Positions 1-64,000 of a DNA stretch of 64,000 nt are shown one piece after another (position 1 is the first letter of the stretch; the number at the start of each line of letters is the position of its first letter). A model generated the notes under the pieces. The model saw nothing but the letters and a program-made list of their open reading frames with translations, made no database searches and was not told the origin of the DNA. Location of the stretch: contig JARUPZ010000006.1 in NCBI GenBank assembly GCA_031213475.1, positions 3,687,501-3,751,500 of the forward strand, read 5' to 3'. Position numbers and translations under genes: made by a program. Source of the DNA: Nereocystis luetkeana (lineage: Eukaryota > Sar > Phaeophyceae > Laminariales > Laminariaceae).

Positions 1-149
1 CCTGCAACAAACAATTCTAAACTACTCGTACGAGCTGGGCCAGCCAAAAAAACGGAGAAAGCAAAAAAGGGTCGTCTCTCGCTGTCGCTAACCACTGCAC
101 GTTAAGGCTACAACATCGGAAGCACCAACCCAGAAACACCACTGCTTGT

Positions 150-243
150 GCGATGTATATATATATACTTGGATATCTTATAGAGATATATACTTGTATA
201 CCGGTATCTTATATATATGTATATATTATATATATAATATTTA
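150..243. repeat. AT-rich low-complexity tract
   Basis: Runs of TATATA broken by short unique words. It includes one TACCGGTA near 189, a 4-bp-core relative of the TACCWGGTA word described in the findings. No coding signal. Confidence 0.7.
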
Positions 244-2743
244 ACCTTTTTTTCGCCCCGGCTTAATCTCGCCGAGAATTCCCGAACACTCTGAAACACC
301 CACTTTTTGACACTAAAATTTGTATAAATACTGTCGTTTTCGATCCAAATGGAATTTGGTGCAGACAGTGCTGATGAGACCAGGAGGAGATCGATGTTGC
401 CCTATTGGCCATCCATCAACGGATATTACCAAAACTCGATTCTATATATATGCCAAGATGTCAAGTGACTACCTGGTACAAAAAATGACATTTCTACCCC
501 ACGACCAATTTTGGGATTTTTACTCTGAATCACGCATTCGAACCCTACATGCAAAGATTGTTGCCGCTTGCCTTTTTTTTTTTTCAATACGTTTGATCGT
601 TTTTTTTTTCATCTATGGATCCGTCCTATCTCTCTAAGAATACATAGGAGGGCACACTTTAAATGTGTCGACTAGTAGATGAGATCTGCATAGTGTCCAA
701 ATTTCAAGTCTAAATTCGAAAAGTTGGTTGGGGCATGGCCAATCTGCCTTAAAAGCATCTTTTTGGGTGGCCCAGCTCGTAGCTGTTTTTTTCCAAACAA
801 GGGGGTTGCAATACCACCATTCATTGCGGTGGTGTTCAAAAACATCTCACCTACGTAGTCGTGATGATCAGTTCCCATTTGGTTCAACTTTGCGCACCCA
901 TGCACGCATACGAACAGATTTGACGACTATTCGCGGAATTCAGTCGTCGAATGTGCGGTATCCAAGTTTGAACGAATGCCCGCCCCACGCTTTAGATTCG
1001 TCCCGGGCACAAATACTCGTCCCGTGGTTGAGAGAGAGTATTCGTCCACGCGGAACATACTCGCCCATTTTTTATTCGAGAGGGTGTTAATCCTGGGATG
1101 AACGTTTGCCCCTTCGTTTTGCGGGGGCATTCGCCAGAAACAGTCTGCTCTTCGTACGCTAGGCGAATACTTTCGATGCTAAAGTGCCAGTCAGATGACC
1201 CACACCATTGAGCAGGACAACAGGGCATAGCTTTCCGGGGCTCGACCTCACACGCCCACAAATTCGGAGTCTAATCCTGGATCAGACAGTACTTACTTTT
1301 CAATTATAATTTACTGTTCTGTTTCTATTATATGTATTCTGGAGTTCCCACGTGATTTTCAATGAACACCAGCCAATCTTTCATGTGTCTACGCACATCG
1401 TGAAAATTTCATGAATGGGTGTGGAAAAAATAAAATGTCGGTTGTATTGCCCCGCATTAAAATATCCCGCCGTTGTGGTCTGTTCGGAGAACAGGAACAA
1501 GCGCAAGCTGCGGGAGAAAAAAGCGTGCGCGCAAAAGGTACACACCGATGTGGTACATGATGTGTCCGTGATATCGGACTATACAAGCGCTTATGAGATC
1601 GCCCGTAGAATCAAAGCCTGCAGTAATCGAAGGTTATCCTCGTGCTCTGTGAAAGTTTCCCTCGGTGTAAATAAGAATCAAAACCCTGAATACCCTAAGA
1701 AGAATACTCCTGGGGCTCTGAAGTTCTGGGTAGATAAGGCAGCCAGTGCTATGAAGATTTTCGTGAGGACACAACTCGATAGAAACTCGAGGAGCCGAGG
1801 CCCGCTCCCAATAAGCACACCGTATGAGATTGCGCGACAAGGCAGCAGACGGCGCGAACACCGAAGCCAGCCCAAGGCCACCAAAGTTATTAGCCGCACG
1901 CGAGCACCACGCGGAGTAGCCGCTGCGGTTAACTCCCGGTGAACTCACATGACGGTCTGCCATGGGCAAAGCAGTAAGGACTAAACCATACCGATGCATC
2001 CGCTCGTGCAGACGCTGGGTTTGGGCGTGAACCGTTTCCATCCGCCCGGGAAGACAGATACCAGGTACCACCGTGTGCCTGGTACCTTATTGCTTTACCG
2101 GGGACCACTGCACGCTCGAAATATAAATATTTTTCGAGCTGATAGGCGCATGCACTTGCCACCGCGTCGGAGAACCAACGACAACCCCGGAACAGTCTGC
2201 GGCGAATCCAGCCTGTGGGGTTGTTGCGCTTATGTACGAATAACTTGGTAGTATTGAATCTCTTCAATCTGGTAAATACAAATCATTCAATCGATGAAAA
2301 CCCAGGGCTCGACAGAGTGGTAGAGAAGTGGTTCAAGCTCGTTTCCTGAAACAATGAAACAATATATATTTTGGGACCAGTTGCACAAACAGTACGCCAG
2401 CTGTGGGTTCAACCGAGTTTGGTGGTAAACATCCGGGGAGTGATTTCAGATTATTAAAATTACGAGCTCGGGGGCATTCAGGAGCCATGTCTGGTTTGAA
2501 GCCTCGCCTTTAGCGTTTGGTCGCCACATTGTTCATCTCCAACACACCAACTAACTGACTCCCGCAGACCAGCGCGAAACCGGCAACAGAGCCCTGCAGC
2601 AGAGAGAGGCTCCAGCTGTGAGTGAACCCGTAAACTACACGAGTGGGTGTACATCACGTAAGATGCCGTTCCTGCAGCTACCACTGCCCTAAGGAACGGC
2701 AACAGGTCCTACACCATAACCCTTCCTCTCTTGAAGTTTCTCG
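244..2743. other. No recognisable gene
   Basis: Short ORFs only. The longest open frame (1415-1942, +, 175 codons, basic) matches nothing I recognise and shows no domain motif. A TACCAGGTA word lies at 2059-2067. No tRNA, LTR or coding family was identified. Confidence 0.5.
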
Positions 2744-2852
2744 TATTACGGGGGACCCTAGTTAACAGGACCTATGGTGTACATAAAAACCTATATGTTT
2801 AACTATGGCCCCAAAACCTATTTGGTCCTGTTAACTATGGCCCCCCGTAATA
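2744..2852. mobile_element. Small foldback (MITE-like) element, 109 bp
   Basis: The arms 2744-2772 and 2824-2852 are near-perfect inverted repeats: TATTACGGGGG...GTTAACAGGACC against GGTCCTGTTAAC...CCCCCCGTAATA, with about 50 bp between them. It has no coding capacity. The structure fits a non-autonomous foldback or MITE; the family is unknown. Confidence 0.7.
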
Positions 2853-2947
2853 GTCGTTGATTTCAATATCGACAACTTCGTCGAGCTTATCAGTTCATCC
2901 CAAGGGTCGATCTTAAACGACACGTACTTTAGCATTACATTCATTTC

Positions 2948-3358
2948 CCCCTGAAATTTCCGCATTTTCCCAAATTCAGCGAGGGTTGAGTCATCATGCC
3001 GAGTACGTGCCTCAGTTGGCTCGCGAAATAATCGTCCCACCCGGCACAGAACCGGCACTACAGCAGCTGCGCTCGCAGAACCCATCCGTGCGGTGGTCCC
3101 ACTGTCATAGGCCTGACTCGTAGGCAGGTGTCGGTGCCTTGGGGAGTGAAACCCATCACCTACTCGTCACGCTACAACGCCCAACGAGACAAAGTCTCAG
3201 CTATTGCCCTCTCCGAGCTCAGTCGCCCGGCCTCCTCGTTGCGGTCACCTTGTGAACTCGACCACGAAAACCCAGAAAGCTATTATTGCGCTTTCTACGT
3301 TCGGCCATGACTTGCGAATGGCCGTGGGAACGACCCTTGCCAGCCCTGTGCGCTCGCG
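2948..3358 (+). repeat. Dispersed repeat F, copy 1
   Basis: About 410 bp that match 45,953-46,372 in inverse orientation with roughly 75-80% identity by eye. Shared blocks include GTGCCTTGGGGAGTGAAA, the AAAGTCTCAGCTATT region and GGCCATGACTTGCGA. Short open frames here translate to similar peptides in the two copies but carry frameshifts, so I treat it as a non-coding or dead transposon segment. The other copy sits beside the tyrosine recombinase pseudogene and may belong to the same transposon family. Confidence 0.65.
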
Positions 3359-3544
3359 AGGGGTGGCACAGCTCGAGCGTTGGGGCTGCCTGATCCTCTA
3401 TAGCCTTGTATCTACACCTCTTGAAAAACCTTTAAAACTTCAAGACGTGATTCTTCAGGGTTGGAGTTTCTCGGCTTGTCCCGAAAAACAAATGGGGGAA
3501 ATATCAAAATCTCGGGACAACGCGAGGCATGTACATTATTGTCC

Positions 3545-3880
3545 TTTTTCGCGACATGCCGTGGCACCACCTGCGGCAAACCCTTCCACGGCATTGTCCA
3601 TGGCATACCACGGAACCTTCTACGGACCTCCGCGGCATACCATGAAACCCGAAACTTAACCCTAACCCTAGGTGCCGTGGGCATTGGGGTGCCATGGGGG
3701 TTGCAATGACATGCCGTGAGGTTGCCATGGAGTGCCGTGGCGGTTGCCACAGGGGTTGCCATGGCACCATGCCACGGTACCCCCTACGGGGCCATGGAAT
3801 TCTATACCACGCCATGGGATGCCGTGGGGATGCCATGGTATACCATGGGTGGTACCATGGCCATTCCACGAAAAAGTCAA
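3545..3880. repeat. CCATGG palindromic-word array
   Basis: About 335 bp made of degenerate units around TGCCATGG and GCCGTGG. About nine exact CCATGG words occur, many preceded by TG or GG. A short telomere-type tract (TTAACCCTAACCCTAGG) lies inside near 3656. All six frames show long but meaningless Met/His/Trp-rich ORFs, a result of the repeated word. It parallels the GGATCC and GAGCTA/TAGCTC arrays elsewhere in the window. Confidence 0.75.
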
Positions 3881-5573
3881 ATAGTGTTGAACCCTGGAAA
3901 ATCCAAATGAACCTGAAAACACTCCTCATTAAGATCATTAAGATCGACCCGAACACCAAATTTGCAAGCTGCTATGTACAGAAGCCACAAACAAATTGCG
4001 TGACGTATCTTACAGGCACACGCCGGGTGATTTTTATACATCCATGTGTTCGCAAATGGGGGGAAACGTGTGATCCACAGCTGCTCATCCATGTCGCACC
4101 CCACCTTTGAGCGCTTCCGACCGGGCTAAGAAACCACAACTCACCCCCAGTGCCTGTTTTGGCTGTAGGATAGAACCTACCACTACCAGCCATCCCCATA
4201 TATATGCTACTAGCACCGTAACGGCAGACACTGAAGCCGTGAGCGGTCAGTCCGAGTGAGATGCACCGCGCTCGTGCACAGAACTGTTAACACCGCCTTC
4301 GTGGACTCACAGAGGTGACGCAATCGAGGGGAGGAGAATATCTTCACGAGTTTGCGCGACGCCGGCAAGTTGCAAGCTGGAGCAGGCGACCGACATGACC
4401 AGCCTTGGTTGCAGGAACCTGGGCTTCGCATTTCGACCTCTCGCCGACATCACGGATGCTCACATTGTTTGTTGCCGGCTGCCGATGTTCACATTTTTCG
4501 TATTTCATATGTGGGAAGTTTACAATGTTTTGGAAGGAGTTTCCGTACAGGGATTTCATATGGATGGCCGTGTCAGACAGACATCATGCCATCGTAAGGG
4601 CCCATCTTAACGGGGACTTTGACTTATTTTTATTTTTATTTTTATTTTTCTAATTTAATATGCATCTGATTGGTCGAAGAGTGAAATACCAAGCAGGCGT
4701 TCTCAAGGCAAATAAGAAATATTCAATGTGATGAACATTCTTTTGGGACTTTTTTCGTGTAATTTTTCTAATTTCAATTTGAAATTTGAGAGTTCCTCTG
4801 TTTTCAATGAGCATATTCATGGTGGGTCAACACCCTGGGTGGAGTCTGGGGCGATCATTGGCCACTTCGATGACCACGATCGAGGCGATAAAACACGAAC
4901 CTCAACCACAGGTGACCGGACCAATAGCCGCGCCCACGCCCACAGACCACAGAACATCGTACCCCGGCGGTGGCGCCTTAAAGATATCATGGCGGCCGCA
5001 AGCCCAATTTTTCGGCCTGCTCGATCGGCCAACAATCACGAAAACCTAGCAGACGGGGGAAAAAAACGGAGGATACGCCCGAGACCTCGATAGCTGCATT
5101 ACCGGTTCTGTTCCGCACGTGGCGCTTGAGGGCTCCCTCCGCCCGCCCTAGACACCCTGAGAGTGATAGATTCCTGTCCTGCGCGACCAAAAAGAAAAAG
5201 AGGCTGGCGGCGGCGCGCACGACACAACGCAAACCTGCTATGGTCTAGGCTCCTCGCTGTTGGTCGGCAGGGCGTTGTGAGACGCGGTGAGTTTATTCCG
5301 AATTGTTTTTCGATTGGCAATTAATACGCCGTTCCCCGGTAGGATACAAACACGTGTTTTTGTCGAGATGAAAAAAAAAAACATTGAAACTAAAATTTGA
5401 TTCCAAATAGCGTTTCCCGTTAAGATGGGCCCTAAGTAATAGGGTGGTTGTATTTACTTCGAGAGTGGAGAACACCTTCGAAGTCGGCTAGGGAGAAAGC
5501 TTTTGCTATTTGTGGAAGCCCTACTATTATTGAGAAACAATGATAATGAACATTCCGAGAAAATATGGATCAG
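3881..5573. other. No recognisable gene; dispersed terminal motifs
   Basis: Nothing here looks like a real gene. Copies of the dispersed motif GGGYCNATCTTAACGA lie at 4598-4616 (+), 3927-3950 (-, as TTAAGATCGACCC) and 5416-5432 (-). The 4650-4720 segment resembles 34,520-34,580, suggesting a shared short element that follows the motif. Confidence 0.5.
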
Positions 5574-6358
5574 GGAGGACCTTTAACAATCTGGGAGAAG
5601 GGATCTTTATATTGGTAGGCTGTTCAGGTGTTTCGGTTCCTGTTGGGATCGAGGTACGGACGAAGACCCAACCCAACCCCTGACTCTAACGCTAACCCTA
5701 ACCCTAACCCTAACCCTGACCCCAAACCGCAGCCAAAACGGGCCAAAACTCACCACAAACGCGGCTGCGCCGCGTTTGCATCGAACCAGGAAATTTCTCA
5801 GTTGCGGACGACGATTCCGAAGTGCAGACGACGATACGCTCTTTTCAAGTCAAAAACATCCCTACTGATCCCTTCTCCCAGATTGCTAAACCTACTCATT
5901 CCCACGATTTTTTTCTTGCTCGAAGTTTACCTGAAACTTCAACGATTTTTCCGAGAAGATACTTTGAAAAAAAGCCAGTACACAGAGCTGAATCTACGCC
6001 TTCTTCGTAGAATGGGTTGCTCTGCCCACAAAAAGAGTAGGTTTAGCAGTCTGGGAGAAGGGATCTTCAGGGATTTTTTTTACTTGAAAAATGTGTAGCG
6101 TGGTCTGCACTTCGGAATCGTCGTCCGCATCTGAGAAATTTCCTGGTTCGATGCAAACTCGGCGTAGCCTCGTTTATGGCGAGTTTTGGCCCGTTTCGGC
6201 TGCGGTTTGGGGTCAGGGTTAGGGTTAGGGTTAGGGTTAGAGTTAGGGTTAGGGGTTGGGTTGGGTCTTCGCCCGTGCCTTCATCCCAACAGGAACCAAA
6301 ACATCGGAACAGCCTACCAACCTAAAGATCCCTTCTCCCAGATTGTTAAAGGTCCTCC
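5574..6358. mobile_element. Nested foldback element carrying telomere-type repeats
   Basis: A palindrome of about 785 bp with arms of about 320 bp. The outer ends are GGAGGACCTTTAACAATC (5574) and its inverse ending at 6358. The left arm holds CCCTAA repeats (5692-5718) and the right arm the inverse TTAGGG repeats (about 6215-6255). A second inverted pair (AATCTGGGAGAAGGGATC) recurs nearer the centre, at about 5866-5902 and 6036-6075, so that word appears four times in alternating orientation. Open frames across it are by-products of the repeats. No clear target duplication is visible. It is either a foldback transposon that captured telomeric DNA or a healed terminal inversion. Confidence 0.75.
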
Positions 6359-6370
6359 ACAAAAAAGCTG

Positions 6371-6798
6371 ATATTGGCAAAAGTCCCGGCAACATAGATA
6401 ATGGAAACACGTCTGCCGCCGTTTTTTTTACGATGAATTTTCGTTTTTCTGCTCAAGCCCCGACCGTTCCTTGCGAGCCAAAATTTGGCAGACCGGATAT
6501 GAGCTCCTTGGTGCACTCCCGTGAGTGCGCCAAATACAGGCCGGGTGTATGAGCTTGGTGCACTCCCGTGAGTGTGCCAGCACTTTTCGTGTCCTCCTTC
6601 GAGGCAGACCTCGTCGCTGAAGTTTAAAAATGTGGTTCCAGGCGCTTGAATTTTCGGTTTCTTCTACTGCTGTTTGTTATGTAGTCGAGTCTTTTTGTTT
6701 TTGCTGTAAGAGCGAGAAAGAGGAACGTACTCGTTACGACTTCTTCTGGGTTCCTCCTGCTCGGTTTACAGCAGAAACACACTTATTTGGCTACACAG
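6371..6798 (+). repeat. Dispersed repeat L, copy 1
   Basis: Shares long blocks with 7131-7385 (inverse) and 22,010-22,340 (inverse): TGTGGTTCCAGGCGCTTGAA, a TTTCGTGTCCTCCTTCGA-type block and GGTGCACTCCCGTGAGTGC. The last is itself an inverted repeat and occurs twice in this copy. The outer part (6733-6795) matches 22,013-22,080, including ACTCGTTACGACTTC and CAGCAGAAACA. Function is unknown and it is probably non-autonomous. Confidence 0.65.
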
Positions 6799-7050
6799 TG
6801 CACGGCGTCCCTGGTGGCTTGGTATGTGGTGCGCGTGCCTATCAAGACCAATTTCGTGGGTTCAAGTCTCACCCGAGTGCATGCTCGTAGTGCATTTTTT
6901 TGCATAAAAATGATTAGCGGAAAGCGAGTTAGCGAAAACATTCGATGAAAATCTACGAGCAGTGGGAATGCTGAACCCTATGCGCGACAAAAAATAAAGG
7001 CATGTATACCGGGGGGGAGAAGGGACGACACCTGTGACCACGGCTTGTCC
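6799..7050 (+). repeat. tRNA-derived SINE-like repeat, copy 1
   Basis: Matches 61,085-61,370 (+) and 20,300-20,530 (-). The head contains GGGTTCAAGTCTC, close to a pol III B box (GGTTCRANYCC), preceded by a weak A-box-like TGGCTTGGTATG. The shared tail includes GCAGTGGGAATGCTGAACCC and GGAGAAGGGACGACAC. A tRNA-like promoter head with an unrelated conserved body is the usual plan of a SINE. No intact cloverleaf is visible, so this is not a tRNA gene. Confidence 0.5.
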
Positions 7051-7130
7051 TGAAGATCGCTGAGGGTAAAACCTCCAACGAGTTAGGCTGGGAAGTAAAA
7101 GTGATGATTAACGAACAAAAAAAAAAAAAG

Positions 7131-7385
7131 TGCTAGGAGCCCAAAGTTCAAGCGCCTGGAACCACATTTGCATACTTCAACGACTCGGTCCGCTTCGAAG
7201 GAGGACACGAAAAGTACTGTCGCTTTGGCACACTCACGCGAGTGCACCAAGGAGCTCATATCCAGCCTGCCAAATTTTGGCCCGCAAGGAACGGTCGGGG
7301 CTTGAGCAGAAAAACGAAAAGTCCTCGTGAAAAAATTAGCGGCAGATGTGCTTCCATTGTCTATATGATCGGGACTTTTTTTTTT
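7131..7385 (-). repeat. Dispersed repeat L, copy 2
   Basis: Inverse of 6371-6665. It begins at the TTCAAGCGCCTGGAACCACA block and runs through CTTTGGCACACTCACGCGAG to GGCAGATGTGCTTCCATTG. It ends beside a T-run at about 7377. Copies 1 and 2 face each other about 0.5 kb apart with the SINE-like repeat between them. Confidence 0.65.
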
Positions 7386-9260
7386 TTCGTGTTTTCTGGG
7401 CATTGCACCACAGGTGTGTCGTGGGAACACCAGCCCACCTCAACCGCGGTAATCACACCAACACGGTCTTGTGCTCTCCCTTCCAGGTTAGTGCAGAGTT
7501 GGGTATGACCTGAGCAGTCTGCCCTGGGCAAGAAAAAGAGGGGGTGTAAGGTCTGGTTTTCGCTCCAGCGTGTCTTGAGTCTGGTGAATTGTTTTTTTCA
7601 TCGCGAATTCCCTGGCGAGTACTAAACTGTAGTAGTATCTAAGCAGTATCCTAAGCTTCCTGCATTGAGACCGATTTCCGGCTGCATTGAGACCGATCTC
7701 CGGCTGACGACACTTGGCCTCGATCGTATTCGGACAACACGAAATCTGACAAAAAATCAAGGTAAGCTGCATCCCAGCGTACGAATCAGAATCTGCTAAA
7801 CGTCCACGAGCGCCGATCTTTTCCCCGTAGACATCCCCGCGGAAAGACTGCGTGTCCTATTCTCATCGTGAACAGCAGGAAGGAGGAGGAGCAGATGCTG
7901 CTGGTCCTACTTCTGTGGGGCTGACGACCTTGCACAGACCCACGAGAGCCTCGGCGGCGCCTTTCCCGGCGGTACCGCTCGAGGGAGAGTCCAGGGCCAT
8001 GCTGGCTGAGATATGCTTATTTTCCCTGAGCGTGGAGCTCCTTGTGGCGCGAGCTAGGGCACGCCGGTCTGGTGCCGCTGAAGATCCAGCGTCATGTTGA
8101 CCGGCGTTATCCAGGACTCCTCTTGCTGAAGGCTCAACCCCTCCCTGCTGCACCGCTCGCCGGCCCTCGACGCCCACCGCGCCCACCGCTCCCACCACGA
8201 CCACCACGACCACCTCGCACCGCGAGCCATGCGGTTGTCTCGCGACAATAGTATCGATAGGCAGAGCGAGATCTTCGGGCGATCCACTGGTCACCAGTAG
8301 ATGCTCATTACAAAGTAAGTAGTAAGGGTGTCTTCAAAAGTGAGATCCTCGAGAGATACACTAGTCATATCGACAGTCACCGGTGAAAGGTTCATTAAGG
8401 AAGTCGGTACGGGTATGTATGCAGGGTACTGACCACATGGTTGTGCGTGGTGTCTACGTTGTCGCGTCGATTAGTTGGTCAAGTATAGTCGGAGAGGATA
8501 TGCGTATGAAACGACATTCCAGCAAGCAACGGGTTGACTGAGGTAACGAGTATTGACGTACCTGTTGACTGGGGTGACGTGGGTACGGATATAGATATTA
8601 CCGTACGCTGGTAGATATTGCCTTGAAGACGAGCAGATCGCGAGTGCTTGCGCACCCAGCTGTTCACTCCTTAAACCCGCAACTGGACTCTCTGTATTTA
8701 TTTCATCGTACCATAAGCTTTTGTTGGCCCAAGAGCGCCCATTTCAACTGATCCACTATCGTCTACATCATCAATGCTGCTTGACCTCGTCTCAAGACGA
8801 CTCTGTGTTAGCCTCAGAAGTCCTTCATCGATCAGCCACCTGAAGGCGTACTCGTCATTTCTATCAGAGTCGAGTTGGTATGTGAGCATGAGCTACAAAC
8901 AAATATTTCGGTCAAGTTTACCGCCAGCACTTGCTGTACGAAATTTGAACAATCGAGCTACTTGTAGATGTTGAAAAGACAAGACTCACAACATGGCGAT
9001 ATGAAACATATTCTCACAAAAATCACAGTTACAACTTCAGTAGTAATTGCTGCCGTAATAATCGTAGTAGTGGCTATTTCAGGAGTGGTGATAGAGGAGT
9101 GGTGATAGTACTGTAGCAACATCAGAAGATTAGACGCACTAACAAGCCGAACTAACAGCGGCGACTGCGAAGCAGAAGCAGCAGCTAGAGCAGCCGGGGC
9201 AAAGAAAACTGGTGTCACCCGAGATAGCGGCAGCGACTCTCCTGAATCAAACTTGATGAT
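7386..9260. other. No confident gene; possible exons of an unrecognised minus-strand gene
   Basis: Open frames overlap on both strands at 7850-8300 without a recognisable domain. On the minus strand, 8698-8889 encodes an acidic stretch that looks protein-like. Upstream of it, 8958-9338 encodes two hydrophobic stretches after a CAG-derived alanine run. A spliced gene is possible, but I cannot place donor and acceptor sites reliably. Confidence 0.3.
8698..8889 (-). CDS. Candidate terminal exon, unknown product
   Basis: 63 codons ending in a stop. The translation is acidic (YQLDSDRNDEYAFRWLIDEG...SSSIDDVDDSGSVEM) and unlike the low-complexity ORFs around it. An AG-ending tract (TTTGTTTGTAG) sits just upstream of the first codons and could be a splice acceptor. 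There is no domain I recognise. It could be chance; RNA evidence would settle it. Confidence 0.2.
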   Translation of the reverse strand: MLTYQLDSDRNDEYAFRWLIDEGLLRLTQSRLETRSSSIDDVDDSGSVEMGALGPTKAYGTMK

Positions 9261-9310
9261 GACAGTAGCAGCAGCAGCAGCAGCAGCAGCGGCACAGCAG
9301 CAGCAGTAGT
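9261..9310. repeat. CAG/CTG microsatellite
   Basis: (AGC)n tract interrupted by GGCACAG. On the minus strand it reads as a poly-alanine run, preceded by cysteines, within an open frame at 8958-9338. Confidence 0.8.
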
Positions 9311-9632
9311 TGTTTTCTCTGTCAGCATTAATTTGCACTGAGCTACTGCGCCCGCGGAACCCTGTCTACCTCGAGCTACAATCCATCCTTATATCAAACC
9401 GAGCTCTCTACATGTCGGCTACCGTGATTCACTCTGCAGCGGTACGTGTTGTACCAAGTAGAGTTGGCGGTAAGTTGTGACGCTCAAGGCGAGTAATTCA
9501 TATTGGTGCAAAGCATTTTGGACGTCGCTACCCGACGCACAGCGTGGCGTAGCTCCAGTCTACCGGCGCATCATCTCCGATGCTACGTGCACACGTTATG
9601 CTCCGCCTGCTGTCTCGATCTTCGGTGCTCTC

Positions 9633-10153
9633 GGGGGGGGGTGTACTCGACAGGAGAGATGCACTCGATATCATGCATGGCCGTAGTCGTATGGCCATAG
9701 ACCCTCGCATCCCTACAATGCCGGGACGGAGCATGTCGGGTTTCACCGCCCAGGCAGACGTTGCTTACACCAAGCGCGAAGCACCGTGAGGTGTCCGGCG
9801 AGTCGCATGAAGGGTGAGCTGCATCCTACTAGGAACCGCTTGTGAGGCGGACTTGCATACGGATGATAGCTTCAATGAGTTAATTGAATTTCCGGTGTAA
9901 CCACTTCTAGATACAGCAATGGGAGTACTATTTAACCGCCTCTTGAATGCCTTGACATGAACACTGCGTGATACGATCCATTCCCTTGTGCGGAGTAAAG
10001 GTTCTTTACCTCGCACAAATGATCTTACTCGACGACCAGCTATGGGCGACATCCAAAAAATCCAAAACAAAAAAAGCGGTACCCTGGTTGTTTAGTTCAC
10101 GATTTGAGCGGCATGTTTTACAGTTTCGTTGCCAACCGACGCCAACCCAACTC
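9633..10153 (+). repeat. Oligo-G-bounded repeat, copy A
   Basis: Starts at a G9 run followed by TGTACTCGACAGGAGAGATG and ends at ACGCCAACCCAACTC just before the next G run. Conserved blocks include CCTCGCATCCCTACAATGCC, AAGCGCGAAGC, GCATCCTACTA and ACTTGCATACGGATGA. Copy B follows directly, making a head-to-tail pair with a G tract as the joint. No coding frame is conserved among copies. Confidence 0.75.
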
Positions 10154-10592
10154 GGGGGGGTGGTGTACTCGATAGGAGAGATGTACTCGATTTCGTGCAT
10201 GGCCGGAGTCGTATGACCATAGACCCTCGCATCCCTACAATGCCGGGACGGAGCATGTCGGGCTTTCACCGATTAGGCGGACACTCCTTGGACCAAGCGC
10301 GAAGCGCCGTGAGGTGTCCGGAGTCGCATGATGGGCGAGGTGCATCCTACTAAGAACCGCTTGCGAGGCGAACTTGCATACGGATGACAGCTTCAATGAG
10401 TGAATATAATTTGCGGTGTAGCCACTTCCAGAGACAGCAATTGGAAAACTATATAACTGCCTCTTGGGTGTCTTACCTTGAACACTACGATCAATTCCCT
10501 GGTGAGGAGTAAAGATTACTTACCTCGCATAAATGATCTGGCTCGACAACCACCTGCGGGCGACCGCCAAACAACCCAACCTGGGGGGGGGG
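10154..10592 (+). repeat. Oligo-G-bounded repeat, copy B
   Basis: Begins at the G7 run that ends copy A and closes at ACAACCCAACCTGG followed by G10. It is shorter than copy A, lacking part of the segment near the 3' end. The internal order of blocks is the same as in copy A. Confidence 0.75.
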
Positions 10593-13152
10593 TTTGTTGT
10601 GACAACAGCGTTGTTTCTCTTGTTCGACGGGCATGAGCTGTGCCGGATCTAGGATTCCGGATGGCTTATCAGTACTCGTACGCCGGAGGTATGAAGAAAA
10701 AAAGCCAAACGCCGATCATAACGACCACGAAGGAGTTCACCGAGAAGTCATGATAACCCTTGCGCCGCTGAAAGTATCGTCCCAAACACCTATTTATTCC
10801 AAGGACGATGCCCCTGACAGATGGCTGCAGTTCTTGAGGGTGGGGTTACAATTGAAACAAGAAGCAAGAAGGAACATGAATTTGGTTTCGTTTGTGTTCG
10901 CATGAATTTGTGCAGTGCAGCGAAGACGACAACGGCAAAAGGTGATCGAGCATTTCGACAATCTAGAACCCGGCGATCGAGAAACACCAACCGGCAGACA
11001 GACACTATGGTGCTTCGACCTCGCGACGTGGTTGAGTCCCTCACGGAATTATTGGCGCATCTGTCGTTCACGCCCATGGCCGAGCTGTTGTTTCACCGAA
11101 ATGTACCGCCCAGCCCCATTCCAGAGAGCGCATGAAGGAATCTCTTCGCTATCTGCAGTGGAGCTCTTCTTGTCGCTCGAGGTCAAGGGAATCGCTCAGC
11201 TGCTCTTTGTGGTTCTTATGTCAGAGATTTCCCGGAGATGTACGCTGTTTCGTGTCCGTATCAGCTGTATGTCGGGAGCAATGTGTGTCGTTCTGTCCTG
11301 CTGTGCTCTTTTGGCGTGGGCACTTATGTTTTCGCCATCCACTAGGGTTTGGGTGATTGTGAGGGTTCGTACGTATGAACCGGGCTGAGAGTTCAGGTTT
11401 TAGAGGTTCTGTGTTTGAGCATACAGTGCGGATTGCTCCTTTTATCAAACGGGAAAAGTAGAAAAGGGAGACGATTCTCCCAAGGCCGTATTTAACGCCA
11501 GGGTTATATCCGGCCTTTTTCCGTTTTGAGATAAGTCACGCCCTTGGGGCCAACCATAACGACGAAACCAGTGCAACGCCCCAGCCTCGCACGAACGCTC
11601 GCTTGATAGACGAAGAAGGTTCACAATCCCTCTGATGCACCAACGAACATCGTATGTATACTCGTATATACTGGTATGTGTCCGATATACTCCAGACGAA
11701 AAATCTAACTATATATATATGATATTTTTTGCTTCACGACATGTCGCTCACTCACGGTTAGCAGCCCTGCCAAGGAAAGCGAACCCCGCCGCATGAAGGC
11801 AATGCAGTATGCTGTACCCGCTCATAAGCACCATGCTGAGGACATGTGTGAGGGCGGTTAGCTTTGTTTACCGAAGGGGGTATGGCGCTGTATCCGCTCG
11901 TTTTCGTGCGAACATTTCACATTGAATCCCAGCAGCCGGAGTTGACGCGAACAGCAGCGCCTCCTGGCATACACCCAACGAAACCGTCAAGGTTGAACTG
12001 TTTTGCATGCATTCTGCCCGTGGACAAACACTTTCTCTAGTGAAAAGTCCCTCGACGAGAACGACGCATACGGAAGGTACCGATAGGTATGTTTTGCATC
12101 TATACATAGAAACATTTGTCGCCCGCGTCTCGGCGGGCTGTTTGCTCACGGGCACTTTCAAGCGTGCTGTCCGCTTTGCACGGTCATACGTAAAGGAAAC
12201 GCCTAAAAAGGCATCGTTACCAGCCAGTGTCTCGGCAAAGTCGTTTGTTCGGCATCTCGGGGTATTTCAGGGGGGTGAGCACATAAACGAACATCTCAGA
12301 CAACCAACACTGTGGGAGCGTCGATTGTTCGGAATCTCGAGCAATGTGGTGCACTTTTGACTCACCATCTAACACAACCATAGCAAGAGTACGCGTCGGT
12401 CAACACCTTTGTTCACGTTCAATCGGGAGAGAACTATTGCTTTGTCATTCGCGCTAACCCTCTGTTCTCCGTCCACGCATATTTTCGATTTTTTTCAACT
12501 TGTTTGCAAAGTGACCCATATCCCAGGCAACGTCGGGCACATACATCAACTTGCACGTAGCATTGCTGCCCGCATTTTGCGGCGACCGCTAGCCCAACCT
12601 CCCCGATCCCTGTGGGCACACGTAGGGCCCTGCAGGCGCCAGCCCGCCCTTTCGCGCCCCCCCTGGAATGTTACCAGAGAGTGTACTGTTCCCTACCCAC
12701 GGTAGTTGACCTAGCATACCACTCGTTTCTTAGATACCCCCCCCCCTTGACCGGTGCGCCTTCCACAAGTATCATAAGGAAGATCACACAAGGTCGGTTC
12801 GCCTTCCGAACAGTACTAAAAATTATATCGCCAGGGGGTCCTCACAAGAATAGCCTTCGGAGCCGGAGTTCATGCAAAACAGCAGCGGAGACGGACTGGG
12901 CCCGTCGACACGGGCAGCTCACCGCCGTGGGCAGAACGCGACTGTGGCCCCGGCAAGGCCGGCATCCCTGGCACAACCTGCTGACGTGCCCTGAGTCACG
13001 AATGCCACGATGGAATCTTATTTCGCCAGTCCTCAGAACGGCTTCATCGCGCCTGCACCCCAACGCAGAGGCAGCAGAGTCTGACAAGCTAGCCAGTCAC
13101 AGCAAGTCGTGCCGCACCAAGCACAGCATTACTCCCCTTGTTATCACTCCTT
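10593..13152. other. No recognisable gene
   Basis: An open frame at 10,915-11,388 (157 codons) has one hydrophobic stretch near its C-terminus but no recognisable family. A TA-rich tract lies at 11,650-11,730. 12,240-12,640 resembles 29,760-30,130 as a diverged repeat: both have a CTTTTG(A/G)CT(C/A)ACCATCTAAC block followed by related short blocks. Confidence 0.45.
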
Positions 13153-13691
13153 CCCCCCCCCCCCTATGAAGTATAGGTTGGGTTGGCGTCGAATGGCAAC
13201 GACACTGTAAAACATGCCGCTTACTACGTGAGCTAGATAACCAGGGTGCCTTTTGTTTTTTTTGGCGGTCGCCCATAGCTGGCAGTAAAGTTAGATAATT
13301 TGTGCGAGGAAAATGAACCTTTACTCCGCACAAGAGAATCGGTCGTATCACGTTTTGGTTATGGTAAGGCACCCAAGAGGCAATTACACAGTACTCCCAT
13401 TACTGTCTCTGGAAGTGGCTACAACGGAAATTAAATGAACGAAGCTATCATCCATATGAAAGTCCGCCCCACAAGCGGTTCTTAGTAGGATGCAGCTCAC
13501 CTTTCACGCGACTCGCCGGACACCTCACGGAGATTCGCGCTTGGTGTAAGCAACGTCTGCCTGGTAGGTTGAAACCCGACATGCTCGGTCCCGGCATTGT
13601 AGGGATGCGAGGGTCTATGGCCATACGACTACGGCCATGAATGAGCTCGACTGCACCTCTCCTATCGAGTACACCCCCCCCCCCCCCCCCC
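13153..13691 (-). repeat. Oligo-G-bounded repeat, copy C
   Basis: Inverse orientation, flanked by C12 (13,153-13,164) and C18 (13,674-13,691). It contains the same blocks as copies A and B, including CATTGTAGGGATGCGAGG and AGTAGGATGCAGCTCACC. Having homopolymer C/G runs at both ends of an isolated copy argues that the G runs belong to the element. Confidence 0.75.
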
Positions 13692-14423
13692 TGCTGCCTG
13701 GGTGGGTGCGTGAAGTGTAGCAAATGCAACACGCCGTACTGCTGTCACCCCCGTCAACACCCTCCCCCCACACACAAGAAACCACCCCCAATGGTAAATA
13801 CATCAACACTCGAGGAAAGTAGGACCGATATCGCCGGGGTTCGTTAGATATGACCCGGCTACAGGAACCTACCCAGGGTGAGATACGAAGCACAACGCGT
13901 GACCAACCAGGGTTGCTTGGTGGGGCGAGTACGGTAGGGCCACCCTGATCTAAGATGTGAGCCAGGTGGCGTATTGTATCACGGAACGAAGCATACCCAC
14001 CATTTCGATTTACGACCTCAGATATTGTGCTCCGGCGAGGGCAGGGAGAAAAGGTGAACAGCGACCTGTTTGGTTCTGCGGCCAATACCCATGCTACTCC
14101 TCCGCTAGGCACTGCAAATTCACTCTGGACTTCAACCAAGCAGCGTACCTGGGCCTTTTTTGCGCGCCTAACCGTCGACAGCTTGCCTGTGAACATGCAT
14201 AATTATCGTACTATACGCCGCGACAGGATTCCATTGATGTATAACTGCAAGGAAATTGAACTGTGCCCGACACCTGCCACTGGTTCTTGTGCTTTGCCCA
14301 AGGAATGCCAGTTTCCCCTTGTGTCGTCCACTTGTACGAAAACAAGGTAAAACCTACTGCACTCCACCGCATGTGTCTTGGCTTCATTCTTCGCGCTGAA
14401 CAGGTACATGCGACGCAGCGCTC
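13692..14423. other. Upstream region of the first ankyrin-repeat gene
   Basis: No independent gene. The last 90 bases share blocks with the regions just upstream of the genes at 31,058 and 53,123 (AAGGTNTAACCTNCTGCAC-like). The paralogs therefore share a 5' flank that may be 5'-UTR or promoter. A minus-strand open frame (13,615-14,196) is not recognisable. Confidence 0.45.
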
Positions 14424-15419
14424 ATGGCCAACCCGCTGGTGGTAAGCGCTGATGTTGTCCTCCACTTAGCCGGCTTCGTCGAAGACCAGCAATACCTGTG
14501 GTTCGCGCCGGTTTCTTCCACCTGGAAAAAGGCGTGGGGGCGTCGTCCCACACTCACCCGTGCAGTTACGGCCCACTCCGGGATACCTCTGCTATGGGAG
14601 AGCTTTACGAGCGGCCTCAAGCGGACGGAGGCGGCGTGCGAGGCTGCTGTGTTGCTTGGCCGGCTGGATCTGCTCAAATTCGCCAAATGGTACGGCTGCC
14701 GCTGGCCCGATTCGCTGTACTCCAAAGCCGCAGAAGGAGGGCACGTTGATGTCATGGAGTGGGCACACGCGAATGGTTGTCGCTTAGACGGGGGCACGTG
14801 CAATGCCGCTGCTCGTGGGGGACACCTGAGGGCTCTCCAGTGGGCGCGCGCAAACGGCTGCCCCTCCAACGGAAGCACTTGCTATGAAGCCGCACTCGGA
14901 GGGCATCTGTTCATTGTGCAGTGGTTGAGGTCGATTGGCTGCGCATGGGATTATAGCACCTGCTACGGTTTTGCTTATGCGGGCCATTTGACTGCACTTC
15001 AATGGGCGCGAGCCAACCGCTGCGACTGGAACGAGTTTACATGCTCCGCGGCTGCGAAGAAGGGGCATCTACACGTCCTCCAGTGGGCTCGGGAGAACGG
15101 ATGTCGCTGGGGCACGTGGACATCCGAGAGTGCTGCTCGTGGAGGGCACCTACATATTCTTCAGTGGGTGCGAGCGAAAGGTTGCCCCTGGAACAAATCT
15201 ACGTGCGCTGCGGCTGCTCGTGGAGGGCATCTGGATGTGCTCCAGTGGGCACGTTCGAACGGCTGTCCCTGGAACGAGGAAACATGCAGAGAGGCCGCCG
15301 CCGGAGGACATCTAGACATCCTCAAATGGGCGCGCGAGAACGGTTGTCCTTGGGACTGGCTAACGTGCGGGAACGCCGATGTGGCAGGGTATGTGGAGAT
15401 TTCGAGTGGGCGCGGGTGA
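14424..15419 (+). CDS. Ankyrin-like repeat protein, C-terminus frameshifted
   Basis: 331 codons from ATG to TGA. Residues 1-75 form a conserved head (MANPLVVSADVVLHLAGFVE, then the APVSSTWKKAWGRR motif) that loosely resembles an F-box-like helix pair. About ten 27-residue repeats follow, of type GGHLxVLQWARxNGCPWNxxTCxxAA. These are shorter than the canonical 33-residue ankyrin unit but have the same helix-turn-helix core. Such repeats normally bind other proteins; the partner is unknown. Near 15,401 a base appears missing compared with the sister at 32,320 (GAGATTCTAGAG): restoring the frame would read EWARVNGCPEYV and stop at 15,442. It may still make a protein with a short altered tail. 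Confidence 0.75.
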   Translation: MANPLVVSADVVLHLAGFVEDQQYLWFAPVSSTWKKAWGRRPTLTRAVTAHSGIPLLWESFTSGLKRTEAACEAAVLLGRLDLLKFAKWYGCRWPDSLYSKAAEGGHVDVMEWAHANGCRLDGGTCNAAARGGHLRALQWARANGCPSNGSTCYEAALGGHLFIVQWLRSIGCAWDYSTCYGFAYAGHLTALQWARANRCDWNEFTCSAAAKKGHLHVLQWARENGCRWGTWTSESAARGGHLHILQWVRAKGCPWNKSTCAAAARGGHLDVLQWARSNGCPWNEETCREAAAGGHLDILKWARENGCPWDWLTCGNADVAGYVEISSGRG

Positions 15420-15560
15420 ACGGCTGTCCGGAGTACGTGTAATTTTGGAAGACCAGACCAATCGCGTTCACTCAGGCATTGCGACCATGGAAGCCGTTGG
15501 CAATACCGGCAACTATGTCGTGGTTGCATAGGCAGCAGCGAACGGATGCCCTCCTCCTAA
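15420..15560 (+). pseudogene. Remnant of extra C-terminal ankyrin repeat
   Basis: The segment around 15,478-15,548 resembles the end of the 53.1 kb gene: the block reading EAGNYDVVA then a stop, then AANGCPPP, corresponds to EAGNDDVVAWATANGCPES there. The downstream ATGTTGTCCA block also matches the 3' flank of that gene. The ancestral gene therefore ran further before the frameshift and stop. Confidence 0.5.
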
Positions 15561-17502
15561 GTACGAAATGCTGTCGTGAGGTATATATGTTGTCCAGCCG
15601 CATGTATACACATATGTTGGTAGTTTAGCATAATCGCGAGCCAATGCGTCTGTTGGGGTGCCAATATCATGATGAGTATGTATCGGTAGGCTGTGTTTCA
15701 TGTCAAACGCCAGTGGCTGGTATTCATCGCTATTCATTGGGTGTAGTGTATTTTGTTTTGTTTGCGGAGTATGGACGGCCGGTAGCCAGCCGCGCGTAGT
15801 TATCGTGTGACGGTTCGTTTAGGTTCGACCAATGGCGGATGACAGGAGAAGTCTTCAGAATACAGCAACGCGCAAAACATTGTGCTGCCGACACAGCTGT
15901 CCGCTGCGGATCTAGGGGGACAATATCTATCTTACAGCTCTTTGAAGGTACCGTGCGTACTGATAATGATTATTACCGGCACTCAAACAGTGGTGTGTGC
16001 TCCTCACTCATATGTACCAATAAAGGAGCCTATTCTTGCATAGTAGCACTGAATCACGTCGCAACAAATACAGTTCTGCTTGCGTTAATACCGGGCAGGG
16101 CGCTGATGTTTGCACGTCCAGGTGGACGAGAGAAAGAGGCATCACCCGTCCTCTCGTATCGCACGACCACCCCCCGAAAGCTTGTTCCTTGACTATCTAT
16201 CTTACGCTCCTGACCCGGTTAGCTCAGGGATCCTCGACATCCGTACCGGGTGGTTCTTATTTTCTCCTCGCGTATCACGCACCCGCGAGCATTCAGTGCT
16301 TCTCTTCTGAGCCCTACCCTACACCCTCCCTCCCTTCCCTCTCAAAATGTGATTGCCGACCCCTCCAACTTTCCCTACTGCGAAGCACCTCGCTTCTCCC
16401 GTCTTCGGTCGTCGATAACAACCTTCCAAACCGAAATAACCGCCATAAGATGAATGTAGTTCGTCGCTTGTTTCTTATTCCACTCTGTCGACTATGCACC
16501 GATCAGCAGCACAACAGCGAGCAACCGCAATCTCGCTACAGCACCGCCCCTTCAATGAAACCGCTTAGCACCTTGACGGCAGAGCGTCCACACCTCCCAC
16601 CCGACACCGTAGTCCCCCTAATGTCGCTCAGCTTCTACGAGCGAGAGTTGCATCTGGGAGGCGCATACCTCCCTACCCATCGCTTGACACACCTCGCCCC
16701 ATGTAGCCATGGTTGGCTTTGTGATTTTCGCCGCTCTCTTCACCTTCAATTCCGCACAATCCGAGCATTAGTAAGCACCAGTACTTTTAACAGCCTGGTC
16801 CCTGTCTCCCCACTCCAAGTACGGCCTCCAAGGTTTCCACCTGATCTGTGGTGCCCATCCGCCAGGCACCTCGCCCCCTCGTTTCCGTCCCCACTCCAGT
16901 CGCTTTTCGCTCGCCTTTCATGCCCTCCAGCTAACTCACCACGGACATTCCGCCGCTTTGTTTTGACCCGATTAGCTGCCCACCATACTGACAAACATAG
17001 CTACGTACGTATTCGAAATTACTGCAGCACACCCAGTTTTTACGAAAAATGCAAAAGTACCTATTCAAAGCGTTGTTTCAGCCGGATAGACTTCACATAT
17101 CGTTCATTGGTTTCTCTAAGGCAATGAAAATCGCGTATTTCTGAATACGAGTTTTGACTAGATGTGGGGGAATTGCTGCAGGCATCCCCTGTTTCGTTTG
17201 ACTTCGGAAACGAATTTATGTCGTACCGGTAATGTTCTTTTTTGATCAGTTCAAGAAAGATAAATCGGCAGAAACACGCGATTTCTGCACTTGAACTGGT
17301 TCCATTTTCTCAGCCCTGTTGAAAGCCGAACCTCTCGAACGTCGACGAATCAAAATCAAGGGATGTTAGACACATGCAGGAGGAGGCGTGTTTTTTTCGT
17401 TTTGCTGTAAACAATACGTGGCGCGAGAAATCACGCGCCAAACCTAGGGGAGCAAAGGCTGATATTTTATCTCGTCCCCCTGCCTGCATGGGTTCCAAAG
17501 AT
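15561..17502. other. No confident gene; pyrimidine-rich open frame
   Basis: A 363-codon open frame spans 16,036-17,127 (+), with its first ATG at 16,450. It lies in strongly C/T-rich sequence, where stop codons are rare on that strand, and the translation (Ser/Pro/Leu/Arg-rich) has no recognisable domain. A real gene is possible but not supported. TACCGGTA occurs near 17,224. Confidence 0.3.
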
Positions 17503-17993
17503 AACAACATATTCGCCTGATTGAGAGCGTAGTATCTGATTGAGAGCGAGGTTGCTCGATACGCTGTAGCCGGACTACCGCTGAGAGGTGGAGCTTGCTG
17601 TGTAGCTTGAATTGAAGGGCTAGCCCGTAGCTTCAAGCCGCTACCCTGGTCATCGTGTGGGAGTCTCTCGTTGTGGAGCTACAGCCGGGAGCAGAAGCTA
17701 CAGTAGAGCCCACCGCCCGAGGCGAAACAGTTTGAGGCAGGAATAATAGCCAATCTATCTGGGGAAATCTAGCAACTTGTCTAGCTCCTAGCTGCAGCAT
17801 CCGATGACGATGACACGCATATGCTCGCGACGCTGCTGACGAGACCTTCAATTTGCGCCGCTTCTTGGAATAAATAGCCCGTCCCCTACTTACCAAGAAA
17901 TGGCAAGAAGAGGCGTCTGGACCCGAAATTTCAATTTATTTGGCTCTCGCTCTCAGTCAGATACTTCGCTCTCAATCAGGCGAAAATGTTGTT
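17503..17993. mobile_element. TIR element (491 bp) with AGAT target duplication
   Basis: The terminal inverted repeats 17,503-17,550 and 17,945-17,993 match with about three mismatches: AACAACATATTCGCCTGATT against AATCAGGCGAAAATGTTGTT inverted. The TIR itself contains a direct repeat of TGATTGAGAGCG. AGAT precedes the left end (17,499-17,502) and follows the right end (17,994-17,997), a likely 4-bp target duplication. There is no transposase, so it is non-autonomous. Confidence 0.7.
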
Positions 17994-20199
17994 AGATATG
18001 TTTCGACCGTATATGTTTTTTTCATGTCACCGGGAACTCAGCCCATCCTTACGTTTCCTCAAAATGTTTTCGTTCGTTCGAAATTTTCCATCGCAAATAA
18101 TAGACCAACGCGGCCGTAACAATTGCAACGAGCTTCAGAAACAGCGTAACCCGTCGCACATTTTTTTTCGTTGTTCTTCCTGTGTTTCTTGCCTTTCTCT
18201 GGTTTTCCCAAGAAGGCCATGTTCGCGAGCCTTTCGTACGCATCTTACAGGTTGCCCTAGGTTTAGGTCTGACCTCATTTGCCGTTCATGAGTTCCTCCC
18301 CCGCTTTCTGAATGTCCCCAAGCAGGCCGAGGTGATAGATTTCGTTATTTAGCGACTGTTTGCATTCCGCCCTCTTCCGCGCGACATTGCATAGATAGGC
18401 CGTAACGATGTCTGCTCATTGTATGTTTTGTGTTGTAGCGCGCTCAGTGTCGACGAAATCTCGCACGCGTCCTTTTCGCCCTCTTTTGTAGGCTATCGGG
18501 TCTTGACAGTCTTGGGTTCTCCCATTGCGCGATTTCCTGTATTCCGATACTGTTCTCACTATTCGAGTGAGTTCCGCCGCGCCGGTGCTTGTTCTGTTGT
18601 GTTAACCCCCCCCCCCGTTCGTTTTTCATTCCTTCGAAGCACTCCGTGCCTTCGCAGAGGGTAGTGTAATGTTTTTTTTTCTTTGTTTGTGTTTCGCTCT
18701 CAGGTGCTTTCGAAGGGCAAACATTGCTCGACTCGCCTTAGCTTATGTCGCTCCTGGGTACGCGGGCCACACCGCTTCCTCGAGTTTGGTTCCTCGGTTC
18801 AGCGTCCGCGTAGTTCTAGCTTGATTTTTCCTGCTTTCGCGTATCAGTACTTTCGGGCTTGTCGTTGTCTGATTCGCAATGCCCACGTTATAGTTGAGAG
18901 GATATACCCGCGGCCATGTTAGTTCAGTTTACACATTGGTTTCATCTTGTGTGCGCTAATCGGCTACAGCCTTGCAGGTAAAAAGTGTGGGAGTGGGTTG
19001 TGAAGTGCGGCATGTTCGATCCATTCATTCTTCGAATTCTCCGGATTGGTTCGGTTCTCGCCCGAGTTTTCTGTGAATCTGCGTATACGGCCCTTCGCGT
19101 GGGCTAGTGGTATGTTATCTCTCTCTCCTGTTGCGGCATTATGGCTTGTAGCTATCGTTCCCTCATCATACCTGGCAGGTGCTATCGTCTGCCTTTCTGA
19201 TGTAGGCCTCGCCCCTCCGTTCACAAGACATCTGACGAGGCAAGCAGCAACTAATACAAGAGCTTATAACTTCTAACATCAACCATCGTCAACCACCTCG
19301 TGTGAGTGACCAGAGCAGGGACAAAGGCATCACCTACCTCCTATTAACAGCAGCAACAGTAGTAGTAGCAGTTGGCCCCTAGGTTCATGCTGACACACAC
19401 ATAACACTCAAGTATTCGGGACGCGCGAAGGACAAATCTGCGGTGCGCAAAAACATGTCTGGCGCTCAGTAAGTACCTATGTGGTGCCCGAAAAATATGC
19501 GGGACGCTATGCTACGAATAGGTCTTAATCACGCGAATAGGTCTTCATCACGCGAAAAATGTTCAGTGTGCAGGACGTATGTATGTCCTGAATGGCCGCA
19601 AAAAGTATTCATCGCGCCCTGCGAGAGGATGGGGTGTCAAATCGCAAGCAGTGGGTGGTGACTCGATGTATCTTATTCTTTTTTAAGAAATACGTCAGCT
19701 GTGAGTTCGACTGATTAAATAGTTGATACTCAGCATTGCAAGCTGCACAATAATACGTCTCGTCTTTACATCCCATTTTTTACTGAATTTACAAATTAAT
19801 TGGATGATATGTCGTTCGCGCGTATTTTATACCTGGTATGTATTTCCTTGTCAAGGATATATATAGGCCAGTGACCCCCCTGGATGCTACCCGGGTCAAT
19901 AGGGCAATCCACCTAATCATTCTGCGCACTGCTACTATATAACTCGGATAAGGGAGGGTAATATGACTTTGCAACGTGTTGAAATATTTTCATTTTACAG
20001 ATAGATATGGATTAAACTGTTGAATTTTTGTATGGGGATGGCTCTAACTGTGAGTAATTTTTCCTCGGGATGAGCTGCTGCTGCTGTAGTCGCTGCTGCT
20101 GTGATGCTTGGATCGTATTTGATATGGCTCGAGGTGGCATCTAAATCAGGCATCGGTGCTCCCGAAATGATCTCTAAAATAATGCGAGCAGTGACGGAT
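17994..20199. other. No recognisable gene
   Basis: T-rich, without a recognisable coding family. 18,890-18,955 (ATACCCGCGGCC, TTAGTTCAGTT, TGATTTCAT-like blocks) matches 51,897-51,960, a short dispersed repeat pair. TACCTGGTA occurs at 19,830-19,838. Confidence 0.45.
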
Positions 20200-20300
20200 T
20201 CCGCCTCAGAAAGGAAGTAGCATGCCTTACTAGAGCGGGTATATTCAAATCGCAAACAATGGGTGGCCGCAGAAAGTAAATGCTACCTGGTATGCCCTAC
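20200..20300 (+). repeat. Tandem-repeat units (about 60 bp), detached part
   Basis: One and a half units of the array that resumes at 20,555: GCAGAAAG...AAATGC...TGCCCTAC, then GGGTATATTCAAATCGCAAAC. A SINE-like element (20,300-20,530) separates this part from the main array and may have inserted into it. Confidence 0.65.
20284..20292. other. TACCTGGTA insertion within a repeat unit
   Basis: This unit reads AAATGCTACCTGGTATGCCC, whereas the sister unit near 20,577 reads AAATGCTATGCCC. The difference is exactly 7 bp and equals CCTGG plus a second TA. It is an empty/filled site comparison for the over-represented word. Confidence 0.7.
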
Positions 20301-20530
20301 CTACTTTTTTTTTTTTTTTCATCACTTTTACTTTTCAGCCTAATTAGTAGGATTTTTTTTGCCCTCGACGACCTTATGGACAAGCCGTGGTCACAGGTGT
20401 CTACCCTTCTCCCCCCCGATACGTGCCTTTATTTTTTATCGCACATAGGGTTCAGCATTCCCACTGCTCGTCGATTTTCATCGAATGTAGCTAACTCACG
20501 CTCTCGCGCTTTCCGCTGATCAATTTTTTA
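20300..20530 (-). repeat. SINE-like repeat, inverse copy
   Basis: Inverse of the bodies at 6838-7050 and 61,130-61,370: it contains GTCGTCCCTTCTCC-like, GGGTTCAGCATTCCCACTGC and ATTTTCATCGAATG blocks. The tRNA-like head is mostly missing here. A long T run near 20,306 lies at its edge. Confidence 0.55.
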
Positions 20531-20554
20531 TGCAAGAACTTACTGGAGGACTAC

Positions 20555-20910
20555 TACTGCTGGCCGCAGAAAGGAAATGCTATGCCCTACCTACTAATAA
20601 AGGGGGTATATTCAAATAGCACACGATGGTTGGCCGTAGAAAGGAAATACCATGCCCTACTAGATGGGGTATATTCAAATCGTAGAACGATGGTTGGCCG
20701 TACAAGATAATGACCAAACCCTTTCGGGCGAAGCAGATTCAAATCGCAAAAAGGGATTCGCCGCAGAAGATAATCACTGAGCCCTTTCGGGCGAGGCAGA
20801 TTCAAATCGCAAACTCGGATTCGCCGCATAATATTTTTCGAATCGTAAACACTGATTTGCCGCAGAAAAGAATCACCACGTCTGGGCGAGGCATATTAAA
20901 ATCGCTAATA
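20555..20910 (+). repeat. Degenerate tandem array, about 60-65 bp units
   Basis: About six units sharing GGTATATTCAAATCGCAAAC, TTGGCCGCAGAAAG and GCCCTAC or CCCTTTCGGGCGA blocks. Two unit types are visible: an early one with ATGCCCTACTA and a later one with CCCTTTCGGGCGAGGCAG, which is itself palindromic (CCCTTTCGGG). No coding frame. Confidence 0.7.
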
Positions 20911-21024
20911 TTATAGTGGTTGGCAGGTCGAAGGCGGATATGCCAAACTCGGGAAAGTTGCACACCAGTACTGGGGGCGAGAGTGTTGTAAAGCTTTTGT
21001 TGGGTAGGCCTTTGGTGAACCTTT

Positions 21025-21122
21025 TACCAGTGTAGCCCAACGGGATAATACCTCAATATATATATGGCGTCTATCGGCAAGACATGGGTCGCTGGTCGTG
21101 AGTTCGAATCTCACGTCCACCA
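21025..21122 (+). other. tRNA-like segment with A-box and B-box matches
   Basis: TAGCCCAACGG (21,032-21,042) fits the pol III A box, and GAGTTCGAATC (about 21,100-21,110) fits the B box inside a 5-bp T stem (GTGAG...CTCAC), followed by GTCCACCA. However, the 5' acceptor expected from the A box does not pair with GTCCACC and no anticodon stem folds cleanly. It is either a decayed or intron-bearing tRNA gene or a SINE head; I favour a tRNA-derived relic. Confidence 0.35.
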
Positions 21123-21247
21123 TGACAACGCATTGAGAAGAAAAGTGAAATTCCTCAGGGGCGTTTGAAGTGGTTCACAGCAAATGGTGTTGCCAGTACG
21201 GCCCGGGCGGCACGCGGGGTCTGTTGTCGCAGATGACCTTGTCGGAA

Positions 21248-21799
21248 TTAATCTGGGGAAGAAGGTGCGCATTTCGACGCCAAGGGCGACTCGTCAATCT
21301 GATACAGAACGACGTGTCTCTCGAACCATGGTCTGCTAACCCTCCTTCGGTGTACGCTTTTCGCTCTCACAAACATCTGATAGCACCACAACGCCGGTCC
21401 AGCTTTCAGATCTACCATGGGCTTTTCCTTGTTTAGAGCCAAAAGGTGACGGTGTAGGGGAGTCTGGTGTCCTGCTCCGACAACACATACAAATTGAATG
21501 ACTCCAAGATGCCATCCTTCGGTGGCCATTTTGAAGCAGATGTGCGCTCCAATAATGTATTTCGTCAAAAACTCCGGTCCGTCCAGGATGCTGCTGCTGG
21601 ATACCCTGGTAATGCATAACCTGACGGACAGAAACCAAACCCTTGCAAACGATGGTCTGGCGTTGGTACGTTCGGGAACACGGAATATCGGCTCCTGCCT
21701 GTTGGATTTCATCGCTACACCAATGCTGGGTCTTATGCATTTTTTTTTAGTGATTGAAAAAGGCAGGAAGTCGGATTTTCCACCGGCAAAAAGCCACAC
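21248..21799 (-). pseudogene. Degenerate coding-like segment, unknown
   Basis: A 183-codon minus-strand open frame. One part (YIIGAHICFKMATEGWHLGV) has the look of a small beta-barrel segment seen in some transposon proteins, but I cannot name the family. An overlapping minus-strand frame is also open, so it may be chance. There is no start or partner domain. Confidence 0.2.
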
Positions 21800-22009
21800 C
21801 AGATCGGTGCGCCATGTGCCGTCTTATCGTGATTTTGGTTTTATTTCATGGGAGAACTAAAAGAACAGAACAGAACCGACATTTTGAACTCCCCGTGGAC
21901 CACGACACGAACGAGAGTCGCTCAGGCCGGGTTGGGCGATCAACAACCTTCACCACCAGCTCCTCGAAGGAAGGAACGGAATGTGGAACCTCCTGAAGAG
22001 CTGCGTAAG

Positions 22010-22340
22010 GGGTTTGCTACTCGTTACGACTTCACGGTTCCTCCAGCTCTCGTTCTACAGCAGAAACAAATACTTGGCTACAGTACAAGAAACCGAAAAT
22101 TCAAGCGCCTGGAACCACATTTTCAACCTTCAGCGGCAAGGTCCGGTATGAAGGAGGACACGAAAAGTGCTGTCGCTTTGGCACACTCACGGGAGTGCAC
22201 CAAGGAGCTCATACCCGGTCTGCGAAATTTTTGCTCGCCAGGAACGGTCGAGCTAGAGCAGACAAACGAAATGCCCTCGGGAAAAAAGGCGGCAGACGTG
22301 CTTCCATTGGCTTTGTTGTCGGGACTTTTTTGTGTTTTGT
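22010..22340 (-). repeat. Dispersed repeat L, copy 3
   Basis: Shares TTCAAGCGCCTGGAACCACA, AAGGAGGACACGAAAAGT, TTTGGCACACTCACGGGAGT and GGCAGACGTGCTTCCATTG with the copies near 6.5 and 7.2 kb. It includes the outer block ACTCGTTACGACTTC. Overlapping ORFs on both strands are not conserved between copies. Confidence 0.65.
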
Positions 22341-23375
22341 GGGCAGTGCAACACAGGTGCTCGAACGCAGTCCTTGCACAAGCAAGACATCGAGCGTAGG
22401 TCATTACCCCCACGCCGGGCACGAGCAAGCACGAGGTCCTGTGACGAGCACGGGCAGACGTGAGGTAGTCGCTGGTTTGTCGATTCAAGCCAGGAAGTTG
22501 TGCCTTCTATTTATTTGTTTCCTCCCGTCTCTACTCCGGCCCGGCTGGGACCACGAACTGAAGGCTGGGGCGAGCTGACGCGACTTTAGTGTTCAGGGGG
22601 GGATCTGCTGCGAGGACTGGATCCAGCGAGTTCCAAAACAAAAAACAACACGGTATGTCATGTGTAGTGATTTGTCGACTGACGATAAGGTGCTATCTAA
22701 CGACGTGCGAAGAAGCGATGAGTGGGAGCGGCGACCGCGTCCCAGTAACAGGAGGCGGCCCGTTTGGAAAAGAAAGAACTCGAACGGGTTGGGGCACCCG
22801 CTCACACGTGAGCATAAGCATAGACGCGGCTGTACGGGTGGGAGGCAGCGCGACGCGGGTCTTTGTCTGGAGGTGCATATATGCACATCGAAAACACGCT
22901 ATGATACATTCCTGAAGGCGGCAGAGGGAGGACGCGTTGTGAAGACAACGGGCGGGCCAGTGTACGAGAGAGAAAACAAACAAACAAAAAAAACATATTG
23001 ATCTATGCGCACAACCCACAAAATACACCCCTGATCACCGTACGCACTCATGTACTGGTACGCCAAGATCTGCTGCAACATTTACAGGGAGTAAATCAAA
23101 CGATTTTCAGTGTGTTGTATTTAAGAACAGCTAACGACAGTCCCGCAGGAGGAAACCCCGTCCCCGGATCAAAACCCCCTGTATAACACATATACTCCAA
23201 ACCATTGTAATTGAAACAACGGCTGCACTCCAAACGATGACCATGGCCAGAAAATAAAATGCCAAGCGGTGCCCTACTCCCCCATGCCCCTCAAAGTGGC
23301 GCAGGGTTGGCGACCGGACACATTATTCCTCTCATCACTCAAACATGGTGCTCATCGAACAATGCTCATACCCCC
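22341..23375. other. No recognisable gene; 3' flank of Copia-3
   Basis: Nothing coding was recognised. The region just below 23,376 would be the 3' untranslated or LTR side of the Copia-3 relic. I found no second copy of it upstream of Copia-3, so no LTR pair can be drawn. Confidence 0.45.
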
Positions 23376-25555
23376 TTATTCACCCTCCAAAGGCAGATTC
23401 AACAAGGACCTACGATGATACTTCAAAGGGGCCGTAGCAAGGTATTTAGTCAAAATATCCGCGTGGTGCTCTTCCGAAGCTACGAACCGAATGTCGATCT
23501 TCTTAACACGAAGTAGCTCTCCGACAAAATGAAAACGCACGTCAATATGCTTACTCCGCGCAGAACTAAGAGGGTTCTCAGCCAACACTAGGCCCCCCTG
23601 GTTATCCTCAAAAACCCGAACAAATAATTCGCTTACCTCTGGACAAATAAACGACAACACCGCGCCCGTAAACAAAACTTCCTTCACCCAGGGCGACATA
23701 CTCTGCTTCTGCTGTCGACAACGTAACACACCTCCGCGTGCTACTTGCCCAACTGACGGCCGACCCCCTAGGGTAATTACCGTCCCCGATACCGAGCGCC
23801 TATCGTTCGACTTACCAGCATATTCAGCATCACTATACGCCGTCAAATCCAATCCCGAACCCCGCACAAAAGTCAATCCCATAAACCTGGTCCCATGGAG
23901 GTAAGCCATTATCTTCAAAACTGCCTTCCAGTGCCTCTCCGTTGGGTTGTGGGAGTGGCGCGCCACAGCACGAACAGCGTTCGAGATGTCCGGCCTCGTC
24001 ATGGTCGACAGCCACATCAAGCTGCCTACAGCCTCCCTGTACGGCCAGTCTCCTCCAATTTCGCCCTCCTCTCTTGGACCTAGTTCCACACCGGGGGTCG
24101 CGGGGATATCAGAGGATGAGTTAACACCAAAACGATTCGGCATGCTCTCAACAAACGCCTTCTGCGTAATCTCCAATGTCCCCAATTCCCAGTCGCGTTG
24201 AGAGCACAACCAGTATACGAAGTCAGTTCGCCGAGGTTATCTATGGGGAATTTCGTAACTAGCGCGGCATGGAAATCTCTGCTTGTCTCGTTCGATCCTG
24301 CGATCACGATGTCATCTACATGGACGGCCATGATCAGTTAGTTCTACCTTGCCGTCCACAACCATGCGAAAAACACACGGGTCAGACCTACACTGCTCCA
24401 TACTGTACTCTACCACGGTATCTACCAATGATCCGGCCCGCTGCCGTCCGCTCTGCTTTAGGCCATACAATGATCTGTTCAGGCGGACGATCCTTCCTAT
24501 CATGTCACCACACCCAACGGGTAGTTTCACGTACACCTCGGCGTCGAGTGTCGCGCGAACAAATCTTGTGCGACGTCTAGATGAAAAATCTTCAGACCAC
24601 ATTCGTTGGCAACAGCCGCCAGAATTATAACTGACGCTGACGAAGAAGTTGGTGCTAACGTTTGAAAGTAAGCTACATCCTGTACCTGGCTAAAACCCTT
24701 AGCCACAAGTCTGGCCTTTGTCGTTACTATCAGGCTATCCTTATCCGTCTTGTAGATGAACACCCACTTCGCACCTACAGGTTTCCGCCCTCGTGGCGGT
24801 GTCGCGGCTTCATATGTACCGGTCGTTTTGTGGCCGTTCAACTCAATTTGCATGGACTTGTGCCACGCCGCTTTATATCGGGGACGCTCAACATCTGCTA
24901 CGGACTGCGGGGGCGGTTCCACGTCTTCCGGGAAACCACCCGGCATGCACACGCGCAACTCCCCTTTATTCTCCACAGCAGGTCCTCCGGCCATGAAGGC
25001 CACTGCACCCTCCGTCGTCCATGACGTACGATTCAGGATACTCCCAGGCGTCGTCGACCACTCGTACGCTGCCGCAAGCAGCGCGTCTGCGGCTCCTTTA
25101 TCCATCCTTAGCTGGTGCACAGCGGGTTCACCCTCCAGGCGTTGGCTCTGACCCCGGGTCCGGCCCCGTATTGTAGGAGGGAGCCGTCCCCAGCTGCTAA
25201 GCTCGTGTACTGGCCTGCCGGACAGGATCGCGGGGGGATCCTCACCGTTCCCTTGGCCGGTGTAGAAGGCTGATGCTGCACCCGGGTCGCTTTCGGCCCT
25301 CCCTGCCGGGACCTAGGAGGCGTCCACGGCGCCCCCTAGAGAGGAACCCATCGTCTCGGCTGTTTCGGCCCTCCCCCTCGGAGCCGAGGAGGCGTCCACG
25401 GCGCCCCCTCGAGACGAACCCATCGTCTCGGGTGTTTCGTCGCCGGCCTCGCCGGCGGCAGGTACCTAATGTGTGCGCTCCTGCAGAAACGCGTCCAGGT
25501 CAAAACCCCACGTCACGTCGAGGTCGTTCAAGTAAGCCAGACCGTCGTCAGTTTT
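23376..25555 (-). pseudogene. Copia-3: Ty1/copia pol relic (linker, RT, RNase H)
   Basis: Reads on the minus strand. Order: a proline/glycine-rich linker with a 72-bp tandem duplication; then RT starting at GAKWVFIYKTD, with ARLVAKGFSQ, LDVAQ, LYGLKQSGRQ and the catalytic VHVDD motif; then a RNase H domain with TRPDISNAVRAVARH, SDAEYAGKSNDRRSVSG, EDNQGG and SKHIDVRFHF. At least four frameshifts separate these blocks (near 24,565, 24,320, 24,200 and 23,720), so it is dead. Gag, protease and integrase are absent, and there are no LTRs. Unlike Copia-1 and Copia-2 it reads through the linker-RT joint without a TAG, and its sequence places it in a different copia lineage. Confidence 0.85.
25294..25437 (-). 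repeat. 72-bp tandem duplication in Copia-3 pol linker
   Basis: Two copies with a 72-bp period (24 codons), starting at 25,294 and 25,366, both containing GGCGTCCACGGCGCCCCCT. The frame is kept. Copia-2 has a separate 72-bp duplication in its own linker. Confidence 0.75.
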
Positions 25556-25769
25556 TAGTAGGATGCAGCTCACCCTTCATGCGACTCGCCCTCCACCTCA
25601 CGGCGCTTCGCGCTTGGTGCAAGCAATGCCTGCCTGGTCGGTGAAAACCCAACATGCTCAGCCCCGGCATTGTAGGGATGCGAGGGCCCATGGTCATACG
25701 ACTACGGCCGACTACGGCTATACACGAGATCGAGTACATATCTCCTATCGAGTACACTCCCCCCCCCCC
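25555..25769 (-). repeat. Oligo-G-bounded repeat, copy D (truncated)
   Basis: Inverse orientation. It ends at a C12 run (25,758-25,769) next to GAGTACACTC and carries GTAGGATGCAGCTCACC and CATTGTAGGGATGCGAGG. Only the G-run-proximal half is present. It sits exactly between the Copia-3 relic and the LINE relic. Confidence 0.7.
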
Positions 25770-25774
25770 TCTTC

Positions 25775-27347
25775 CCCGCCATTCTGCGCACTCGTGTTGG
25801 CGTCAACGGTTGTGGTCGTGGTTGAACCTATCCCATGCCGTTCTGCCGATGCCTCCTTCTCATCCTTATGCCATTTCCGCACGAAGACCTCCGCCCCTTC
25901 CTCGACCCGTCGGAACCATCTGCCGGCTTTCTGTGCTGCCTCGCACCACCCTTCGAGCTTGATGCCGAACTCCTTGAGGTCCTCCTCAAGGTACCTCATC
26001 CAGTCCCACTCCTGTCCTCCGGAGTAACCCTTACCCCCAACCATCTCCCCAAACATCACCCTCTACGGCAGACGCTCCTCTCCCATGCGTGTCACAAAGC
26101 CCGCAAACAAGAGCCTACGTCTGCGTACCGTCGTCTCAACGCTCTCAGAGTTTGTCCTGAGAAGCGCGCTAGCATTAGGATAGAATGTGGTCTTCGCGCT
26201 TTCATTTTCGCCAGAAGATGCATCGGAGGAGCATCTTGTGGTGGACCTCCCGTAGCCTACCGTAATCAGTCTTGCTCGGGCTCCAAGTAACGCAACCGTA
26301 GAGTAACGTTTCGATCACCTCGGCTCTCAGCATTCGCACCTTCAGGCGTAAGCGCACACCCGGGCGCTCACAGATTCCCATCATATATCGCCCGAAGCAT
26401 GCACATGCCCTCTGGAGTCGACGCGTTACCTCGACACGTCTGCTCGTCTAATCTGTGCTGATAGCCCCGCCCAAATACACAAACTCGGTCGTGTTTTTGT
26501 ACACTTGGCCGGCTGCGGTGACGGTGAACGGCGCGTTCCCCCCATCTTTTGTTTGCAGACACATGATCTGTGTCTTGGCCTCCGAGACCGTCAGGCCGAA
26601 AGCGGGTCATGCAGACACGATCACCATCATTATCCTCTCCAGGCCGTTGGGTGATCGCGATACTATGCCCGCATCGTCAGCATAGAGCATAGCCCACAGT
26701 GCCTGGGCCTCTTTATCATTCCCCAGGCCGTAGTCCCACAGTGCCCGTGCCTTCCCCCTCTTCCTTTTCTTCTTCTCCTGCTTTCGTTGGACTGGCACCA
26801 AGCTTTCCGTGATGGCTTTATCAGCGGCGAAACGTTTCTCCGCCACGCGCAGCACCGCTGTGAAACACATGTTGAACAGCAAAGGCGCGAGCACACACCC
26901 TCGCCGTAGGCCCTGTTTCACGTCGAACATATCTGAGCACTCACCCTCATCCAGCCGCACGCATGCTCACATCCCGTTGTGGAATTGGCGGATAACGGTG
27001 AGCATTCTAGGTGGCACGCCAAAGCGAGCCAAGACAGCCCACAGGAGGGTTCGGTCGACGGAGTCATAGGCTTTGGTGAGGTCGACAAAGCACATGAACA
27101 GCGGAGTGTCCTTCTTCCTTGCCAATTCCTGCAAACGTCGCACCACGAACATCATGTCGACCGTCGACCGTTCGGGCCTAAAGCCTCTCTGCTTCTCTGG
27201 AAGGATGCTATTCCGTTCGCAGTAGTCGCTGGGGCGGCGCGCGATGACTTTGAGGAGTACTTTGCCGGCATGCGCGATAAGGGAAATGCCACGATAGATA
27301 CCACACTCCGTCCTCACCCTCGTCTCCTCATCATGGCAAGATACCAT
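25775..27347 (-). pseudogene. LINE (non-LTR) reverse transcriptase, 5'-truncated relic
   Basis: Minus-strand blocks in order: [20 protein letters not shown], a [20 protein letters not shown] block, [29 protein letters not shown] and the catalytic YADD motif (AMLYADDAGIVSRS). These are followed by a C-terminal region with VIETLLYGCVTWS and KMLLRCIFWRK. The order fits the RT and thumb/C-terminal part of a LINE ORF2. At least three stops or frameshifts separate the blocks, and the endonuclease half upstream of 27,347 is missing, typical 5' truncation. The exact clade is not assigned. Confidence 0.85.
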
Positions 27348-28895
27348 AAATGCGAAAATTTGGGTGGTTTGGGTGGAGGGGGAGGTTGGATTTTCGCCAC
27401 CCAGCGTTACAGCATGGTCAGATGGTTAGCAAACACAACGCCAAGTACGGCTAACGGTTATACGGGGCATTTGGCACACCTTCTCGCAGCAGCAGCGCTC
27501 AACGCACACGGCACCAATGTCAGTATCGGCGGGCTCTGTGCTCGCACACACAAACGAAACCTTCTCGTGCTGGTGCGGTTGTAAGTCGTAGAATATCAAA
27601 CGGTTCTTGCTTTTGAGTTTTATCTACGTAACGAAACCCAACTCTACGAGTACTCGTAGGAAGACTGTGCCTGCCCGCAGCAACGTATGGGCCGTGCCCC
27701 TAATACATGCTACAGGTGGTGTTGTCAGGCCCGCCCTTCTGCTGATGAGGGGCGGAGAAGCAGGAGAAGATCTGCTGTAGATGTCATACAGCAGTAGTAG
27801 TGGTGGCACCAGTCACAACGGTTTTTGATGTTTTTGTTCTACCAAACGAAGACCAACTCCACGAGTACTTGTAGACAGACTGTGCCTGTCCACAGCAACG
27901 TTCGGCCCGTGTCCCCAAGACATGCTGCAGGCAGCATTGTCAGGCCCACCCTCCTACTGATCAGGGCACGAAAAAGCAGGACAAGCTCAGCTGGAAATGT
28001 TGTACAGCAGTATTAATAGTAGTGGTGGCGTCTGCTACGCGAAGCTCTGTTGGATATGTCTACATCCCTAGCGATTGTGCGTGCCGCGGTTTCCTTGTTC
28101 CGAATAGCAATTATGGTGGTGGAATGCCTTGCGCAATAAGCAGCAATCTTCTCCCGAGCGGCAGATCTGATGGTGGAACAAACAAGTAACAAAACGAACA
28201 GAGGGAGCTTTACGCAAGCGTCACAACACACGGTCTACGTAGTCGTGGTAACTATGGAGGGAGATTTGTCTCGACAACTACGGGACGAGAGCAAGAGCAC
28301 AATACAAAAAGTTCGCCCTGCCGTCAACCCCTCGCAACTACAGTTTTTAAATATGTTACGGCTATACGGGTGACGGTTATACGGTGCGTATAGCACACCT
28401 CCTAGCAGCGGCAGCCTCCTTCTTTTGAGCGCGTGCGTCCGTCTGGGGCTGCTCAGAAGTATGGCGGGCTTCCATTCTTCCAAGTATTTCCGATCAAGCA
28501 ACATTGTTGTCGTGTTGCGCGGGGTATGGCGTCTTCCCAAAGCAGAAACATCTAGCCGGTCGCGATACCACGAAGAACGCAGTAGTTGAACGCGAAACGC
28601 CGTACGTGTACCGGTGTGTACGATATGGTGGTGTCGGTGGTGAGAACTTGGCGCCATTGCTGTAGTGGGCCGCCATAGGCACGACAAGGAGAGTTGGTAG
28701 AACGAGATCAACAACGCCCAACCTCATATGTGGCTCGTGTGATGGCTTGTGTGATGTTGCTTGCCGCTGCTGTGGGGGTATACTGCGGAGAGATGCTGTT
28801 CTGAGACTATGCACGACCTCAAGAACTGCTGTTGCTGCTTTGCTCTACAGCAGTATGTACGACCCGCGGCTGCTGATTTGCTGTTTGCTGCTGTA
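27348..28895. other. No recognisable gene; one tandem duplication
   Basis: Apart from the duplication at 27,624-28,030, nothing stands out. Blocks such as GCTATACGG and GCATTTGGCACACC near 27,460 recur near 28,360-28,400 as GTGCGTATAGCACACC, suggesting a further diverged copy. Confidence 0.4.
27624..28030 (+). repeat. Direct duplication, period about 215 bp
   Basis: Copy 1 starts at 27,624 and copy 2 at 27,839. Shared blocks: ACGAGTACT(C/T)GTAG, GACTGTGCCTG, CAGCAACGT, CATTGTCAGGCCC and the CAGCAGTA...GTAGTGGTGGC end. About 80% identical. Non-coding. Confidence 0.7.
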
Positions 28896-29360
28896 TGAGT
28901 GTTTCGATTCACTGTAGACCAGGAAGCGACCCTGCTATTTAACGCCGTAGACTGTATCACAAACCCTATGAGGCCAGACCTGGCAGTCAGAAGCGGCCTT
29001 GCACGGCCGTTTGCAAGCGGCGAACAACGACCTCATTAACGTCGTTAGTCAATCCCGCTGAGCGACCCATGCTTCTACAAGGTGGTCTCACTTTTGTTCT
29101 GATCGATGCGCTGTAGCCCATTTGCGAAAGGTTTCGCTGCTCGTACCGACTCTGGTACAAGCGATTGTCTACAAGCGATGGTCCCGCCGGCGGGGCTGAG
29201 ACGCGTAGCTCAAGGCACAGGGCTCCGTTTAATCCGAAAGTTGGCCCAGACTGCTTATATGTGCGTCCGCTGTTGATTCGCGCGGTATGCATGTCGACGT
29301 CGGGGGCGATTTGGGACCAGATTTTGCGAGGATTGGAGTTTCCTTTTGAGGGAGGATAGA
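28896..29360 (-). repeat. Dispersed repeat E, copy 1
   Basis: Inverse of 54,690-55,225. Conserved blocks include AGGAAGCGACCCTGC, CTTGCACGGCCGTTTGC, AACGACCTCATTAA, CGATTGTCTACAAGCGA and CAAGGCACAGGGCTCCGTT. The strongest stretch lies around the AGCTCAAGGCACAGGGCTCC block, and open frames on both strands there are similar in the two copies. No known protein domain was seen. Confidence 0.7.
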
Positions 29361-31057
29361 CAAGTTTCGGTTTTGCACTATAGACCCTTAGGTAAACCTA
29401 GGGAATTCCACTTGAAAATAGAGTTGACACGCATTTTTTCCGCTGGCCTGGGACGAGCTCACGTCCTGTCACCCTGTTAGGGGTGCTGGAAGTCAACTCT
29501 GACAACTACACACACAGGGCACGCGAAGAGGTGTGGTTTGTACCATGACGATTGCCTCCGCGAGGGCTTCGACCTGATGCGTGCTGCATGGGCGTAGCTG
29601 GTTCGATTTTTTTTTTTGTAGGTGACTATTGAGTGACCCTGATCGGACTGACAGACAGACAGCTTGTCTAAATCCGTTCTAGAGACCACAAGTTACCACT
29701 TGTGGAAAACACTGAAAGCCCATCTCAATCAGCCAGTGCTGCTGTAGAGTCACTATCTCGGCATCTCGGGGGCGTTCATCGCAGAAACAGTCAGGTGAGC
29801 TAGCAGATGTTGCTAAAGCATCGAGTGTTTCGCATTCCCGGGGAACCTTTTGTACTTTTGGCTAACCATCTAACCTTATCACGTCATATCTATGCGTCTG
29901 TTAATAACATTGTGTACAATCACCCGGGGGCTCTGTTTCGGTTCTTGCGATAGCCCCTTGCTTTCCGTTCAAATGTGCTTTCGGAAATTCGGGCTCGTTT
30001 GCAACTCGCCCCATTTCCCCAGCATGCAACAACCTGCACTTAGCAGCGATGTCCGCATTCGCGAATACCTCTTCAACCGACTGTTTCGATCCTCGTGGGT
30101 ACGCGAAGGCCTCCACAGACACCAGCGAGCACTTCCCCACCTACTGCCCCCCGCATATCCCCGCGAAACGTATTTTCTTTTGACGAGTGTCACTCACAAA
30201 CTGTGTCAATTTGACCGCAAGCCACGCTACTACCAAAATCTGGTAGGTCAAAGCGTTGGTCGAAGAGATAACGCACCATACTATATTTTCACTTCCTCCC
30301 GAGTCGGCTCGTAGGTGTTTTGTTCTGCAACGCTCGAATGACACGCCGCAAGTCGTGAAGTGTTGATTTTGATATTTCGTTCGATTTCCTATATCCTGAA
30401 TGTTTGCGTATAAGTGTGTTCGATTATTTGGAGTTGTTTTAGATGATTTGCTTCCATAGCATTTGAGCCCGTCAAGCGATAGTTGTGTAGATTCAGGCGA
30501 TAGCGGGACTGCGAATATTACATCCATAGGAACAGTGCAGAGCGTCCGTACAAAACAGCATCTCTAGCGTGGCCCATTTTCTATTAGAAACCCTCAACAC
30601 TTTATGCTTTGTGCGGCAACGTATGGGCTAGGAGGCGTAATATTCCGCGTCATGAATATTTTCGAGCATTTGGGTGTACGAGTCCGCATGTTTGGCTCCG
30701 CATGAGGCAGCGAGTAAAGGTGTCCCCCGACATGCTTTGCGCCACCGCAAATGCTGTTGTTCCTCCGCCGCTGAGCACTGCATCCACCACGATTAACTCA
30801 ACACAGCGCACTTCGCCGTTTTCTCTCTTAAAAATGCCGAGGGCATGTCTGTGAGTTCGCGTAGGATGTATATTCACGCAACAATGCGAGGCAATACATC
30901 GGCCCCAACCCATGCCCCTGATACGTGCGCCTTCCGCGCGCATGAGTATTTCCCCCTGCTGTCGTCTGCCTTCACGAAGAGAAGGTCTAACCTGCTGCAC
31001 TGCGTCTCGTATCCCTCTTGGAACCCCCGCACGACGCAGGCCTAGTAGGAAGCACTC
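29361..31057. other. No recognisable gene; upstream flank of the ankyrin pseudogene
   Basis: 29,760-30,130 is a diverged relative of 12,240-12,640. The last 100 bases match the 5' flanks of the two other ankyrin-repeat genes. A 140-codon open frame at 29,892-30,314 is unrecognised. Confidence 0.4.
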
Positions 31058-32365
31058 ATGACCAACCCGCTGGTCGCGAATACTGATGCTGCCCTCCACT
31101 TTGGCCGACTTTGTCGGCGACCAGCAATACCTGTTTTTCGCACCTGTTTCGACTACCTGGAAGAAGGCGTGGGGGCGTCGTCCCAACATTACCCGTGCAG
31201 TTATGGCTGACACAATGGTTCCCCAGCTAATGCATAGTTTCAGGAGTGGGCTCAAACACACGGGGACAGTGTGCGAGGCAGCTGCAAGTCTTGGCAGGGT
31301 TGACCTACTCCAATGCGCAAAAGCGCATGGCTGCCCCTTGCCCGATTCGTTGTACGTAAAAGCTGCAGAAGGGGGGCATGTTGATGTCATGGAATGGGCA
31401 CGTGAGGACGGTTGTCCTTTGAATTATGGTATGGGCAATGTGGCTGCTCGTGCGGGACAATTAACGGCTCTACAGTGGGCGCACTCCAACGGTTGTCTCA
31501 TAGACGAGCGCACTTGCCACTGTGCTGCATTGGGGGGAGATCTGAACGTTCTCAAGTGGGCTCGGGCAAAAGACTGTCCTTGGAGCGGGTCAACGTGCGA
31601 GGGAGCTGCTGCTGGAGGGCATCTAGGCGTTCTGCAGTGGGCACGCGAGAACGGTTGTCCTTGGGGCGATCAAAGGTGCACTTAAGTGGGTGCGAGCAAA
31701 TGATTGCCCGTGGGGACTGTGTACGTGCGCAGCGGCCGCTAAGGGGGGCACCTTGATGTTCTCCAGTGGGCACGTTCAAACGGCTGTCCCTGGGACGAGT
31801 ACGTATGCTACTGGGCTGCTACTGGAGGGCAACTGGAGCTTCTGCAGTGGGCAATTGCAAATGGCTGCTCGTAGGGTCCTTCAACATGCAGTGGTGCTGC
31901 TTACAAAGGGCACCTGGCTGTTCTTCTGTGGGCACGGTTAAACGGCTGTCCCTGGGATGATGAAACATGCAGCAGTGCTGCTCTTAAAGGGCACCTGGCT
32001 ATTGTTCAGTGGGCAAGGTTGAACGGCTGTCCCTGGGACCACCACACATGAAGCGGTGCTGCTGGCGGAGGGCACCTGGCTACTCTTCAGTGGGCACGTT
32101 CGAACGGATGTCCCTGGGACCACCACACATGCAGCCGTGTTGCTGGTGGAGGGCACCTGGCTACTCTTCAGTGGGCACGTTCGAACGGATGCCCCTGGGA
32201 CGAGGAAACGTGCAGCTACGCTGCCGGCACAGGGAACTTCGAGATCCTCAAGTGGGCGCACCAGACCGGTTGCCCCTGGGACTGGCAAGCGTGGGCTAAT
32301 GCTGCAATGGAAGGGTATGCGGAGATTCTAGAGTGGGCGCTGGCGGCCGGCTGTCCGGAGGGTGA
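31058..32365 (+). pseudogene. Ankyrin-like repeat gene, decayed paralog
   Basis: Starts ATGACCAACCCGCTGGTCGC like its paralogs (MTNPLV against MANPLV and MASPLV). An extra T near 31,101 (CACTTTGGCC against the expected CACTTGGCC) shifts the frame early. From 31,086 a frame with APVSTTWKKAWGRR and seven repeats is open to a stop at 31,683. After a partial repeat loss, further frameshifts and stops, at least eight more repeats can be read to GCPEG near 32,360. Two adjacent units (32,068 and 32,149, period 81 bp) are almost identical, showing recent unit duplication. It would not make a full product. Confidence 0.8.
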
Positions 32366-32369
32366 ATTT

Positions 32370-33140
32370 GATAGTATGCCCTTGATGCGATCTTGCGGGT
32401 TGGGGGACCCATGTCGCGGGAATGTTGCGAGTTAGGGGATCCCCACTCTCCTTATGGGATCCCCACTCATTTTAGGGGATCCCTACTCACCTTCGGGGAT
32501 CCCATCTCGCCTTAGGGGATCCCCAACAGGCATAGGGGATCCCCCTAGTTAGGGGTCCCTTTTGTCTCACGGGATCTCCGTTTGCCCTAGGGTATCCCCC
32601 GTAATAGCCACCAGGTAGATGGTATTCAGTGTGAAATTGGGTCCCGGTCCCTAACACTATGAGGGGACCCTATAGGCTTGCGGGATCCCCAACAGGCTTA
32701 GGGGATATATACCCTCTCGCCTTGATTTTATAACACTTCAACTACATGCTTTGACAACGTGAGCCTCCAACATTACGTTTGGGATATTTTCCAATATCAT
32801 TATGCAATGTTGGAATATCCCCCAAACGGTGCTAGGAGATCCCCCAGTTCTCACGATTGTTTCCACAGAAGAAACTGAATAGAGACACTATATCAAATAC
32901 TATTCGTACATGTTGGGTGCACATACAATACACACATGGTGTGGGTCCCCTAAGCCTGTTGGGGATCCCCTAAGGCGAGGTGGATCCCCTGTTGGGGATC
33001 CCCGAAGGTGAGAGGGGATCTGCTAAGGGGAGAGGGGATCCCCTCAGGGCAGAGGGAATCCCCTAAGGTACGAGGGGATCCCCTGAGGCAAAAGGGATCC
33101 CCTAACTAGGTGGATCCCCTAACTCGTAATGATACCCTTG
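32370..33140. repeat. Inverted arrays of GGGGATCCCC units (foldback)
   Basis: The left array (about 32,400-32,710) repeats units such as TTAGGGGATCCCCA with about 20-bp spacing. The right array (about 32,940-33,130) carries the same units inverted (GGGGATCCCCTAAG). Non-palindromic spacers such as CAACAGG and CTCGCCTTA also appear inverted between the arms, so this is a true inverted repeat and not only palindromic words. The middle part holds a separate hairpin. No coding frame. The left arm begins at the 3' end of the ankyrin pseudogene. Confidence 0.8.
32776..32828. repeat. Hairpin inside the GGATCC foldback
   Basis: CGTTTGGGATATTTTCCAA (32,776-32,794) pairs with TTGGAATATCCCCCAAACG (32,810-32,828) with two mismatches and a 15-bp loop. 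Confidence 0.75.
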
Positions 33141-33477
33141 CACTCTTCAAGTGTCGCGTGCCACCGCGGGAATTAGCGAGGTCACTACCACAGTAGTACG
33201 GGGAGCTACTAAGATTGGATCATGGACAGAAAGAACGATTGTCCTCATCTTGATTTCTTGAGGTTGTCGTGATATCTACGTTTTGCAAGTAACATATGTG
33301 GATTCGCATCATGTTAAGCCCACTTACCTGCTGGTGACAGTTATCTGTATCGGTTTGGCGTGTGTCTTGCATCAGAAGGCGGTGATACGCACTCGCGGCC
33401 ATGTCTGTTTTTCCGATTGCCGATAGTTTGCTTGATTGAGTTGGGGATCCCCCAAGGGCAGCCAAATGTAATCTTCC

Positions 33478-33680
33478 GCAAATTGGATTCAGCGCATCGA
33501 TAGTATGGTCGCGCTCAGCGGAATTGGCTACCAGTGTTGATGAGGTCGTTGCCCGCTGCTCGCAAACGGCCGTGCAAGGTCGCTTCTGGCTGCAAGGTCT
33601 TGACCCTATGGGGGTTGCAAATATTAAGTGGCATTTTATGGCAGGGTCGCTTCCTGATCCAGAGTAAATCGAAGTACTTA
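33478..33680 (+). repeat. Dispersed repeat E, copy 2 (truncated)
   Basis: Matches the distal half of 54,690-55,225: GCGCATCGAT, GATGAGGTCGTTGCCCGC, GCAAACGGCCGTGCAAGGTC, and CAGGGTCGCTTCCTG followed by AGTAAATCG. Confidence 0.7.
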
Positions 33681-35872
33681 TCTAATATCTGGTAGACAGC
33701 TACAGCAGCAATTCGGAAGTTGTTTGGCCGGTCTCTAGGTATAGACCAGCCCTAACGAAAACCATGTTTGTCCTGCGCGAATCTATTCATAGCTGTGTCG
33801 GAGCATTTTGGGTTTCCCGACTTTGCAGTGTGTGTTTTAAAACATCCCTTTGGAGCTTAATGAAGCGTTACCAAAGGGTTTACCTTTTTTTGGCCGTTTC
33901 ACAAGAAACATCTACGGAAAAAACGCCATCATAACAGCCGGCAGAACAGTCGCCCAGACACACGCACCCAGCACCCTGGCTGACCACACACGATCTGTCG
34001 TAAATGGCTAACAACCCGAACTGCATTTTGTGGGCTGGCTGCTCTACTATGCTGCCATCGTGTGTGCTTTGTGCTGTGCGTTTTCTTTGGCGTGTCGAGT
34101 GAGATAATAACATGCATTTGGTTGTATCAAATCGGCCATTGTTTTGTTTCACCGAAATCTCGACAAACCAGAACAGATCAAAAACCAAGACACACAGCAG
34201 CATAGTGTACACCATTGCGTAGGAAAACAAGTGATTGAGGATTTTCTATACTTTCCGCAAAAACGTTCGTCTGTCATGCATCTCGGAATCGCTTTATGAG
34301 CGGGTTGCCGTAAGCGGAAGAAACCTTACAGCATCACCGTTTATCAGGTGCTGGAGGGATTTTAGCGTATCTGGTGCAACGGTGGACTCTGAGCGTTTAC
34401 TACTCCAAGAGTCTTGTGTTCGTATATACTGGCAGTACGCACCACCCTTGCATGGTTTGTTTAGGGCCTATCTTAACGAGGAATGTTTTTAATCATATTC
34501 CCCCAAACAATTTTTTCGTTCGATTTGATTTGCATCCGGTTGGTCGTAAAGTGAATCGCCGAGCGTTCTGACGTTTGATTCTCGAAGAAAATGAAAAAAA
34601 CAACGAATTCGGCAAGAAAAAGTATTTTGGGGCTTATGTTGTTCTTGGTGTTATTCACTTTGGGGAGTTTGTCCAGCTCGACGTGGCATGTGCCTGAAAC
34701 CGAAGCAAGCCACGCAAGCTCGAGCCGTGTCATCGACTGCTTCACCCAGGTGAGATCCACCATTGAGGCGTTCTATGATAGAGGTTCACCCTATATTATT
34801 TTTTCCTGAGGCTCCTCACTTGAGGCTGAGGCTCCACACTTGAGGAGCCCCACACCTCACCCTAAAACTGACTTCAGCAAAACTCAAATTTCGCCCCGAT
34901 AAATAATCCCACGGTCCAAGTATATAATTACGTCCTTTTTTTAAACAAGATTAGCATTCCGATGATATTGGGTTAATGAGCCCCGTCATTCAGAAAATAT
35001 GTTAGCGGAAATGTGCTACCTCTATGGTAGAACGCGTCCATTCCCGAGAGGCAGGGCCACCGGAGCAGCCGCAGAGTGAGGTCCGACGGCCCCTAGCACA
35101 GAGCAGACCATCCGCGGCGCCTAAAAAAATACAAGGCCGTCGCAAACCCAGTTTCTCACCCCTCTTCGCCTCGCAAACCACATGAGCACCGACCAGGTCA
35201 CGAATTCGCTCAGAAGTTTGATCGCTGTATATCCCCGTCGCTGATGTCTGCGTGGGAAATCGGGGCTGCGCCAGCCACCCAGGACATCCGAAGATCGGTA
35301 GCCATCTCGGCGGTGCCGGCAGAAACAGTCGACCGCTAACCACGGCGCCCCGGGGAGGACGCGGGCCGTCGCTCGCCTCGTTGGTTGCCCTCGGGCGTTC
35401 GTTGACCCTTGCGCATTATTCGATTTTGAGAAAACTACGCTATTCCTCGATAGGACCCAAAGGCATATTTTTCACGAATGATATTATCTTCAAATCAAAT
35501 ACATTTTTTCCTACTCGATTATCATGGAAACAAAATATCGTTAAGACGGGTCCTTACGACAGAACCCTCGCAATCGATGCCATCTATTTTACCTATTTAT
35601 CTTTGTTTTATACAAAAGGTGCCTGTTCTGTAGGGTACAGTGAAATATTTAGGCTCATTCTATCGGAGAGCTATATCCGAGAGTTTTTTCCCCAGAATTC
35701 CCAAAGTTTTGAAGTAATTGGAGATATGTATCAAGAGACGGAGGCGTTCCATCACTGTTTGAAAATTCTCCAGAAGCAAAAAAAAACAGGAAAATTGAAT
35801 TTCATATATTTGTTCGGAAATTCTAATTCGGAAAAAATCACTGCACACCCCGGACAGTTCATGAGCTAGCTC
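33681..35872. other. No confident gene; unrecognised open frames
   Basis: Minus-strand 33,880-34,230 (116 codons) begins with a hydrophobic stretch (MFSYAMVYTMLLCVLVFDLF) that could be a signal or membrane segment; the rest is unrecognised. Plus-strand 35,252-35,869 (205 codons) runs from GC-rich into AT-rich DNA, which argues against a single real exon. 34,464-34,580 carries the GGGCCTATCTTAACGAGGAA motif and a block similar to 4650-4720. Confidence 0.3.
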
Positions 35873-36260
35873 CATCTATTGTGTACAGCTCAAGCTTCGA
35901 AAATATGTGCAAATGAGCTACCGCCGATAACTCAAGCCGGGAGAAACATGTGTAGTTCATGTAGCTTCTATAGCTCATCTCGGGGGCAGATGAACTAGCT
36001 CATATAGTTCCTATAACTCAGCCTGGAAAAAAGTGTATCGATAGGCTATCTTCTATAACTCAAGCCTTCGAAACATGCGCAGATGAGCTACCACCTATAG
36101 CTCAAGTCTTCAAAACATATGCGGATGAGCTACCACATATAGCTTAAGCCGGGAACGCACGTGCAGATGAGCTACCACCTATAGCTCAAGCAGGGAAAAC
36201 GTTTGCAGATGAGCTATCGCCTACAGCTCACCCCCGGAGAGCGTAATCATAGCTTATGCA
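35873..36260 (+). repeat. GAGCTA/TAGCTC hairpin-unit array, copy 1
   Basis: About nine degenerate units of 40-44 bp: GATGAGCTACCNCCTATAGCTCAAGC, then GGGAAAACATGTGCA or CTTCAAAACATATGC. In each unit GAGCTA and TAGCTC can pair with a 7-base loop. The related array at 46,465-46,890 lies on the other side of Copia-1 and the recombinase relic, in the same orientation. Confidence 0.8.
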
Positions 36261-36371
36261 CGCAGCTCATTGTTGTTCTTCCTCGGTAACACATGTATGG
36301 TAACCAGCTATAAAAAAACACCCTCCGGGACAACTGTGTGTGTATAGGAAAAACATGGGTTCGGCCTGGGT

Positions 36372-36571
36372 TTAATCGTTGTCCTCACCCATATCGATGG
36401 CGTTGTTCGTGGGGTCCACATCCATCGATGGATCCGGTTGCTGCCCACCGCCAGCCTGGCCTACGGTCAAAGCGCCGCCAGAGCTGCTACCCCGGGCCGT
36501 GGGCATGCTAGAGGCGTTGCTGTGTTGTGTCGGTGTTGTGTTCTGTGCGAGCGCCTCTTGGGGTGTGTATG
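36372..36571 (-). pseudogene. Probable host terminal-exon remnant split by Copia-1
   Basis: On the minus strand a clean frame runs from the Copia-1 target site to a TAA at 36,372-36,374. Its composition is that of a real disordered tail: YTPQEALAQNTTPTQ, an SSSGGA stretch, GGGQQPDPSMDVD, and an acidic end MGEDND. On the far side of Copia-1 (43,546-43,575) the same frame continues once one copy of the target duplication is counted (PAVTMSP leading into YTPQ). There it is preceded by TATACAG, a possible splice acceptor. The host product is unknown; the frame match could be chance, but composition supports a gene. Confidence 0.45.
36567..36571. repeat. Copia-1 target-site duplication, left (GTATG)
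   Basis: GTATG directly precedes the 5' LTR; ATATG (43,546-43,550) follows the 3' LTR. Four of five bases match, as expected for an ageing insertion. Confidence 0.65.
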
Positions 36572-36985
36572 TGTTCGTGGTGTGCGGTAGCTTGATACAG
36601 GTCTACGGATATTGGGGGTTTCATGTATTGTGGGGTTTCGTATTAAGTATCGAGGCATTATTTGGTATGCCTCGTGGCTGGAGGGGTGGAGCTGCTCCTC
36701 CGAGAGCAGTCGCTGATGTTAATGATACGGCCCAGGCTTTGATGATAACGATACTGCCTGTCTATATGTGAGTGGTGCAGCCGGTGACAATCTTGGTGCG
36801 GCTTACCTCCTGTGTGTGGTTTATGTGGTGAGGTCTCTGACAGAATGGTATTGATCCACCTGGTGTGTGTTGTGCTTGGTTTATTGTACCAGGTACAAGT
36901 GTTTTGTTTTCTCTCCTCGACCTACGCCATAGGAGCACGCCGCGCGGTTACATAGGCCACGTTATGCAGCAAGCGTATTCAAACA
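36572..36985 (+). repeat. Copia-1 5' LTR (414 bp)
   Basis: Begins TGTTCGTGGTGTGCGG and ends GCGTATTCAAACA, canonical TG...CA ends. It matches 43,132-43,545 throughout. It contains TACCAGGTA (36,897-36,905). The bases after it (CGACATCGTG...) do not look like a known initiator-Met primer-binding site. Confidence 0.95.
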
Positions 36986-37047
36986 CGACATCGTGTTTGA
37001 ATGATATCGTTGTTTCCGGGCCCGGAGTTTGCTGAAGGGTTGCTGTT

Positions 37048-39424
37048 ATGGCCGAGGAGATCGAGCTGCTTCGGCAGCAACTTGCGGACGTGACGACTAA
37101 TCTGGCTGAGCGAGACGCGACGTTGGCTGACCGAGACGCGACGGTGGCAACGGAGAGAGCGTTAAGGATGCCAGCCGAGGCAGCGGCTTAGGGGGATACT
37201 GCTGGGAGGAGCGGGCGGCCCATACAGCAGACAGGGGCGCAGGCAAGTGTAGGGCAGCCTGTGCCGGAGCCAGACTACCGTCACCAGACTCCTCTGGCTC
37301 TCATCTTGTCGCAAAATAGCATGCGGGTACCCAAGTTTGATGGGCGCAGTCTGCTGCATTTGTGGTCACACAGATTCCAAACGTTTTTGACGGCGCGGGG
37401 TCTGACCGGGGCACTTGAGCCCACGAGCGACCCCATTCGGAGGTTCAGAAGGGATGGAGGAGCGAAACCGGTCGATTTACCTCCATGGGCAGCAGAGAGT
37501 CGAGACGTGCGAGAAGGCATGGGAATTCCTTATGGAAGCCATGCAAGGACAGCCTGTGGAGGAACGCATGCATGCCGCTGGGTCGGTGGAGGGAGCATGG
37601 AAGGCTGTGATGGATTGGTATCAGCCACAGGGTGATACCGAGAGGGATCAACTCGAAGAAGAGTTCGAGAATATCGGAATGCAGGGAGATGATGACCCAA
37701 AACTGTTCTTCGCCCGTGCCGAGGGGAAACTCAATGTCTTGTCCGCATTGGGTATCCGCAAGTCGGACCGCGAGGTTACTCGCATACTCACACGTCGTCT
37801 TTCGTCCGAGTTTTACGACGTGGAGCAGCGTACAAGTTTGCTTCGGCCAGGTATCACGCGATCGGAGATGGAGGAAATCGTCCGCACCTCCCACGCTAAC
37901 CGCAAGACGAAGGGGTTGGAGGAGCGGAATTTAGCGGCGGTCGCGTCAATGGCTCCAGCGCCGTTGGCGGATCCCCACGCCCCCGCCATTGGTGAGGGTT
38001 TTCAGGGCAGGTATGGAGGCGGCGGGCCTCAGCAGCAGCAGCAAAGGCAGTATGGACAGCAGCAGCAGCGGTCGTATGGACAGCAACAGCCACAGCAGCA
38101 GCAGCGGCGGCAGTATGAACAGCAGCAGCAGCAGCAGCGGTCGTATGGACAACAGCAGCCGCAGCAACAGCAGCAGCGGCAATACGGTGGCACCGCGCAG
38201 CAGCGACAGCTGGGGGGAGGCCAACAGCAGCAACGTGGGGGCGAAGGCCATAGTTACCAGCAGCCGCACCCACCTCATCCGCAGCAGCAGCAACAGCACC
38301 CGCAGAGGCCGGGGGGCGCTGGTGAGACAAGTAACTCCGGAAGGGGGTGGTATCAGCGAGAATCACCTCCCCCTCCAGGAGCGTCCATGGGGGGAACGTA
38401 CAAGTGCGACCGGTGTGGCACTTTCGGGCATAAATCCGCGATTTGTCGAGCGCCGAACGCCTTGTCGGGGGTCTGCAGCACTTGTGGCGCTTTCGGTCAT
38501 ATGGCCAGGCAATGCCACACTGCTCCGCCTACTCGTATGCATGCAAACATTGTCGCGGCCCCTCCGTATGGTCCTCCGGCCCCTCAGGACCACTACAGCA
38601 GTGCACCGCCACCACCGGGAGCTTGGCCCCAGCACCAAACTGGCTTCGTAATTCACGGCGACGGATTGGACGGGGGCGGTGTGGGCGGTGGCGAACCAAA
38701 ATGGGGCGGGGGCAGTGTGGGCGGCGGCGAGTCGTACTGGGATGGGGGCGGTATGGGCGGCGGCGAGTCATACTGGAACGGGGGCGGTGTGGGCGGCGGA
38801 GTGCGAGGTCAGCCAGAGCCGAGTGGAGTAGCCGGGGAAGCTTACGAGGGCGGACCGCTTTCCTCGACTATCGAAAGCCAAGCGACGTCCAGCAGCGATC
38901 AGCAGGTCAAGTGGCTCACTCTCTTCGTGGCGCATGTGACGTCTTTAGGCAAGTGGCATGCTCTTTCTGTTGGTGGTGATCTTGTGAGGCCAACAAGGCC
39001 TGGGAGTAAGATTCTGATTGGAGATAGTGCTGCGTCAATCCATTGCACTGGTGACTGTACATTATTTTACAACAAGAGACCCCCTACTCCCGATGAGAAG
39101 GTTTTGATCATAGGCGATGGAAAGAAAATGAAGGTCGAGTTTTTCGGTTGTGTCGATCTGGTGATGCACTGTGCGGAGGACGTAGCAGTGACTCTGAGGA
39201 ATGTGGCGTATGTGCCTGGGGTCCCCTTTGACCTTTGCTCGTTCAACGTGATTCAAGAGGAACACGTCATTACCCTTGACCACAACGAGGCACACATGCT
39301 TAACGGACGCGTGTTTTTCCGAAAGGAAAGGTTCGGTAACTACGTCGAGGCCACTCGAGTAGCGAGGCACGAGACACCCCCCGCACTCGCTGCTGCAGTG
39401 TTGAGGCCTGGTGGGCAGAGATGA
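37048..39424 (+). pseudogene. Copia-1 gag and protease part
   Basis: ATG at 37,048 starts a coiled-coil-like N-terminus (LLRQQLADVTTNLAERDAT) that stops at a TAG (37,189-37,191). The same frame resumes with a Gag core (RVPKFDGRSLLHLWSHRFQT), then shifts frame near 37,440 into a 669-codon frame. That frame carries a long Gln-rich CAG-coded region (about 38,029-38,300) and two CCHC zinc knuckles (CDRCGTFGHKSAIC and CSTCGAFGHMARQC). It ends with a protease region (ILIGDSAASIHCTGD), where the usual DSG reads DSA. The frame ends at TGA 39,422 and continues in frame into integrase. Confidence 0.88.
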
Positions 39425-40470
39425 ATAGACGTCAACGACCTGCACTGTTCTCTTGGCAACGCCCACGATGCCGTTTTACGCGAGACTGCTCGTCAAATGG
39501 GCATCAAGGTGACGGGACGTTTGGGGTATTGCGATGGGTGCGCGGGGGGGAAGGGAATCCGCAAAGCCATCGCAAAATCCACATCGTCCCGTGCTGAGAA
39601 GCGGATGCAGCGCCTGTTCGCCGACCTCGCAGGACCCATGCCGACGTCGTCAGGCGGCGCTCGGTACTGTTTGAGGATCGTGGACGACGCCACCAACATG
39701 GGCTGGCCGGTATTTCTGCCAGACAAGAGCGCGGCCACCGTTACCCTCGGTTTCCGCACTTTCATGGCCGCCGTCAATGCCTACGGGAAGCCTAGATGCC
39801 TTCGGATGGACAACGCGTCCGAACTCACCAGCGCCGAGTTCAAAAGGCTGATGACCGAGAACGACATCCGTCGCGAGTTCACCTCCGTCGACGGTCCGAA
39901 ACGCAACGGGCGGGTGGAGCGCAAGCTAGCTCTTGTTGCCGAAGGAGGCCAGGCTGCTTTCTTGGAATTCCAGACCATGTTCGATGGGGTGGAGTTTCCG
40001 GCCAAGGCGCTCAATTACGATCGCACGTGGCCGGAAGCATGGACGTGGATGTGCGACGCGCTCAACCTCATGGCGCGAGTGGATGACAAGCCCGACATGA
40101 GGTGCTCGTTCGAGAAGTTCCACGAGAGGCCTTATAGGGGCCCGGTGCTTTCATACATGATGCCGGCACGCCACAAGGCCAAGCGGGCGGCTAAGTCAGA
40201 GCCGAAGGGCGAGCCATGCTTCTACCTGAACTCCGACAACGACCACGCCTCGGATTGCAGCAAGATCATGTTGTCGCCATCCGGCATCGCGAGCTACTCG
40301 ACCGATGTGACGTGGGGCTACCGGCGCGCACCGTTCGATGGAGGGACCGCGATCACCGGGTCCCCGCCTCCGGCCAGGGGGGGGCTGTCGGTGACCCAGC
40401 GCAGCAGCCGCAAGCGCCGCGGGGCTTTGAGGTGTGGTACCAGCAGTCGACGCCATCGTCTGGTGTAACG
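39425..40470 (+). pseudogene. Copia-1 integrase
   Basis: In frame with gag-protease after the TGA at 39,422. It carries the HHCC zinc-binding head (LHCSLGNAH...YCDGCAGGKG), then the DDE core: LFADLAGPMPT (first Asp), LRMDNASELTS (second Asp) and NGRVERKLAL (Glu). A linker follows. Near a G8 run (40,377-40,384) the reading frame must shift to continue into EVWYQQSTPSSG and the RT. It joins copia cDNA to the host genome; this copy cannot be made in one piece. Confidence 0.88.
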
Positions 40471-40479
40471 CCAGAGTCT

Positions 40480-42417
40480 TCGCCCACACCCCTATCTGCT
40501 GCGTCGTCCGTACCGCAGCAGCAGGAGCCGACGCCAGCGACCGTTGCACCGACGGAGTCCTTGCCCGTGTCCCTTCCCCCTGCGCCGCCCGCAACCGTTG
40601 CATTGCCAGACTCCTCGCCCGCACCTCCGCCCACTGTGTCGGAGATGCCGGTGCAGCAGCAGCAGCAGCAGCAACCGCGGGTATCGCCGGCGGTGACGCG
40701 GTCGGCATCTCGGCAACAGGGGGGCCTGGGTACGCAGCATGGCTTCATTTCGATGCTAGCTGCGCGGGAGAATATGCACATGGTCATCGCCAATCAGTCT
40801 CCGCCGCACATGCCCGCCCTTGAACTGCCTTCATGCCCTGCGAGTGAGTTGGTAACGCCCGACTCATATCGCGAAGCGTGCGGGGATGAACACGGAGACG
40901 TGTGGTTCCACGCCATGGACACTGAATTCCACGGTCTGTACCGCGCGAAGACGTTCGGTGCTGTGGTGGATGAGAAGGATAGAGGCACATAGCAACGAAA
41001 CGGAATCAACGTGATCTCTGCTAAGTGGGTTTATTCTTGGAAGGTTCACGAATTTGGCAGAGTAGTGCGGGCAAAGGCCAGGTTGGTAGCGAGGGGCTTT
41101 GGACAGCGTGCAGGAGTTGACTATTTCGATACTTATTCCTCGTGCCCATCCGTTGCGAGCGTTCGTATGCTCGCTGCCGTCGCGTGTGAGTTGGGATTGG
41201 ATTTATGCCATTTTGATGCCGAGCAGGCGTTTGTGCAGTCAGAGTTGAGCGAGGACGTCTACATGCGCCTCCCCAAGGGGTGCGGGTCGATGTCCGGTAA
41301 GGTGGTCAAGTTATGTCGCAGCCTGTATGGTTTGAAGCAGGCGTCGCGGCAATGGCATCATCACTTGGTACGTGGTATGAGGGGTCTTGGTTTCGAGCAG
41401 TGAGAGGCTGATGCGTGTGTCATGCGTTTGGTGAAGGCGGGGGCCGTTTCTATCGTAGTAGTAGTGCATGTGAATGACATATTTACGATGGGGCTTAAGA
41501 GTAGGTGTGACCAGTTTTGTGAGGACCTGAATCAGTTTGTTCCTATCAACAACCTGGGGGGGTTACGATGGTACGCAGGTTGCCGATTCTCTCGAGACTG
41601 GGGTGCAGGGACATTGACGATACCACAGCAGGTGTTCGGTGAAAGCACCGTAGCGAAGTCCGGTGTCACCCGCGGCAAGTGCATTCCTGCGGTGGTTGAC
41701 CTAAAGCTTGAGGTGCTTGACAAGGATGAACCAGACGTTGATGAGCCTTTTCGGTCGTTAGTAGGGCATTTGATGTGGCTGGCGAATCAGACCCGCCCGG
41801 ACATCCTTAACGCGGTTCGGGCGGTGGCAAGATACGCTGCAGCACCAAAGTTATTGCATTGGCAGGCAGCGTTGCACATACTTAGGTACATCAAATCTAC
41901 GAGTACGTACGGTATTACTTTCCAGAGGGGTCTGAGTAATGGAGTTCAGTTGGAGTTGTACGTGGATGCGGACTACGCGCACGAGGCCAATGACCGGAGG
42001 TCTGCCTCTGGTGGAGTTATTATGTGCACTGGTGCCTTTGTATCGTTCTACTCTAGGACGCAGAAATCCATTACCCTTTCGTCCACGGAGGCAGAGTATG
42101 TGGCGATGGCCACCGGTTTCCGCGAGGCGACTTTCATGCGTTATATCTGGAGCTTTATTTTTTCGGACCGCGAAGTCGGATGTACCACGGTGAAGGAAGA
42201 TAACCAGGGGGCGATACATTTGGCGAAAAACCCTGTGACCACTCCGAACAGTAAGCACATTGCTGTCCGTCATCACTTCCTTCGGGGACGTGTTGCTAAT
42301 GGGGAGATCGAGATTGTCCACGTATCGTCGGCATTGCAGCATGCTGACTTCCTCACGAAGCCTTTGCCCAAAGAAGCGTTCCGTTTTCATTGCAAATTTG
42401 TGATGAATTTGTGGTGA
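40480..42417 (+). pseudogene. Copia-1 pol: linker, reverse transcriptase, RNase H
   Basis: One frame with two internal stops. A Gln/Pro-rich linker ends at TAG 40,990. RT then runs from VISAKWVYSWK through ARLVARGFGQ, CHFDAEQAFVQS and SLYGLKQASRQW to a TGA (41,401-41,403). The catalytic block reads VHVNDIF, so the first Asp of the VDD motif is Asn (codon AAT, 41,473). RNase H follows: TRPDILNAVRAVARY, VDADYAHEANDRRSASGG, SSTEAEYVAM, EDNQGAIHLAKNP and SKHIAVRHHF. It ends in FVMNLW and TGA. The Asn and TGA are lesions relative to Copia-2 (VDDIF and QSPADACVM). Confidence 0.92.
40990..40998 (+). promoter_or_regulatory. In-frame TAG-CAA-CGA, candidate leaky stop (Copia-1)
   Basis: The stop lies 8 codons before ISAKWV, at the start of RT. 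Copia-2 has TAG-CAA-CCA at the equivalent codon. UAG-CAA is the core of the tobamovirus-type readthrough context (UAG CAR YYA); the third codon here (CGA) departs at one base. Copia-3 has no stop at this joint. Confidence 0.5.
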
Positions 42418-42975
42418 TTTCTGTCATTTATTTCTTGGTTTCGGATATTTTGGGGTATTGGGTGATGAGAACGGAGAAGATTGATTTTTGGGGAATTGGA
42501 GAAAGTATTGGGATGTAGTCATGCGTTGAGTAATGTTAATACGCCAATAAGGTGTGCCGCTGGTCTTGATGAATCGTGCCGTACCCGTTGGCTATTGATT
42601 AAGTATGCACAACGTACAGGGGAGCCAAAATTACTACCAGGTAGTATCCATAGTACTTTTAAATTTAGAAGCAGTATGTTGACTTTTGCATACTCCCGGA
42701 GTGAGCACCTACTAATAGCAGGGGGGCTATTATAGTTCGATTTGAGATGTCCTACATCAGAGACGTTCTGTTGTTCTGCTCTTCCAGAGTGCAAAACAGG
42801 GGGGCCGATGCTATCGGGCGGTACGATATCTATGTGAAGGCGGTGTTATTGATTTTGTTTGAAGGTTTTACCAACATACTTACGTTTGTTGGATTTTTTC
42901 CATTCTAATAGTTACTGTCTTGATATATTTTAGGAGGCCTCCACTGGAATCGAGATTGAGAGATTTGGTATTGGG

Positions 42976-43080
42976 ATTGCCGTTTTACCTTGGCAACGAT
43001 GAAGGATGGAATTTGGGGTTGCCGTTTTACCTTGGCAATGATATTTTATGGAATTTGGGGCTTGCCGTTTTACCTGGCAA
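42976..43080 (+). promoter_or_regulatory. Three tandem hairpin motifs in Copia-1 3' region
   Basis: TTGCCGTTTTACCTTGGCAA at 43,019-43,038, with a near-identical copy at 42,976-42,996 and a one-base-shorter form at 43,061-43,080. TTGCC pairs with GGCAA around a conserved GTTTTACC loop. Units are about 42 bp apart and share ATTTGGGG. The same motif occurs in the Copia-2 3' region with a compensatory stem change. Confidence 0.65.
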
Positions 43081-43120
43081 TTGGTGATAAGATATTCGGG
43101 ACCTATCGTATCGCGCACCG

Positions 43121-43131
43121 AATAGGGGGGC
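43121..43131 (+). promoter_or_regulatory. Copia-1 polypurine tract
   Basis: AATAGGGGGG directly upstream of the 3' LTR (one C between), the expected plus-strand primer position. Confidence 0.75.
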
Positions 43132-43545
43132 TGTTCGTGGTATGCGGTAGCTTGATAACGGTCTACGGATATTGGGGGTTTCATGTATTGTGGGGTTTCG
43201 TATTAAGTATCAAGGCATTATTTGGTATGCCTCGTGGCTGGAGGGGTGGAGCTGCTCCTCCGAGAGCAGTCGCTGATGTTAATGATACGGCCCAGGCTTT
43301 GATGATAACGATACTGCCTGTCTATATGTGAGTGGTGCAGCCGGTGACAATCTTGGTGCGGCTTACCTCCTGTGTGTGGTTTATGTGGTGAGGTCTCTGA
43401 CAGAACGGTATTGATCCACCTGGTGTGTGTTGTGCTTGGTTTATTGTACCAGGTACAAGTGTTTTGTTTTCTCTCCTCGACCTACGCCATAGGGGCACGC
43501 CGCGCGGTTACATAGGCCACGTTATACAGCAAGCGTATTCAAACA
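43132..43545 (+). repeat. Copia-1 3' LTR (414 bp)
   Basis: TGTTCGTGGTATGCGG to CAAACA. It carries TACCAGGTA at 43,447-43,455, so that word was in the element before this insertion. Confidence 0.95.
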
Positions 43546-43643
43546 ATATGGTGACATGGTGACAGCTGGCAACTGCTGTATATATATACAGTAGCTGTTG
43601 TCAAAAAACGAAAATTCAAATTGTGTTGGGTGTCGACCTTATC

Positions 43644-43730
43644 CCTTTTAGAGGATCAGTCCCGTCGTTGGGGGCAAACCACTAAAATCTAAATATGTTG
43701 TCCCCAAAACGGGACTGGAGTTCTAAAAGG
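43644..43730. mobile_element. Short foldback element (87 bp)
   Basis: CCTTTTAGAGGATCAGTCCC...TTGGGG pairs with CCCCAAAACGGGACTGGAG...TAAAAGG. The arms are about 30 bp with few mismatches. Non-coding; MITE-like. Confidence 0.65.
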
Positions 43731-43784
43731 TATCGTCAGATCGTCAGGTATCTTCAGAACAGTTGCAGACCCAATCTCATATAA

Positions 43785-43800
43785 GGGTCGATCTTAACGA
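43785..43800 (+). repeat. Dispersed motif GGGTCGATCTTAACGA
   Basis: One of about eight copies. Others: 2904-2920, 4598-4616 and 34,464-34,486 on +; 3927-3950, 5416-5432, 35,538-35,553 and 63,243-63,259 on -. Here and at 63,145-63,200 the adjacent sequence is GAGTGTTTTTCAG...TTTTCCCGNAATTTCGGTATTTTCCT, so the motif is probably the end of a short dispersed element. Confidence 0.55.
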
Positions 43801-43852
43801 CGAGTGTTTTTCAGTTTTTTTCGGTATTTTCCCGTAATTTCGGTATTTTCCT

Positions 43853-44306
43853 GTAGTATTCTGTCTCTCTACCGTGGATCATTTAATGTAAGTATTGGAT
43901 TGGATCATGCCTCCTGCGCCGGGCAGGAGGTCCCGTCCGGTATTTCCCCCCGCGCTGAGTAAAGTGGCGAATCACAAACTCTGCGCGGGGTTAGTACCTG
44001 TAAATAATCTGGGTAGACAAGCCCAAGAATACTAATCCTACTGCCGGGTGGGTGGGATGGTCTCAGGAAATGGCGCGACCAACTCTACTCCCGAGGTTTC
44101 GGGAGCGACAGGAAGAAGTGACCTCGATTCGAAAAAAAAAATCGAGACGTTTCGATATAATCAATGGTTCCATTATTTGCGCCAAATTTGAATCCATGGA
44201 TTGGATCGCCATTTTACTGTAGTATTCTGTCTCTCGACCGTGGATCATTGCATGCAAGTATTGGATTGGATGAGGCCTCCTGCGCCGGCCTGTGGTCCCG
44301 CCCATA
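43853..44306 (+). repeat. Direct repeats of about 90 bp flanking a 270-bp segment
   Basis: 43,853-43,943 and 44,214-44,306 share CTGTAGTATTCTGTCTCTC, ACCGTGGATCATT, AAGTATTGGATTGGAT and GCCTCCTGCGCCGG. They lie next to the recombinase pseudogene and could mark its boundary. No coding content. Confidence 0.65.
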
Positions 44307-44393
44307 CTTCTTTACGCCTCCTTTCAGATTGCCTTTGTAGTTGACCGCCGGTCCGGGGCAGAATAGTCTCACCCAAACTTCTACCACCTGAAC

Positions 44394-45460
44394 TCAGTCC
44401 TTACCCGCACACGCCGCAAAGTCCTTTCTGAACTCCGGCGACAACGGTAGCTCGCTAGCGTCCGCGTAGCTCTGGCCACGTTTCTTCTTGCTACCCCGCA
44501 CTTGTCCACTCGAGGTAGCCCCGATGTAGTACTTTGCAACTGACTGTCTTCCAGCCACCAATTTTCATGATCTCGTCCACAGCCGTCCCGGCAAGGGATT
44601 TGCTGAGCGAGCCTCCCCCTCGAAAGGAGTGCGTCGTGAAGAGTTTCGGCAGGTCTGCCATTCGCAGATAGCTTTGCAGGTTCGCCGTCATACGGGCCGC
44701 GGAGAGAGAGAGATGGCCCCGGCCACCTTCTGCCGTAGCAACGGGGAAGAGGTGCCCAGTGCTTAAGTCCCACCCAATCCGCTGTGCGGCCGAGATGCAC
44801 GCCGCGACCGCCCGAAAGGCCAAGGAATACAAGGCGACATCTCGGGTCAGCAAAATACGCTCTGCCAGAGATCTGGCCACCTGAGCGCGCAACCGCATGT
44901 CGCTTAGCAGATCTATGAGTGTGTGCTCCAGCATCGGCGCCGCCTGATTGACCTGAATCCCGACCTGCTTCTGTTCCTCAGGTGCGAAGGTAAGGTACGA
45001 ATCTACCACCGGGCTCGAGCACGGACTTCCTACCCGGCGGACGGGGTCTCTCCTTGCCCGCTTTCTTTCATCGCCATTTTCGGCTTCGACCAAAACCTTT
45101 TCGAATAGACTCGGCCACATACCGTTTAGCACACGATAGGCACGTATCGTCGCCCGCGTGGCTCACACCGGGGCAAGACGCTTCATGCACCATCTTGGTG
45201 CCTTTCCTTTGCGTGTCAAGGAAGCAGAGGAAATTAAAGACATCGTCTGGGGTAGATGTTTGCCAACCACGAGACCCCGCCGAAACAACGAGCACAAACG
45301 CGTCAAACTCGTCTGCCACCCTGCTCTTTCGGACTTGCCCGGGGCGCCCCTCCATCGCCGCCAGTACTTGGCGTCGACGTGGTTGCGTATTATCAACATC
45401 CACGACCACAGGCCCCCGCGCCGGATACCGCGGGGCCGGCAATGATCGAACCGGGTGAGC
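44394..45460 (-). pseudogene. Tyrosine recombinase (Crypton/DIRS-like), broken
   Basis: Minus strand. The N-terminal SAM-like domain (TPDDVFNFLCFLDTQRKGT, a Cys/His region, RYVAESIRKGF) is followed by a frameshift near 45,075. A middle part (LLTRDVALYSLAFRAVAAC) jumps to ISAAQRIGWDLSTGHLF; the stretch that should carry the first catalytic Arg is missing. The catalytic C-terminal part reads TTHSFRGGGSLSKSL (HxxR) and IGGWKT, then after another frameshift near 44,530 KYYIGATSSGQVRG (the Tyr) and ends FAACAGKD. Such enzymes cut and rejoin DNA for transposon movement; this one is dead. The YIGATSSG ending is, from memory, common in brown algal repeats. Confidence 0.7.
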
Positions 45461-45470
45461 GCCGCATCTC

Positions 45471-45900
45471 CTAGTAGAAATTTAAGTGTGCAACGTTTTC
45501 TTCCTCACACGTAGAGCAAAACGCAAACCGAACCAAGTCCCTGGTCGTTGCCTCCCCACATAGAGGTGACCCACCCTCGAGAGGCGTCCGTCCGCCAGTG
45601 CCGTTCTGTTTGGAAGAGAACACCAAATCAAGGGGGACCGTAAGCCTCGAAGAGCGTTTGAAGACACCCGATCCAGCGAAATATATGCGCGCCACTATGT
45701 GATGGCTGCCCGTCCCTGCGCGATAGTAGCCGAAACTTGGGCACCCGTTATCCTTTGGTACGGAAGTCTAAAGCCGAGGGCTCGTGCCTCGTCGTCCACA
45801 AACCTGATGAACCTTGACGGAATACGGTTGTGGAACACCGCTCCGGGAAATCGGGCGACGTCATACGGGCCGGGACTCGACGGACCCCGGTATTCCCTTA
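45471..45900 (-). pseudogene. Coding-like segment upstream of the recombinase, unknown
   Basis: The minus-strand translation shows non-repetitive protein-like stretches (FHNRIPSRFIRFVDDEARAL, RIYFAGSGVFKRSS, CSTCEEENVAHL), with one stop between them near 45,697. It lies directly upstream of the recombinase relic on the same strand and may be part of the same transposon. No family was recognised. Confidence 0.3.
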
Positions 45901-45952
45901 GGAGAAGATCGTGAAGATCCCCTTACATCGCGTAAGTACAACACCAACGTGT

Positions 45953-46372
45953 CTCGGAGCGGGTACATCAGAGCTGACAGGGGTCGTTCCTAAGGTCACT
46001 CGCAAGTCATGGCCGAACGCAGAAGGCGCAATAGTTTTCTGGGCTCTCGTGGCCGAGTTCACAAGGTGACCGCACCGAGGTGGCCGACCGACTGAGCTCG
46101 GTGACAGAAATAGCTGAGACTTTGTCGCTTTGGGCAAGCGTTGGGCGTTGTTACGTGACGAGTTGAGGATGGATTTCACTCCCCAAGGCACCGACACCTG
46201 CCTACGAGTCAGGTCGATGACTGTGGGGCCACCGCACGCATGGGTTTCCCGAGCGCAGCTGCTGTAGGGACGGTTCTGTGCCGGGTGGACGATTATTTCC
46301 CGAGCCAACGGAGGCACTTACCCGATAAGATTCAACCCTCACTGAATTTAATGCCGAAATTTCAGGAAAAAA
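45953..46372 (-). repeat. Dispersed repeat F, copy 2
   Basis: Inverse match of 2948-3358, from TGAAATTTCGGCATTAAATT-like sequence through CACTCCCCAAGGCACCGACA to the CGGTGGGAAC-like end. It is followed on the minus strand by the coding-like segment and the recombinase relic, which are absent next to copy 1. Confidence 0.65.
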
Positions 46373-46464
46373 CGAAATACAGTACGTGTCCTAATATCAT
46401 ACGAAGAGTATGTGGCTGTTTGTGTTGATATCGGTCCACTATGCGTACTTGTATTGGCCACTTA

Positions 46465-46890
46465 CACAGCTCATGAACTACAGTACAAACAGTAGCTCAT
46501 CTATCCCCTTTAGCCTATCCAGATGAGCTATAGCCTATAGCTCAAGCTTTGAAAATATGTGCCGATGAGCTACCGCCTATAGCTCAATTAAGCTTTGAAA
46601 AATGCAGATGAGCTACCGCCTACATAGCTCAAGCTTCGAAAATATGTGCAGATGAGCTACCGCCTACCAGGTATAGCTCAAGCCGGGAAAAACATGTGCA
46701 GCTCATCTCGGGAGTAGATGAGTTAGCTCATGTAGCTCCTATATAGCTCACTTTGGACATATATGTGCAGTTGAGCTATTCTCTATAGCTCAAGCTTGGA
46801 AAACATATGCAGATGAGATACCCTTCTATAGCTCAGGCCAGGAAAACATGTGAAGCTCACGTAGCTCACCGGCGAGCTATCGTGAGCTGA
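46465..46890 (+). repeat. GAGCTA/TAGCTC hairpin-unit array, copy 2
   Basis: About ten degenerate units of 42-50 bp, same consensus as 35,873-36,260. Units near 46,521, 46,564, 46,606 and 46,650 differ mainly at one TA: CCTATAGCTC, CCTACATAGCTC and CCTACCAGGTATAGCTC. Confidence 0.8.
46665..46673. other. TACCAGGTA insertion within a repeat unit
   Basis: Neighbouring units read CCGCCTATAGCTC; this one reads CCGCCTACCAGGTATAGCTC. The extra 7 bp equal CCAGG plus a duplicated TA. It is a second empty/filled comparison in an unrelated repeat family. Confidence 0.7.
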
Positions 46891-48223
46891 TTGGTTGGCG
46901 AAAAAACTCTCCGATAAGAATGACCCACATGTTTTTTTCCAAGGAACACTGCTGTTGTTCAACCGAGATCATCATAGAACAAAAACAAAACAAAAATTAT
47001 ACTCTGCATAGCCGTAGACGGCAGAGTACTGGCCAGTGGTTGGCTGCCTTACACGCGGTTCATGCCACCGAAGGCAAGAGTGCGTGTGCGGCATGACGCC
47101 CGATGCCCTCGTTGGGGGCTCCTGGGCAAAACAACCTGACACATGAATCGGCGCTCGTTTTTCGTTGTATGTACGTACAAAGTGCAGCATACGCGTACCT
47201 ACCAAGGAATAATCACGCGCTGCGGAGGGCAGAGCCTAACTCCAAGGGGGAAACGACTGGCCTCAGGCCGTTTGTTTGTATCAATGCCCATCCATACCTG
47301 AGGCTCTCATGCATGAAGTGCTAAACGAATCGAGAGGGGTTCTCGGTTGTAGACTTCTCCGACGAGTGACAGTCGGAGATCGCAAGTCGCAGGTGGTTCT
47401 TTCTCCTTTCATTACCCACGGTTTTGGATTTCAGCCGGATAGCGTCGTCGAAATAGGGGATAGGGGGTACCCTTGATACTCGAAGGCAGAAGCAGTGCCT
47501 CGCAGCTCGTGCCGCTTACCACACCAACACGCCGGCCCCGGTTATCGCGTTCTACCCTCAGGTTAGGCTGGCATTGGTCCTGGTTTCCGTCGCGTGTCCT
47601 CTCACAAATGAAGGGAGCGTACTTTCTTTGAAGTACTTTGCAAGATTGCTGTCTTGGACTGCTGCTGATGATACTCGCATTTTTTCTGTTCGTGTGGAAT
47701 CGCATGATATCAAGTGCAATCGTTTTGAGCTGGGCCGACGGGATGGTGCCCTTGTGCGCTGTCCCGAAATGCCCTCTACTGTAAAATATAATGCGGCTGG
47801 TTCAATTGTAGGATCCAGCAGCTCTTTCCCCTCGATAGCTCAAGAGGAGAGGCGAATATGCTCAATCGTCAATCAAGTTTTTGGCAACCAAAAGACCCAG
47901 CTACACGATAAAAGATAGGGCCGCTACGAGTACGAGTATACATGTACGTACGAGGACGTCCCGTCTCTCTGTCTTCTTTCGCGTGTCGTGCTCCGTCTCA
48001 CGCATGTTCCTCTAATGTAGTTTCCTTTTATCGTTGTCTTCGCGCGTGCCAGTTCCTGTAGTGTCTCCACCTTCCTTGCACTCCGCATTGACTTACCACA
48101 CTGCTGTCTTCTCTGTACAGCAGTCGTAGCAGCAGCATCTGGGCGTGTTTGTTTTTTTCTGCATTTGCCTGCTTTCACCCTACAAATACAGCCTACGCGC
48201 ATGGTACGGTAAAGCACGTACCA

Positions 48224-48261
48224 TACCTGGTACCTGGTACCAGGTACCTGGTATACCGGTA
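48224..48261. repeat. Tandem TACCWGGTA words plus TACCGGTA
   Basis: TA then CCTGG, CCTGG, CCAGG, CCTGG, each followed by TA (7-bp period, 48,224-48,253), then TACCGGTA (48,254-48,261). The centre base alternates T, T, A, T, unlike simple slippage of one unit. Confidence 0.8.
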
Positions 48262-51200
48262 TTAGGCCACTCTTATTATGGCAAACCGTTTTGGTTTGTT
48301 AAAATCGAGGTTTCAGCACCTTCGCAGGCGTATTTGAACAGGGGAACGGGCGAATCGGGCCCGCTTTTTTTGAAGTCCCACCAGTCATTTTGCGAGAGGC
48401 ATGCGACGCCGTTTGCCGTTTCTTCAGTATAGCATTTTGAAAAATTGTCGATACACTCCAGTTTCATCTACGGATACGAGTATTCAGTTTCGGACGCGAT
48501 ATATCTGAAAAAGAGGCATTTTTTCGGCTGAAACGTCGATATATATCTGAAAATGCCTTGTTGCTTTTTTTGTCCGAAAATGACAACATCGTAAAACCTT
48601 GAACGACACCATACTGAAGAAAGGAAAAACGGGTCTAGATACCTCTCCCCAAAAGGCTGCAAGTATTCAGAGAAGAGCGAGCCTCATTCGGTCGCACTCC
48701 CGATCTAAAATACGTGAAAGCATGTATAAAACACAGTTTTGGGTAAGTTTTTCGGTTTTCAAAACCCTCCCATAGGAGATGGCCTTACTGTTTTTTTGCG
48801 AGGGAAGGTTGTGTTCGCATGAAGGTACGAGTACTCGAATCATATACCTGGCATATACGAACATGTACAGTACTTGCCCGAATGACTTGCGGATACACGG
48901 TACCAGGTAAGGCCAAATTCCAAACCCGCTGCTCGACAAGTATTATATCGTATTGTTTGCCAGGAGCGCAACACCCAAACTGCATCACGAGTCGTAGACC
49001 CTCCTTGCTTTGCCAGACAACGGAGTAAGCAGGTAAGTGAGACTGAAAATAAGAAATGTGCCTTACCTGGAAATACAAGCTCACACACCAGGCAGCGGAG
49101 CTTTAGGGGCGCACTACTACTGTTGTATTATCAACGGCAGTAGCAACAGCAGAGAAACAACAATTGTGCTCCTGTCTCTTTACTAATCGAAGTAAAAGTT
49201 AGCAGCAGCACAATATCAGCACAGCAGCAGTTCTTGCATTGGTTTCGCACCGAGTTTTGATACTTCCGCTGTGCTCTGAGTTCATCACTCCGCCAGGGCG
49301 CCACAAATACGTCAAACCCTAAAACAGGCTTGACTTGGAAAGTCGATAAGTAGGCCATGGTGACCTCACTCCGTAGAGCAGCAGTTAGACTATGGTGCGT
49401 TTGGCTGTAATCTGTAACGCCTAAGGCGAGAGTCAGAGTATCCCTATTCGGCACAGGGCGCGCCCCAGCATCAGTTCACCAACACGTCTATGAGGCTCCA
49501 TGCTCGTTATGATCTAGGCCCAATCTTCTCAGACTTGTCCTATTTTTGGTTCGAATCCGTTTTTCAGAGAGAGGCCCATCTTATTCGCTATATTGGGTCT
49601 TAGCACATCTTCGACTCGTCTTAGAACTTTACTAGGCGCAGCTTAGCGAGCCTTGGGGTGTTCTCACGACCGCAGCGAGCTGTGGGAACATAGCGGGAAC
49701 AATCAGCAATAAAATCAATACCTGGTAGAGTGTTTGAAAAGTAAAATGGGGGGTTCTTGTCGTCTGTTTCCGTTCTAATAAACAGCAATCCCAACCCACG
49801 AAAACATTATTGCTGCGGGAAAAGTGAACAAAGTGACTTTTTTTATCTGACCAATAAGTAGTCTTGGGTTCGGTATGAAGCTGGGTAGTGGGTCAGCGAA
49901 CAGAGAAAGTTATGAGTCACTTGTGTAACCAATCAGCTCATGTTTGTCTCGAATATTGTTATTACCCAACCAAATTGGACTACTGTATTACCGCAAGCAC
50001 CCTACGTACTATCTAATGCTTATAAGTTGCTTTTCGAATTATTGTTTTGTTTTTGTGAGTGTTTTCCAGGTGATTTCTCTGCTCCGCGGATTTGTTCGCA
50101 GAATGAGATTGTATCGTATTTTATTCGAAATTCGCCGTCGCACCATCTTATTTACAGCAAACAGCGCACCGCCACCTCGACAAAACCACAAAAAAAACAA
50201 CCGCGCTACGTAGCACACACCATTGTTCAGCACTGGCGACGTCGGCCCCGACTTCCTCTTCCCCATCGCACATACACTAAATGCTACATACACATGACGG
50301 ATGGCGGCGCTCCTTCTTGAATCAATGCTTTGCTTGCTGTGTTCCCTGAGCGCAGGTTTGCTTCGTTTTTTTCTCTCGTTTTTTCCCTTTATTTACTTAT
50401 GTTTTCCTATTCGTTCTTCTTTCTGTTTCCTCTTCGTGTTTTTATTTTTCCTCTTCTTTTTTTCGAGTGTATATATATTACCATGGGTATTTTCCTTGTG
50501 TTATTTGGTTGCAGGCGATATGGGATGGTGTACCACAGCTCGTTACTACCGTTTCCCTTAAGGACTGGTATGATACTGCCGTGCGCACTATTTCGTACTT
50601 GTTTGTTTTCTGCCATCGAGATGTATTTTCTTACAGCCTATTTTGTGGCCACAGCCAGGATTTCAGGGAAGTGAGCTAATGTGAGAACATTATCATCATC
50701 ACCATTATCATCGATGGCGGGAGCTGCAGTAGTAATATTGAGAGTATGTGATGATAGTGTAGCAGTCTCCGTCCCCTCATTGTTGATTTAGCGCCTGGTA
50801 CTACAGAACGAATTCGCGCATTCCTCCAAAACCAATCGCCCTGCCGTCGTCTTAGTGTCTCTCCGGCTTGAAGCATTATACGACGCTGGGTCGCGTGGGG
50901 AATCGCTGTATCAAGTCCGTTACACATTAGACTACCTGGCGTACCTCCGTTCTCCTCGCTGACTCGGCGAAGCATGCTGCGAGGTACCAGGTATGCGCTA
51001 TTAGGCTTGAGTGGGGTGGGTCGCGGGTGTATGGCCGAACTCACCTTCAAGGAGTGATGCCCTCATGGTTCTGCGTGTGGCCGCGAGGCTTAGGCGCGGC
51101 AGTAGAGTTGGGTCGTACGTGGTCCGTCAGGCACGGACACCTACGACCCGCGCGCAGCGGCAAAGCTGCAATGCTCAATCGAGATGTCCGTACGCGGAGG

Positions 51201-51896
51201 CAGGCGGCACCACAGGCCAAACTACGGCACACTCTAACTGGGCCGATAGGAGGTTGATTCGACGGCGAAAAAGGAGGGAGACAGAGCGTCGACGAGCGAG
51301 GAAGAGACGGATTGAACTCACCCTGCACGAGAGTGTCTGTTTGTCGATTATCCGAATCGCAAGTGCGAGGAGCATTTTGTTTTCGGGACGGGGGAGAAGG
51401 GGAACCGATTGGACGACGGCGATAGGGCGGCCATGGAGAACGGCAGCAGGACGGCGCACGGAGACCCACGACCGGCGCGCACACCATCACGAGAGCAGCA
51501 GCCATCGTTCTTGCTGGTTTTTTTTTACGAGGCAGTGTACCTGTTTTTTACGCCACTGGTCTTGGTAGTGTAGGCGAGTTGTACACCTTTCATGCGGGAT
51601 GACCCCCGCAATTGCCAGGGGCGTGGCATCATGGCTGTGCTGCCCCTTTTGTCAGATAGTTCGGGAAGATATGGCGGTCGTTGATATTTGTATGGTGGTT
51701 ATAATTGTTTTGCTCTTTTTTCACTTTCATGTCCGCAAGTCTTCACTTTGATAGCACTTCAGACAGCAGGCGTGTTCTTCTCTGTGTTCACGACTACTGT
51801 GCGTTTCGTACGGTGCAGGCAGCCCTCCAGACAGTAGCCGCTGTAGTCAGTAGAATTGGTCAGTTGTGGGAACGGAGGGAACTCTATGCTGTAGTT

Positions 51897-51960
51897 AAGT
51901 GGATACCCGCGGCCTTGTTAGTTCAGTTAGCACCTTGATTTCATTTTGTGGGCGCCTTCT
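51897..51960 (+). repeat. Short repeat matching 18,890-18,955
   Basis: GGATACCCGCGGCC, TTGTTAGTTCAGTT and TTGATTTCATTTTGTG against the earlier copy, about 80% identical. Function unknown. Confidence 0.55.
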
Positions 51961-52094
51961 TCGTCTCGTGTATTTCTAGGTCGGAAGTGTCGTGGTTCCC
52001 AACCGAATTTAGAGTTTTAGTGGTTTTTCGGATCTGCCTAGGGCTCCAGCACCTTTGCGTGACCGCGGACTCCTTGAATTGCGAGTTGATGTGA

Positions 52095-52122
52095 GAACAA
52101 CAACAACAACAACAACAACAAC
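52095..52122. repeat. (AAC)n microsatellite
   Basis: About nine uninterrupted AAC units. Confidence 0.9.
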
Positions 52123-53122
52123 TGTAGATTCATAAATAACACAAAAATCCCGTAGGTTCTGGCTGTGCACTACGTCTCTTGTTGGGTCAATCGCTGGGGA
52201 TCCTCGAATAATGATACCTGTTAAACGGGACGGGGTAAGTAGCCTTTCGGGCAATCAAAAGCTACGCAGCTGCTGCAGATACTGTACGTTCCTTCTCCGG
52301 GTGACACTGATTGAACTGCATTAAATTACAACGGCGTGCTTCGCCGTTCGCGCGCTAAATTGTCGCTACAGCTATGTCACTGCTGTCTATGAAAACTTCA
52401 CACGTGGGACAGATAGATCATCTACGGATAGATCACCTAGATCATCTAAATCCTGACCTGCCCTTATAAGGTGCTGTGTAGGATCTGTACGGTACAGATC
52501 CAACCCAGGAACCATGTCGTAGACCACGCAGATTATGTGGTTCCCACCCGGCAGCATGAGGTAACATAATACATATCAGGGATATGCCTGAGGCATTGCA
52601 CAATAGAGGCATCACATTTGGGGGGGGGGACTTTCTGAGCCACCCCGGCGCCCTTACCGGGCGCCAGTTGCTGAAGGGTAAGTATGCAACTTGTGCTCTA
52701 CATTGCTGGGCATAATTCGTACGCACACGTGCAGATGTGTGTAGCATCAGTCGTATTCATATGTTTGTCCCCGTTGAATACCGTATTGTTTACCTTGGGG
52801 CGACGTAGGTGCTTCAGAAGAAATAGTGTGCACCTCTATCGTAGAGCGCCTTGCCTGCTCTGAAAGAAGATCTGGGTGATGAACTGTGGGAATCGATTAT
52901 CTATGCGGGGTGTGGAATTCTTACGCACTCGGTACAGCTCCACCGATGCCTCAGTGCGAGGAAACTGATTTACTCCGAATCAGTGGCACCACTGCATGTG
53001 CTTCCACCAGTTTTTTTTGGTCGTCCTGATTTATATCTGAAGAGGCTAAACCTTCTGCTATACATCCTGCACGCCCCCCTGTTGCCCCTCCCCCCAAGAT
53101 ACAGGCATACAAGGCAAAAATC

Positions 53123-54382
53123 ATGGCCAGCCCGCTGGTGACAAGCGCTGATATTGTCCTACACCTGGCCAACTTCATCGACGACGAGCAATACCTTTTT
53201 TTTGCGCCTGTTTCGACTACCTGGAAGAACGCGTGGGGGCGGCGTCCCAAAACTACCCGTGCCGTTATGGCCCACACGACGGTGCACCTGCTGCTGCAGA
53301 GCTTCAGGAGCGGTCTGCAGCCAGGAGGCGCAGTGTGCAAGGCGGCTGCGAGTTTTGGCAGGCTGGATCTACTCCAATACGCCAGAAAGTATGGTTGTCC
53401 CTGGCCGGATGATTTTTTTAGCACAGCTGCTTCCGGGGGGTATGTGGACATCCTGGCGTGGGCACGAGATGACGGTTGCCCTTCGGAATTTGATACGTGT
53501 CATGTGGCTGCTCGTGCGGGGCACTTGGGGGCTCTCCAGTGGGCGCACGGCATCGGTTGTACCTCGGATGAAGAAACGTGCAAGCTGGCTGCATTCGCAG
53601 GGAATCTGGCCATGCTAAAGTGGTTGAGGTCGATCTCCTGCCCATGGGATGAGGATACCTGCTACGGGGCTGCTCGCGCGGGACACCTCGGAATTCTACA
53701 GTGGGCACGAGCTAACGGCTGCCCCTGGGACAGGTGGACATGCGGTGGGGCTGCTGGGGGGGGGCATCTGGCCATCCTCCAGTGGGCCCGAATGCGCCGC
53801 TGCCCCTGGGACGAGGAGACTTGCAAGCGAGCTGCCGAGGAAGGCCACTTAGAGGTGCTGCAGTGGGCGCGGGCGAATGGCTGCCCCTGGGACGAGGATA
53901 CGTGCAGTAAGGCTGCTTTGGGAGGCCACCTTGACGTGCTTCAGTGGGCACGTTCTAACGGTTGTCGCTGGAACCAGGAAACATGCCACTGTGCTGCTCG
54001 TGGGGGGCACCTTGAACTTCTCCAGTGGGCACACGAGAACGATTGTCGTTGGAACTCGTTGACGTGTGATGAGGCTGCTTTGGCAGGCCATCTGGGTGTT
54101 CTTCGATGGGCGCGATTGGCTGGCTGCCCCTGGGACGAGAATACTTGCAATTCAGCAGCCAGCTCAGGTCACCTGGGTATTCTCCAATGGGCGCGGGCAA
54201 CCGGCTGTCCTTGGAACGAATGGACGTGTTATGCGGCAGCCAGCGAGGGGCATATTGCCGTTCTTCAGTGGGCGCGAGCTAATGGCTGTCCCTGGGATGC
54301 TGCTACACTGAATGTTGCAATCGAGGCCGGCAACGACGACGTGGTTGCGTGGGCAACAGCAAACGGGTGTCCTGAGTCTTGA
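53123..54382 (+). CDS. Ankyrin-like repeat protein with conserved N-terminal head, intact
   Basis: 419 codons, ATG to TGA, single open exon. Residues 1-75 hold the conserved head (SADIVLHLANFIDDEQYLFF, then APVSTTWKNAWGRR), which recalls an F-box-like motif: a hydrophobic helix followed by VSxxWK. From about residue 88, thirteen 27-residue repeats follow, of type GGHLDVLQWARSNGCPWDEDTCSKAA, ending in CPES. The regular Cys-Pro-Trp and Cys give each unit a distinctive signature. Expected role is protein binding, possibly as a substrate receptor if the head is an F-box; that is inference. The 5' flank is shared with the paralogs at 14.4 and 31.1 kb, and AATAAA lies 73 bases after the stop. This is the best-supported host gene in the window. 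Confidence 0.85.
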   Translation: MASPLVTSADIVLHLANFIDDEQYLFFAPVSTTWKNAWGRRPKTTRAVMAHTTVHLLLQSFRSGLQPGGAVCKAAASFGRLDLLQYARKYGCPWPDDFFSTAASGGYVDILAWARDDGCPSEFDTCHVAARAGHLGALQWAHGIGCTSDEETCKLAAFAGNLAMLKWLRSISCPWDEDTCYGAARAGHLGILQWARANGCPWDRWTCGGAAGGGHLAILQWARMRRCPWDEETCKRAAEEGHLEVLQWARANGCPWDEDTCSKAALGGHLDVLQWARSNGCRWNQETCHCAARGGHLELLQWAHENDCRWNSLTCDEAALAGHLGVLRWARLAGCPWDENTCNSAASSGHLGILQWARATGCPWNEWTCYAAASEGHIAVLQWARANGCPWDAATLNVAIEAGNDDVVAWATANGCPES

Positions 54383-54454
54383 GTACTCCTTGTTGCTGTA
54401 TGTTTCGATGTTGTTGTCGTGTGTTGCGAGGGTGTTGTATGTTGTCCAAGTACA

Positions 54455-54460
54455 AATAAA
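54455..54460 (+). terminator. Poly(A) signal AATAAA
   Basis: Canonical hexamer 73 bases after the stop of the 419-codon gene, within a block (ATGTTGTCCA...ACA) also seen after the 14.4 kb paralog. Confidence 0.5.
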
Positions 54461-54689
54461 GGTGGTGAACGCCCCCGTAGCAAACTTATCTGTGTGTTGA
54501 CTGCGCGAGGGCGCGCACTGCGAGGGGCTGCCCGCACTTCGAATCTGAATGTATGCTGTCGTCCGTGCTATTAATAGCAGCTGCATGAATCGATAGGTTT
54601 AGGAGTGGGGTATATTCTCCGGTCAAAAGCGCTCATCGAGATACAGATGAGTAGCAAGTTTTAGTGCTCGGTTTGTAGACCTGAGTCTC

Positions 54690-55225
54690 AGTTTTGGTAT
54701 TTGCAAACTTGTCTGATTGTCTATTTAATTGTCTGTCCGCAGTCACAAGGAAACTCCGACCCTCGCAAAATCTGGCCCCAAACTGCTCCCCCCGACGTTG
54801 ACGTGTGTACCCCGCAAATCGATAGCGGACACACAAACAAGCAGCCTGGGCCAACTTTCGGGTTCAACGGAGCCCTGTGCCTTGAGCTACGCGACCCAGC
54901 CTCACCGGGGGGAGAATCGCTTGTAGACAATCGCTTGTGCCCGAATCGGTACGAGCAGCGAAATGTTTCGCAAATTGGCTGAAGCGCATCGATCGTAACG
55001 AATGTAGGATCATCTTACAGAAGCATGGCTCGCTCAGTGCGGTTGGCTGAAGGCGTTAATGAGGTCGTTGCCCGCCGCTCGCAAACGGCCGTGCAAGGTC
55101 GCTCCTGTTATCAAGGTCTCGACCCCATGAGGTTTGAACATATTCGGAGGCGTTTTTCGGCAGGGTCGCTTCCTGCTCAACAGTAAATCGGAGTACAGTA
55201 CGAGGTAGTTCAGTGTTGCACGTAG
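54690..55225 (+). repeat. Dispersed repeat E, copy 3 (longest)
   Basis: Contains all blocks of copies 1 and 2, from AAACTCC...TCGCAAAATCTGG through GCCCTGTGCCTTGAGCTACG and GCAAACGGCCGTGCAAGGTC to CAGGGTCGCTTCCTG. It starts close to the 3' end of the intact ankyrin gene. Confidence 0.7.
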
Positions 55226-55545
55226 GGTGTGGTTCCGGGATGGGTATAAGGGACACGAATCACAGAACAAGCCAGCACTAGCCCAGATACGGGCAACAGC
55301 ACCCAAGGATAGCAGCATACATACATAGCGTATGCCCATATAGATCTGAGAGCCCAAGTAGTAGCCAGTTGACAATTTGTGCCATATTGCCCACAAACGA
55401 GCTGCTGGCAACACAGCAGTGATACTCCATGAAAAGGTACCAACACGCCCAGAGAGGAGCGGCGGATCCTCCGCCAACACAGCCCAATTTCAACACGACG
55501 CATTTACGCGCGCGGTATAAACCTATTTCCGCGAAACTTTCCTCA
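55226..55545. other. No gene seen
   Basis: Short flank between repeat E and Copia-2. No coding or structural signal recognised. Confidence 0.5.
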
Positions 55546-55550
55546 GAAGC
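55546..55550. repeat. Copia-2 target-site duplication (GAAGC), left
   Basis: GAAGC directly precedes the left LTR and recurs at 60,695-60,699 directly after the right LTR: a perfect 5-bp duplication. Confidence 0.9.
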
Positions 55551-55816
55551 TGTTGATTGATCTCTAAAGGTATAGACGCAGCTGGCACGGGAACGCGTGG
55601 TTGACTCCAGACAATAACACGGAACTTCTCTTATATATATTATTACGTATCAGTGCTGTCGAGTGACTCAGGTGGCGGCGCATCCACACGATTATCCATC
55701 ACATTGCAGGCACAATTAATCTCCCGCTCTTATAATCCCACATCAATATATGGAACTCCCTGATTATCAGATACTAAATGAAACATCTACGTCGTGTCTA
55801 TTGAGCACAGTCAATA
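55551..55816 (-). repeat. Copia-2 3' LTR (266 bp)
   Basis: On the element strand it begins TATTGACTGTGCTC and ends ATCAATCAACA. Together with the GAAGC duplication this fixes unusual TA...CA ends in place of TG...CA. A TATATATA stretch (about 55,632-55,640) may be the promoter TATA region. Confidence 0.93.
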
Positions 55817-55860
55817 TCCCCCCTGCTCACTATACACGGACCATACTTCAATATCCCCCC
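55817..55860 (-). promoter_or_regulatory. Copia-2 polypurine tract, duplicated
   Basis: On the element strand GGGGGGA lies directly upstream of the 3' LTR. TCAATATCCCCCC (plus strand) occurs both at the LTR edge (55,811-55,823) and at 55,848-55,860, so the tract and the LTR edge are repeated about 37 bp away. Confidence 0.65.
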
Positions 55861-56067
55861 AGGTCGGCAACATGACAATGTACGACTTCGCTGGGTCGAT
55901 ATATCTCTTCTTTATGACCAACTCATATGAACTTCAGAAACTCAAATACCCAACATGTGACTCAAAAATAAAATTCTCGAATCAACACTCAAATCCTCAA
56001 ACCAGTATTCAAATGCTCAAATCCATAGCCTCTCTCCGTTGCAAACATATAAAAATACCGAAATCCA

Positions 56068-56117
56068 ATGCCAGGTAAAACGGCATTCTTCTCGGATTCA
56101 GCCAGGTAAAACGGCAT
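56068..56117 (-). promoter_or_regulatory. Two hairpin motifs in Copia-2 3' region
   Basis: On the element strand: ATGCCGTTTTACCTGGCAT (56,068-56,086) and a weaker copy ending GGCT (56,100-56,117). The stem ATGCC/GGCAT replaces TTGCC/GGCAA of Copia-1; the loop GTTTTACC is unchanged. Confidence 0.65.
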
Positions 56118-56552
56118 TTTCCGCGGAATTGATTCAAATATATCACAGTGTCTCTTCAGTTCTACCGACCTCTCTCAATTTCCGAATACTATCCAGACCT
56201 TCCCTCGTCGGAAAACATTTTCATGTGGACCGCACACGCCCCCAGGCGCTTCCTAGTCTCACTTCAGCCTTGTCAAAAACCTAAATCACAAGTATCATCA
56301 GAAAAATACCACAGGAGTGGTCATGCCAATCAAAATAAAATCAAGTCAAGAAACTTAATGCCAGAGATCGCGAGGAACCCCGTTCCTCCGGACAAGAGTC
56401 TCCCCTTATCCCCTACTCCCGCCATAGATACACAGATCGCGACGGTAATGCGAGATAGCACATAGGTTTCCCCACTAGAAATTTATTTGACGTTGTGACC
56501 ACTCGGAAAACACAAAAAAAAACTTAAAATAAAACATCTCGGAAACAAGGCG

Positions 56553-58398
56553 TCAAAGGTTCATCAGAAAATCCCGGTGGTAACGAAAAACCATGTTGTT
56601 GAGCGGCTTTGTTAAGAAGTCTGCGCGCTGCTCCTCCGACTCTACATGGGTAATAACAAACTCCCCCTTGGAAATAAGCTCTCGCAAAAAGTGGTGTCGA
56701 ACATCGATGTGCTTAGAATTCGACGTGCACACTGGGTTTTGTGCCAGGTGCCTTGCCCCCTCGTTATCCTCGAAAACCGTAATGCATCGCTCCCCGAACC
56801 CCGGAAAAATGAAACTCCAAACGTAGCGCAAGAACATCCGCCTCCTTGATAGTGTCTGCTAGTGCTACATATTCGGCCTCAGTGGTCGAGAGCGTAACGC
56901 ATTTCTGTGTCCTAGAAAACCAGCACACACACGCCCCAGCACACATGATAGCCCCACCTGAAACTGACCTCCTGTCAGTGGCTTTGTTGGCGTAGTCCGC
57001 ATCCGCAAACGCTACCAGTTCAAGCCCGCTACCCTTCTGAAACGTAATGCCGAAATCACTCGTAGAAAAAACATACTCTAAAATACCGACCGCTGTCTCC
57101 CAGTGTACTTCCCTCGGCCTATTCGTGTACCTCGCTACCGCCCTCACCGCGTTCGCAATATCCGGTCGTGTTTGGTTCGCAAGCCACATCAAGCACCCCA
57201 CCAACTCGCGGAAAGGCCAATCACCCACGGGTTCATTCTCGTCGAACTCTTCGAGCTTCACACCAGTCGAAAGCGGATTATTCCTCCCGGAACTAACACC
57301 AAACCTCGCCGCGGTCCTTTCAGCGAACGCCTGCTGCGAAATCGTCAAAGTACCAGCATCCCAATCCCTCGAAAAACAACAACCAGCATACCACCGCAAC
57401 TCGCCCAGATTGTTGATCGGAACAAGGCTGTTCAGGTCTTCACAGAACTGATCGCACCTAGCCTTGCGTCCTACAGCAAAAATATCATCCACATGAACCA
57501 CTGTTACTATGGAGACAGAGCCCGACTCGACCAACCTCATGACACACGCGTCAGCGGGGCTCTGCTCAAAGCCTAGACTCTTCATGTGAGTGAGAAGGTG
57601 GTTGTGCCACGACCTCGACGCTTGCTTCAAGCCATAGAGACTGCGGTTCAACCTGACTACCTTACCGGACATTTCGCCGCAGCCAGGGGGCAGTCGCATG
57701 AAAACATCCTCATCCAAACTCGACTGCACGAATGCTTGCTCAGCATCAAAATGACACAAATCCAGACCCAACTCGCACGCAACGGCACCCAGCAAACGGA
57801 AACAAGACGCTGCAGGGGTCGGAGCAAAAGTCTCAAAGAAATCAATACCCTCACGCTGCTTGAAACCTCGTGCCACCAGCCTTGCTTTCGCCCGCACCAC
57901 ATCACCATGCTCGTTGGACTTCCAGGCGAACACCCACTTCGCCGAGATGACGTTGAGCCCCTCTGGTTGCTACGTCGCTCCAAACGTCCCCGCGTCCGCC
58001 AGTCCATGATATTCCTTGTCCATCGCCTGCCTCCAGATCGTCGAATACTCGTCCACACACGCTTCAGCATACGAGTTCGGCGTCGAAAGCTCGCTTGCCG
58101 GGCGCGTGGGAAGGGGAGGATTCTCGCGCGGTGGGGCTTGGTGGAAAAGTACATGGCCTATACCTTCCCGTGCTGCCATCAGCGATAGCAGCCCATGCCC
58201 CATAGCCTCGCGGTTCCGCGCGGTCTCCCCTCTTGTCCGCCCCCTCAGAACGTCCCCTTCCTCCGGGTGTCGTCCAGCTTCCCCCACTGTCCGACCACCC
58301 TGTACACCGCCGCCACCCTCCTGGTGCCGTGCAGTCTCCCCCCTTGTCCGCCCCCTCAGTACGTCCCCTTCCTCCGGGTGTCGTCCAGCTTCCCCCAC
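56553..58398 (-). pseudogene. Copia-2 pol: linker, reverse transcriptase, RNase H
   Basis: The linker starts in repeats (GEAGRHPEEGDVLRGRTRGE, twice), passes PASELSTPNSYAEACVDEYS and reaches an in-frame TAG (57,970-57,972). RT follows: VISAKWVFAWK, ARLVARGFKQ, CHFDAEQAFVQS, SLYGLKQASRSW and an intact VHVDDIF catalytic motif. RNase H has TRPDIANAVRAVARY, FADADYANKATDRRSVSGG and STTEAEYVAL. A one-base shift near 56,838 then moves to the frame with EDNEGARHLAQNP, SKHIDVRHHF and the stop at 56,553. It copies element RNA into DNA; the catalytic residues look intact apart from the shift, which removes the last RNase H part. Confidence 0.9.
57964..57972 (-). promoter_or_regulatory. In-frame TAG-CAA-CCA, candidate leaky stop (Copia-2)
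   Basis: Element-strand codons are GCG ACG TAG CAA CCA GAG. UAG CAA CCA fits the known readthrough consensus UAG CAR YYA exactly. It is 8 codons before ISAKWV, the same place as the Copia-1 TAG. No other stop is shared between the two elements. Confidence 0.55.
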
Positions 58399-58405
58399 TG
58401 TCCGA
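58223..58405 (-). repeat. 72-bp duplication in Copia-2 pol linker
   Basis: 58,223-58,294 and 58,334-58,405 are near-identical (spacing 111 bp, 37 codons). The end of the gag frame lies at the edge of the second copy, so this repeat coincides with the integrase deletion joint. Confidence 0.75.
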
Positions 58406-60356
58406 AGTACTCGACCTTCAGTGACCTCATGTCACCGACGACCAAACTACTCTTACCGGGGGGAGGGGGGTAACAGCCTACCATACCAAACGGGTTTCCA
58501 GTTACGTGAAAGGTTGCTCCCGAATCCGCCACCCACTCTTCCCTCCCACTAGCCCAAAACAAATCGTCGCTAAAAATACTCTTGCCTTGGTGCGCAAACT
58601 GCGCGGTGAGGAGGTGCGGGTCGAACGTAGGCGTAGGGTTGCCGTTGTTCGCTGGGCCAGGGGAAGGGAAAGTGCTCGAGGAGGGTTGTTGTGACGGGAA
58701 AGCTCCGGCTGAGGTATACCCACCACTGCCGTAGGGCGTCTCCTGCTGCCAGCCACCTCCGTAGTATATCTGTTGAGGGGGAGGGGCAGCGGTACTCGGG
58801 ACTGCGACGTTCATCTGCGGGGCGGCTGCCGGGCAAGTTGCGGCGTAGTGGCCGTGTTTGCCACACCGAAAACAGACCCCCTTGCTCCTCGGTTGCGTGT
58901 TGTTCGGCGGGAAACCCCAGCCCGCCGGAGTCATTACGGGCGGCGGGGGCATAGGGGGCATTGCCCCTGGTGGTGGCTCGGTAGGTACCCAACCCATGGG
59001 CGGGACCGCCCCACCCGCACCGAAGGGGTCGGGACCGGAGTTATCCCAACGGTACCTGCAGGCCACGGCATCCCAACGCCATTTGGGGCCGGTAATTCCC
59101 CCCGGCGAAGCTCCTCCCCGGTTGCCATCATGCCGACGGGGACGATGCTGCTGCTGCTGGTACTGCTGTTGCTGGGGTTGTTGCTGCTGCTGCTGCTGTT
59201 GATGGTACTGCTGCTGCTGCTGGGGTCGCTGCTGCTGCTGCCGCTGCTGCTGCGGTTGCTGCTGATACTGCTGCTGCTGTTGATACTGCTGCTGCTGCTG
59301 CTGCTGATACTGCTGCTGCTGTTGCGGCTGCTGCCCACCCTTGTACCTCCCACCTCTCCTGTCCCTCCTTTCCCTTCCTGGACCCGCACCTCCACCACTG
59401 GTAGGCTGCGCACCTCCGGCGTACAAAGCATGCTGGTTTCCCACTCCCTGCACACCCAACGCCTTGGAAACCATTTCTTTATCTGCCTTATCGTTTGCGT
59501 ACGCATCGCGGATGATCTCATCGATCTCGGAACGGGGGATGGACGGGCGGGAAAGAACGGACTTGCTTTGTATCATATATAGAGGCGAGAGGTTCGTCAC
59601 GATATGTCGGTTAACCTCTTCCACACTCATCCCACAGCCAAGCATGGCCAGCTCATCTGCTGCCTTATCCACCCTCCCTAGGAACAGCACGGGGTTTTCG
59701 TCCTCGATCATTCTGATGGTTGTAAACTCTCTCTTCAGTCTATGGGTGGCCGCTATTGTCCTTGGCATGTAGTAATCTTCTAATTCCTTCCATGCACCAC
59801 TTGGCGACATTGCCTTCTGCATTCTGAACTCAGCCATTGCGTATCCAGTCATTGCTTCCATCATCAGTCCATAAACTAATCGGGCATCCCTAATCTCCTG
59901 AGGAGAATGCCTCGATGCTAGCTCCTCTTCCGACACCCTCACGTCACCAACCATAACAGGGGTTGACGTGCTTAACACATGAAGGCACCCTAGGGATGAC
60001 AGGTACGCTTCGAACTTGCTACGCCACATACTAAAGTGGGCTTCTATGTTATCGAATTTGGGGGGTCTCGACTGGGACAAACTAGGGCGGTATAAAGAAG
60101 TGTTTGGTGACATGCCTGGACGGGCTCCCAGCCCAGGTGTCGTCACCGTCGATGCTGCTGGTTCCCTCGCAGCTGCTTCTCCTCTCGCCCCCCCACCGGC
60201 CCCCCCTTCCATTCCTTCTTGCGGCGCGTTCCTCTCGGCGCCCAACTTCTGCTCTTCTATCATCTTCTCCAGGATCTCGATTTTCTCTTTCATCCTCAGC
60301 ATCTCTTCCATGGCCACGCTTGTTTCCTGACTAGACATGCCATCTGAACCAGACAT
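58356..60356 (-). CDS. Copia-2 gag and truncated protease
   Basis: An open frame of about 667 codons from ATG at 60,356. A longer open frame to 60,404 lacks an ATG and meets a stop upstream. Order: an acidic N-terminus with a coiled coil (MEEMLRMKEKIEILEKMIEE); a Gag core (RPPKFDNIEAHFSMWRSKFE, and a WKELEDYYMPRT segment); a CAG-coded Gln run (about 59,140-59,340); a Gly/Pro-rich stretch; one CCHC knuckle (CFRCGKHGHYAATC); and the start of protease with the active site WVADSGATFHVTGN. The frame then runs into the deletion joint and stops. Gag builds the virus-like particle in the cytoplasm. Copia-1 has two knuckles and DSA, this one has one knuckle and DSG. Confidence 0.88.
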   Translation of the reverse strand: MSGSDGMSSQETSVAMEEMLRMKEKIEILEKMIEEQKLGAERNAPQEGMEGGAGGGARGEAAAREPAASTVTTPGLGARPGMSPNTSLYRPSLSQSRPPKFDNIEAHFSMWRSKFEAYLSSLGCLHVLSTSTPVMVGDVRVSEEELASRHSPQEIRDARLVYGLMMEAMTGYAMAEFRMQKAMSPSGAWKELEDYYMPRTIAATHRLKREFTTIRMIEDENPVLFLGRVDKAADELAMLGCGMSVEEVNRHIVTNLSPLYMIQSKSVLSRPSIPRSEIDEIIRDAYANDKADKEMVSKALGVQGVGNQHALYAGGAQPTSGGGAGPGRERRDRRGGRYKGGQQPQQQQQYQQQQQQQYQQQQQYQQQPQQQRQQQQRPQQQQQYHQQQQQQQQPQQQQYQQQQHRPRRHDGNRGGASPGGITGPKWRWDAVACRYRWDNSGPDPFGAGGAVPPMGWVPTEPPPGAMPPMPPPPVMTPAGWGFPPNNTQPRSKGVCFRCGKHGHYAATCPAAAPQMNVAVPSTAAPPPQQIYYGGGWQQETPYGSGGYTSAGAFPSQQPSSSTFPSPGPANNGNPTPTFDPHLLTAQFAHQGKSIFSDDLFWASGREEWVADSGATFHVTGNPFGMVGCYPPPPGKSSLVVGDMRSLKVEYFGQWGKLDDTRRKGTY

Positions 60357-60428
60357 GTCGGAAGGTTCCCACCTCTCTAGGTTGGCCTCGGCTACGCTTG
60401 CCAATAGAAGATCACCGGTTCACTAGTG

Positions 60429-60694
60429 TGTTGATTGATCTCTAAAGGTATAGACGCAGCTGGCACGGGAACGCGTGGTTGACTCCAGACAATAACACGG
60501 AACTTCTCTTATATATATTATTACGTATCAGTGCTGTCGAGTGACTCAGGTGGCGGCACATCCACACGATTATCCATCACATTGCAGGCACAATTAATCT
60601 CCCGCTCTTATAATCCCACATCAATATATGGAACTCCCTGATTATCAGATACTAAATGAAACATCTACGTCGTGTCTATTGAGCACAGTCAATA
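60429..60694 (-). repeat. Copia-2 5' LTR (266 bp)
   Basis: One mismatch to the other LTR. The internal sequence next to it (element strand CACTAGTGAACCGGTGATC) should hold the primer-binding site; I could not match it to a tRNA. Confidence 0.93.
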
Positions 60695-60699
60695 GAAGC

Positions 60700-61084
60700 A
60701 GATAAGCTTCTGGCAGCAGCGATGCCACCAAACAGCCATAGCTTGTGAACGCAACAAACAAATAAAGAAAAATAAATGTACGGCAACGTGAGAAAACATA
60801 CCCAAACGGATGAGGCTGAAAGCGTTAACTGTCATGGTACGTAGCGCACGAGGTTGCCTGTACTCCTGTGATTGCGTGTCACCTCGAATTATTGAAACAT
60901 ATACCCTGCACGTGGTTGTATTGTCGTGAACACTGTTGGTACGTCCGCACATGGTGTACTGCCCATTTTTACTGCTGTATGATAGTTTGCGCCGCTTCCT
61001 CTGCTGTACTCGCACTCAACAAAGTGTCAAGGCTCGCAACTGACACTCTCGTCGACTCGTGTTGAATAGTTTGTTGTATGCGCA
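60700..61084. other. No gene seen
   Basis: Unique-looking sequence between Copia-2 and the SINE-like copy. Short ORFs only. Confidence 0.5.
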
Positions 61085-61370
61085 ATATTGATTGTGTTCA
61101 TTTCCCCGGGGTTAGTAGGTGGTCTGCGTGGCTACGAAGATCAATTTTGTGGGTTCAAGTCTCGCCGAGTGCATACTCGTAAGGAATATTTCCTACGTAA
61201 AAATGGATTATAGCGGAAAGCGCGAAAGCGTGAGTTAGCTACATTCGATGAAAATCGATGAGCAGTGGGAATGCTGAACCCTATCCGCGACAAAAAAATG
61301 AAGGCACGTACAGGGGGGGAGAAGGGACGACACTTGTGTTTCCACGGTTTGTCCAGAGGAAAACCGCTGA
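61085..61370 (+). repeat. tRNA-derived SINE-like repeat, best copy
   Basis: The head has TTAGTAGGTGG (weak A box) and GTGGGTTCAAGTCTC (good B box) about 35 bp apart. The body has GCGGAAAGCG, ATTCGATGAAAATCGATGAG, GCAGTGGGAATGCTGAACCC and GGAGAAGGGACGACAC, shared with 6838-7050 and, inverted, with 20,300-20,530. Confidence 0.55.
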
Positions 61371-61899
61371 CGGTAAACGTCCTGCTGGAAAGTGACAGTG
61401 AGGATGAAAAAAATATGCATAGTATTACGCGATACCAGGTACATGACAAAAAAAACGTGTCGAATTTCCCATATCCCCGCCCACAATTCGATCACGAGTA
61501 CTGATAGCCAGTGCGCAGACGCTCAGTTTGAGTCGAACCCAAGAAACACATCGGGCGTTCAGTCTGAGCCAAATCCCGCCTGCTGGGGTGCTGTCTGTGC
61601 CGGTGAAGACTGATCTCTCTCTACACTCGTCGCACCAACTCCAACTGCGACGTCATAAAAAAAAGACAAGCAAACTGAGAACAGCGCTTGAATGCGTTTC
61701 ATCGAGGGCAAAACCAATACCTGGTATTAAATAGTAGGGAATTCGCAGTTTGCAGAACTGAGTCTCTGTTTTGGTAAATCCAAACCTGTCTGCCTGTATG
61801 TTTGTCCGCATGGCTTATCTTTTCGAACACTTCCATTGGTCGATATATAAGGTCGTTACACACGATATTCGTACGACGTATTCTACCCTATTGGGCCTT
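61371..61899. other. No gene seen; two TACCWGGTA words
   Basis: TACCAGGTA at 61,433-61,441 and TACCTGGTA at 61,718-61,726. Otherwise nothing recognised. Confidence 0.5.
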
Positions 61900-62115
61900 A
61901 TAAACTGAAACATACCATACCACCACGCAAATTTAGCCATATAATATATCCACGACACGGTACCATCGTGCCATACCGCCAACGTACCATGCCACATACT
62001 GCATTTTTCCCGTACCATAGCGCCAACACATACCATCATACCACATACGGTGCTTTTCCCATATACCATACCAACATACTATCGCATACCAACATATATA
62101 TCCCATACCGTGTTT
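61900..62115 (+). repeat. CATACCA-rich degenerate array
   Basis: Irregular repeats of CATACCA, CGTACCAT and CCATACC. There is no fixed period. It resembles the CCATGG array in style, a short word repeated with variable spacers. Confidence 0.6.
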
Positions 62116-64000
62116 GTTCCATCCGGCCGCACGCCCATGGTCTTACCTGGAGCCCCATAGTACAGACCAATCAGCGTCTCATTTTTTTTTTTTTAACCAA
62201 TGACAGTACGTAATACAAAAAAAAACTTTGGAGGGTGTTCCCATAATACATACACCCCATAGTACCGGAGGAATGTGACCAATCGAGAGCACTACGGGGA
62301 ATATGTGGCGGTGGGACCCATCATCCCGTCCTCCGTCCACGCTACTGTTTGCACCGCATTCACATGAAAAGTTGTCAACCCAAGCGGACTATCGTCTCAG
62401 CTGTAGCGCCGTGGCGCGGCCTGAGGGATGTAGGAACCGAAGTGCAAGCTTGCAGCAGCAGCACAAAGGTAAATCAGGGCTGGGTAAGCTACTGGTGATC
62501 GAGTTGCTTCACCTTCGCAGCGTGAGCAATCAGCTGAGATGACGATGGAGATGGCCCTTGGCCGTCGTAGTATGAGAGCCTACGGCAGGCGGAACTTCGT
62601 CGGGTTGGAGACTGGAGCGCCATGAGCTTGCCTCCAGGACGGATACAACGGAGGAGACGTCTATACACACCAGGTGCCTGTTACTGTAGTGTCGTGTTGT
62701 TGTACAAGAGTGGCGATGGATACAGAGTATGCACAACGAGCACTGCTGCTGTAGACTTTTCCTCCGACCTACCAGAGGTATATCCAGCAGCAATCATAGT
62801 GCGCACCTGGTACAAAAGGTGTACTGCTGTACGGACTCTCCCTCTCCCTTGGTGCACTACTACTAGTAGTTGGGCAGGATGGACCGGTATTGCCTGCACC
62901 GCACAAGATTCGCCTATTTCTCTGTCCTCGTACCTTCCCCAGAGTAGCAGCAGCAGCAGCTGTTTACCAGGTACCTGGTATTGGTTTAGCTATACCTGGA
63001 ACTACTACTGTACAGCCCGAACATATTGCCCGTTGCCCTTCCGAACGGAAATAAATGTAAGTAGCGTGAATACGAAAAAAATCCTTATAAATCCATTCAG
63101 AGTGGCATGTACAGCTGCAGCCCTGCAATATCTGTATACAACGAGGAGTGTTTTTCAGCTTTTTTCAGTATTTTCCCGAAATTTCGGTATTTTCCTACAT
63201 GAAAAAACCGACAAATACTGAAGTAAACCTAAAAAACAGCCCTCGTTAAGATCGACCCTAACTGCCTGCGAGGCACTTCTTGGCCTCAACGCTACACGCA
63301 CCCGGCTGTGTACCGGTATTGACTTGCGCAACAGTCCACCCAACACATATCGTGGTTATTGGGCACCGCACTGGTTATATATGTACCTACAACTGTGCAG
63401 CAACTGTGACAGGAGAAGTGGTCGGTACCATTTTCGTGCTGTGCGTTTTGGTATAATTAATCGAACGATGAGAGTCGTTCGATGCCATATTGAGAGCATT
63501 GCGGAGGGGTGGTAGTACTGGCAGTACTACTGGCACTGATGATGTAACACCTTTTGATCGCTCCTCTACTGGCATTCACGCCTCTCTTTCACTCTAGAAA
63601 TAGTGCAATACCAGGCGGTATGCTGAGACTAGAGTTGCACCCCGTCTGACTGAGAACCGGGTGCCCGGTGGCGGGTACGCGGAACCGTCGGAACCAGAAC
63701 CGTCCCGGTCCAACTCACGGAAGCGCGGGTATCTGTACCCCGGGTGCCCGGGTACCGGGGTACCCGGGTACCCAGCAATTGTTCTATACGGAGGCCCCAA
63801 GACTGGGGTATACGTTGATTCACACTCCAGCGGCTGTGCCTCTAGACTATCGCCTCTCGCCCGTGCAGACTACAGACCGATAATAGAGAATACCCCTAGT
63901 ATTACCTGCCTTGCCTACCACGCCGCCGCCCCAAAGCTACTCGGGAGCAAATAGTGTATGGTAATCCGGGTACCCGTGTCCGCCTTACCACGCCGCCGTT
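62116..64000. other. No recognisable gene
   Basis: Short ORFs only. 63,140-63,259 carries a copy of the 43,785 element with the motif at its far end (63,243-63,259, inverse). 62,965-62,980 holds overlapping TACCAGGTA and TACCTGGTA. 63,725-63,772 is a GC-rich palindromic run of GGTACC and CCCGGG words. TACCGGTA lies near 63,311. Confidence 0.45.

Follow-up and report, generated by a model that had tools for sequence, protein, structure and literature searches.

What process writes the word TACCWGGTA into the DNA of the brown alga Nereocystis luetkeana again and again? The question arises from a stretch of 64,000 nt (the window, analysed here in full), in which we found 19 exact copies (Table 1); 100 dinucleotide shuffles gave a mean of 0.37 and a maximum of 2. 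The over-representation claimed in the original prediction is thus real, and larger than stated there. Most of the about 17 sites listed there were correct; the one given as 36,897 lies at 36,887, and the copy at 470 had been missed.

Abundance of TACCWGGTA

The 465-Mb genome contains 182,395 copies of TACCWGGTA and 1,744 of the reversed control word, a ~100-fold excess that is far from a count near expectation. Outside the window, 64 copies occurred in 20 stretches of 10 kb, 18 of which held at least one. When the window and these stretches were compared with a third-order Markov model, TACCWGGTA was the top enriched 9-mer (36-fold), in a ranking limited to words with 24 or more occurrences and excluding words of period 1–4. 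With 29 letter permutations of CCAGG placed between two TAs, the mean count was 0.62 and the maximum 3, versus 83 for TACCWGGTA. Among the matches listed in literature word searches, part of which were judged by title only, none describes the word or a flood of such scars.

ORFs of at least 250 aa hold none of the 15 independent sites of the window; depletion from ORFs is not shown by this, because only ~1.9 sites were expected (from their TA share, 377 of 3,027). The 7-base word TACAGTA/TACTGTA was also enriched (76 copies); it has no matched element, and CAG and TAC microsatellites confound its count.

Table 1. Putative scars and related features of the window, in order of position
Feature	Position	Strand	Remark
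Scar TACTCGTA, CGAG class	23..30	.	right TA also serves as left flank of element 31..779
TA-flanked element, ends CGAGCTGGGCCAGCC / CGAGCTGGGCCACCC	31..779	.	CGAGCTGGGCC-ended family, matched to TACGAGTA/TACTCGTA
Scar TACCTGGTA	470..478	.	inside CGAG-ended element 31-779
Scar TACCAGGTA	2059..2067	.	
105-bp MITE, ends TTACGGGGG..., TA on both sides	2746..2850	.	matched to scar word TATTAATA
Scar TACCTGGTA	19830..19838	.	similar place in stretch L004 (2348) filled too, centre A
Scar TACCTGGTA	20284..20292	.	empty relative AAATGCTATGCCC at 20575
Scar word TATTAATA	28011..28018	.	
Scar TACCAGGTA	36887..36895	.	in direct repeat 36572-36985 (LTR-like), one of two
Scar TACCAGGTA	42635..42643	.	
Scar TACCAGGTA	43447..43455	.	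equivalent place, second direct repeat 43132-43545
Scar TACCAGGTA	46665..46673	.	empty relatives at 46573, 36091, 36175
Four overlapping scars	48224..48253	.	centres T, T, A, T
Scar TACCAGGTA	48901..48909	.	
Scar TACCTGGTA	49719..49727	.	
Scar TACCAGGTA	50985..50993	.	
Scar word TATTAATA	54569..54576	.	
LTR-like repeat	55551..55816	-	empty form of site filled in L010, L025, L026
Scar TACCAGGTA	61433..61441	.	
Scar TACCTGGTA	61718..61726	.	
Two overlapping scars	62965..62980	.	centres A, T

A derived 7-bp gain at preferred TA sites

Two tandem arrays had been reported to contain empty and filled versions of the same unit, and both pairs are real: AAATGCTACCTGGTATGCCC at 20,278 against AAATGCTATGCCC at 20,575, and CCGCCTACCAGGTATAGCTC at 46,660 against CCGCCTATAGCTC at 46,573, with one-mismatch forms of the second empty unit (CCACCTATAGCTC) at 36,091 and 36,175. 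In both pairs the filled form is 7 bp longer, the gain being CCWGG plus a second TA.

An LTR-repeat family gave the same picture. We scored 40 copies from 893 candidates by their length over the matched stretch, the site itself being checked in fetched copies only (n=8): 33 fell short of the filled query by 7 bases and two by 5, and five, the query included, were full length. The fetched copies L028, L031 and L032 as well as two copies in the window (one in Table 1; its sister at 60429-60694, 99.6% identical, is likewise empty) are without exactly the scar. Copy L025 carries CCAGG where L010 has CCTGG, L026 carries CCAGG at another TA, 2 bp distant, in L027 just one additional TA is present, and L029 and L030 resemble L010 at the site except for one substitution. 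A single hotspot thus shows three distinct filled states among the fetched copies. The converse reading, in which the word is ancestral and the short forms are 7-bp deletions, fails, since the short form is the commoner one in this family. The two direct repeats that carry the word at equivalent places (Table 1) are 98.3% identical, and here the scar was probably copied along with the retrotransposon.

The flanks of TACCWGGTA show a symmetric target preference and little else outside the word. We analysed 61 non-tandem sites, leaving out 22 of the 83 as tandem-like; a split-half test, in which the preference learned from one half of the sites was applied to the other half, gave AUCs of 0.82 and 0.81 (0 of 20,000 resamples). 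The variants TACCAGTA/TACTGGTA (20 copies) and TACCGGTA (10) had flank scores of 3.75 and 4.33 versus 2.75 for background, on a score drawn up on the same data, for which the split-half AUC is the fair test. CCAGGG was weaker (3.4), CCCGG (3.0) and CAGG (2.6) were not raised, and TACCCGGTA (8) and TACAGGTA/TACCTGTA (16) had little or no flank signal. Small variants of this kind are expected from end-joining. Features by which excision footprints are recognized were thus present: a short gain duplicating TA, site preference and small variants at similar sites.

From the window pairs, the LTR lengths, the three filled states and the flank preference together, we therefore conclude that TACCWGGTA arises by recurrent insertion of 7 bp at preferred TA sites and is the derived state. 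Replication slippage, or a microsatellite process with a 7-bp unit, would account for the period-7 tandem runs, but most copies stand alone (61 of the 83 are not tandem-like), neighbours within runs differ in their central base (2 AA, 2 TT, 3 AT, 3 TA) and a first copy would be required beforehand; we consider slippage the least probable of the alternatives. Hardly more probable is a functional motif such as a binding site that selection, or the duplication of longer repeats, has maintained or multiplied. The word is indeed palindromic, and some copies sit within dispersed repeats that carried them along when copied. Against this stand the common empty alleles in the LTR family, a gain that always includes TA, tandem stacking with mixed centres, the number of copies (182,395) and flanks that reveal target preference and little more. 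Retro-duplication was also considered and, like these two, set low.

Other scar words and the search for a CCWGG-ended element

Two other scar words of this genome match elements that are still present. The first, TATTAATA (93,112 versus 10,689 genome-wide), matches the 105-bp MITE of Table 1 and has its target preference in common: the scar flanks have T at -3 (0.62), A at -2 (0.54) and C at -1 (0.48), and 25 ends of TTACGGGGG-ended MITEs have T 12, A 18 and C 17 times at those places. The same sequence held 12 of these MITEs and 46 of the scars. The second word, TACGAGTA/TACTCGTA (43 versus ~4.7 for the TACGAGTA class), matches the CGAGCTGGGCC-ended or CGAG family, whose exact ends occur 478 times versus 9 and of which the window holds one copy. 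The protein encoded by one member of 4.8 kb had no Pfam match, and its named relatives come from brown algae; one of 12 aligned relatives matched DDE_3 (E 7.2e-6), but at 26.4 bits stayed below the 28.6 cut-off. The predicted fold of the relative P0121 was poor (pLDDT 43.1), and a profile search gave only an unrelated match in the PDB (E 0.12). Both pairs resemble CCWGG in that a few bases plus TA are gained at a TA and scars are many; they differ from it in that the element is present, and their target preferences are not those of CCWGG.

For CCWGG itself, a TA-flanked transposon with CCAGG or CCTGG ends had been proposed as the source, and none was found in ~276 kb or at the ~300 tandem sites listed. 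Among 294 strand occurrences of TACCWGG in the ~276 kb, a sample slightly biased because it includes stretches L001–L004, chosen for close scar pairs, 106 were unclosed and none of these was an intact element. TIR scans did not find an element with CCWGG ends, nor did the LTR site search among the matches listed. Three end patterns beside scars were each far above their own reversed control (2,141, 1,627 and 7,649 matches), but among the ~100 matches listed for each there was no such element. We rejected the listed continuations as element ends; they are decayed scars or repeats, and the recurrent continuations of the 7,649-match pattern were, where fetched, dispersed repeats carrying the scar.

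In profile searches of the genome, PF13358 (DDE_3) had no match, PF01359 (Transposase_1) had none but its control matched nowhere either, and PF03184 had 28; seven stretches around the latter showed no TA-flanked CC ends. These transposase searches gave no link to the CCWGG scars. We conclude that the parent element is rare, extinct or unlike what was searched for. The surprise lies in this imbalance between abundant scars and a CCWGG-ended element not found in ~276 kb and the matches listed.

Excision as the probable source of the scars

The original prediction had interpreted the gain as the excision footprint of a TA-targeting transposon with CC...GG ends. The gain, its recurrence, the site preference and the variants agree with it, and the two scar words matched to surviving elements of this genome serve as a positive control; the element with those ends was not found. 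We regard excision of a cut-and-paste DNA transposon inserting at TA as the best reading, with a probability of roughly three in four, and most of the ~182,000 copies would then be scars of landings at and departures from TA. For the element, its ends, the overhang and the repair route, we infer the following. The transposon would insert at TA in the palindromic context WANNNTR[TA]YANNNTW, duplicate the TA and deposit a few bases of its ends on exit. Staggered cuts would leave CC-tipped overhangs on both flanks, which would pair CC with GG around one mismatched central base, and host end-joining would close the gap to give CCAGG or CCTGG. The overhang could be 5 nt, with element ends CCWGG, or 3 nt, with ends beginning CCA or CCT and a one-base overlap. 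Both TAs of a scar would themselves be good targets, and therefore scars would stack at a 7-bp period. The earlier idea that the A/T centre is a repaired mismatch is retained here; by itself it is a weak argument, because CCAGG alone, as one word read from both strands, would yield W too.

Scars far more numerous than any visible element, no occupied site where scars are dense (in the searched stretches and matches listed) and a very uniform word (83 exact copies versus 20, 10 and 10 for the main variants) would also fit direct insertion, in which a transposase or integrase complex writes the minimal CCWGG at TA by abortive or at-once-undone integration, with no resident element. We consider this unlikely: the two element-matched scar words act as ordinary excision footprints, variants of the end-joining type exist, and we know of no enzyme that writes such a product directly.

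If excision is the source, scars so far in excess of elements point to strictly conservative jumping followed by end-joining repair, or to an element since lost. In brown algae, a prolonged haploid phase would favour conservative jumping of this kind. Our more tentative proposal is a TA transposon known by its scars only, whose strikes would number in the hundreds of thousands and which would since have become rare or disappeared; in a bolder version, an integrase writes CCWGG directly, with no large element at most sites. The 182,395 copies might then be the readable scars, decayed ones being additional. Such an element would hardly ever gain copies, given end-joining repair after every jump, and its chief legacy would be 7-bp insertions instead of copies. 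Excision footprints are commonly read locus by locus; here, one word would record ~182,000 events of the past within a single genome, and both the target preference and the centre base can be read from it. With no surviving element needed, the history of transposition, the choice of target and repair by end-joining would become countable, and indels and 9-mer motifs in brown algae should be read with the caution that they may be transposon scars.

Among known systems, Tc1/mariner-type excision is described in PMC7827188 and PMC4561436 as leaving the target duplication plus terminal bases, with NHEJ as the main repair; the duplication of TA is present at TACCWGGTA sites. Sleeping Beauty is similar in duplicating TA, leaving terminal bases of both ends and being repaired by end-joining, but its footprint is 3 nt (PMC7827188), and here 5 nt lie between the TAs. 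It also differs in the number of scars in one genome and in that the parent was not found here (~276 kb and matches listed). Passer leaves 0–4 bp. A footprint longer than those of Sleeping Beauty and Passer counts against the excision reading. In grasses, TA-flanked Stowaway and mariner-like MITEs likewise leave the duplication and short TIR pieces (PMC4561436 and PMC1925063), but those footprints varied (TA...GTA, TACTCC...AGTA and others), whereas one word dominates here. For rice mariners, PMC4423477 gives ratios of insertions to excisions of 2.6:1 and 2.8:1; here, by contrast, scars heavily outnumber visible elements. PIF/Harbinger (Tourist) MITEs share an AT-rich target and MITE formation; they duplicate 3 bp and excise mostly precisely (PMC4561436). 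We ruled them out, since a TWA duplication with precise excision does not produce the gain of TA plus five bases. Ciliate-type excision of IESs, which removes the insert back to one TA, was ruled out as well, since the scar retains both TAs.

Abundance and insertion of the scar word

The over-representation of TACCWGGTA (CCWGG plus a duplicated TA, here called the scar) noticed in the original prediction is genuine. The window holds 19 copies where 0.37 are expected, and the whole assembly (465,085,209 bases) contains 182,395, compared with 1,744 of the reversed word. A further 64 were found across 20 stretches of 10 kb outside the window. When 9-mers with a count of at least 24 (words of period 1-4 left out) were ranked over a third-order Markov model in the window and these stretches, TACCWGGTA came first. 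In about 276 kb of sequence, TA directly followed TACCWGG in 188 of 294 strand occurrences, and the unit is therefore closed. The scar finding is real and large.

Both empty/filled pairs from which an insertion had been proposed were confirmed. We also examined an LTR-like repeat, copia-like by eye, that holds a scar in L010 (L numbers denote other stretches of the same assembly) and has two window copies that are 99.6% identical. Among 40 copies scored out of 893 candidates, 33 were 7 bases shorter than the filled query over the matched stretch, two were 5 bases shorter and five, the query counted, were of full length. Eight copies were fetched and read at the scar site. Exactly the scar is absent from three of them and from the two window copies; L025 shows CCAGG in place of the CCTGG of L010, L026 has CCAGG at a TA 2 bases away, L027 has an extra TA only, and L029 and L030 share the L010 site with one substitution. 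Scars thus recur at this hotspot, with three distinct filled states in the fetched copies. Among 250 repeat alignments scanned without selection, 16 gaps of seven bases had clean flanks, and seven of these trace to two CCWGG sites. TACCWGGTA is thus an insertion, with empty sites outnumbering filled ones at loci open to comparison.

Target preference, variants and age

The scars have a target preference. At 61 of 83 sites (22 with a neighbour resembling another unit were dropped), the flanks carry W at -7, A at -6, T at -2 and R at -1, with the mirror image on the other side. A flank matrix trained on 27 sites separated the remaining 34 from ordinary TAs with an AUC of 0.82 (0.81 with the halves swapped), and either mean was reached in 0 of 20,000 resamples. 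The scar's own TA, five bases and TA match this preference, which would explain the 7-bp stacks. By eye, adjacent scars in match lists seemed to have A-then-T centres more often than T-then-A; in 10 neighbouring pairs, each order occurred three times.

Between two TAs, CCAG/CTGG (20), CCGG (10) and CCAGGG/CCCTGG (10) also lay above letter permutations, and the first two variants have the flank score in common. The variants look like end-joining products. The surplus over chance was about 52 for forms with one substitution and 81 for the exact word itself, so the scars are of varied age. One scar lies at an equal position in both of two window direct repeats (98.3% identical) and was thus probably present before its retrotransposon was copied.

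Excision and the search for a parent element

In Tc1/mariner-type transposition, according to two reports (PMC7827188; PMC4561436), the cut on one strand falls a few bases into the element, the terminal bases stay on the flanks, and the end-joining product is the TSD plus these bases. If both ends contributed CC tips, their pairing with a single central mismatch would give CCAGG or CCTGG. The same repeat TA occurs with either centre base (L010 and L025; window 19830 and L004), which fits mismatch repair; independent insertions fit too. The footprints in the published passages are 3 nt for Sleeping Beauty (PMC7827188) and 0-4 bp for Passer (PMC9976928), whereas CCWGG is longer, at 5 nt, and would thus be a variant. 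The insertion, its number, its target preference and its recurrence were observed directly; we infer the CCWGG parent, its overhang and the repair route.

Excision scars, as originally proposed, are the best reading of the insertions, but the transposon predicted behind them was not found: TIR scans and pattern searches, covering about 276 kb and some 300 listed matches, yielded no TA-flanked transposon with CCAGG or CCTGG ends. The TIR scans gave no CC(A/T)GG-ended pair apart from the scars themselves. Three patterns, each a scar with an unclosed CCWGG or CCW after it, had 2,141, 1,627 and 7,649 matches; the approximately 100 listed for each include decayed scars and some repeats and have no common end. 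All eight recurrent places fetched were dispersed repeats bearing the scar. None of 106 unclosed TACCWGG ends led into an element. By a rough estimate, CCWGG-type ends would therefore number fewer than about 5,000 genome-wide, so that each element would be matched by a minimum of about 70 scars. For rice mariners, in contrast, fewer excisions than insertions are reported (PMC4423477).

The assembly also has 28 DDE_1 (pogo-type) matches (e.g. C1:8320630 and C35:5112140, contig positions; L033-L036), mostly single copies and several in open frames. Transposon ends were not found around those inspected, the L033-L036 stretches among them.

Matched elements and other repeats

Two other scar words have matching elements in this genome. 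TATTAATA occurs 93,112 times (10,689 for its reverse) and prefers T at -3, A at -2 and C at -1. The same flanking bases are preferred by a TA-flanked MITE of 105 bp with ends TTACGGGGGACC (T 12, A 18 and C 17 of 25 ends). A 264 kb sample held 12 of these MITEs and 46 TATTAATA scars, a scar-to-element ratio of about 4 for this TTACGGGGG MITE. TATTAATA may arise from a 3-nt TTA overhang annealing via TA. The second word, TACGAGTA/TACTCGTA, was counted 43 times against about 4.7.

The family matched to this word, which includes the window element at 31-779, has the end TACGAGCTGGGCC, found 478 times (reversed word: 9) and in many cases as convergent pairs at 0.4 to 6 kb spacing. Two long members of this family were fetched. 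The member in L049 is 4,775 bp long and has two ORFs (460 and 396 aa), neither with a match in a Pfam search. Of 35 relatives of the second ORF, the 22 whose organism is named come from Ectocarpus, Pylaiella, Scytosiphon, Sphacelaria, Ascophyllum and Hapterophycus, all brown algae, so this genome is very probably brown-algal too. One of 12 aligned relatives has a DDE_3 match just under cut-off, which hints weakly at a tie to the Tc1/mariner/IS630 kind. A reverse-transcriptase piece is present in L048.

Elements and repeats located in the window and in other stretches of the assembly
Feature	Location	Remarks
TA-flanked element, ends CGAGCTGGGCC	window 31-779	adjoins a TACTCGTA
Short inverted-repeat element, 95 bp, ends ACCCCTTTAGAACCGCAGTCCCG, TA outside	L014 378-472, 1604-1698; L013 9097-9191	
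Inverted repeat, exact ends ACAATCTGGGAGAA	window 5584-6348	around CCCTAA and GGGTTA arrays, telomere-like and oppositely oriented
Ends similar to ACAATCTGGGAGAA	L014, L019	287-289 bp apart
Two arrays, ~20-bp units based on GGGGATCCCC	window 32432-32544, 32961-33122	mutually inverted
TACCAGGGTA	L010:668 and similar	8-bp gain at TA; window relative empty
Repeated end CAGATCCAACCCAGG	L013 6187-9675; window 52495	after TA

TACAGTA/TACTGTA is enriched (76 in the sample), a count confused by microsatellites, and TACCAGGGTA recurs genome-wide adjoining scars.
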